64,000 bases of DNA from Schizochytrium sp. TIO01 (Eukaryota > Sar > Bigyra > Thraustochytrida > Thraustochytriidae). Positions 1 to 64,000 of the stretch are shown in pieces; the stretch's first letter is position 1, and each line of letters starts with the position of its first letter. Position numbers and translations under genes: made by a program. Location of the stretch: positions 1,411,102-1,475,101 of the forward strand of contig SMSO01000025.1 of the NCBI GenBank assembly GCA_004764695.1, read 5' to 3'. The notes under the pieces are model-generated. The model was not told the DNA's origin. It saw only the letters and a list, made by a program, of their open reading frames with translations, and did not search any database.

Positions 1-3000
1 GCTAGAGAGCTGGTTCCTGAGTAAAGATTAAGAGCCCCACCAGCTGCCGCACTACTCGAGCCAGCTGTGACTGTTACAGCCCCACCAGCTGCATTGGATG
101 AAGATCCCGCAGTAATAACTACAGCCCCGCCAACTCCAGAATTGCCAGATCCAACAGAGAGGGTAATCGAACCTCCAGCCCCACTAACCCCTGTGCCTGT
201 AGATATGCTGATAGCTCCAGACGAGCCAGCTGTGGACGAACCTGTGGAGACCGTAATTGTTCCAGTCACACCACTGGATCCTGCGTTTGGAGTAGATATT
301 ACGATACCACCACTGGAAGTAGCAGTACCCTCACCGCTTCGCAGAGAGAGAGTGCCTCCAGAGGAGGCAGTGCCTGCTCCAGCCTCAATGGTAATTGCAC
401 CACCAGCTCCTCCAGTCGAAGTTGTTCCGTCTCCACCATAAATGTAAACAGCCCCGCCAGCCTTTGAGTTGGCTGAAGTGTGTCCAGCCTGAAGCAAGAT
501 ATCACCTCCGGCACCGCTTGTACCTGATCCAACACTTAATGTAATTTGACCGCCTTCGCCATTTGCAGTTGTTGCTCCACTTTGCAGTGTTATGTCTCCA
601 GAGTTTCCACTTGTGGTCGTGCCCGAGGACAGGGTAATGGAGCCAGAAGCACCGCTTGTGCCAGCATTTGCACTCTTTATTGTAATACTACCACTGGAGG
701 CGGATGTTGACCCCCCAGACTGAATAAGAACATTTCCTCCTGTTAGACCGACTGATGTTCCTGCATAAAGGCTCAGTTGTCCACCTGGACTTCCAGAGCC
801 GGCCCCAACAGCAATAGTGATAGGTCCTCCAGATCCTCCTGCATTTGCTGTACCCGTAGATATAGTAATAGAGCCAGAGGTGCCAGATGTTGAAGTGCCA
901 GTCTTAATTGTTAGCGCTCCACTAACGCCTGTTGTCCCAGAATCAGCACTTTTCAGAGTTACATCTCCGCTTGTCGATTCCGTACTTGCACCTGAAGATA
1001 GAATTAATGCACCGCCAGTCAAAGCTGTTGAGGTGCCACCTGAGACAGTTGCACTACCGCCAATACTATTCGTGCTCGAGGTGCTCGCACCACCAGTCAC
1101 CGAGATAGCACCACCTGTTTTAGACGCTGCACTTGTGGATCCTCCACTTAGTGTAACAGTTTGGCCATCACCTGCTGTACTCACTCCAGGGTTCATTGTA
1201 ATTGCACCTGCCTGACCATTTGAGCCTGTGCCAGTTACGAGCTGGATATCGCCGCTTTTTCCCGAAGTTGAGCTACCAGTAGATATAAAGATAGAACCAC
1301 TGACACCAGATGTACCAGCATTCGGTGTTTTAATGTAAATATGTCCACTTGACGAGTCTGCACTACTGCCCGAAGTAAATGTCAGCGAACCACCAGTAAG
1401 GTGTTGAGCTAGTCCTCCAGAAATCAAAACTGCACCTCCAACGCTATTTGTTACGCTAGAGCTTGCACCAGCAGTGAGAGTTAAGGCTCCACCTGTGGAG
1501 GTAGCTCCAGATGCAGACCCGGCAGCAATCGTAATAGCCGCACCTGAAATAGTATTCGCCGAACTAGTCCCAGCAGAAATAACAACACCTCCACTAGTTG
1601 TGCCAGTACTAGTGGACAATGTGATAGAACCTGTAGATCCACTTGCAGAAACGCCGGATGCAATGGTAACACTGCCACTCGATGATGCAGTACCTGCACC
1701 AGAAGTGATTGAAACTGCTCCGCCGGTATGTGCACCAGCTCCAGCAGTCAGAGTTATTCCACCTCCAGTCGCGGCAGAGGAGTGAGTTGACTGACCAGCA
1801 GTAACTGTTACACTTCCACCTGTCGCAGCAGGTCCACTGCCAACACTCAACGAAATTGATCCACCAGCTCCTGCAGTACCAGCTGTGCCAGTCGACACAG
1901 TGAATCCTCCAGAGTTACCACTTGAAGACGAGCCTGTTGAAATACTCACCGAACCGCTAGCTCCACTGGTACCCGCATTTGGAGTGATCAAAGTGATTGC
2001 GCCAGTTGTAATCCCAGATCCAGAGGTAAACGTCAATGCACCTCCTGTTCCAGATGTTGAGCCACCGCCAATCAGTTGAACAGAGCCACCAACACCCGAA
2101 GATGTTGAGCCACCCGTAAGTTCCACTGAGCCGCCAGTGCCCGTACCACTTGCACCACCGCCATTCAGATTCAATGCAGCCCCGCCAGCATTAGTACCAG
2201 TGCTCGTACTCGGGCCAATCGTGATGGCACCTGAGGTTCCTGAGGTTGTAGTACCACTAGAAATCGTAACAGTTCCAGACGTACCAGTGGTTCCAGTGCC
2301 TGAAGTCAGAGAAAGAGCCCCGCCAGATGTTCCACTGCCAGCATCGATGCTTGCATCGCCTCCAACAGTACTACCTACACCAGCTGCAAGAATGAGGTCA
2401 CCACCAACATCGTTGCTACTGTCACCAGCAGTGACTGTTACTGCACCGCCAGTGCCTGAGGTGCTAGTTCCGGTTGAGATCGTGATCGAACCACCAGCCG
2501 TTGTTGCTGTACCGGTACTCAAGGTCAGCGATCCCGAAGCACCTGCGGTTCCTGAGCCTGATCGGATGGTCACTGCACCAGAAGAAGCAGCGTCACTACT
2601 TCCAAACATAGCAGTTCCACTTGTAGTTGAACCAGATCCTGAGAACAACGACAAACCACCGCCACTTGCTCCAGACGATACTCCACCGTTGATCGTAACA
2701 GTTCCTGCCACACCTGATACACTAGTTCCCGCGTAAATGTTGACACTACCCCCTGTTGCGCTAGTTCCAGATGTCTGGCCACCACGAATTGTCACGCTTC
2801 CTGCATTCCCAGCAGTACTCAAACCAGGAATCAACTTAATCTCACCAGTAGAACCTGCAGATGTTCCAGTTGAAATAGTGACAACCCCCGTTGATCCACT
2901 TGTCGAGGAACCTGAACCCAGATCCACAGTACCAGATACTGCTGATGTTGTTCCAACCCCTGAAGTAATTGAAACTGCTCCGCCGGTATGTGCACCAGCT

Positions 3001-6000
3001 CCAGCAGTCAGAGTTATTCCACCTCCAGTCGCGGCAGAGGAGTGAGTTGACTGACCAGCAGTAACTGTTACACTTCCACCTGTCGCAGCAGGTCCACTGC
3101 CAACACTCAACGAAATTGATCCACCAGCTCCTGCAGTACCAGCTGTGCCAGTCGACACAGTGAATCCTCCAGAGTTACCACTTGAAGACGAGCCTGTTGA
3201 AATACTCACCGAACCGCTAGCTCCACTGGTACCCGCATTTGGAGTGATCAAAGTGATTGCGCCAGTTGTAATCCCAGATCCAGAGGTAAACGTCAATGCA
3301 CCTCCTGTTCCAGATGTTGAGCCACCGCCAATCAGTTGAACAGAGCCACCAACACCCGAAGATGTTGAGCCACCCGTAAGTTCCACTGAGCCGCCAGTGC
3401 CCGTACCACTTGCACCACCGCCATTCAGATTCAATGCAGCCCCGCCAGCATTAGTACCAGTGCTCGTACTCGGGCCAATCGTGATGGCACCTGAGGTTCC
3501 TGAGGTTGTAGTACCACTAGAAATCGTAACAGTTCCAGACGTACCAGTGGTTCCAGTGCCTGAAGTCAGAGAAAGAGCCCCGCCAGATGTTCCACTGCCA
3601 GCATCGATGCTTGCATCGCCTCCAACAGTACTACCTACACCAGCTGCAAGAATGAGGTCACCACCAACATCGTTGCTACTGTCACCAGCAGTGACTGTTA
3701 CTGCACCGCCAGTGCCTGAGGTGCTAGTTCCGGTTGAGATCGTGATCGAACCACCAGCCGTTGTTGCTGTACCGGTACTCAAGGTCAGCGATCCCGAAGC
3801 ACCTGCGGTTCCTGAGCCTGATCGGATGGTCACTGCACCAGAAGAAGCAGCGTCACTACTTCCAAACATAGCAGTTCCACTTGTAGTTGAACCAGATCCT
3901 GAGAACAACGACAAACCACCGCCACTTGCTCCAGACGATACTCCACCGTTGATCGTAACAGTTCCTGCCACACCTGATACACTAGTTCCCGCGTAAATGT
4001 TGACACTACCCCCTGTTGCGCTAGTTCCAGATGTCTGGCCACCACGAATTGTCACGCTTCCTGCATTCCCAGCAGTACTCAAACCAGGAATCAACTTAAT
4101 CTCACCAGTAGAACCTGCAGATGTTCCAGTTGAAATAGTGACAACCCCGTTGATCCACTTGTCGAGGAACCTGAACCCAGATCCACAGTACCAGATACTG
4201 CTGATGTTGTTCCAACCCCTGAAGTAATTGAAACTGCGCCACCCGCAGCAGACCCTTGGCCAGCAGTAAAAGTCAACGCACCTCCAGTAGCAGCATTGGA
4301 CGTTCCTGCAGAAATCGCAACAGCACCACCAGTGCCAGATGAGCTAGCGCCAGCAGTCAATGTAATTGCACCTCCAGCAACAACACTGGCAGCATTGGCA
4401 GCACCGGCCAAGATCTGAACACCACCACCAGTGCCAGTAGCACTGCCACCTGCAGATAGCTTCACAAGACCTCCGCTGCCAGCTGTGGATGCGGTGCTTG
4501 TTGATAGAGTCAATGCACCAGTTGATCCAGAGGTAGCTGTACCAGTTGAAATAGTCACAGCACCACTTGTGCCTAGAGCAGCAGTACCAGATGCGATCGT
4601 TACAGCACCACCAGCAGTTGAGCCAGCTCCAGAAGTAAGATCGATATGTCCGCCGATTCCTGCAGATGAGGCTCCTGAAGTCAAGGTGATAGCCCCACCA
4701 GTTCCAGAGCCAGTGAGTCCACCGGCAGTCAGGACGATGTTTCCTGCAGTACTAGACGTCGCACCGGTGCTGAGTGTCAATGTTCCACTAGTACCAGTGG
4801 TAGTCGTACCTGTCTTCACAGTGATTGAGCCACTGTTGGTTGCATCAGGAGTTGCAATGGTTACTGCACCACTGGAAGTTCCGTCACCAGAATTAAAACT
4901 CAACGATCCACCAGTACCAGAACTATCAGCACCGCCATCAATCGTCACATCGCCGCCAGTACCTCCGGTACTCGAGCCACCTTTCAGTACCAAGGTACCA
5001 CCTGTATTAGCTCCAGTCGTAGCTCCGGCTTGAACTGTAACATCACTGCCATCCGTACTGCTATCACCAGCACTGATCGTAACTGTACCTGCAGTAGTGC
5101 TGGCAAGTCCAGATGAAAGCACAATCGACCCAGAGGTACCGCTTGCACTTCCGGTTGACAATGTCAGAGGACCACTGAAAGATGTGGTTGCCGCCGATGC
5201 AGCACTGCCAATCGTCACGGCTCCAGAGCTAGTACTTGAACCAGAAGTAAAAACAAGCGCACCACCTATTCCACCAGTGGCGATACCCGCAGTCAGCGTG
5301 ATATCGCTTCCTGTAGTCTGGCTGGTCGAACCAACACTGAGTGTGATTGCACCTGCAGACCCACCAACCGCAGTGCCAGTTGACAACGACACGGCACCGG
5401 AAGTACCAGCACTGGAACTGCCCGTAGAAAGACCAATGGCGCCAGTTCCAGTTGATCCTGATGAAGTCAAAGTAATTGCTCCACTACTGACCGATCCAGA
5501 TCCTGACGTCACAGCGATTGCACCACCTGTGCCAGTTGTTGCCGTACCAGAACTGATCACTACTTGGCCACCAGTACCGGAGGTACTATCACCAGCGTAC
5601 ATGTTCACAGCACCACCGACCATACCAGAAGCTACAGTTTTGCCTGCGTAAATCGACACGGCTGCTCCGTTACCGCCAGAAGAGACACCAACTGACAGCG
5701 TCATTGCGCCCGCGGTACCTCCGGAGCCAGCGTTGCTGGTGGAAAGTGTTAAACTGCCACTGCCAGCAGTACTGGATGCCGCACCACTTGAAATGCTGAC
5801 AGCACCGCTTAGTCCGGTTCCTCCAGCGCCTGAAGTAATTGTAACTGCGCCACCCGCAGCAGAGCCTTGGCCTGCTGTAAATGACAAGTCACCACCCGTA
5901 GCAGCTGTAGCCTGACCTGCAGTGATGGTTACATCACCACCCGCAGTACTGCCACTGCCGACAGTTATCGAGATAGCACCTCCAGCACCACCTGTACCTG

Positions 6001-9000
6001 CGCCACCAGTCTGAATTGTAACACCACCAGTGGTACCACTTGATGATGTGCCAGTACTGATTGTGATACCGCCGCTAACTCCACTTGTACCACTGTTGGG
6101 AGTGGTCATAGAGATAGAACCACTGGTAACACCACTGCCTGAAGTGAAGGTCAATGCACCACCAGTAGTGGTAACGGAAGCTCCCGCAGTAATTGCAACA
6201 GCACCACCAGTGCCAGATGAGCTAGCACCAGCAATCAATGTGATCGCTCCTCCAACAGCGTTTGCAGCATTGGCAGCACCGGCCAAAATCTCAACACCAC
6301 CACCAGTGCCAGTAGCACTGCCACCTGCAGACAACTTTACAAGACCTCCGCTGCCAGCTGTGGATGCGGTGCTTGTTGATAGAGTCAATGCACCAGTGGA
6401 TCCAGAGGTAGCTGTACCAGTTGAAATAGTCACAGCACCACTTGTGCCTAGAGCAGCAGTACCAGATGCGATCGTTACAGCACCACCGGCAGTTGAGCCA
6501 GCTCCAGAAGTAAGATCGATGTGTCCGCCGATTCCTGTAGATGAGGCTCCTGAAGTCAAGGTGATAGCCCCACCAGTGCCAGATCCAGTGAGTCCACCGG
6601 CAGTCAGGACGATGTTTCCTGCAGTACCAGACGTTGCACCGGTGCTGAGTGTCAATGTTCCACTAGTACCAGTGGTAGTTGCACCTGTTTTGATAGTGAT
6701 CGAGCCACTAGACACTGAATCGGCACTTGAAAATGTCGCATCTCCACTGGTCGACCCTGTGCCAGTTGTAAAGGTAAGTTCACCGCCAATACCTGAAGAA
6801 CTAGAACCAGCAGATAAAATGACAGTTCCACCAACACCATTGGCGCCTTGACTAGCGCCTGCATATAATGACACAGAACCTCCAGTCTTACTTGCAGCTG
6901 TTGTTAGACCAGCAGTCAATGTAATAGTACCACCATCGTTAGTATCACCATCACCAACAGTCATCGAGATGACGCCACCACTACCAGAGGTGGCATCTCC
7001 AGTACTAACAGTAATGGAACCTGTCGATCCTTGTGCTGATGAACCAGTAGACAGCGAGATTCCACCACTAATACCAGAAGCCCCCGAGTTTGGTGTATTC
7101 AATGAAATGATTCCAGTAGTCACCCCAGAACCAGATTTCAAAATTAAAGATCCACCAGTACCAGTACTATCAGGACCGCCATCAATCGTCACATCGCCGC
7201 CAGTACCTCCAGTACTCGAGCCACCTTTCAGTACCAAGGTACCACCTGTATTAGCTCCAGTCGTAGCTCCGGCTTGAACAGTAACATCACTGCCATCCGT
7301 ACTGCTATCACCAGCACTGATCGTAACAGTACCTGCAGTAATGCTGGCAAGTCCAGATGAAAGCACAATCGACCCAGAGGTACCGCTCGCACTTCCGGTT
7401 GACAATGTCAGAGGACCACTGAAAGATGTGGTTGCCGCCGATGCAGCACTGCCAATCGTCACGGCTCCAGAGCTAGTACTTGAACCAGAAGTAAAAACAA
7501 GCGCACCACCTGTTCCACCAGTGGCGATACCCGCAGTGAGCGTGATATCGCTTCCTGTGGTCTGGCTGGTCGAACCAACACTGAGTGTGATTGCACCTGC
7601 AGACCCACCAACCGCAGTGCCAGTTGACAACGACACGGCACCGGAAGTACCAGCAGTGGAACTGCCCGTGGACAGACCAATGGCGCCAGTTCCAGTTGAT
7701 CCTGATGAAGTCAAAGTAATTGCTCCACTACTGACCGATCCAGATCCTGACGTCACAGCGATTGCACCACCTGTGCCAGTTGTTGCCGTACCAGAACTGA
7801 TCACTACTTGGCCACCAGTACCGGAGGTACTATCACCAGCGTACATGTTCACAGCACCACCCACCATACCAGAAGCTACAGTTTTGCCTGCGTAAATCGA
7901 CACGGCAGCTCCGTTACCGCCAGAAGAGACACCAACTGACAGCGTCATTGCGCCCGCGGTACCTCCGGAGCCAGCGTTGCTGGTGGAAAGTGTTAAACTG
8001 CCACTGCCAGCAGTACTGGATGCCGCACCACTTGAAATGCTGACAGCACCGCTTAGTCCGGTTCCTCCAGCGCCTGAAGTTATTGTAACTGCGCCACCTG
8101 CAGCAGAGCCTTGGCCTGCTGTAAATGACAAGTCACCGCCGGTCGAAGCTGTAGCCTGACCTGCAGTGATGGTTACATCACCACCCGCAGTACTGCCACT
8201 GCCGACAGTTAAAGAGATAGCACCTCCAGAACCACCTGTACCTGCGCCACCAGTCTGAATGGTAACACCACCAGTGGTTCCACTGGATGATGTGCCAGTA
8301 CTGATTGTGATACCTCCGCTAACTCCACTCGTACCACTGTTGGGAGTGGTCATGGAGATAGAACCACTGGTAACACCGCTGCCTGACGTGAAAGTCAATG
8401 CACCGCCAGTAACAGCATTGGACAATCCTGCAGAAATTGCAACAGCACCACCAGTGCCAGATGAGCTAGCGCCAGCCGTCAATGTGATTGCACCTCCAGC
8501 AACGACACTAGCAGCATTGGCAGCACCGGCCAAGATCTGAACACCACCACCAGTGCCAGTAGCACTGCCACCTGCAGACAACTTTACAAGACCTCCGCTG
8601 CCAGCTGTGGATGCGGTGCTTGTTGAAAGAGTCAATGCACCAGTGGATCCAGAGGTAGCTGTACCAGTTGAAATAGTCACAGCACCACTTGTGCCTAGAG
8701 CAGCAGTACCAGATGCGATCGTTACAGCACCACCAGCAGTTGAGCCAGCTCCAGAAGTAAGATCGATGTGTCCGCCGATTCCTGTAGATGAGGCTCCTGA
8801 AGTCAAGGTGATAGCCCCACCAGTGCCAGAGCCAGTGAGTCCACCGGCAGTCAGGACGATGTTTCCTGCAGTACCAGACGTTGCACCGGTGCTGAGTGTC
8901 AATGTTCCACTAGTACCAGTGGTAGTAGTACCTGTCTTCACAGTGATTGAGCCACTGTTCGTTGCATCAGGAGTTGCAATGGTTACTGCACCACTGGAAG

Positions 9001-12000
9001 TCCCGCCGCCAGACTGCAGGGTGACTGCACCACCAGTACCAGTACTTGAATCGGCGCCGCCATTAATGGTGACTTGACCGCCAGTACCAGATGCACTTGC
9101 ACCACCCGCTAGTGCGAGCGTTCCACCAACTGCAGATGCGAAAGTGGTCGCACCACCAGTCAAAGTTGCACCAGCACCATTGGCACCGGCGGTTGTGCCT
9201 GCACTAATGGTGATAGCTCCACCTGTGCCACTTGAAGCGCCAGACGCGATTGTAACATCTCCAGAGACCCCACTTGAGGAATCTCCAGTGACAATATCAA
9301 TAAAGCCACTAACAGCGCCACTCTGAGCAGCACCGGCAGCAGTAAGAATAGAAACGGAGCCACTCGATGCGCCAGTTGAAGTGCCAGCGCCTGAAGTCAT
9401 AGAAATGCTTCCGCCTGTGTTAGCACTTGAACTACCTGCGCTAAAAGTGAGGGCGCCACCAGTACCACTGCTGCTGCTACCAACAAAAAGTGAGATGTCA
9501 CCACCCTTGCCAGCCACGGCAGTACCAGTGCTTATTGTAACATCACCTGAGGATCCACCCGTAGCAGATCCAGTAGAAATTGTCAAAGCTCCTGTTGCTT
9601 GGGATGAGCTACTGGATATATCGACAGCGCCACTCGAGGTGCCGGAACCTGAGCTCAAGGTCAAAGCACCGCCAAATGCTGAGGACGAGACGCCTCCGGC
9701 AATGGTGACGCTACCTCCAATTCCGGTGCCACCAGAACCCGCAGTGATACCTACCGAACCACCAACAGTAGAGCCTTGGCCAGCAGTAAATGTCAATGCA
9801 CCGCCTGTCGCAGCTGTAGCTTGACCTGCAGTGATGGTGACACCACCACCCGCAGTACTGCCACTGCCGACAGTTATCGAGATAGCACCTCCAGCACCAC
9901 CAGTACCTGCGCCACCAGTCTGAATTGTAACACCACCAGTGGTACCACTTGATGATGTGCCAGTACTGATTGTGATACCGCCGCTAACTCCACTTGTACC
10001 ACTGTTGGGAGTGGTCATAGAGATGGAACCACTGGTAACACCGCTGCCTGACGTGAAAGTCAATGCACCGCCAGTAATAGCACTGGATAATCCTGCAGAA
10101 ATCGCAACAGCACCACCAGTGCCAGATGAGCTAGCGCCAGCAGTCAATGTAATTGCACCTCCAGCAACGACACTAGCAGAGTTGGCAGCACCGGCCAAGA
10201 TCTGAACACCACCACCAGTGCCAGTAGCACTGCCACCTGCAGACAACTTAACAAGACCTCCGCTGCCAGCTGTGGATGCGGTGCTTGTGGATAGAGTCAA
10301 TGCACCAGTTGATCCAGAGGTAGCTGTACCAGTTGAAATAGTCACAGCACCACTTGTGCCTAGAGCAGCAGTACCAGATGCGATCGTTACAGCACCACCA
10401 GCAGTTGAGCCAGCTCCAGAAGTAAGATCGATGTGTCCGCCGATTCCTGTAGATGAGGCTCCTGAAGTCAAGGTGATAGCGCCACCAGTGCCAGAGCCAG
10501 TGAGTCCACCGGCAGTCAGGACAATGTTTCCGGCAGTACTAGACGTCGCACCGGTGCTAAGTGTCAATGTTCCACTAGTACCAGTGGTAGTAGTACCTGT
10601 CTTCACAGTGATTGAGCCACTGTTCGTTGCATCAGGAGTTGCAATGGTTACTGCACCACTGGAAGTTCCGTCACCAGAATTAAAACTCAACGATCCACCA
10701 GTACCAGTACTATCAGCACCGCCATCAATCGTCACATCGCCGCCAGTACCTCCGGTACTCGAGCCACCTTTCAGTACCAAGGTACCACCTGTATTAGCTC
10801 CAGTCGTAGCTCCGGCTTGAACTGTAACATCACTGCCATCCGTACTGCTATCACCAGCACTGATCGTAACAGTACCTGCAGTAGTGCTGGCAAGTCCAGA
10901 TGAAAGCACAATCGACCCAGAGGTACCGCTTGCACTTCCGGTTGACAATGTCAGTGGACCACTGAAAGATGTGGTTGCCGCCGATGCAGCACTGCCAATC
11001 GTCACGGCTCCAGAGCTAGTACTTGAACCAGAAGTGAAAACAAGCGCACCACCTGTTCCACCAGTGGCGATACCTGCAGTGAGCGTGATATCGCTTCCTG
11101 TAGTCTGGCTGGTCGAACCAACACTGAGTGTGATTGCACCTGCAGACCCACCAACCGCAGTGCCAGTTGACAACGACACGGCACCGGAAGTACCAGCAGT
11201 GGAACTGCCCGTGGACAGACCAATGGCTCCAGTTCCAGTAGATCCTGATGAAGTCAAAGTAATTGCTCCACTACTGAGTGATCCAGATCCTGACGTCACA
11301 GCGATTGCACCACCTGTGCCAGTTGTTGCCGTACCAGAACTGATCACTACTTGGCCACCAGTACCGGAGGTACTATCACCAGCGTACATGTTCACAGCAC
11401 CACCGACCATACCAGAAGCTTCAGTTTTGCCTGCGTAAATCGACACGGCAGCTCCGTTACCGCCAGAAGAGACACCAACTGACAGCGTCATTGCGCCCGC
11501 GGTGCCTACGGAGCCAGCGTTGCTGGTGGAAAGTGTTAAACTGCCACTACCAGCAGTACCGGCTGCCGCACCACTGGAAATGCTGACAGCACCGCTTAGT
11601 CCGGTTCCTCCAGTGCCTGAAGTTATTGTAACTGCGCCACCCGCTGCAGAGCCTTGGCCTGCTGTAAATGACAAGTCACCACCCGTAGCAGCTGTAGCCT
11701 GACCTGCAGTGATGGTTACATCACCACCTGCAGTACTGCCACTGCCGACAGTTATCGAGATAGCACCTCCAGCACCACCTGTACCTGCGCCACCAGTCTG
11801 AATTGTAACACCACCAGTGGTACCACTTGATGATGTGCCAGTACTGATTGTGATACCGCCGCTAACTCCACTTGTACCACTGTTGGGAGTGGTCATAGAG
11901 ATGGAACCACTGGTAACACCGCTGCCTGACGTGAAAGTCAATGCACCGCCAGTAATAGCACTGGATAATCCTGCAGAAATCGCAACAGCACCACCAGTGC

Positions 12001-15000
12001 CAGATGAGCTAGCGCCAGCGGTCAATGTGATTGCACCTCCAGCAACGACACTAGCAGAGTTGGCAGCACCGGCCAAGATCTCAACACCACCACCAGTGCC
12101 AGTAGCACTGCCACCTGCAGACAACTTAACAAGACCTCCGCTGCCAGCTGTGGATGCGGTGCTTGTGGATAGAGTCAATGCACCAGTTGATCCAGAGGTA
12201 GCTGTACCAGTTGAAATAGTCACAGCACCACTTGTGCCTAAAGCAGCAGTTCCAGATGCGATCGTTACAGCACCACCAGCAGTTGAGCCAGCTCCAGAAG
12301 TAAGATCGATGTGTCCGCCGATTCCTGTAGATGAGGCTCCTGAAGTCAAGGTGATAGCCCCACCAGTGCCAGAGCCAGTGAGTCCACCGGCAGTCAGGAC
12401 GATGTTTCCTGCAGTACCAGACGTTGCACCGGTGCTGAGTGTCAATGTTCCACTAGTACCAGTGGTAGTAGTACCTGTCTTCACAGTGATTGAGCCACTG
12501 TTCGTTGCATCAGGAGTTGCAATGGTTACTGCACCACTGGAAGTCCCGCCGCCAGACTGCAGGGTGACTGCACCACCAGTACCAGTACTTGAATCGGCAC
12601 CGCCATTAATGGTGACTTGACCGCCAGTACCAGATGCACTTGCACCACCCGCTAGTGCGAGCGTTCCACCAACTGCAGATGCGAAAGTGGTCGCACCACC
12701 AGTCAAAGTTGCACCAGCACCATTGGCACCGGCGGTTGTGCCTGCACTAATGGTGATAGCTCCACCTGTGCCACTTGAAGCGCCAGACGCGATTGTAACA
12801 TCTCCAGAGACCCCACTTGAGGAATCTCCAGTGACGATATCAATAAAGCCACTAACAGCGCCACTCTGAGCAGCACCGGCAGCAGTAAGAATAGAAACAG
12901 AGCCACTCGATGCGCCAGTTGAAGTGCCAGCGCCTGAAGTCATAGAAATGCTTCCGCCTGTGTTAGCACTTGAACTACCTGCGCTAAAAGTGAGGGCGCC
13001 ACCAGTACCACTGCTGCTGCTACCAACAAAAAGTGAGATGTCACCACCCTTGCCAGCCACGGCAGTACCAGTGCTTATTGTAACATCACCTGAGGATCCA
13101 CCCGTAGCAGATCCAGTAGAAATTGTCAAAGCTCCTGTTGCTTGGGATGAGCTACTGGATATATCGACAGCGCCACTCGAGGTGCCGGAACCTGAGCTCA
13201 AGGTCAAAGCACCGCCAAATGCTGAGGACGAGACGCCTCCGGCAATGGTGACGCTACCTCCAATTCCGGTGCCACCAGAACCCGCAGTGATACCTACCGA
13301 ACCACCAACAGTAGAGCCTTGGCCAGCAGTAAATGTCAATGCACCGCCTGTCGCAGCTGTAGCTTGACCTGCAGTGATGGTGACACCACCACCCGCAGTA
13401 CTGCCACTGCCGACAGTTATCGAGATAGCACCTCCAGCACCACCAGTACCTGCGCCACCAGTCTGAATTGTAACACCACCAGTGGTACCACTTGATGATG
13501 TGCCAGTACTGATTGTGATACCGCCGCTAACTCCACTTGTACCACTGTTGGGAGTGGTCATAGAGATAGAACCACTTGTAACACCACTGCCTGAAGTGAA
13601 GGTCAATGCACCACCAGTAGTGGTAACGGAAGCTCCCGCAGTAATCGCAACAGCACCACCAGTGCCAGATGAGCTAGCACCAGCAGTCAATGTGATCGCT
13701 CCTCCAACAGCGCTTGCAGCATTGGCAGCACCTGCAGAAACTTGAACCGACCCCCCGACACCGGTCGCACTACCGCCAGCAGACAACACGACATTCCCAG
13801 CTGTTCCTGACGTTGCTTCACCAGTTGAAATAGTTACAGTTCCCGTTCCGGTAGTTCCAGATGTACCGGAAGATACAGTTACACCACCACTCTTCAGGCT
13901 GCCACCTGTGCCTGACGTGATTGTAACTGCACCACCACTTGTTGAGCCCTGGCCAGCAGTAAATGTCAATGCACCGCCCGTCGCAGCTGTAGCTTGACCT
14001 GCAGTGATCGTTACACCACCACCAACAGTACTGCCACTGCCGACACTCATCAAGATAGATCCTCCAGCACCACCTGTACCTGCGCCACCAGTCTGAATCG
14101 TAACACCACCAGTGGTACCACTTGATGATGTGCCTGTACTGATTGTGATACTTCCGCTAACTCCACTTGTACCACTGTTGGGAGTGGTCATGGAGATAGA
14201 ACCACTGGTAACACCGCTGCCTGACGTGAAAGTCAATGCACCGCCAGTAACAGCATTGGACAATCCTGCAGAAATCGCAACAGCACCACCAGTGCCAGAT
14301 GAACTAGCGCCAGCGGTCAATGTTATTGCACCTCCAGCAACGACACTGGCTGAGTTGGCAGCACCGGCCAAGATCTCAACACCACCACCAGTGCCAGTAG
14401 CACTGCCACCTGCAGACAACTTAACAAGACCTCCGCTGCCAGCTGTGGATGCGGTGCTTGTGGATAGAGTCAATGCACCAGTTGATCCAGAGGTAGCTGT
14501 ACCAGTTGAAATAGTCACAGCACCACTTGTGCCTAGAGCAGCAGTACCAGATGCGATCGTTACAGCACCACCAGCAGTTGAGCCAGCTCCAGAAGTAAGA
14601 TCGATGTGTCCGCCGATTCCTGTAGATGAGGCTCCTGAAGTTAAGGTGATAGCCCCACCAGTGCCAGAGCCAGTGAGTCCACCGGCAGTCAGGACAATGT
14701 TTCCGGCAGTACTAGACGTCGCACCGGTGCTAAGTGTCAATGTTCCACTAGTACCAGTGGTAGTAGTACCTGTCTTCACAGTGATTGAGCCACTGTTCGT
14801 TGCATCAGGAGTTGCAATGGTTACTGCACCACTGGAAGTTCCGTCACCAGAATTAAAACTCAACGATCCACCAGTACCAGTACTATCAGCACCGCCATCA
14901 ATCGTCACATCGCCGCCAGTACCTCCGGTACTCGAGCCACCTTTCAGTACCAAGGTACCACCTGTATTAGCTCCAGTCGTAGCTCCGGCTTGAACTGTAA

Positions 15001-18000
15001 CATCACTGCCATCCGTACTGCTATCACCAGCACTGATCGTAACAGTACCTGCAGTAGTGCTGGCAAGTCCAGATGAAAGCACAATCGACCCAGATGTACC
15101 GCTTGCACTTCCGGTTGACAATGTCAGTGGACCACTGAAAGATGTGGTTGCCGCCGATGCAGCACTGCCAATCGTCACGGCTCCAGAGCTAGTACTTGAA
15201 CCAGAAGTGAAAACAAGCGCACCACCTGTTCCACCAGTGGCGATACCTGCAGTGAGCGTGATATCGCTTCCTGTAGTCTGGCTGGTCGAACCAACACTGA
15301 GTGTGATTGCACCTGCAGACCCACCAACCGCAGTGCCAGTTGACAACGACACGGCACCGGAAGTACCAGCAGTGGAACTGCCCGTGGACAGACCAATGGC
15401 TCCAGTTCCAGTAGATCCTGATGAAGTCAAAGTAATTGCTCCACTACTGAGTGATCCAGATCCTGACGTCACAGCGATTGCACCACCTGTGCCAGTTGTT
15501 GCCGTACCAGAACTGATCACTACTTGGCCACCAGTACCGGAGGTACTATCACCAGCGTACATGTTCACAGCACCACCGACCATACCAGAAGCTTCAGTTT
15601 TGCCTGCGTAAATCGACACGGCAGCTCCGTTACCGCCAGAAGAGACACCAACTGACAGCGTCATTGCGCCCGCGGTGCCTACGGAGCCAGCGTTGCTGGT
15701 GGAAAGTGTTAAACTGCCACTACCAGCAGTACCGGCTGCCGCACCACTGGAAATGCTGACAGCACCGCTTAGTCCGGTTCCTCCAGTGCCTGAAGTTATT
15801 GTAACTGCGCCACCCGCTGCAGAGCCTTGGCCTGCTGTAAATGACAAGTCACCACCCGTAGCAGCTGTAGCCTGACCTGCAGTGATGGTTACATCACCAC
15901 CTGCAGTACTGCCACTGCCGACAGTTATCGAGATAGCACCTCCAGAACCACCTGTACCTGCGCCACCAGTCTGAATTGTAACACCACCAGTGGTACCACT
16001 TGATGATGTGCCAGTACTGATTGTGATACCGCCGCTAACTCCACTTGTACCACTGTTGGGAGTGGTCATAGAGATGGAACCACTGGTAACACCGCTGCCT
16101 GACGTGAAAGTCAATGCACCGCCAGTAATAGCACTGGATAATCCTGCAGAAATCGCAACAGCACCACCAGTGCCAGATGAGCTAGCGCCAGCGGTCAATG
16201 TGATTGCACCTCCAGCAACGACACTAGCAGAGTTGGCAGCACCGGCCAAGATCTGAACACCACCACCAGTGCCAGTAGCACTGCCACCTGCAGACAACTT
16301 TACAAGACCTCCGCTGCCAGCTGTGGATGCGGTGCTTGTTGAAAGAGTCAATGCACCAGTGGATCCAGAGGTAGCTGTACCAGTTGAAATAGTCACAGCA
16401 CCACTTGTGCCTAGAGCAGCAGTACCAGATGCGATCGTTACAGCACCACCAGCAGTTGAGCCAGCTCCAGAAGTAAGATCGATGTGTCCGCCGATTCCTG
16501 TAGATGAGGCTCCTGAAGTCAAGGTGATAGCCCCACCAGTGCCAGAGCCAGTGAGTCCACCGGCAGTCAGGACGATGTTACCTGCAGTACCAGACGTTGC
16601 ACCGGTGCTGAGTGTCAATGTTCCACTAGTACCAGTGGTAGTTGCACCTGTTTTGATAGTGATCGAGCCACTAGACACTGAATCGGCACTTGAAAATGTC
16701 GCATCTCCACTGGTAGAACCTGTGCCAGTTGTAAAGGTAAGTTCACCGCCAATACCTGAAGAACTGGAACCAGCAGATAAAATGACAGTTCCACCAACAC
16801 CATTGGCGCCTTGACTAGCGCCTGCATATAATGACACAGAACCTCCAGTCTTGCTTGCATCTGTTGTTAGACCAGCAGTCAATGTAATAGTACCACCATC
16901 GTTAGTATCACCATCACCAACAGTCATCGAGATGACGCCACCATTACCAGAGGTGGCATCTCCAGTACTAACAGTAATGGAACCTGTCGATCCTTGTGCT
17001 GATGAACCAGTAGACAGCGAGATTCCACCACTAATACCAGAAGCCCCCGAGTTTGGTGTATTCAATGAAATGATTCCAGTAGTCACCCCAGAACCAGATT
17101 TCAAAATTAAAGATCCACCAGTACCAGTGCTATCAGCACCGCCATCAATCGTCACATCGCCGCCAGTACCTCCGGTACTCGAGCCACCTTTCAGTACCAA
17201 GGTACCACCTGTATTAGCTCCAGTCGTAGCTCCGGCTTGAACTGTAACATCACTGCCATCCGTACTGCTATCACCAGCACTGATCGTAACAGTACCTGCA
17301 GTAGTGCTGGCAAGTCCAGATGAAAGCACAATCGACCCAGATGTACCGCTCGCACTTCCGGTTGACAATGTCAGTGGACCACTGAAAGATGTCGTGGCCG
17401 CCGATGCAGCACTGCCAATCGTCACGGCTCCAGAGCTAGTACTTGAACCAGAAGTAAAAACAAGCGCACCACCTATTCCACCAGTGGCGATACCCGCAGT
17501 GAGCGTGATATCGCTTCCTGTAGTCTGGCTGGTCGAACCAACACTGAGTGTGATTGCACCTGCAGACCCACCAACCGCAGTGCCAGTTGACAACGACACG
17601 GCACCGGAAGTACCAGCAGTGGAACTGCCCGTGGACAGACCAATGGCTCCAGTTCCAGTAGATCCTGATGAAGTCAAAGTAATTGCTCCACTACTGAGTG
17701 ATCCAGATCCTGACGTCACAGCGATTGCACCACCTGTGCCAGTTGTTGCCGTACCAGAACTGATCACTACTTGGCCACCAGTACCGGAGGTACTATCACC
17801 AGCGTACATGTTCACAGCACCACCGACCATACCAGAAGCTTCAGTTTTGCCTGCGTAAATCGACACGGCAGCTCCGTTACCGCCAGAAGAGACACCAACT
17901 GACAGCGTCATTGCGCCCGCGGTGCCTACGGAGCCAGCGTTGCTGGTGGAAAGTGTTAAACTGCCACTACCAGCAGTACCGGCTGCCGCACCACTGGAAA

Positions 18001-21000
18001 TGCTGACAGCACCGCTTAGTCCGGTTCCTCCAGCGCCTGAAGTTATTGTAACTGCGCCACCCGCAGCAGAGCCTTGGCCTGCTGTAAATGACAAGTCACC
18101 GCCGGTCGAAGCTGTAGCCTGACCTGCAGTGATGGTTACATCACCACCCGCAGTACTGCCACTGCCAACAGTTAAAGAGATAGCACCTCCAGAACCACCT
18201 GTACCTGCGCCACCAGTCTGAATCGTAACACCACCAGTGGTACCACTTGATGATGTGCCAGTACTGATTGTGATACCGCCGCTAACTCCACTTGTACCAC
18301 TGTTGGGAGTGGTCATGGAGATGGAACCACTGGTAACACCGCTGCCTGACGTGAAAGTCAATGCACCGCCAGTAACAGCACTGGACAATCCTGCAGAAAT
18401 AGCAACAGCACCACCAGTGCCAGATGAACTAGCGCCAGCGGTCAATGTGATTGCACCTCCAGCAACGACACTAGCAGAGTTTGCAGCACCGGCCAAGATC
18501 TCAACACCACCACCAGTGCCAGTAGCACTGCCACCTGCAGACAACTTTACAAGACCTCCGCTGCCAGCTGTGGATGCGGTGCTTGTTGAAAGAGTCAATG
18601 CACCAGTGGATCCAGAGGTAGCTGTACCAGTTGAAATAGTCACAGCACCACTTGTGCCTAGAGCAGCAGTACCAGATGCGATCGTTACAGCACCACCAGC
18701 AGTTGAGCCAGCTCCAGAAGTAAGATCGATGTGTCCGCCGATTCCTGTAGATGAGGCTCCTGAAGTCAAGGTGATAGCCCCACCAGTGCCAGAGCCAGTG
18801 AGTCCACCGGCAGTCAGGACGATGTTACCTGCAGTACCAGACGTTGCACCGGTGCTGAGTGTCAATGTTCCACTAGTACCAGTGGTAGTAGTACCTGTCT
18901 TCACAGTGATTGAGCCACTGTTCGTTGCATCAGGAGTTGCAATGGTTACTGCACCACTGGAAGTCCCGCCGCCAGACTGCAGGGTGACTGCACCACCAGT
19001 ACCAGTACTTGAATCGGCGCCGCCATTAATGGTGACTTGACCGCCAGTACCAGATGCACTTGCACCACCCGCTAGTGCGAGCGTTCCACCAACTGCAGAT
19101 GCGAAAGTGGTCGCACCACCAGTCAAAGTTGCACCAGCACCATTGGCACCGGCGGTTGTGCCTGCACTAATGGTGATAGCTCCACCTGTGCCACTTGAAG
19201 CGCCAGACGCGATTGTAACATCTCCAGAGACCCCACTTGAGGAATCTCCAGTAACAATATCAATAAAGCCACTAACAGCGCCACTCTGAGCAGCACCGGC
19301 AGCAGTAAGAATAGAAACGGAGCCACTCGATGCGCCAGTTGAAGTGCCAGCGCCTGAAGTCATAGAAATGCTTCCGCCTGTGTTAGCACTTGAACTACCT
19401 GCGCTAAAAGTGAGGGCGCCACCAGTACCACTGCTGCTGCTACCAACAAAAAGTGAGATGTCACCACCCTTGCCAGCCACGGCAGTACCAGTGCTTATTG
19501 TAACATCACCTGAGGATCCACCCGTAGCAGATCCAGTAGAAATTGTCAAAGCTCCTGTTGCTTGGGATGAGCTACTGGATATATCGACAGCGCCACTCGA
19601 GGTGCCGGAACCTGAGCTCAAGGTCAAAGCACCGCCAAATGCTGAGGACGAGACGCCTCCGGCAATGGTGACGCTACCTCCAATTCCGGTGCCACCAGAA
19701 CCCGCAGTGATACCTACCGAACCACCAACAGTAGAGCCTTGGCCAGCAGTAAATGTCAATGCACCGCCTGTCGCAGCTGTAGCTTGACCTGCAGTGATGG
19801 TGACATCACCACCCGCAGTACTGCCACTGCCGACAGTTATCGAGATAGCACCTCCAGCACCACCAGTACCTGCGCCACCAGTCTGAATTGTAACACCACC
19901 AGTGGTACCACTTGATGATGTGCCAGTACTTATTGTGATACCTCCGCTAACTCCACTTGTACCACTGTTGGGAGTGGTCATAGAGATAGAACCACTGGTA
20001 ACACCGCTTCCTGAAATGAAGGTCAATGCACCACCAGTAGCGGTAACGGAAGCTCCCGCAGTAATTGCAACAGCACCACCAGTGCCAGATGAACTAGCGC
20101 CAGCAGTCAATGTAATTGCACCTCCAGCAACGACACTGGCAGCATTGGCAGCACCGGCCAAGATCTCAACACCACCACCAGTGCCAGTAGCACTGCCACC
20201 TGCAGACAACTTAACAAGACCTCCGCTGCCAGCTGTGGATGCGGTGCTTGTTGATAGAGTCAATGCACCAGTTGATCCAGAGGTAGCTGTACCAGTTGAA
20301 ATAGTCACAGCACCACTTGTGCCTAGAGCAGCAGTACCAGATGCGATCGTTACAGCACCACCAGCAGTTGAGCCAGCTCCAGAAGTAAGATCGATGTGTC
20401 CGCCGATTCCTGTAGATGAGGCTCCTGAAGTCAAGGTGATAGCCCCACCAGTGCCAGAGCCAGTGAGTCCACCGGCAGTCAGGACAATGTTTCCGGCAGT
20501 ACTAGACGTCGCACCGGTGCTAAGTGTCAATGTTCCACTAGTACCAGTGGTAGTGGTACCTGTCTTCACAGTGATTGAGCCACTGTTGGTTGCATCAGGA
20601 GTTGCAATGGTTACTGCACCACTGGAAGTTCCGTCACCAGAATTAAAACTCAACGATCCACCAGTACCAGTACTATCAGCACCGCCATCAATCGTCACAT
20701 CGCCGCCAGTACCTCCAGTACTCGAGCCACCTTTAAGTACCAAGGTACCACCTGTATTAGCTCCAGTCGTAGCTCCGGCTTGAACTGTAACATCACTGCC
20801 ATCCGTACTGCTATCACCAGCACTGATCGTAACAGTACCTGCAGTAGTGCTGGCAAGTCCAGATGAAAGCACAATCGACCCAGATGTACCGCTCGCACTT
20901 CCGGTTGACAATGTCAGTGGACCACTGAAAGATGTGGTTGCCGCCGATGCAGCACTGCCAATCGTCACGGCTCCAGAGCTAGTACTTGAACCAGAAGTGA

Positions 21001-24000
21001 AAACAAGCGCACCACCTGTTCCACCAGTGGCGATACCTGCAGTGAGCGTGATATCGCTTCCTGTAGTCTGGCTGGTCGAACCAACACTGAGTGTGATTGC
21101 ACCTGCAGACCCACCAACCGCAGTGCCAGTTGACAACGACACGGCACCGGAAGTACCAGCAGTGGAACTGCCCGTGGACAGACCAATTGCGCCAGTTCCA
21201 GTAGATCCTGATGAAGTCAAAGTAATTGCTCCACTACTGAGTGATCCAGATCCTGACGTCACAGCGATTGCACCACCTGTGCCAGTTGTTGCCGTACCAG
21301 AACTGATCACTACTTGGCCACCAGTACCGGAGGTACTATCACCAGCGTACATGTTCACAGCACCACCGACCATACCAGAAGCTTCAGTTTTGCCTGCGTA
21401 AATCGACACGGCAGCTCCGTTACCGCCAGAAGAGACACCAACTGACAGCGTCATTGCGCCCGCGGTGCCTACGGAGCCAGCGTTGCTGGTGGAAAGTGTT
21501 AAACTGCCACTACCAGCAGTACCGGCTGCCGCACCACTGGAAATGCTGACAGCACCGCTTAGTCCGGTTCCTCCAGTGCCTGAAGTTATTGTAACTGCGC
21601 CACCCGCAGCAGAGCCTTGGCCTGCTGTAAATGACAAGTCACCACCCGTAGCAGCTATAGCTTGACCTGCAGTGATGGTTACATCACCACCCGCAGTACT
21701 GCCACTGCCGACAGTTATCGAGATAGCACCTCCAGCACCACCTGTACCTGCGCCACCAGTTTGAATCGTAACACCACCAGTGGTACCACTTGATGATGTG
21801 CCAGTACTGATTGTGATACCTCCGCTAACTCCACTTGTACCACTGTTGGGAGTGGTCATAGAGATGGAACCACTGGTAACACCGCTGCCTGAGGTGAAAA
21901 TCAATGCGCCACCAATAGTGGTAACGGAAGCTCCCGCAGTAATTGCAACAGCACCACCAGTGCCAGATGAGCTAGCGCCAGCAGTCAATGTGATCGTTCC
22001 TCCAACAGCGTTTGCAGCATTGGCAGCACCGGCCAAGATCTCAACACCACCACCAGTGCCAGTAGCACTGCCACCTGCAGACAACTTTACAAGACCTCCG
22101 CTGCCAGCTGTGGATGCGGTGCTTGTGGATAGAGTTAATGCACCAGTTGATCCAGAGGTAGCTGTACCAGTTGAAATAGTCACAGCACCACTTGTGCCTA
22201 GAGCAGCAGTACCAGATGCGATCGTTACAGCACCACCAGCAGTTGAGCCAGCTCCAGAAGTAAGATCGATGTGTCCGCCGATTCCTGTAGATGAGGCTCC
22301 TGAAGTCAAGGTGATAGCCCCACCAGTGCCAGAGCCAGTGAGTCCACCGGCAGTCAGGACGATGTTACCTGCAGTACCAGACGTTGCACCGGTGCTGAGT
22401 GTCAATGTTCCACTAGTACCAGTGGTAGTAGTACCTGTCTTCACAGTGATTGAGCCACTGTTCGTTGCATCAGGAGTTGCAATGGTTACTGCACCACTGG
22501 AAGTCCCGCCGCCAGACTGCAGGGTGACTGCACCACCAGTACCAGTACTTGAATCGGCGCCGCCATTAATGGTGACTTGACCGCCAGTACCAGATGCACT
22601 TGCACCACCCGCTAGTGCGAGCGTTCCACCAACTGCAGATGCGAAAGTGGTCGCACCACCAGTCAAAGTTGCACCAGCACCATTGGCACCGGCGGTTGTG
22701 CCTGCACTAATGGTGATAGCTCCACCTGTGCCACTTGAAGCGCCAGACGCGATTGTAACATCTCCAGAGACCCCACTTGAGGAATCTCCAGTGACAATAT
22801 CAATAAAGCCACTAACAGCGCCACTCTGAGCAGCACCGGCAGCAGTAAGAATAGAAACGGAGCCACTCGATGCGCCAGTTGAAGTGCCAGCGCCTGAAGT
22901 CATAGAAATGCTTCCGCCTGTGTTAGCACTTGAACTACCTGCGCTAAAAGTGAGGGCGCCAGCAGTACCACTGCTGCTGCTACCAACAAAAAGTGAGATG
23001 TCACCACCCTTGCCAGCCACGGCAGTACCAGTGCTTATTGTAACATCACCTGAGGATCCACCCGTAGCAGATCCAGTAGAAATTGTCAAAGCTCCTGTTG
23101 CTTGGGATGAGCTACTGGATATATCGACAGCGCCACTCGAGGTGCCGGAACCTGAGCTCAAGGTCAAAGCACCGCCAAATGCTGAGGACGACACGCCTCC
23201 GGCAATCGTGACGCTACCTCCAATTCCGGTGCCACCAGAACCCGCAGTGATACCGACCGAACCACCAACAGTAGAGCCTTGGCCTGCAGTAAATGTCAAT
23301 GCACCGCCCGTCGCAGCTGTAGCTTGACCTGCAGTGATCGTTACACCACCACCTGCAGTACTGCCACTGCCGACAGTTATCAAGATAGCACCTCCAGCAC
23401 CACCTGTACCTGCGCCCCCAGTCTGAATCGTAACACCACCAGTGGTACCACTTGATGATGTGCCAGTACTGATTGTGATACCTCCGCTAACTCCACTTGT
23501 ACCACTGTTGGGAGTGGTCATAGAGATAGAACCACTTGTAACACCACTGCCTGAAGTGAAAGTCAATGCACCACCAGTAGTGGTAACGGAAGCTCCCGCA
23601 GTAATTGCAACAGCACCACCAATGCCAGATGAGCTAGCACCAGCAGTCAATGTGATCGCTCCTCCAACAGCGCTTGCAGCATTGGCAGCACCTGCAGAAA
23701 GTTGAACCGACCCTCCGACACCGGTCGCACTACCGCCAGCAGACAACACGACATTCCCAGCTGTTCCTGACGTTGCATCACCAGTTGAAATAGTTACAGT
23801 TCCCGTTCCGGTAGTTCCAGATGTACCGGAAGATACAGTTACACCACCACTCTTCAGGCTGCCACCTGTGCCTGACGTAATTGTAACCGAACCACCAACA
23901 GTAGAGCCCTGGCCAGCCGTAAATGTCAATGCACCGCCCGTCGCAGCTGTAGCCTGACCTGCAGTGACCGTCACACCACCACCAACAGTACTGCCAGTGC

Positions 24001-27000
24001 CGACACTCATCAAGATAGATCCTCCGGCACCACCTGTACCTGCGCCACCAGTCTGAATGGTAACACCACCAGTGGTACCACTTGATGATGTGCCAGTACT
24101 GATTGTGATACTTCCACTAACTCCACTTGTACCACTGTTGGGAGTGGTCATGGAGATAGAACCACTGGTAACACCGCTGCCTGACGTGAAAGTCAATGCA
24201 CCGCCAGTAACAGCATTGGACAATCCTGCAGAAATCGCAACAGCACCACCCGTGCCAGATGAGCTAGCGCCAGCGGTCAATGTGATTGCACCTCCAGCAA
24301 CGACACTAGCAGCATTGGCAGCACCGGCCAAGATCTGAACACCACCACCAGTGCCAGTAGCACTGCCACCCGCAGACAACTTTACAAGACCTCCGCTGCC
24401 AGCTGTGGATGCGGTGCTTGTTGATAGAGTCAATGCACCAGTTGATCCAGAGGTAGCTGTACCAGTTGAAATAGTCACAGCACCACTTGTGCCTAGAGCA
24501 GCAGTACCAGATGCGATCGTTACAGCACCACCAGCAGTTGAGCCAGCTCCAGAAGTAAGATCGATATGTCCGCCGATTCCTGTAGATGAGGCTCCTGAAG
24601 TCAAGGTGATAGCACCACCAGTGCCAGAGCCAGTGAGTCCACCGGCAGTCAGGACGATGTTTCCTGCAGTACCAGACGTTGCACCGGTGCTGAGTGTCAA
24701 TGTTCCACTAGTACCAGTGGTAGTGGTACCTGTCTTCACAGTGATTGAGCCACTGTTCGTTGCATCAGGAGTTGCAATGGTTACTGCACCACTGGAAGTT
24801 CCGTCACCAGAATTAAAACTCAACGATCCACCAGTACCAGTACTATCAGCACCGCCATCAATCGTCACATCGCCGCCGGTACCTCCGGTACTCGAGCCAC
24901 CTTTCAGTACCAAGGTACCACCTGTATTAGCTCCAGTCGTAGCTCCGGCTTGAACTGTAACATCACTGCCATCCGTACTGCTATCACCAGCACTGATCGT
25001 AACAGTACCTGCAGTAGTGCTGGCAAGTCCAGATGAAAGCACAATCGACCCAGAGGTACCGCTCGCACTTCCGGTTGACAATGTCAGAGGACCACTGAAA
25101 GATGTGGTTGCCGCCGATGCAGCACTGCCAATCGTCACGGCTCCAGAGCTAGTACTTGAACCAGAAGTAAAAACAAGCGCACCACCTATTCCACCAGTGG
25201 CGATACCCGCAGTGAGCGTGATATCGCTTCCTGTAGTCTGGCTGGTCGAACCAACACTGAGTGTGATTGCACCTGCAGACCCACCAACCGCAGTGCCAGT
25301 TGACAACGACACGGCACCGGAAGTACCAGCAGTGGAACTGCCCGTGGACAGACCAATTGCGCCAGTTCCAGTAGATCCTGATGAAGTCAAAGTAATTGCT
25401 CCACTACTGACCGATCCAGATCCTGACGTCACAGCGATTGCACCACCTGTGCCAGTTGTTGCCGTACCAGAACTGATCACTACTTGGCCACCAGTACCGG
25501 AGGTACCATCACCAGCGTACATGTTCACAGCACCACCGACCATACCAGAAGCTTCAGTTTTGCCTGCGTAAATCGACACGGCAGCTCCGTTACCGCCAGA
25601 AGAGACACCAACTGACAGCGTCATTGCGCCCGCGGTGCCTACGGAGCCAGCGTTGCTGGTGGGAAAGTGTTAACACTGCCACTACCGAGCAGTACCTGGC
25701 TTGGCCGCACCACTGGATAAATGCTGACAGCACCGCTTAGTCCGGTTCCTCCAGTCGCTGAGAGTTTTGTTAACTGGCGCCACCCGCAGCAGAGCCTTGG
25801 CCTGCTGTAAAATGACAAGTCACCACCCCGTAGCAGCTGTAGCCTGACCTGCAGTGATGGTTACATTCACCACCTCGCAGTCTGCCACTGCCGACAGTTA
25901 TCGAGATAGCACCTCCAGAACCACCTGTACCTGCGCCACCAGTCTGATCGTAACACCACCAGTGGTACCACTTGATGATGTGCCAGTACTGATTGTGATA
26001 CCTCCGCTAACTCCACTTGTACCACTGTTGGGAGTGGTCATGGAGATGGAACCACTGGTAACACCGCTGCCTGACGTGAAAGTCAATGCACCGCCAGTAA
26101 TAGCACTGGATAATCCTGCAGAAATCGCAACAGCACCACCAGTGCCAGATGAGCTAGCGCCAGCGGTCAATGTGATTGCACCTCCAGCAACGACACTAGC
26201 AGAGTTGGCAGCACCGGCCAAGATCTCAACACCACCACCAGTGCCAGTAGCACTGCCACCTGCAGACAACTTAACAAGACCTCCGCTGCCAGCTGTGGAT
26301 GCGGTGCTTGTTGAAAGAGTCAATGCACCAGTGGATCCAGAGGTAGCTGTACCAGTTGAAATAGTCACAGCACCACTTGTGCCTAGAGCAGCAGTACCAG
26401 ATGCGATCGTTACAGCACCACCAGCAGTTGAGCCAGCTCCAGAAGTAAGATCGATGTTGTCCCGCCATTCCTGTAGATGAGGCTCCTGAAGTCAAGGTTG
26501 ATAGCCCCACCAGTGCCAGAGCTAGTGAGTCCACCGGGCAGTCAGGACGATGTTACTGCAGTTCCAGACGTTGCACCGGTGCTGAGTGTCAATGTTCCAC
26601 TAGTACAGTGGTAGTTGCACCTGTTTTGATAGTGATCGAGCCACTAGACACTGAATCGGCACTTGAAAATGTCGCATCTCCCACTGGTAGAACCTGTGCC
26701 AGTTGTAAAGGTAAGTTCACCGCCAATACCTGAAGAACTAGAACCAGCAGATAAAATGACAGTTCCACCAACACCATTGGCGCCTGACTAGCGCCTGCAT
26801 ATAATGACACAGAACCTCCAGTCTTGCTTGCAGCTGTTGTTAGACCAGCAGTCAATGTAATAGTACCACCATCGTTAGTATCACCATCACCAACAGTCAT
26901 CGATATGACGCCACCACTACCAGAGGTGGCATCTCCAGTACTAACAGTAATGGAACCTGTCGATCCTTGTGCTGATTGAACCAGTAGACAGCGAGATTCC

Positions 27001-30000
27001 ACCACTAATACCAGAAGCCCCCGAGTTTTGGTGTATTCAAGTGAAATGATTCCAGTAGTCACCCCAGAACAGATTTCAAAATTAAAGATCCACCAGTACC
27101 AGTGCTACAGCACCGCCATCAATCGTCACATCGCCGCCAGTACCGTCTCGGTACTCGAGCCACCTTTCAGTACCAAGGTTCCACCTGTATTAGCTCCAGT
27201 CGTAGCTCCGGCTTGAACAGTAACATCACTGCCATCCGTACTGCTATCACCAGCACTGATCGTAACAGTACCTGCAGTAATGCTGGCAAGTCCAGATGAA
27301 AGCACAATCGACCCAGATGTACCGCTCGCACTTCCGGTTGACAATGTCAGAGGACCACTGAAAGATGTCGTGGCCGCCGATGCAGCACTGCCAATCGTCA
27401 CGGCTCCAGAGCTAGTACTTGAACCAGAAGTAAAAACAAGCGCACCACCTATTCCACTAGTGGCGATACCTGCAGTGAGCGTGATATCGCTTCCAGTAGT
27501 CTGGCTGGTCGAACCAACACTGAGTGTGATTGCACCTGCAGACCCACCAACCGCAGTGCCAGTTGACAACGACACGGCACCGGAAGTACCAGCAGTGGAA
27601 CTGCCCGTAGACAGACCAATGGCTCCAGTTCCAGTAGATCCTGATGAAGTCAAAGTAATTGCTCCACTACTGACTGATCCAGATCCTGACGTCACAGCGA
27701 TTGCACCACCTGTGCCAGTTGTTGCCGTACCAGAACTGATCACTACTTGGCCACCAGTACCGGTGGTACTATCACCAGCGTACATGTTCACAGCACCACC
27801 GACCATACCAGAAGCTACAGTTTTGCCTGCGTAAATCGACACGGCAGCTCCCGTTACCTGCCAGAAGAGACACCAATTGACAGCGTCATTGCGCCCGCGG
27901 TGCCTCCGGAGCCAGCGTTGCTGGTGGAAAGTGTTAAACTGCCCATACCAGCAGTACCGGCTGCCGCACACTGGAAATGCTGACAGCACCGCTTAGTCCG
28001 GGTTCCTCCAGCGCCTGAAGTAAATTGTAACTGCGCCACCCGCAGCAGAGCCTTGGCCTGCTGTAAATGACAAGTCACCTCCCGTAGCAGCTGTAGCCTG
28101 ACCTGCAGTGATGGTTACATCACCACCCGCAGTACTGCCACTGCCAACAGTTAAGAGATAGCACCTCCAGAACCACCTGTACCTGCGCCACCAGTCTGAA
28201 TCGTAACACCCACCAGTGGTACCCACTTGATGATGTGCCAGTACTGATTGTGATACCGCCGCTAACGCCACTTGTACCACTGTTGGGAGTGGTCATAGAG
28301 ATGGAACCACTGGTAACACCGCTGCCTGACGTGAAAGTCAATGCACCGCCAGTAACAGCACTGGACAATCCTGCAGAAATCGCAACAGCACCACCAGTGC
28401 CAGATGAGCTAGCGCCAGCGGTCAATGTGATTGCACCTCCAGCAACGACACTAGCAGAGTTGGCAGCACCGGCCAAGATCTCAACACCACCACCAGTGCC
28501 AGTAGCACTGCCACCTGCAGACAACTTTACAAGACCTCCGCTGCCAGCTGTGGATGCGGTGCTTGTTGATAGAGTCAATGCACCAGTGGATCCAGAGGTA
28601 GCTGTACCAGTTGAAATAGTCACAGCACCACTTGTGCCTAGAGCAGCAGTACCAGATGCGATCGTTACAGCACCACCGGCAGTTGAGCCAGCTCCAGAAG
28701 TAAGATCGATGTGTCCGCCGATTCCTGTAGATGAGGCTCCTGAAGTCAAGGTGATAGCCCCACCAGTGCCAGATCCAGTGAGTCCACCGGCAGTCAGGAC
28801 GATGTTACCTGCAGTACCAGACGTTGCACCGGTACTAAATGTCAATGTTCCACTAGTACCAGTGGTAGTAGTACCTGTCTTTACAGTGATTGAGCCACTG
28901 TTCGTTGCATCAGGAGTTGCAATGGTTACTGCACCACTGGAAGTCCCGCCGCCAGACTGCAGGGTGACTGCACCACCAGTACCAGTACTTGAATCGGCGC
29001 CGCCATTAATGGTGACTTGACCTCCAGTACCAGATGCACTTGCACCACCCGCTAGTGCGAGCGTTCCACCAACTGCAGATGCGAAACTGGTCGCACCACC
29101 AGTCAAAGTTGCACCAGCACCATTGGCGCCGGCGGTTGTGCCTGCACTAATGGTGATAGCTCCACCTGTGCCACTTGAAGCGCCAGACGCGATTGTAACA
29201 TCTCCAGAGACCCCACTTGAGGAATCTCCAGTGACAATATCAATAAAGCCACTAACAGCGCCACTCTGAGCAGCACCGGCAGCAGTAAGAATAGAAACAG
29301 AGCCACTCGATGCGCCAGTTGAAGTGCCAGCGCCTGAAGTCATAGAAATGCTTCCGCCTGTGTTAGCACTTGAACTACCTGCGCTAAAAGTGAGGGCGCC
29401 ACCAGTACCACTGCTGCTGCTACCAACAAAAAGTGAGATGTCACCACCCTTCCCAGCCACGGCAGTACCAGTGCTTATTGTAACATCACCTGAGGATCCA
29501 CTCGTAGCAGATCCAGTAGAAATTGTCAAAGCTCCTGTTGCTTGGGATGAGCTACTGGATATATCGACAGCGCCACTCGAGGTGCCGGAACCTGAGCTCA
29601 AGGTCAAAGCACCGCCAAATGCTGAGGACGAGACGCCTCCGGCAATGGTGACGCTACCTCCAATTCCGGTGCCACCAGAACCCGCAGTGATACCTACCGA
29701 ACCACCAACAGTAGAGCCTTGGCCAGCAGTAAATGTCAATGCACCGCCTGTCGCAGCTGTAGCTTGACCTGCAGTGATGGTTACACCACCACCCGCAGTA
29801 CTGCCACTGCCGACACTCATCAAGATAGATCCTCCAGCACCACCTGTACCTGCGCCACCAGTCTGAATCGTAACACCACCAGTGCTACCACTTGATGATG
29901 TGCCAGTACTGATTGTGATACCGCCGCTAACTCCACTTGTACCACTGTTGGGAGTGGTCATAGAGATAGAACCACTGGTAACACCACTGCCTGAAGTGAA

Positions 30001-33000
30001 GGTCAATGCACCACCAGTAGTGGTAACGGAAGCTCCCGCAGTAATTGCAACAGCACCACCAGTGCCAGATGAGCTAGCACCAGCAGTCAATGTGATCGCT
30101 CCTCCAACAGCGTTTGCAGCATTGGCAGCACCGGCCAAAATCTCAACACCACCACCAGTGCCAGTAGCACTGCCACCTGCAGACAACTTTACAAGACCTC
30201 CGCTGCCAGCTGTGGATGCGGTGCTTGTTGATAGAGTCAATGCACCAGTGGATCCAGAGGTAGCTGTACCAGTTGAAATAGTCACAGCACCACTTGTGCC
30301 TAGAGCAGCAGTACCAGATGCGATCGTTACAGCACCACCAGCAGTTGAGCCAGCTCCAGAAGTAAGATCAATGTGTCCGCCGATTCCTGTAGATGAGGCT
30401 CCTGAAGTCAAGGTGATAGCCCCACCAGTGCCAGATCCAGTGAGTCCACCGGCAGTCAGGACGATGTTACCTGCAGTACCAGACGTTGCACCGGTGCTGA
30501 GTGTCAATGTTCCACTAGTACCAGTGGTAGTAGTACCTGTCTTCACAGTGATTGAGCCACTGTTCGTTGCATCAGGAGTTGCAATGGTTACTGCACCACT
30601 GGAAGTTCCGTCACCAGAATTAAAACTCAACGATCCACCAGTACCAGTACTTGAATCGGCACCGCCATCAATCGTCACATCGCCGCCAGTACCTCCGGTA
30701 CTCGAGCCACCTTTCAGTACCAAGGTACCACCTGTATTAGCTCCAGTCGTAGCTCCGGCTTGAACTGTAACATCACTGCCATCCGTACTGCTATCACTAG
30801 CACTGATCGTAACAGTACCTGCAGTAGTGCTGGCAAGTCCAGATGAAAGCACAATCGACCCAGATGTACCGCTTGCACTTCCGGTTGACAATGTCAGTGG
30901 ACCACTGAAAGATGTGGTTGCAGCCGATGCAGCACTGCCAATCGTCACGGCTCCAGAGCTTGTACTTGAACCAGAAGTAAAAACAAGCGCACCACCTATT
31001 CCACTAGTGGCGATACCTGCAGTGAGCGTGATATCGCTTCCAGTAGTCTGGCTGGTCGAACCAACACTGAGTGTGATTGCACCTGCAGACCCACCAACCG
31101 CAGTGCCAGTTGACAACGACACGGCACCGGAAGTACCAGCAGTGGAACTGCCCGTAGACAGACCAATGGCTCCAGTTCCAGTAGATCCTGATGAAGTCAA
31201 AGTAATTGCTCCACTACTGACTGATCCAGATCCTGACGTCACAGCGATTGCACCACCTGTGCCAGTTGTTGCCGTACCAGAACTGATCACTACTTGGCCA
31301 CCAGTACCGGAGGTACTATCACCAGCGTACATGTTCACAGCACCACCCACCATACCAGAAGCTACAGTTTTGCCTGCGTAAATCGATACGGCTGCTCCGT
31401 TACCGCCAGAAGAGACACCAACTGACAGCGTCATTGCACCGGCGGTGCCTACGGAGCCAGCGTTGCTGGTGGAAAGTGTTAAACTGCCACTACCAGCAGT
31501 ACCGGCTGCCGCACCACTGGAAATGCTCACAGCACCGCTTAGTCCGGTTCCTCCAGTGCCTGAAGTAATTGTAACTGCGCCACCCGCAGCAGAGCCTTGG
31601 CCTGCTGTAAATGACAAGCCACCACCCGTAGCAGCTGTAGCCTGACCTGCAGTGATGGTTACATCACCACCCGCAGTACTGCCACTGCCGACAGTTATCG
31701 AGATAGCACCTCCAGCACCACCTGTACCTGCGCCACCAGTCTGAATCGTAACACCACCAGTGGTACCACTTGATGATGTGCCAGTACTGATTGTGATACC
31801 GCCGCTAACTCCACTTGTACCACTGTTGGGAGTGGTCATAGAGATGGAACCACTGGTAACACCGCTGCCTGAAGTGAAAGTCAATGCGCCACCAATAGTT
31901 GTAACGGAAGCTCCCGCAGTAATTGCAACAGCACCACCAGTGCCAGATGAGCTAGCGCCAGCAGTCAACGTGATCGCTCCTCCAACAGCGTTTGCAGCAT
32001 TGGCAGCACCGGCCAAAATCTCAACACCACCACCAGTGCCAGTAGCACTGCCACCTGCAGACAACTTTACAAGACCTCCGCTGCCAGCTGTGGATGCGGT
32101 GCTTGTTGATAGAGTCAATGCACCAGTGGATCCAGAGGTAGCTGTACCAGTTGAAATAGTCACAGCACCACTTGTGCCTAGAGCAGCAGTACCAGATGCG
32201 ATCGTTACAGCACCACCGGCAGTTGAGCCAGCTCCAGAAGTAAGATCGATGTGTCCGCCGATTCCTGTAGATGAGGCTCCTGAAGTCAAGGTGATAGCCC
32301 CACCAGTGCCAGATCCAGTGAGTCCACCGGCAGTCAGGACGATGTTTCCTGCAGTACCAGACGTTGCACCGGTGCTGAGTGTCAATGTTCCACTAGTACC
32401 AGTGGTAGTAGTACCTGTCTTCACAGTGATTGAGCCACTGTTCGTTGCATCAGGAGTTGCAATGGTTACTGCACCACTGGAAGTCCCGCCGCCAGACTGC
32501 AGGGTGACTGCACCACCAGTACCAGTACTTGAATCGGCGCCGCCATTAATGGTGACTTGACCGCCAGTACCAGATGCACTTGCACCACCCGCTAGTGCGA
32601 GCGTTCCACCAACTGCAGATGCGAAAGTGGTCGCACCACCTGTCAAAGTTGCATCAGCACCATTGGCACCGGCGGTTGTGCCTGCACTAATCGTGATAGC
32701 TCCACCTGTGCCACTTGAAGCGCCAGACGCGATTGTAACATCTCCAGAGACCCCACTTGAGGAATCTCCAGTGACAATATCAATAAAGCCACTAACAGCG
32801 CCACTCTGAGCAGCACCGGCAGCAGTAAGAATAGAAACAGAGCCACTCGATGCGCCAGTTGAAGTGCCAGCGCCTGAAGTCATAGAAATGCTTCCGCCTG
32901 TGTTAGCACTTGAACTACCTGCGCTAAAAGTGAGGGCGCCACCAGTACCACTGCTGCTGCTACCAACAAAAAGTGAGATGTCACCACCCTTCCCAGCCAC

Positions 33001-36000
33001 GGCAGTACCAGTGCTTATTGTAACATCACCTGAGGATCCACTCGTAGCAGATCCAGTAGAAATTGTCAAAGCTCCTGTTGCTTGGGATGAGCTACTGGAT
33101 ATATCGACAGCGCCACTCGAGGTGCCGGAACCTGAGCTCAAGGTCAAAGCACCGCCAAATGCTGAGGACGAGACGCCTCCGGCAACGGTGACGCTACCTC
33201 CAATTCCGGTGCCACCAGAACCCGCAGTGATACCTACCGAACCACCAACAGTAGAGCCTTGGCCAGCAGTAAATGTCAATGCACCGCCCGTCGCAGCTGT
33301 AGCTTGACCTGCAGTGATGGTTACGCCACCACCCGCAGTACTGCCACTGCCGACAGTTATCGAGATAGCACCTCCAGCACCACCAGTACCTGCGCCACCA
33401 GTCTGAATTGTAACACCACCAGTGGTACCACTTGATGATGTGCCAGTACTGATTGTGATACCGCCGCTAACTCCACTTGTACCACTGTTGGGAGTGGTCA
33501 TAGAGATAGAACCACTGGTAACACCACTGCCTGAAGTGAAGGTCAATGCACCACCAGTAGTGGTAACGGAAGCTCCCGCAGTAATTGCAACAGCACCACC
33601 AGTGCCAGATGAGCTAGCACCAGCAGTCAATGTGATCGCTCCTCCAACAGCGCTTGCAGCATTGGCAGCACCTGCAGAAAGTTGAACCGACCCCCCGACA
33701 CCGGTTGCACTACCGCCAGCAGACAACACGACATTTCCAGCTGTTCCTGACGTTGCTTCACCAGTTGAAATAGTTACAGTTCCCGTTCCGGTGGTTCCAG
33801 ATGTACCGGAAGATACAGTTACACCACCACTCTTCAGGCTGCCACCTGTGCCTGACGTGATTGTAACTGCACCACCACTTGTTGAGCCCTGGCCAGCAGT
33901 AAATGTCAATGCACCGCCCGTCGCAGCTGTAGCTTGACCTGCAGTGATCGTTACACCACCACCAACAGTACTGCCACTGCCGACACTCATCAAGATAGAT
34001 CCTCCAGCACCACCTGTACCTGCGCCACCAGTCTGAATCGTAACACCACCAGTGGTACCACTTGATGATGTGCCAGTACTGATTGTGATACCTCCACTCA
34101 CTCCACTTGTACCACTGTTGGGAGTGGTCATGGAGATGGGGCCACTGGTAACACCGCTGCCTGACGTGAAAGTCAATGCACCGCCAGTAACAGCATTGGA
34201 CAATCCTGCAGAAATCGCAACAGCACCACCAGTGCCAGATGAACTAGCGCCAGCGGTCAATGTTATTGCACCTCCAGCAACGACACTAGCAGAGTTGGCA
34301 GCACCGGCCAAGATCTGAACACCACCACCAGTGCCAGTAGCACTGCCACCTGCAGACAACTTAACAAGACCTCCGCTGCCAGCTGTGGATGCGGTGCTTG
34401 TTGATAGAGTCAATGCACCAGTTGATCCAGAGGTTGCTGTACCAGTTGAAATAGTCACAGCACCACTTGTGCCTAGAGCAGCAGTACCAGATGCGATCGT
34501 TACAGCACCACCAGCAGTTGAGCCAGCTCCAGAAGTAAGATCGATGTGTCCGCCGATTCCTGTAGATGAGGCTCCTGAAGTCAAGGTGATAGCCCCACCA
34601 GTGCCAGAGCCAGTGAGTCCACCGGCAGTCAGGACAATGTTTCCGGCAGTACTAGACGTCGCACCGGTGCTGAGTGTCAATGTTCCACTAGTACCAGTGG
34701 TAGTAGTACCTGTCTTCACAGTGATTGAGCCACTGTTCGTTGCATCAGGAGTTGCAATGGTTACTGCACCACTGGAAGTTCCGTCACCAGAATTAAAACT
34801 CAACGATCCACCAGTACCAGTACTATCAGGACCGCCATCAATCGTCACATCGCCGCCAGTACCTCCAGTACTCGAGCCACCTTTCAGTACCAAGGTACCA
34901 CCTGTATTAGCTCCAGTCGTAGCTCCGGCTTGAACTGTAACATCACTGCCATCCGTACTGCTATCACCAGCACTGATCGTAACAGTACCTGCAGTAGTGC
35001 TGGCAAGTCCAGATGAAAGCACAATCGAACCAGAGGTACCGCTCGCACTTCCGGTTGACAATGTCAGTGGACCACTGAAAGATGTGGTTGCCGCCGATGC
35101 AGCACTGCCAATCGTCACGGCTCCAGAGCTAGTACTTGAACCAGAAGTGAAAACAAGCGCACCACCTGTTCCACTAGTGGCAATACCTGCAGTGAGCGTG
35201 ATATCGCTTCCTGTAGTCTGGCTGGTCGAACCAACACTGAGTGTGATTGCACCTGCAGACCCACCAACCGCAGTGCCAGTTGACAACGACACGGCACCGG
35301 AAGTACCAGCAGTGGAACTGCCCGTAGACAGACCAATGGCTCCAGTTCCAGTAGATCCTGATGAAGTCAAAGTAATTGCTCCACTACTGACTGATCCAGA
35401 TCCTGACGTCACAGCGATTGCACCACCTGTGCCAGTTGTTGCCGTACCAGAACTGATCACTACTTGGCCACCAGTACCGGAGGTACTATCACCAGCGTAC
35501 ATGTTCACAGCACCACCGACCATACCAGAAGCTACAGTTTTGCCTGCGTAAATCGACACGGCTGCTCCGTTACCGCCAGAAGAGACACCAACTGACAGCG
35601 TCATTGCACCGGCGGTGCCTCCGGAGCCAGCGTTGCTGGTGGAAAGTGTTAAACTGCCACTGCCAGCAGTACCGGCTGCCGCACCACTGGAAATGCTCAC
35701 AGCACCGCTTAGTCCGGTTCCTCCAGTGCCTGAAGTAATTGTAACTGCGCCACCCGCAGCAGAGCCTTGGCCTGCTGTAAATGACAAGTCACCACCCGTA
35801 GCAGCTGTAGCCTGACCTGCAGTGATGGTTACATCACCACCCGCAGTACTGCCACTGCCGACAGTTATCGAGATAGCACCTCCAGAACCACCTGTACCTG
35901 CGCCACCAGTCTGAATCGTAACACCACCAGTGGTACCACTTGATGATGTGCCAGTACTGATTGTGATACCTCCGCTAACTCCACTTGTACCACTGTTGGG

Positions 36001-39000
36001 AGTGGTCATGGAGATGGAACCACTGGTAACACCGCTGCCTGACGTGAAAGTCAATGCACCGCCAGTAATAGCACTGGATAATCCTGCAGAAATCGCAACA
36101 GCACCACCAGTGCCAGATGAGCTAGCGCCAGCGGTCAATGTGATTGCACCTCCAGCAACGACACTAGCAGAGTTGGCAGCACCGGCCAAGATCTCAACAC
36201 CACCACCAGTGCCAGTAGCACTGCCACCTGCAGACAACTTTACAAGACCTCCGCTGCCAGCTGTGGATGCGGTGCTTGTTGATAGAGTCAACGCACCAGT
36301 TGATCCAGAGGCAGCTGTACCAGTTGAAATAGTCACAGCACCACTTGTACCTGAAGCAGCATTACCCGAAGCTATAGTGATGGTTCCTCCGTGACTGCTA
36401 GTTGAACTGCTGGAGGAGCCAGCACTGATCTGAATTGAGCCACCAATGGCAGATAACGCAGAAGTGTCACCAGCAGTAAGGAAGAGACTGCCTCCTGTCG
36501 CAGTGTCTGAAGAACCAACAAGTAAGGAGATATCCCCGCTTGCGCCACCAAAAGCTGTTCCTGTGGAAATCTTTACTTCTCCAGATTCACCGATTGTGGT
36601 AATGCCTGTTTGTAAGTTAATTGAGCCAGATGTACCAGAGCTGCCACCATTTGCGGTTTGAATATAGATATGACCACTACTGGAACTACTTCCATAACCT
36701 GATTCAAGATATAATACTCCTCCTGTTGCACTGGTGGAACTTCCAGCATTTAAATGGACTGAGCCTCCAACAGAAGTGCCGCTGCCAACAGATAGAGTTA
36801 TATCTCCTGCCTTCCCTGCGGTTACTACTGCTCCAGTAGCCAGTAATAGCTCACCCGAGTCACCTGTGGTGGTACCACCAGTACTGAGGGAAATGTAACC
36901 TGACGAGCCTGTCGACGCAGCAGCAGCAGTACTAACAAATATCGCTCCACTGCTTGATGAGCTACCAGTTCCGGATGATAGGGTTATTGAACCGCCCGTC
37001 AATGAACTACTTTCTCCTGCAACCAGAAGTATTTGTCCACCTGCATTAGTATCACCAGTGCCAACAGACAGTGTGATATCTCCACCTGTGCCACTTGTGG
37101 CATCACCAGTCACAACCTTGAACTCTCCAGTATTACCAATGGTCGTGCTGCCAGTTGTAATCGTCACTGCACCACTGACCCCACTCGTGCCACCATCAGC
37201 AGTCACAAGTTCAATACTGCCACTGGAAGTAGCACTTCCAGCACCAGTAGTTAGTCGAATGCGACCTCCAGTACTGGAAAGACCAACACCAGATGTGATA
37301 TCGATCGAACCACCAACGCCTGCAGTGCCACCGCTGCCAGCTCCAGCTGTCAATACAATAGCACCACCAGTACCAGTGGCAGCTCTGTTCAAACCTGCAG
37401 TGATGGTAACTTGTCCACCTGTAACAACATCACCTGAGCCAACAAGCAATGAAATATCGCCACCCTTGCCAGTTGTGCCGCTGCCAGTAGAGATCAGAAC
37501 TTCACCAGCAAATCCAGTACCAGCCGTGCCAGTCGACAATGAAATACTGCCACTGGTTCCTGCACCGCCGCCATTCGGTGTGTCAATGACAATGTGACCA
37601 CTAGAAGACGCAGAACCATATCCTGATGTAAAAGTCATTGAACCTCCTGTTGCTACACTCGAAGATCCTGCAGTAAGTGCAACGAGGCCGCCAGCACCAG
37701 AAGTACCAGTGCCAACAGACAGAGTGATATCTCCACCTGTGCCACTTGTCGCATCACCAGTCACAACCTTGAACTCGCCAGTATTACCAATGGTCGTGCT
37801 GCCAGTTGTAATCGTCACTGCACCACTGACACCACTCGTGCCACCATCAGCAGTCACAAGTTCGATACTGCCACTTGAACTAGCACTTCCAGCACCAGTA
37901 GTTAGTCGAATGCGACCTCCAGTACTGGAAAGACCAACACCAGATGTGATATCGATCGAACCACCAACGCCTGCAGTGCCACCGCTGCCAGCTCCAGCTG
38001 TCAATACAATAGCACCACCAGTACCAGTGGCAGCTCTGTTCAAACCTGCAGTGATGGTAACTTGTCCACCTGTGCCAACATCACCTGAGCCAACGAGCAA
38101 TGAAATATCGCCACCCTTGCCAGTTGTGCCGCTGCCAGTCGAGATCAGAACTTCGCCAGCATATCCAGAAACTGTAGTTCCAGTGGACAATGAAATACTG
38201 CCACTTGTTCCGAGTGTGCCTCCATTTGGTGTGTCAATGACAATGTGACCACTAGAAGACGCAGAACCATATCCTGATGTAAACGTTATTGAACCTCCTG
38301 TTGCTACGCTCGAAGATCCTGCAGTAAGTGCAACCAGGCCGCCAGCACCAGAAGTACCAGTGCCAACAGACAGTGTAATATCTCCACCTGTGCCACTTGT
38401 GGCATCACCAGTTACAACCTTGAACTCGCCAGTATCACCAATGGTCGTGCTGCCAGTTGTAATCGTCACTGCACCACTGACACCACTCGTGCCACCATCA
38501 GCAGTCACAAGTTCAATACTGCCACTGGAAGTAGCACTTCCAGCACCAGTAGTTAGTCGAATGCGACCTCCCGTGTTGGAAAGACCAACACCAGATGTGA
38601 TATCGATAGAACCACCAACGCCTGCAGTACCACCACTGCCAGCTCCAGCTGTCAATACAATAGCACCACCAGTACCAGTGGCAGCTCTGTTCAAACCTGC
38701 AGTAATGGTAACTTGTCCACCTGTATCCACATTACCTGAGCCAACCAGCAATGAGATATCACCACCTTTGCCAGCTGTTGCACTACCGGTCGAGATCATA
38801 ACTTCACCAGCATATCCATTACCAGCCGTGCCAGTCGACAATGAAATACTGCCGCTTGTTCCTGTACCGCCGCCATTAGGTGTGTCAATGACAATGTGAC
38901 CACTAGAAGACGCAGAACCATATCCTGATGTAAAAGTCATTGAACCTCCTGTTGCTACGCTCGAAGATCCAGCAGTAAGTGCAACCAGGCCGCCAGCACC

Positions 39001-42000
39001 AGAAGTACCAGTGCCAACAGACAGAGTGATATCTCCACCTGTGCCACTTGTCGCATCACCAGTCACAACCTTGAACTCGCCAGTATTTCCAATGGTCGTG
39101 CTGCCAGTTGTAATCGTCACTGCACCACTGACACCACTCGTGCCACCATCAGCAGTCACAAGTTCAATACTGCCACTTGAAGTAGCACTTCCTGCACCAG
39201 TAGTTAGTCGAATGCGACCTCCCGTGTTGGAAAGGCCAACACCAGATGTGATATCGATAGAACCACCAACGCCTGCAGTACCACCACTGCCAGCTCCAGC
39301 TGTCAATACAATAGCACCACCAGTACCAGTGGCAGCTCTGTTCAAACCTGCAGTGATGGTAACTTGTCCACCTGTATCCACATTACCTGAGCCAACCAGC
39401 AATGAGATATCACCACCTTTGCCAGCTGTTGCACTACCGGTCGAGATCATAACTTCACCAGCATATCCATTACCAGCCGTGCCAGTCGACAATGAAATAC
39501 TGCCGCTTGTTCCTGTACCGCCGCCATTCGGTGTGTCAATGACAATGTGACCACTAGAAGACGCAGAACCATATCCTGATGTAAACGTTATTGAACCTCC
39601 TGTTGATACGCTCGAAGATCCTGCAGTAAGTGCAACGAGGCCGCCAGCACCAGAAGTACCAGTGCCAACAGACAGAGTGATATCTCCACCTGTGCCACTT
39701 GTGGCATCACCAGTTACAACCTTGAACTCGCCAGTATCACCAATGGTCGTGCTGCCAGTTGTAATCGTCACTGCACCACTGACACCACTCGTGCCACCAT
39801 CAGCAGTCACAAGTTCAATACTGCCACTTGAAGTAGCACTTCCTGCACCAGTAGTTAGTCGAATGCGACCTCCCGTGTTGGAAAGACCAACACCAGATGT
39901 GATATCGATTGAACCACCAACGCCTGCAGTGCCACCGCTGCCAGCTCCAGCTGTCAATACAATAGCACCACCAGTACCAGTGGCAGCTCTGTTCAAACCT
40001 GCAGTGATGGTAACTTGTCCACCTGTAACAACATCACCTGAGCCAACGAGCAATGCAATATCGCCACCCTTGCCAGTTGTGCCGCTGCCAGTCGAGATCA
40101 GAACTTCGCCAGCATAACCATTACCAGCCGTGCCAGTCGACAATGAAATACTGCCGCTTGTTCCTGCACCGCCGCCATTCGGTGTGTCAATGACAATGTG
40201 ACCACTAGAAGACGCAGAACCATATCCTGATGTGAAAGTCATTGAACCTCCTGTTGCTACGCTCGAAGATCCAGCAGTAAGTGCAACCAGGCCGCCAGCA
40301 CCAGAAGTACCAGTGCCAACAGACAGAGTGATATCTCCACCTGTGCCACTTGTCGCATCACCAGTCACAACCTTGAACTCGCCAGTATTTCCAATGGTCG
40401 TGCTGCCAGTTGTAATCGTCACTGCACCACTGACACCACTAGTGCCACCATCAGCAGTCACAAGTTCAATACTGCCACTTGAAGTAGCACTTCCTGCACC
40501 AGTAGTTAGTCGAATGCGACCTCCCGTGTTGGAAAGGCCAACACCAGATGTGATATCGATTGAACCACCAACGCCTGCAGTACCACCACTGCCAGCTCCA
40601 GCTGTCAATACAATAGCACCACCAGTACCAGTGGCAGCTCTGTTCAAACCTGCAGTGATGGTAACTTGTCCACCTGTATCCACATTACCTGAGCCAACCA
40701 GCAATGAGATATCACCACCTTTGCCAGCTGTTGCACTACCGGTCGAGATCATAACTTCACCAGCATATCCATTACCAGCCGTGCCAGTCGACAATGAAAT
40801 ACTGCCGCTTGTTCCTGTACCGCCGCCATTCGGTGTGTCAATGACAATGTGACCACTAGAAGACGCAGAACCATATCCTGATGTGAAAGTCATTGAACCT
40901 CCTGTTGCTACGCTCGAAGATCCAGCAGTAAGTGCAACCAGGCCGCCAGCACCAGAAGTACCAGTGCCAACAGACAGAGTGATATCTCCACCTGTGCCAC
41001 TTGTCGCATCACCAGTCACAACCTTGAACTCGCCAGTATTTCCAATGGTCGTGCTGCCAGTTGTAATCGTCACTGCACCACTGACACCACTCGTGCCACC
41101 ATCAGCAGTCACAAGTTCAATACTGCCACTTGAAGTAGCACTTCCTGCACCAGTAGTTAGTCGAATGCGACCTCCCGTGTTGGAAAGGCCAACACCTGAT
41201 GTGATATCGATAGAACCACCAACGCCTGCAGTACCACCACTGCCAGCTCCAGCTGTCAATACAATAGCACCACCAGTACCAGTGGCAGCTCTGTTCAAAC
41301 CTGCAGTGATGGTAACTTGTCCACCTGTATCCACATTACCTGAGCCAACCAGCAATGAGATATCACCACCTTTGCCAGCTGTTGCACTACCGGTCGAGAT
41401 CATAACTTCACCAGCATATCCATTACCAGCCGTGCCAGTCGACAATGAAATACTGCCGCTTGTTCCTGTACCGCCGCCATTCGGTGTGTCAATGACAATG
41501 TGACCACTAGAAGACGCAGAACCATATCCTGATGTAAACGTTATTGAACCTCCTGTTGATACGCTCGAAGATCCTGCAGTAAGTGCAACGAGGCCGCCAG
41601 CACCAGAAGTACCAGTGCCAACAGACAGAGTGATATCTCCACCTGTGCCACTTGTGGCATCACCAGTTACAACCTTGAACTCGCCAGTATCACCAATGGT
41701 CGTGCTGCCAGTTGTAATCGTCACTGCACCACTGACACCACTCGTGCCACCATCAGCAGTCACAAGTTCAATACTGCCACTGGAAGTAGCACTTCCAGCA
41801 CCAGTAGTTAGTCGAATGCGACCTCCCGTGTTGGAAAGACCAACACCTGATGTGATATCGATCGAACCACCGCTACCTGCAGTGCCACCGCTGCCAGCTC
41901 CAGCTGTCAATACAATAGCACCACCAGTACCAGTGGCAGCTCTGTTCAAACCTGCAGTGATGGTAACTTGTCCACCTGTAACAACATCACCTGAGCCAAC

Positions 42001-45000
42001 GAGCAATGAAATATCGCCACCCTTGCCAGTTGTGCCGCTGCCAGTCGAGATCAGAACTTCGCCAGCATAACCATTACCAGCCGTGCCAGTCGACAATGAA
42101 ATACTGCCACTTGTTCCTGCACCGCCGCCATTCGGTGTGTCAATGACAATGTGACCACTAGAAGACGCAGAACCATATCCTGATGTGAAAGTCATTGAAC
42201 CTCCTGTTGCTACGCTCGAAGATCCAGCAGTAAGTGCAACCAGGCCGCCAGCACCAGAAGTACCAGTGCCAACAGACAGAGTGATATCTCCACCTGTGCC
42301 ACTTGTCGCATCACCAGTTACAACCTTGAACTCGCCAGTATCACCAATGGTCGTGCTACCAGTTGTAATCGTCACTGCACCACTGACACCACTCGTGCCA
42401 CCATCAGCAGTCACAAGTTCAATACTGCCACTGGAAGAAGCTGTGCCAGCACCTGTAGTCAAACGAATGCGGCCACCAGTTTCGCTTGCACCAACACCAG
42501 ATGTGATATCAATAGAGCCACCCACGCCAGATGTAGTACCACTGGCAGCACCTGCTGTCAATACAATAGCACCACCAGTACCAGTGGCAGCTCTGTTCAA
42601 ACCTGCAGTGATGATAACTTGTCCACCTGAAACAACATCACCTGAGCCAACGAGCAATGAAATATCGCCACCCTTGCCAGTTGTGCCGCTGCCAGTCGAG
42701 ATCAGAACTTCACCAGCAAATCCAGTACCAGCCGTGCCAGTCGACAATGAAATACTGCCACTGGTTCCTGCACCGCCGCCATTCGGTGTGTCAATGACAA
42801 TGTGACCACTAGAAGACGCAGAACCATATCCTGATGTAAACGTTATTGAACCTCCAGTTGATACGCTGGAAGATCCTGCAGTAAGTGCAATGAGGCCGCC
42901 AGCACCAGAAGTACCAGTGCCGACAGACAGAGTGATATCTCCACCTGTGCCACTTGTGGCATCACCAGTCACGACCTTGAACTCGCCAGTATCTCCAATG
43001 GTCGTGCTGCCAGTTGTAATCGTCACAGCACCACTGACACCACTTGTGCCACCATCCGCAGTGACAAGTTCAATACTTCCACTAGAAGTAGCAGAGCCCG
43101 CTCCAGTGGTTAGTCTAATGCGACCTCCAGTGTTGGAAGCACCAACACCTGAGGTAATATCAATTGAGCCACCAACACTAGCAGGAGAACCAGTACCGTC
43201 TCCAGCAGCCATGAGAATTGCACCACCTGTGCCGGTATCAGCACTGCTGTCACCTGCAGTAATGGTCACCATTCCACCAGTTGAGACATCTCCAGTACCA
43301 ACAAGTAAAGAAATATCTCCTCCTTTGCCATTCACGGCTGTTCCAGTAGAAATATAAACTTCGCCAGAATATCCAGCAGTAGTACTGCCAGTAGAAAGCG
43401 AAATACTACCACTTGTACCAGTGGAACCACCATTCGGCGTCTCAATAACAATATGACCACTGGACTTTGACGATCCAGCACCGGAGGTGAAGGTCATTGA
43501 ACCACCGGTCAAGTCATTGGTTGAGCCTGCAGTCAATGCAACAAGGCCGCCGGCACCGGAAGTACCGGTGCCTACTGAAAGAGTTATATCTCCGCCAGCA
43601 CCTGCAGTAGCATCACCAGTTATAACCTTGAACTCGCCAGTATCACCAATGGTCGTGCTGCCAGTTGTAATCGTCACTGCACCACTGACACCACTCGTGC
43701 CACCATCAGCAGTCACAAGTTCAATACTGCCACTGGAAGTAGCACTTCCTGCACCAGTAGTTAGTCGAATGCGACCTCCCGTGTTGGAAAGACCAACACC
43801 TGATGTGATATCGATCGAACCACCGCTACCTGCAGTGCCACCGCTGCCAGCTCCTGCTGTCAATACAATAGCACCACCAGTACCAGTGGCAGCTCTGTTC
43901 AAACCTGCAGTGATGATAACTTGTCCACCTGTAACAACATCACCTGAGCCAACGAGCAATGAAATATCGCCACCCTTGCCAGTTGTGCCGCTGCCAGTCG
44001 AGATCAGAACTTCGCCAGCATATCCAGAAACTGTAGTTCCAGTGGACAATGAAATACCGCCACTTGTTCCTGTTGTGCCTCCATTTGGTGTGTCAATGAC
44101 AATGTGACCACTAGAAGACGCAGAACCATATCCTGATGTAAAAGTCATTGAACCTCCAGTTGATACGCTGGAAGATCCTGCAGTAAGTGCAATGAGGCCG
44201 CCAGCACCAGAAGTACCAGTGCCGACAGACAGAGTGATATCTCCACCTGTGCCACTTGTGGCATCACCAGTCACGACCTTGAACTCGCCAGTATCTCCAA
44301 TGGTCGTGCTGCCAGTTGTAATCGTCACAGCACCACTGACACCACTTGTGCCACCATCCGCAGTGACAAGTTCAATACTTCCACTAGAAGTAGCAGAGCC
44401 CGCTCCAGTGGTTAGTCTAATGCGACCTCCAGTGTTGGAAGCACCAACACCTGAGGTAATATCAATTGAGCCACCAACACTAGCAGGAGAACCAGTACCG
44501 TCTCCAGCAGCCATGAGAATTGCACCACCTGTGCCGGTATCAGCACTGCTGTCACCTGCAGTAATGGTCACCATTCCACCAGTTGAGACATCTCCAGTAC
44601 CAACAAGTAAAGAAATATCTCCTCCTTTGCCATTCACGGCTGTTCCAGTGGAAATATAAACTTCGCCAGAATATCCAGCATTAGTACTGCCAGTAGAAAG
44701 CGAAATACTGCCACTTGTACCAGTAGAGCCACCATTTGGCGTCTCAATGACAATATGACCACTTGACTTTGACGATCCAGCACCAGAGGTGAAGGTCATT
44801 GATCCACCGGTCAAGTCATTGGTTGAGCCTGCAGTCAATGCAACAAGGCCACCGGCCCCAGAAGTACCAGTGCCAACGGAGAGAGTAATATCTCCACCAG
44901 TGCCACCTGATGCATCACCAGTTACAACTTTGAACTCGCCAGTATCACCATGGTCCGTGCATCTCCAGTTGTGATCGTCACAGCACCACTGACACCACTT

Positions 45001-48000
45001 GTGCCACCATCAGCAGTGACAAGTTCAATACTACCACTAGATGTAGCAGTTCCTGCTCCAGTTGTTAAACGAATACGACCTCCAGTGTTGGTATTTCCGA
45101 CACCTGAGGTAATATCAATCGATCCACCCACACCTGCAGCAGATCCAGTACCGTCTCCAGCAGTCATCACAATAGCACCACCTGTGCCGGTATCAGCACT
45201 GCTGTCACCTGCCGTAATGGTCACCATACCACCAGTTGAGACATCTCCAGTACCGACAAGTAAAGAAATATCTCCTCCTTTGCCAGCGGAAGCAGTTCCA
45301 GTAGAAATGTAAACTTCACCAGAATAGCCAGCAATAGTACTGCCAGTAGAAAGAGAGATGCTGCCACTTGTACCAGCAGAGCCACCGTTTGGCGTCTCAA
45401 TAACAATATGACCGCTGGACTTCGTTGAGCCAGCACCGGACGTGAACGTCATCGAACCACCGGTTAAAGCATTGGTCGAGCCTGCAGTCAATGCAACAAG
45501 GCCACCGGCACCAGAAGTACCGGTGCCTACTGATAGAGTGATATCTCCACCAGCACCTGCAGTTGCATCACCAGTAACAACCTTGAACTCGCCAGTATCC
45601 CCAATGGTCGTGCTGCCAGTTGTGATTGTCACTGCACCACTAACACCACCTGTGCCACCATCAGCAGTGACAAGTTCAATACTACCACTAGAAGTATCGG
45701 AGCCCGCTCCAGTTGTTAAACGAATACGACCTCCAGTGTTGGCATTTCCGACGCCTGATGTAATATCAATCGATCCACCCACACTTGCAGCAGATCCAGT
45801 ACCGTCTCCAGCAGTCATCACAATAGCACCACCTGTGCCAGTATCAGCACTGCTGTCACCTGCAGTAATCGTCACCATACCACCAGTTGAGACATCTCCA
45901 GTACCGACAAGTAAAGAAATATCTCCTCCTTTGCCAGCGGAAGCAGTTCCAGTAGAAATGTAAACTTCACCAGAATAGCCAGCAATAGTACTGCCAGTAG
46001 AAAGAGAGATGCTGCCACTTGTACCAGCAGAGCCACCGTTTGGCGTCTCAATAACAATATGACCGCTGGACTTCGTTGAGCCAGCACCGGACGTGAACGT
46101 CATCGAACCACCGGTTAAAGCATTGGTTGAGCCTGCAGTCAATGCAACAAGGCCACCGGCACCAGAAGTACCGGTGCCTACTGATAGAGTGATATCTCCA
46201 CCAGCACCTGCAGTTGCATCACCAGTAACAACCTTGAACTCGCCAGTATCCCCAATGGTCGTGCTGCCAGTTGTTATCGTTACTGCACCACTGACTCCAC
46301 TTGTGCCACCATCAGCAGTCACAAGTTCAATACTGCCACTTGAAGTAGCAGTTCCTGCACCAGTTGTTAAACGAATTCGACCTCCAGTGTTGGTATTGCC
46401 GACACCGGAAGTGATATCAATTGAACCACCAACGCCACCAGTGCCACCGCTGCCAGCTCCAGCTGTCAATACAATAGCACCACCTGTACCAGTCGCTGCT
46501 CTGTTCAAACCTGCAGTGATAGTAACTTGACCACCTGTAACCACATTACCTGAGCCAACAAGCAATGAAATATCACCACCCTTGCCAGCTGTGGCACTAC
46601 CAGTCGAGATCAGAACTTCGCCAGCATAACCGTTCACAGTGGTTCCAGTCGACAATGAAATACTGCCACTGGTTCCTGTTGTGCCGCTATTTGGTGTTTC
46701 AATGACAACATGTCCACTTGATGATGTAGAGCCAAGTCCTGACGTAAATGTCATAGAACCACCAGTTAAAGCACTGGTCGAACCAGCCGTCAACGCAACA
46801 AGACCTCCAGCACCAGAAGTACCTGTGCCAACGGAGAGAGTAATATCTCCACCGGTGCCACCTGATGCATCACCAGTCACAACCTTGAACTCGCCAGTAT
46901 CACCAGCTGCTGTACCTCCCGTTGTGATTGTCACAGCACCGCTGACACCACTTGTGCCACCATCTGAAGTAACAAGTTCGATACTGCCACTGGAAGAAGC
47001 TGTGCCAGCGCTTGTAGTCAAACGAATGCGGCCACCAGTTTTGCTTGCACCGACACCAGATGTGATATCAATAGAGCCACCCACGCCAGATGTTGAACCA
47101 CTGGCAGCACCTGCAGTCATCACAATAGCGCCACCGGTACCGGTCGCAGCTCTGTTTAGACCTGCAGTGATTGTAACTTGACCACCTGTAACCACATTAC
47201 CTGAGCCGACCAGCAATGAGATATCACCACCCTTGCCAGCTGTTGCACTACCGGTCGAGATCATAACTTCGCCAGCATAACCGTTCACAGCGGTTCCAGT
47301 CGACAATGAAATACTGCCACTGGTTCCTGTTGTGCCACCATTTGGTGTGTCGATAACAATATGACCACTCGATGATGATGAGCCAAATCCTGATGTAAAT
47401 GTCATAGAACCACCAGTTAAAGCACTGGTTGAACCAGCCGTCAACGCAACAAGACCTCCAGCACCGGAGGTACCGGTTCCAACGGAGAGAGTAATATCTC
47501 CACCAGTGCCACCACTTGCTGTTGCATCACCAGTCACAACTTTGAACTCGCCAGTATCACCAGCTCCTGCATCTCCAGTTGTGATTGTCACTGCACCACT
47601 AACACCACTTGTGCCACCATCAGCAGTGACAAATTCGATACTACCACTAGATGAAGCAGTTCCTGCTCCAGTGGTTAAACGAATACGACCACCAGTGTTG
47701 GTATTTCCGACGCCTGATGTAATATCAATCGATCCACCAACACTTGCAGGAGATCCAGTACCGTCTCCAGCAGTCATCACAATAGCACCACCTGTGCCGG
47801 TATCAGCACTGCTGTCACCTGCAGTAATGGTCACCATACCACCAGTTGAGACATCTCCAGTACCAACAAGTAAAGAAATATCTCCTCCTTTGCCAGTGAC
47901 CGCTGTTCCAGTGGAAATGTAAACTTCGCCAGAATATCCAGCAATAGTACTGCCAGTAGAGAGCGAAATACTGCCACTTGTACCAGTGGAGCCACCATTT

Positions 48001-51000
48001 GTGGTCTCAATCACAATATGACCACTGGACTTCGACGATCCAGCACCGGAGGTGAAGGTCATTGAACCACCGGTCAAGTCACTGGTTGAGCCTGCAGTCA
48101 ATGCAACAAGGCCACCAGCACCGGAAGTACCAGTGCCAACGGAGAGAGTAATATCTCCACCAGTGCCACCTGATGCATCACCAGTCACAACTTTGAATTC
48201 GCCAGTATCACCAGCTCCAGCATCTCCAGTTGTGATCGTCACTGCACCACTGACACCACCTGTGCCACCATCAGCAGTGACAAGTTCAATACTACCACTA
48301 GAAGTAGCGGAGCCCGCTCCAGTTGTGAAACGAATACGACCTCCAGTGTTGGTATTTCCGACACCTGATGTAATATCAATCGATCCACCCACACTTGCAG
48401 GAGATCCAGTACCGTCTCCAGCAGTCATCACAATAGCACCACCTGTGCCGGTATCAGCACTGCTGTCACCTGCAGTTATGGTCACCATACCACCAGTTGA
48501 GACATCTCCAGTACCAACAAGTAAGGAAATATCTCCTCCTTTGCCTGTGACGGCTGTTCCAGTAGAAATGTAAACTTCGCCAGAATATCCAGCAATCGTA
48601 CTACCAGTAGAAAGCGAAATACTGCCACTTGTACCAGCGGAGCCACCATTTGGCGTCTCAATAACAATATGACCACTGGACTTCGACGATCCAGCACCGG
48701 AGGTGAAGGTCATTGAACCACCGGTTAAGTCATTGGTTGAGCCTGCGGTCAACGCAACAAGGCCACCAGCACCGGAAGTACCAGTTCCTACTGACAAAGT
48801 AATATCTCCACCTGTGCCACTTGTAGCATCACCAGTCACAACCTTGAACTCACCAGTATCTCCAATGGTCGTGCTGCCAGTTGTAATCGTCACAGCACCA
48901 CTGACACCACTTGTGCCACCATCAGCAGTGACAAGTTCAATACTACCACTAGACGTAGCAGTTCCTGCTCCAGTGGTTAAACGAATACGACCTCCAGTGT
49001 TGGTATTTCCGACGCCTGAGGTAATATCAATCGATCCACCCACACTTGCAGGAGATCCAGTACCGTCTCCAGCAGTCATCACAATAGCACCACCTGTCCC
49101 GGTATCAGCACTGCTGTCACCTGCAGTAATGGTCACCATACCACCAGTTGAGACATCTCCAGTACCAACAAGTAAGGAAATATCTCCTCCTTTGCCTGTG
49201 ACGGCTGTTCCAGTGGAAATGTAAACTTCGCCAGAATATCCAGCAATCGTACTTCCAGTAGAAAGAGAGATGCTACCACTTGTACCAGCGGAGCCACCAT
49301 TTGGCGTCTCTATAACAATATGACCGCTGGACTTCGACGAGCCAGAACCGGACGTGAATGTCATCGAACCACCGGTCAAGTCATTGGTTGAGCCTGCAGT
49401 CAATGCAACAAGGCCACCAGCACCGGAAGTACCAGTGCCTACTGACAAAGTAATATCTCCACCAGTGCCTCCTGATGCATCACCAGTCACAACTTTGAAC
49501 TCGCCAGTATCACCAGCTCCAGCATCTCCAGTTGTGATCGTCACTGCACCACTGACACCACCTGTGCCACCATCAGCAGTGACAAGTTCAATACTTCCAC
49601 TAGAAGAAAGAGAGCCTGCTCCAGTAGTTAGTCTAATGCGACCTCCAGTGTTGGAAGCACCAACACCTGAGGTAATATCAATTGAGCCACCAACACTAGC
49701 AGGAGAACCAGTACCGTCTCCAGCAGTCATCACAATAGCACCACCTGTGCCGGTATCAGCACTGCTGTCACCTGCCGTAATGGTCACCATACCACCAGTT
49801 GAGACATCTCCAGTACCAACAAGTAAAGAAATATCTCCTCCTTTGCCAGCGACCGCTGTTCCAGTGGAAATGTAAACTTCGCCAGAATATCCAGCAACAG
49901 TACTGCCAGTAGAAAGCGAAATACTGCCACTTGTACCAGCGGAGCCACCATTTGGCGTCTCAATAACAATATGACCACTGGACTTCGACGATCCAGCACC
50001 GGAGGTGAAGGTCATTGAACCACCGGTTAAGTCATTGGTTGAGCCTGCAGTCAACGCAACAAGCCCACCAGCACCGGAAGTACCAGTGCCTACTGACAAA
50101 GTAATATCTCCACCAGTGCCACCTGATGCATCACCAGTCACAACTTTGAATTCGCCAGTATCTCCAATGGTCGTGCTGCCAGTTGTAATCGTCACAGCAC
50201 CACTGACACCACCTGTCCCACCATCCGCAGTGACAAGTTCAATACTTCCACTAGAAGAAACAGAGCCTGCTCCAGTAGTTAGTCTAATGCGACCTCCAGT
50301 GTTGGAAGCACCAACACCTGAGGTAATATCAATTGAGCCACCAACGCTAGCAGGAGAACCAGTGCCGTCTCCAGCAACCATGAGAATTGCACCACCTGTG
50401 CCGGTATTAGCACTACTGTCACCTGCCGTAATGGTCACCATACCACCAGTTGAGACATCTCCAGTACCAACAAGTAAGGAAATATCTCCTCCTTTGCCTG
50501 TGACGGCTGTTCCAGTGGAAATGTAAACTTCACCAGAATATCCAGCAATAGTACTGCCAGTAGAAAGAGAGATGCTGCCACTTGTACCAGCAGAGCCCCC
50601 ATTTGGCGTCTCAATAACAATGTGACCGCTGGATTTTGTTGAGCCAGCACCAGACGTGAACGTCATTGAACCACCAGTCAACGCAGTGGTCGAGCCTGCA
50701 GTCAACGCAACAAGGCCACCAGCACCGGAAGTACCAGTGCCTACTGACAAAGTAATATCTCCACCAGTGCCTCCTGATGCATCACCAGTCACAACTTTGA
50801 ACTCGCCAGTATCACCAGCTCCAGCATCTCCAGTTGTGATCGTCACTGCACCACTGACACCACCTGTGCCACCATCAGCAGTGACAAGTTCAATACTACC
50901 ACTAGAAGTAGCGGAGCCTGCTCCAGTTGTTAAACGAATACGACCTCCAGTGTTGGTATTTCCGACACCTGAGGTAATATCAATCGATCCACCCACACTT

Positions 51001-54000
51001 GCAGGAGATCCAGTACCGTCTCCAGCAGTCATCACAATAGCACCACCTGTCCCGGTATCAGCACTGCTGTCACCTGCCGTTATGGTCACCATACCACCAG
51101 TTGAGACATCTCCAGTACCAACAAGTAAGGAAATATCTCCTCCTTTGCCTGTGACGGCTGTTCCAGTGGAAATGTAAACTTCGCCAGAATATCCAGCAAT
51201 CGTACTTCCAGTAGAAAGAGAGATGCTGCCACTTGTACCAACGGACCCACCATTTGGCGTCTCTATAACAATATGACCGCTAGATTTTGTTGAGCCAGTA
51301 CCAGACGTGAAGGTCATTGAACCACCAGTCAAGTCATTGGTTGAGCCTGCGGTCAACGCTACAAGGCCACCAGCACCGGAAGTACCAGTGCCTACTGACA
51401 AAGTAATATCTCCACCAGTGCCTCCTGATGCATCACCAGTTATAACCTTGAACTCGCCAGTATCTCCAATGGTCGTGCTGCCAGTTGTAATCGTCACAGC
51501 ACCACTGACACCACTGACACCACCTGTCCCACCATCCGCAGTGACAAGTTCAATACTTCCACTAGAAGAAGCAGAGCCTGCTCCAGTGGTTAGTCTAATG
51601 CGACCTCCAGTGTTGGAAGCACCAACACCTGAGGTAATATCAATCGAGCCACCAACGCTAGCAGGAGAACCAGTACCGTCTCCAGCAGTCATCACAATAG
51701 CACCACCTGTCCCGGTATCAGCACTGCTGTCACCTGCCGTAATGGTCACCATACCACCAGTTGAGACATCTCCAGTACCAACAAGTAAGGAAATATCTCC
51801 TCCTTTGCCTGTGACGGCTGTTCCAGTGGAAATGTAAACTTCGCCAGAATATCCAGCAATCGTACTACCAGTAGAAAGCGAAATACTGCCACTTGTACCA
51901 GCGGAGCCACCATTTGGCGTCTCAATAACAATATGACCACTGGACTTCAACGATCCAGCACCAGAGGTGAAGGTCATTGAACCACCGGTTAAGTCATTGG
52001 TTGAGCCTGCAGTCAACGCAACAAGGCCACCAGCACCGGAAGTACCAGTGCCTACTGACAAAGTAATATCTCCACCAGTGCCTCCTAATGCATCACCAGT
52101 CACAACTTTGAACTCGCCAGTATCACCAGCTCCAGCATCTCCAGTTGTGATCGTCACTGCACCACTGACACCACCTGTGCCACCATCAGCAGTGACAAGT
52201 TCAATACTACCACTAGAAGTAGCGGAGCCCGCTCCAGTTGTGAAACGAATACGACCTCCAGTGTTGGTATTTCCGACGCCTGATGTAATATCAATCGATC
52301 CACCAACACTTGCAGGAGATCCAGTACCGTCTCCAGCAGTCATCACAATAGCACCACCTGTTCCGGTATCAGCACTGCTGTCACCTGCCGTAATGGTCAC
52401 CATACCACCAGTTGAGACATCTCCAGTACCAACAAGTAAAGAAATATCTCCTCCTTTGCCAGTGACCGCTGTTCCAGTGGAAATGTAAACTTCGCCAGAA
52501 TATCCAGCATTAGTACTGCCAGTAGAAAGCGAAATACTGCCACTTGTACCAGCGGAGCCACCATTTGGCGTCTCAATAACAATATGACCACTGGACTTCA
52601 ACGATCCAGCACCAGAGGTGAAGGTCATTGAACCACCGGTTAAGTCATTGGTTGAGCCTGCAGTCAACGCAACAAGGCCACCAGCACCGGAAGTACCAGT
52701 GCCTACTGACAAAGTAATATCTCCACCAGTGCCTCCTGATGCATCACCAGTTACAACCTTGAACTCGCCAGTATCTCCAATGGTCGTGCTGCCAGTTGTA
52801 ATCGTCACAGCACCACTGACACCACTGACACCACCTGTCCCACCATCCGCAGTGACAAGTTCAATACTTCCACTAGAAGAAGCAGAGCCTGCTCCAGTGG
52901 TTAGTCTAATGCGACCTCCAGTGTTGGAAGCACCAACACCTGAGGTAATATCAATCGAGCCACCAACGCTAGCAGGAGAACCAGTACCGTCTCCAGCAGT
53001 CATCACAATAGCACCACCTGTCCCGGTATCAGCACTGCTGTCACCTGCCGTAATGGTCACCATACCACCAGTTGAGACATCTCCAGTACCAACAAGTAAA
53101 GAAATATCTCCTCCTTTGCCAGCAATTGCTGTTCCAGTGGAAATGGAAACTTCACCAGAATATCCAGCATTAGTACTGCCAGTAGAAAGCGAAATACTGC
53201 CACTTGTACCAGCGGAGCCACCATTTGGCGTCTCAATAACAATATGACCACTGGACTTCGACGATCCAGCACCAGCGGTGAAGGTCATTGAACCACCGGT
53301 CAAGCATTGGTTGAGCCTGCGGTCAACGCAACAAGGCCACCAGCACCGGAAGTACCAGTGCCAACGGAGAGAGTAATATCTCCACCAGTGCCACCTGATG
53401 CATCACCAGTGACAACTTTGAACTCGCCAGTATCACCAGCTCCAGCATCTCCAGTTGTGATCGTCACTGCACCACTGACACCACCTGTGCCACCATCAGC
53501 AGTGACAAGTTCAATACTTCCACTAGAAGAAAGAGAGCCTGCTCCAGTAGTTAGTCTAATGCGACCTCCAGTGTTGGAAGCACCAACTCCTGAGGTAATA
53601 TCAATTGAGCCACCAACACTAGCAGGAGAACCAGTACCGTCTCCAGCAGTCATCACAATAGCACCACCTGTCCCGGTATCAGCACTGCTGTCACCTGCAG
53701 TTATGGTCACCATACCACCAGTTGAGACATCTCCAGTACCAACAAGTAAGGAAATATCTCCTCCTTTGCCTGTGACGGCTGTTCCAGTGGAAACGTAAAC
53801 TTCGCCAGAATATCCAGCAATCGTACTTCCAGTAGAAAGAGAGATGCTGCCACTTGTACCAGCGGAGCCACCATTTGGCGTCTCTATAACAATATGACCG
53901 CTGGACTTCGACGAGCCAGAACCGGACGTGAATGTCATCGAACCACCGGTCAAGTCATTGGTTGAGCCTGCAGTCAATGCAACAAGGCCACCAGCACCGG

Positions 54001-57000
54001 AAGTACCAGTGCCAACGGAGAGAGTAATATCTCCACCAGTGCCTCCTGATGCATCACCAGTCACAACTTTGAACTCGCCAGTATCACCAGCTCCAGCATC
54101 TCCAGTTGTGATCGTAACGGCACCACTGACACCATCTGTGCCACCATCAGCAGTGACAAGTTCAATACTACCACTAGAAGTAGCGGAGCCCGCTCCAGTT
54201 GTGAAACGAATACGACCTCCAGTGTTGGTATTTCCGACGCCTGATGTAATATCAATCGATCCACCCACACTTGCAGGAGATCCAGTACCGTCACCAGCAG
54301 TCATCACAATAGCACCACCTGTCCCGGTATCAGCACTACTGTCACCTGCAGTTATGGTCACCATACCACCAGTTGAGACATCTCCAGTACCAACAAGTAA
54401 AGAAATATCTCCTCCTTTGCCAGTGACCGCTGTTCCAGTGGAAATGTAAACTTCGCCAGAATATCCAGCATTAGTACTGCCAGTAGAAAGCGAAATACTG
54501 CCACTTGTACCAGCGGAGCCACCATTTGGCGTCTCAATAACAATATGACCACTGGACTTCAACGATCCAGCACCAGAGGTGAAGGTCATTGAACCACCGG
54601 TTAAGTCATTGGTTGAGCCTGCAGTCAACGCAACAAGGCCACCAGCACCGGAAGTACCAGTGCCTACTGACAAAGTAATATCTCCACCAGTGCCTCCTGA
54701 TGCATCACCAGTCACAACTTTGAACTCGCCAGTATCACCAGCTCCAGCATCTCCAGTTGTGATCGTCACTGCACCACTGACACCACCTGTGCCACCATCA
54801 GCAGTGACAAGTTCAATACTACCACTAGAAGTAGCGGAGCCCGCTCCAGTGGTTAGTCTAATGCGACCTCCAGTGTTGGAAGCACCAACACCTGAGGTAA
54901 TGTCGATTGATCCACCAACACTTGCAGGAGATCCAGTACCGTCTCCAGCAGTCATCACAATAGCACCACCTGTCCCGATATCAGCACTGCTGTCACCTGC
55001 CGTAATGGTCACCATACCACCAGTTGAGACATCTCCAGTACCCACAAGTAAAGAAATATCTCCTCCTTTGCCTGTGACGGCTGTTCCAGTGGAAATGTAA
55101 ACTTCGCCAGAATATCCAGCATTAGTACTGCCAGTAGAAAGCGAAATACTGCCACTTGTACCAGCGGAGCCACCATCTGGCGTCTCAATAACAATATGAC
55201 CACTGGACTTCAAGGATCCAGCACCGGAGGTGAAGGTCATTGAACCACCGGTCAAGGCATTGGTTGAGCCTGCGGTCAACGCAACAAGGCCACCAGCACC
55301 GGAAGTACCAGTGCCTACTGACAGAGTAATATCTCCACCAGTGCCACCTGATGCATCACCAGTCACAACTTTGAATTCGCCAGTATCACCAGCTCCAGCA
55401 TCTCCAGTTGTGATCGTCACTGCACCACTGACACCACCTGTGCCACCATCAGCAGTGACAAGTTCAATACTACCACTAGAAGTAGCGGAGCCCGCTCCAG
55501 TTGTGAAACGAATACGACCTCCAGTGTTGGTATTTCCGACGCCTGATGTAATATCAATCGATCCACCCACACTTGCAGGAGATCCAGTACCGTCACCAGC
55601 AGTCATCACAATAGCACCACCTGTCCCGGTATCAGCACTACTGTCACCTGCAGTTATGGTCACCATACCACCAGTTGAGACATCTCCAGTACCAACAAGT
55701 AAAGAAATATCTCCTCCTTTGCCAGTGACCGCTGTTCCAGTGGAAATGTAAACTTCGCCAGAATATCCAGCATTAGTACTGCCAGTAGAAAGCGAAATAC
55801 TGCCACTTGTACCAGCGGAGCCACCATTTGGCGTCTCAATAACAATATGACCACTGGACTTCAACGATCCAGCACCAGAGGTGAAGGTCATTGAACCACC
55901 GGTTAAGTCATTGGTTGAGCCTGCAGTCAACGCAACAAGGCCACCAGCACCGGAAGTACCAGTGCCTACTGACAAAGTAATATCTCCACCAGTGCCTCCT
56001 GATGCATCACCAGTCACAACCTTGAACTCGCCAGTATCTCCAATGGTCGTGCTGCCAGTTGTAATCGTCACAGCACCACTGACACCACTGACACCACCTG
56101 TGCCACCATCCGCAGTGACAAGTTCAATACTTCCACTAGAAGAAGCAGAGCCTGCTCCAGTGGTTAGTCTAATGCGACCTCCAGTGTTGGAAGCACCAAC
56201 TCCTGAGGTAATATCAATCGAGCCACCAACGCTAGCAGGAGAACCAGTACCGTCTCCAGCAGTCATCACAATAGCACCACCTGTGCCGGTATCCGCACTG
56301 CTGTCACCTGCCGTAATGGTCACCATACCACCAGTTGAGACATCTCCAGTACCAACAAGTAAAGAAATATCTCCTCCTTTGCCAGCGACCGCTGTTCCAG
56401 TGGAAATGTAAACTTCACCAGAATATCCAGCATTAGTACCGCCAGTAGAAAGAGAGATGCTGCCACTTGTACCAGCGGAGCCACCATTTGGCGTCTCAAT
56501 AACAATATGACCGCTGGACTTCGACGATCCAGCACCGGACGTGAAGGTCATTGAACCACCTGTTAAGTCATTGGTTGAGCCTGCCGTCAACGCAACAAGG
56601 CCACCAGCACCGGAAGTACCAGTGCCTACTGATAAAGTAATATCTCCGCCAGTGCCACCACTTGCTGTTGCATCACCAGTCACTACCTTGAACTCGCCAG
56701 TATCACCAGCTGCAGCGTCGCCAGTTGTGATTGTCACAGCACCGCTGACACCAGCTAGACCTCCATCTGCAGTAACAAGTTCAATACTGCCACTGGAAGT
56801 AGCCGTGCCAGCGCCTGTAGTTAGTCGGATACGACCACCAGTTTTGCTTGCACCGACACCAGATGTGATATCAATAGAGCCACCCACGCCAGATGTAGCA
56901 CCACTGGCAGCACCTGCAGTCATCACAATAGCGCCACCGGTACCGGTCGCAGCTCTGTTCAGGCCTGCAGTGATTGTAACTTGACCACCTGTATCCACAT

Positions 57001-60000
57001 CACCTGAGCCGACCAGCAATGAGATATCACCACCCTTGCCAGCTGTTGCACTACCAGTCGAGATCATAACTTCGCCAGCATAACCGTTCACAGTGGTTCC
57101 AGTCGACAATGAAATACTGCCACTGGTTCCTGTTGTGCCGCTATTTGGTGTTTCAATGACAACATGTCCACTTGATGATGTAGAGCCAAGTCCTGACGTA
57201 AATGTCATAGAACCACCAGTTAAAGCACTGGTCGAACCAGCCGTCAACGCAACAAGACCTCCAGCACCAGAAGTACCAGTGCCAACGGAGAGAGTAATAT
57301 CTCCACCGGTGCCACCTGATGCATCACCAGTCACAACCTTGAACTCGCCAGTATCACCAGCTGCTGTATCTCCCGTTGTGATTGTCACAGCACCGCTAAC
57401 ACCACTTGTGCCACCATCGGAAGTAACAAGTTCAATACTACCACTTGAAGAAGCTGTGCCAGCGCCTGTAGTCAAACGAATGCGGCCACCAGTTTTACTT
57501 GCACCGACACCAGATGTGATATCAATAGAGCCACCTACGCCAGATGTAGTACCACTGGCAGCACCTGCAGTCATCACAATAGCGCCACCGGTACCGGTCG
57601 CAGCTCTGTTCAGGCCTGCAGTGATTGTAATTTGACCACCTGTATCCACATTACCAGAGCCAACGAGCAAGGAGATATCACCACCCTTGCCAGCTGTTCC
57701 ACTACCGGTCGAGATCATAACTTCGCCAGCATAACCGTTCACAGCGGTTCCAGTCGATAATGAAATACTGCCACTTGTTCCTGTTGTGCCACCATTTGGT
57801 GTGTCGATGACAATATGTCCACTTGATGATGCAGAGCCAAGTCCTGACGTAAATGTCATAGAACCACCAGTTAAAGCACTGGTCGAACCAGCCGTCAACG
57901 CAACAAGACCTCCAGCACCAGAAGTACCAGTGCCAACGGAGAGAGTAATATCTCCACCGGTGCCACCTGATGCATCACCAGTCACAACCTTGAACTCGCC
58001 AGTATCACCAGCGGCTGTACCTCCCGTTGTGATTGTCACAGCACCGCTAACACCAGCTAGACCACCATCGGAAGTAACAAGTTCGATACTGCCACTTGAA
58101 GAAGCTGTGCCAGCGCCTGTAGTAAGTCGAATACGACCACCAGTTTTGCTTGCACCGACACCAGATGTGATATCAATAGAGCCACCCACGCCAGATGTAG
58201 TACCACTTGCAGCACCTGCAGTCATTACAATAGCGCCACCGGTACCGGTCGCAGCTCTGTTCAGGCCTGCAGTGATTGTAACTTGACCACCTGTATCCAC
58301 ATCACCTGAGCCGACCAGCAATGAGATATCACCACCCTTGCCAGCTGTTGCACTACCAGTCGAGATCATAACTTCGCCAGCATAACCGTTCACAGCGGTT
58401 CCAGTCGACAATGAAATACTGCCACTGGTTCCTGTTGTGCCGCTATTTGGTGTTTCAATGACAACATGTCCACTTGATGATATAGAGCCAAGTCCTGACG
58501 TAAATGTCATAGAACCACCAGTTAAAGCACTGGTCGAACCAGCCGTCAACGCAACAAGACCTCCAGCACCAGAAGTACCAGTGCCAACGGAGAGAGTAAT
58601 ATCTCCACCGGTGCCACCTGATGCATCACCAGTCACAACCTTGAACTCGCCAGTATCACCAGCTGCTGTATCTCCCGTTGTGATTGTCACAGCACCGCTG
58701 ACACCACTGGTGCCACCATCGGAAGTAACAAGTTCAATACTGCCACTTGAAGAAGCTGTGCCAGCGCCTGTAGTCAAACGAATGCGGCCACCAGTTTTGC
58801 TTGCACCGACACCAGATGTGATATCAATAGAGCCACCCACGCCAGATGTAGTACCACTGGCAGCACCTGCAGTCATCACAATAGCGCCACCGGTACCGGT
58901 CGCAGCTCTGTTCAGGCCTGCAGTGATTGTAACTTGACCACCTGTATCCACATCACCTGAGCCAACCAGCAATGAGATATCACCACCTTTGCCAGCTGTT
59001 GCACTACCGGTCGAGATCATAACTTCGCCAGCATAACCGTTCACAGCGGTTCCAGTCGACAATGAAATACTGCCACTGGTTCCTGTTGTGCCACCATTTG
59101 GTGTGTCGATGACAATATGTCCACTTGATGATGCAGAGCCAAGTCCTGACGTAAATGTCATAGAACCACCAGTTAAAGCACTGGTCGAACCAGCCGTCAA
59201 CGCAACAAGACCTCCAGCACCAGAAGTACCAGTGCCAACGGAGAGAGTAATATCTCCACCGGTGCCACCTGATGAATCGCCAGTCACAACCTTGAACTCG
59301 CCAGTATCACCAGCTGCTGTATCTCCCGTTGTGATTGTCACAGCACCGCTGACACCACTTGTGCCACCGTCGGAAGTAACAAGTTCGATACTGCCACTGG
59401 AAGAAGCTGTGCCAGCGCCTGTAGTCAAACGAATGCGGCCACCAGTTTTGCTTGCACCGACACCAGATGTGATATCAATAGAGCCACCCACGCCAGATGT
59501 AGTACCACTTGCAGCACCTGCAGTCATTACAATAGCACCACCAGTACCAGTGGAAGCTCTGTTCAAACCTGCAGTGATTGTAACTTGACCACCTGTATCC
59601 ACATTACCTGAGCCAACCAGCAATGAGATATCACCACCCTTGCCAGCTGTTGCACTACCAGTCGAGATCATAACTTCGCCGGCATAACCGTTCACAGCGG
59701 TTCCAGTCGACAATGAAATACTGCCACTGGTTCCTGTTGTTCCGCCATTTGGTGTGTCAATGACAATATGTCCACTCGATGATGATGAGCCAGCACCGGA
59801 TGTGAAAGTCATTGAACCACCGGTTAAGTCATTGGTTGAGCCTGCATTCAACGCAACGAGCCCACCAGCACCGGAGGTACCGGTGCCAACTGACAAAGTA
59901 ATATCTCCACCAGTGCCACCACTTGCTGTTGCATCACCAGTAACAACCTTGAACTCGCCAGTATCACCAGCTCCAGCATCTCCAGTTTTGATCGTCACTG

Positions 60001-63000
60001 CACCACTAACACCACTTGTGCAACCATCAGCAGTGACAAGTTCAATACTACCACTAGAACTAGAAGTTCCTTCACCAGTGGTTAGACGAATACGACCTCC
60101 AGTGTACTTAGCACCAACACCAGAGGAGATATCGATGGAACCACCAACACTAGCTGTAATTCCAGTACCGTCTCCAGCAGTCATCACAATAGCACCACCT
60201 GTGCCGGTATTAGCACTGCTGTCACCTGCAGTAATCGTCACCATACCACCAGTTGAGACATCTCCAGTACCAACAAGTAAAGAAATATCTCCTCCTTTGC
60301 CAGCGAACGCTGTTCCGGTGGAAATGTAAACTTCGCCAGAATCTCCAGCATTAGTACTGCCAGTAGAAAGCGAAATACTGCCACTTGTACCAGCGGAGCC
60401 ACCATTTGGCGTCTCAATAACAATATGACCGCTGGACTTCAACGATCCAGCACCAGAGGTGAAGGTCATTGAACCACCGGTTAAAGCACTGGTCGAACCA
60501 GCCGTTACCGCAACAAGACCTCCAGAACCGGAAGTACCGGTGCCAACGGAGAGAGTAATATCTCCACCGGTGCCACCTGATGCATCACCAGTCACAACCT
60601 TGAACTCGCCAGTATCACCAGCGGCTGTATCTCCCGTTGTGATTGTCACAGCACCGCTAACACCAGCTAGACCACCATCGGAAGTAACAAGTTCGATACT
60701 GCCACTGGAAGAAGCAGTGTGCCAGCGCCTGTAGTCAAGTCGAATGCGGCCACCAGTTTTGCTTGCACCGACACCAGATGTGATATCAATAGAGCCACCC
60801 ACGCCAGATGTAGTACCACTGGCAGTACCTGCAGTCATCACAATAGCGCCACCGGTACCGGTCGCAGCTCTGTTCAGGCCTGCAGTGATTGTAACTTGAC
60901 CACCTGTATCCACATCACCTGAGCCAACCAGCAATGAGATATCACCACCTTTGCCAGCTGTTGCACTACCGGTCGAGATCATAACTTCGCCAGCATAACC
61001 GTTCACAGCGGTTCCAGTCGACAATGAAATACTGCCACTGGTTCCTGTTGTGCCACCATTTGGTGTGTCGATGACAATATGTCCACTTGATGATGTAGAG
61101 CCAAGTCCTGACGTAAATGTCATAGAACCACCAGTTAAAGCACTGGTCGAACCAGCCGTCAACGCAACAAGACCTCCAGCACCAGAAGTACCAGTGCCAA
61201 CGGAGAGAGTAATATCTCCACCGGTGCCACCTGATGCATCACCAGTCACAACCTTGAACTCGCCAGTATCACCAGCGGCTGTATCTCCCGTTGTGATTGT
61301 CACAGCACCGCTAACACCAGCTAGACCACCATAGGAAGTAACAAGTTCGATACTGCCACTGGAAGAAGCTGTGCCAGCGCCTGTAGTCAAACGAATGCGG
61401 CCACCAGTTTTGCTTGCACCGATACCAGATGCAATATCAATAGAGCCACCTACGCTAGACGTAGTACCACTGGCAGTACCTGCAGTCATCACAATAGCGC
61501 CACCGGTACCGGTCGCAGCTCTGTTCAGGCCTGCAGTGATTGTAACTTGACCACCTGTATCCACATCACCTAAGCCAACCAGCAATGAGATATCACCACC
61601 TTTGCCAGCTGTTGCACTACCGGTCGAGATCATAACTTCGCCAGCATAACCGTTCACAGCGGTTCCAGTCGACAATGAAATACTGCCACTGGTTCCTGTT
61701 GTGCCGCCATTTGGTGTGTCAATGACAATATGTCCACTCGATGATGATGAGCCAGCACCGGATGTGAATGTCATTGAACCACCGGTCAACGCATTGGTTG
61801 AGCCTGCAGTCAACGAAACAAGGCCACCAGCACCGGAAGTACCAGTGCCTACTGATAAAGTAATATCTCCACCAGTGCCACCTGATGCATCACCAGTCAT
61901 AACCTTGAACTCGCCAGTATCACCAGCTGCTGTATCTCCCGTTGTGATTGTCACAGCACCGCTGACACCACCTGTGCCACCATCGGAAGTAACAAGTTCG
62001 ATACTGCCACTTGAAGAAGCTGTGCCAGCACCAGTAGTCAAACGAATGCGGCCACCAGTTTTGCTTGCACCGACACCAGATGTGATATCAATAGAGCCAC
62101 CCACGCCAGATGTAGTACCACTGGCAGCACCTGCAGTCATCACAATAGCGCCACCGGTACCAGTCGCAGCTCTGTTCAGGCCTGCAGTGATTGTAACTTG
62201 ACCACCTGTATCCACATCACCTGAGCCGACCAGCAATGAGATATCACCACCCTTGCCAGCTGTTGCACTACCGGTCGAGATCATAACTTCGCCAGCATAA
62301 CCGTTCACAGCGGTTCCAGTCGACAATGAAATACTGCCACTGGTTCCTGTTGTGCCACCATTTGGTGTGTCGATGACAATATGACCACTCGATGATGCAG
62401 AGCCAAGTCCTGACGTAAATGTCATAGAACCACCAGTTAAAGCACTGGTCGAACCAGCCGTCAACGCAACAAGACCTCCAGCACCGGAGGTACCGGTTCC
62501 AACGGAGAGAGTAATATCTCCACCAGTGCCACCACTTGCTGTTGCATCACCAGTCACAACTTTGAACTCTCCAGTATCACCAGCTGCGGCGTCGCCAGTT
62601 GTGATCGTCACAGCACCGCTGACACCAGCTAGACCTCCATCTGCAGTAACAAGTTCAATACTGCCACTGGAAGTAGCGGTGCCTGCGCCTGTAGTTAGTC
62701 GGATACGACCACCAGTTTTACTTGCACCGACACCAGATGTGATATCAATAGAGCCACCCACGCCAGATGTAGCACCACTGGCAGCACCTGCAGTCATCAC
62801 AATAGCGCCACCGGTACCGGTCGCAGCTCTGTTCAGGCCTGCAGTGATTGTAACTTGACCACCTGTATCCACATTACCTGAGCCGACCAGCAATGAGATA
62901 TCACCACCCTTGCCAGCTGTTGCACTACCGGTCGAGATCATAACTTCACCAGCATAACCGTTCACAGAGGTTCCAGTCGACAATGAAATACTGCCACTGG

Positions 63001-64000: not shown

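Follow-up and report, generated by a model that had tools for sequence, protein, structure and literature searches.

We find that the stretch of DNA analysed here, a window of 64,000 nt on contig C24 (C24:1411102-1475101; C24 position = window coordinate + 1411101) of a 64.06-Mb assembly in 37 contigs, lies entirely inside a giant minus-strand gene of 105,189 bp (C24:1405272-1510460), and the reading that we favour, albeit with appreciable reserve, is that a thraustochytrid-like stramenopile carries here one functional gene of about 105 kb, apparently in a single exon, whose product is a secreted fibre protein some 35,000 aa long. A preliminary description, made from the window alone, had proposed a single gene of more than 64 kb with both ends out of view, and extension into the flanks bore this out: the start ATG lies at 99359 (extrapolated window coordinates), 35.4 kb to the right of the window and with an in-frame stop shortly upstream, the stop codon ends at -5829, 5.8 kb to the left, and the breaks in the frame are base-level indels. 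The N-terminus opens with MSRIHKSS...FLGMFALLALMNIAAVDGDS, a leader-like hydrophobic segment (identified without signal-peptide prediction), such that two of the three elements anticipated in the flanks, the start and the leader, were found, but the third, a C-terminal anchor, was not seen: the C-terminal end is a small, soluble-looking domain, no membrane anchor or transmembrane helices were seen, and the most hydrophobic windows of the read-through occur only in a damaged island (see below). Read through the breaks, the conceptual protein comprises about 35,066 aa (3.16 MDa, pI 4.35; G 24%, S 18%, T 15%, A 11%) and runs from the leader through a Cys-rich PSI domain (27 bits versus a cut-off of 23.1) and coils with two internal Peptidase_S74 domains to the small C-terminal domain; Cys is nearly absent except in the N-terminal domain, the final 100 residues and the damaged island. 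The gene appears to be intronless, but its ends and the absence of splicing are inferred from sequence, without transcript or peptide data. Its flanking genes are cellular (MTP18, presenilin and an OSCA/TMEM63-like channel), and by these neighbours it is not a viral insertion. Upstream of it, a plus-strand neighbour (C24:1521560-1523401) gives only a weak match, short of the curated cut-off, to a galactose-binding-like (F5/F8 type C) domain and is possibly another surface protein.

The minus-strand stop-to-stop frames within the window measure 7,192, 5,629, 3,566 (edge-cut), 2,826 and 1,447 (edge-cut) codons, in line with the 7,177, 5,572, 3,565 and 2,793 codons reported before, while on the plus strand the longest frames of the array have only some 300 codons. 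With the flanks included, the frame cut by the right edge extends to 10,882 codons (window coordinates 53,303-85,948), the longest uninterrupted frame and one whose occurrence by chance has negligible probability, the next frame rightward has 4,502 codons and reaches 99,431, and the frame cut by the left edge extends to 3,390 codons, up to the stop at -5,826. From start to stop, the chain is thus 4,502, 10,882, 2,826, 5,629, 7,192 and 3,390 codons. One repeat style indeed runs across the full window, with repeat codons at both edges and neither end in view, but the claim that it is kept open throughout needs amending, as three isolated shifts of 1-2 bases and one damaged island lie inside the window (Table 1).

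Table 1. Features of the giant gene (window coordinates; negative values and values above 64000 lie outside the window)
Feature	Position	Strand	Remarks
Central 61% of giant coding sequence	1..64000	-	runs past both window edges
Cys-rich/PSI region	98877-99218	-	PSI profile match
Diverged coils, no DNA self-match of 200 bp	65600-98700 (out to 99.4 kb)	-	self-comparison
Isolated 1-base shift	about 85934	-	right of window, in unique DNA
Peptidase_S74 domain 1	80051-80236	-	E 3.8e-15, 56.4 bits vs cut-off 22; Ser6375/Lys6380
Peptidase_S74 domain 2	78260-78448	-	E 2.5e-10, 40.9 bits vs cut-off 22; Ser6971/Lys6976
Tandem units of 217-220 aa (about 651 bp, 14 coils)	37738..64000, on to about 65 kb	-	43 units in all
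Isolated break, 1-base length difference vs sibling units	53303..53402 (about 53,305)	-	
Isolated break, 2-base length difference vs sibling units	44922..45009 (about 44,960)	-	
Three higher-order blocks, about 9.96 kb (about 3,320 aa) each	5630..35529	-	97.2-97.7% identical
Damaged island, broken frame	25550..28250	-	about 34 one-base gaps vs sibling copies
Isolated break, 1-base difference in G run	4091..4343 (about 4,141)	-	vs sibling copy at about 2.9 kb
Units of 341-344 aa with 66-aa non-coil module, and C-terminal domain	about -1771 to -5829	-	left of window

The basic element of the protein is a coil of ~15 aa with the consensus G-x-[IV]-x-[LI]-x-x-G-x(6)-[GS], in which I/V and L/I positions alternate. 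We segmented about 2,190 coils (modal spacing 15, mean 15.86 aa) and found duplication at three scales: the coil, the 217-aa unit and the 3,320-aa block. The N-terminal 33.8 kb are non-repetitive at the DNA level and yet open, apart from the one shift near 85934. These layers record the growth of the gene, with unique, diverged N-terminal coils followed by the 217-aa units and then by the 10-kb blocks.

Comparison of the repeat copies with one another indicates that the sequence is coding. Among the 43 tandem units (903 pairs), mean pS is 0.423 and mean pN 0.094 (pN/pS 0.22), and the differences at the three codon positions number 21,570/14,898/73,481, an excess at the third, while two young 10-kb blocks yield a pN/pS of 0.16 at a pS of 0.06 (39/34/167 by codon position). 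These are aligned-unit values, used instead of a calculation on ungapped blocks that gave higher ratios, as such blocks can overrun the homologous ends. Judging by these patterns of substitution, purifying selection acts on the protein and not on the DNA alone. In the youngest C-terminal units (C24:1405272-1409330) pN/pS is about 1 (4 synonymous and 10 non-synonymous changes), which sets them apart from the remainder of the gene, though 14 differences are too few to conclude from.

These same copies bear on the possibility that the assembly has inflated the length, by duplicating or mis-joining blocks, so that the true gene is notably shorter (or longer if copies were collapsed). Such an error might leave behind what is seen here: three ~10-kb blocks that are 97-98% identical, some short stretches with 99-100% identity and, at the block boundary, an island that is poorly polished. 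We regard this explanation as unlikely without being able to set it aside. The three blocks differ pairwise by 2.3-2.8%, and since the mismatches are spread along the full length and are mostly synonymous, we take the blocks to be distinct copies; the gaps between intact young blocks consist of only two groups of 3 columns. Pure inflation, like satellite DNA, is further disfavoured because neither yields such pN/pS values and third-position pattern. Moreover, more than 20,000 codons lie outside the blocks, in the 33.8 kb of unique N-terminal sequence and the 43 diverged tandem units. Concatenation during assembly, named beforehand as what would refute the single gene, is contradicted by these observations.

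The frame is interrupted at five sites, comprising four isolated indels of 1-2 bases and the damaged island, and these could instead signify a decaying giant gene in which the single-base breaks are real, so that translation yields no more than the ~4,480 N-terminal aa ahead of the first break, or else separate fragments. That there are five such sites, one of them (85,934) outside the repetitive DNA, speaks for decay; this last break could be real, mis-mapping being a weaker excuse in unique DNA. Weighing against it is the distribution of the indels, as the island concentrates about 34 of them in 2.7 kb, whereas none of that kind occurs in the surrounding 13 kb, where there is one 3-base gap only, a pattern of assembly quality. 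Outside its gaps the island matches its sibling copies at 95-98%, and its read-through contains a stop; it is probably an unpolished piece of long-read assembly in a multi-copy region. At the three isolated breaks for which sibling copies exist, the siblings align straight across. In addition, recent copies to either side of the breaks show purifying selection, and more than 30,000 codons beyond the first break are still open. We therefore attribute the breaks mainly to assembly or sequencing errors, though there is no read evidence, and give decay only a small chance.

It is also conceivable, but improbable in our estimation, that the locus holds several adjacent genes or spliced exons rather than one continuous coding sequence, for the genome is eukaryotic and annotation often splits loci of this kind. 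No intron-like inserts were found at the breaks, however, and introns were rejected as their cause on this ground; no segment that follows a break has its own leader, and each takes up the same coil again in mid-unit. Neither the N-terminal nor the C-terminal domain has a second copy in the genome: a query with the C-terminal domain and one with the N-terminal region plus coils matched the genome at the giant-gene locus only. Finally, that a repeat array of biased composition should be non-coding satellite DNA that happens to lack stops in one frame can practically be discounted, given the strong third-position bias with pN/pS of 0.16-0.22, the openness of the non-repetitive N-terminal third and the in-frame domains of known families. 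A single giant gene is thus the best-supported reading, although, without reads or cDNA, the number of copies and the status of the breaks are provisional.

Two long non-coil inserts interrupt the coils to the right of the window (aa 6,281-6,504 and 6,872-7,084), and each contains one of the Peptidase_S74 domains, members of a family of self-cleaving intramolecular chaperones also named 'chaperone of endosialidase'. PHROG 1980, a phage tail-fibre family, matches both inserts (E 9e-19 and 5e-15), and the sole PDB sequence match of the first domain is the MYRF ICA domain (7dc3, E 2.8e-7). S74 domains in phage fibres are normally C-terminal, whereas those of the giant protein are internal, both being followed by further coils. 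Both copies keep, at the domain start, the catalytic Ser and, five positions further on, the Lys with which it forms the dyad that carries out self-cleavage in endosialidase and in MYRF (PMC3742443, PMC8326128). Trimerisation and self-cleavage by these domains are predicted from homology only, as are cuts before Ser6375 and Ser6971 that would leave pieces of about 6,374, 596 and 28,096 aa. Three further S74 loci are present in the genome and represent, outside MYRF, a small family of eukaryotic S74 proteins. The one at C34:4630228-4630416 encodes a protein of 463 codons with a leader-like start and S74 at its C-terminus, that at C6:1310009-1310179 a larger fibre-like protein, also with S74 at its C-terminus, and that at C36:3326875-3327057 a protein with a leader-like start in which S74 lies near the beginning and is followed by a coiled-coil-like stretch. 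No coil repeat was present in the stretch read at any of these three loci.

The regular coil length and the alternating I/V and L/I positions satisfy the sequence criterion for a beta-solenoid, which calls for regular coils with inward hydrophobic residues, but structure prediction does not settle the matter. AlphaFold returned an unusable model for two 217-aa units (pLDDT 40) and a model with almost no strands assigned for ten coils (pLDDT 74). Foldseek found no match for the coils in the PDB; with the ten coils it retrieved three proteins of uncultured tailed phages at a probability of 0.96-0.99 but with weak E values (0.06-0.1). The coils could form a single-chain beta-solenoid or part of a multi-stranded fibre, which we considered because S74 domains are present and which prediction on a monomer would miss; the AlphaFold runs do not establish the fold. 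A beta-solenoid usually rises by 0.48 nm per coil, at which rate 2,190 coils would span about 1 micrometre. Searches for sequence relatives were negative: viral contigs yielded none for the coils, the C-terminus or the S74 segment, and bacterial genome contigs yielded none either, with the caveat in both cases that low-complexity coils may be masked or missed and that absence is therefore unproven. Pfam, NCBIfam and PHROGs gave nothing significant on the coils and C-terminus, and a PDB sequence search with repeat profiles gave chance-level matches only. A single pattern match in IMG/VR proved to be an unrelated phage and was discarded.

Because it combines a leader, a PSI domain and S74 domains with acidic S/T/G-rich coils and no membrane anchor, we interpret the product of the single giant gene as a secreted structural or adhesive fibre. 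The chain would enter the secretory pathway, its coils would fold as a thin beta-solenoid or multi-stranded beta-fibre, and the S74 domains would trimerise it and cut it before the two serines, releasing a PSI-capped N-terminal fibre of ~6,370 aa, a middle piece of ~600 aa and a C-terminal fibre of ~28,100 aa that may serve in adhesion or as a surface coating of the cell wall or ectoplasmic net. A role in adhesion or as a coat is the most likely one, but this is inferred from composition, leader and domains only. Thraustochytrids attach to surfaces via the ectoplasmic net, the protein make-up of which is mostly unknown (PMC12221091), and the net as a possible site of the giant protein is plausible but untested; among the candidates tabulated in the main text for the A. 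limacinum settlement proteome, nothing is recognisable as the giant protein. The full proposal, that a titin-sized polypeptide is trimerised and cuts itself to give a micrometre-long fibre in three parts, two of them giant subunits for attachment or the ectoplasmic net, remains tentative, and we would not be surprised to see it fail.

Titin has about 34,000-38,000 aa and PKZILLA-1 about 45,000 aa, which places both in the size class of the giant protein among eukaryotic proteins. Titin, however, is intracellular, is built on Ig/FnIII domains and is encoded in 364 exons, whereas the giant protein is predicted to be secreted, consists of simple coils and apparently stems from one exon, and PKZILLA is an enzyme rather than the simple-coil fibre protein predicted here. 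Phage tail fibres and tailspikes (PF13884; PHROGs 1980, 6921, 5481, 5668) likewise carry an S74 Ser-Lys dyad after a fibre segment, which is beta-rich in them and inferred to be so here, but the giant protein is eukaryotic, predicted to be secreted and about 35,000 aa long, with two internal S74 domains and about 28,000 aa of further coils. The transcription factors MYRF and MrfA likewise have a eukaryotic S74/ICA domain; unlike them, the giant is a structural repeat protein in which no DNA-binding domain or membrane segment was found and coils flank both S74 domains. Giant bacterial extracellular repeat proteins (Velamenicoccus archaeovorus; Giant1-5 of Apilactobacillus kunkeei) are similarly huge, repetitive and predicted to be at the surface or secreted, with a function in coating or adhesion proposed for them, and the 39,678-aa ORF of V. 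archaeovorus has been proposed to form a cell coat (PMC10066038), but the gene described here is nuclear and eukaryotic and specifies 15-aa coils, PSI and S74 domains, with no transmembrane helices seen. Precedents exist for each part, in giant extracellular repeat proteins, in titin and in S74 fibres, but we found no record of their combination in a partial survey of the literature that included no eukaryotic protein database. If translated as predicted, the product would be among the largest eukaryotic proteins, made from an apparently single exon in a unicell without muscle; it would extend the eukaryotic use of the phage-type S74 chaperone from the MYRF transcription factors, where it is known, to a structural fibre, and make it testable how a secreted chain of 3 MDa is transcribed, translated, translocated and folded.

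Other features of the genome bear on the host or were noted in passing. A PfaA-type PUFA synthase with several domains (thraustochytrid-type) scores above the family cut-off and, together with the 18S rRNA genes described below, is the basis on which we infer that the host is very probably a thraustochytrid. The genome also contains an uninterrupted frame of 5,651 codons with repeated ketosynthase-type matches to the PfaA model (C3:857186-871321), which from these matches is probably a large polyketide synthase. A pattern search detected about 45 18S rRNA genes, which are single and dispersed over many contigs, often near contig ends, and do not form one array; this dispersal and the PUFA synthase fit Aurantiochytrium, for which subtelomeric rDNAs are reported according to a title cited in PMC12911909.
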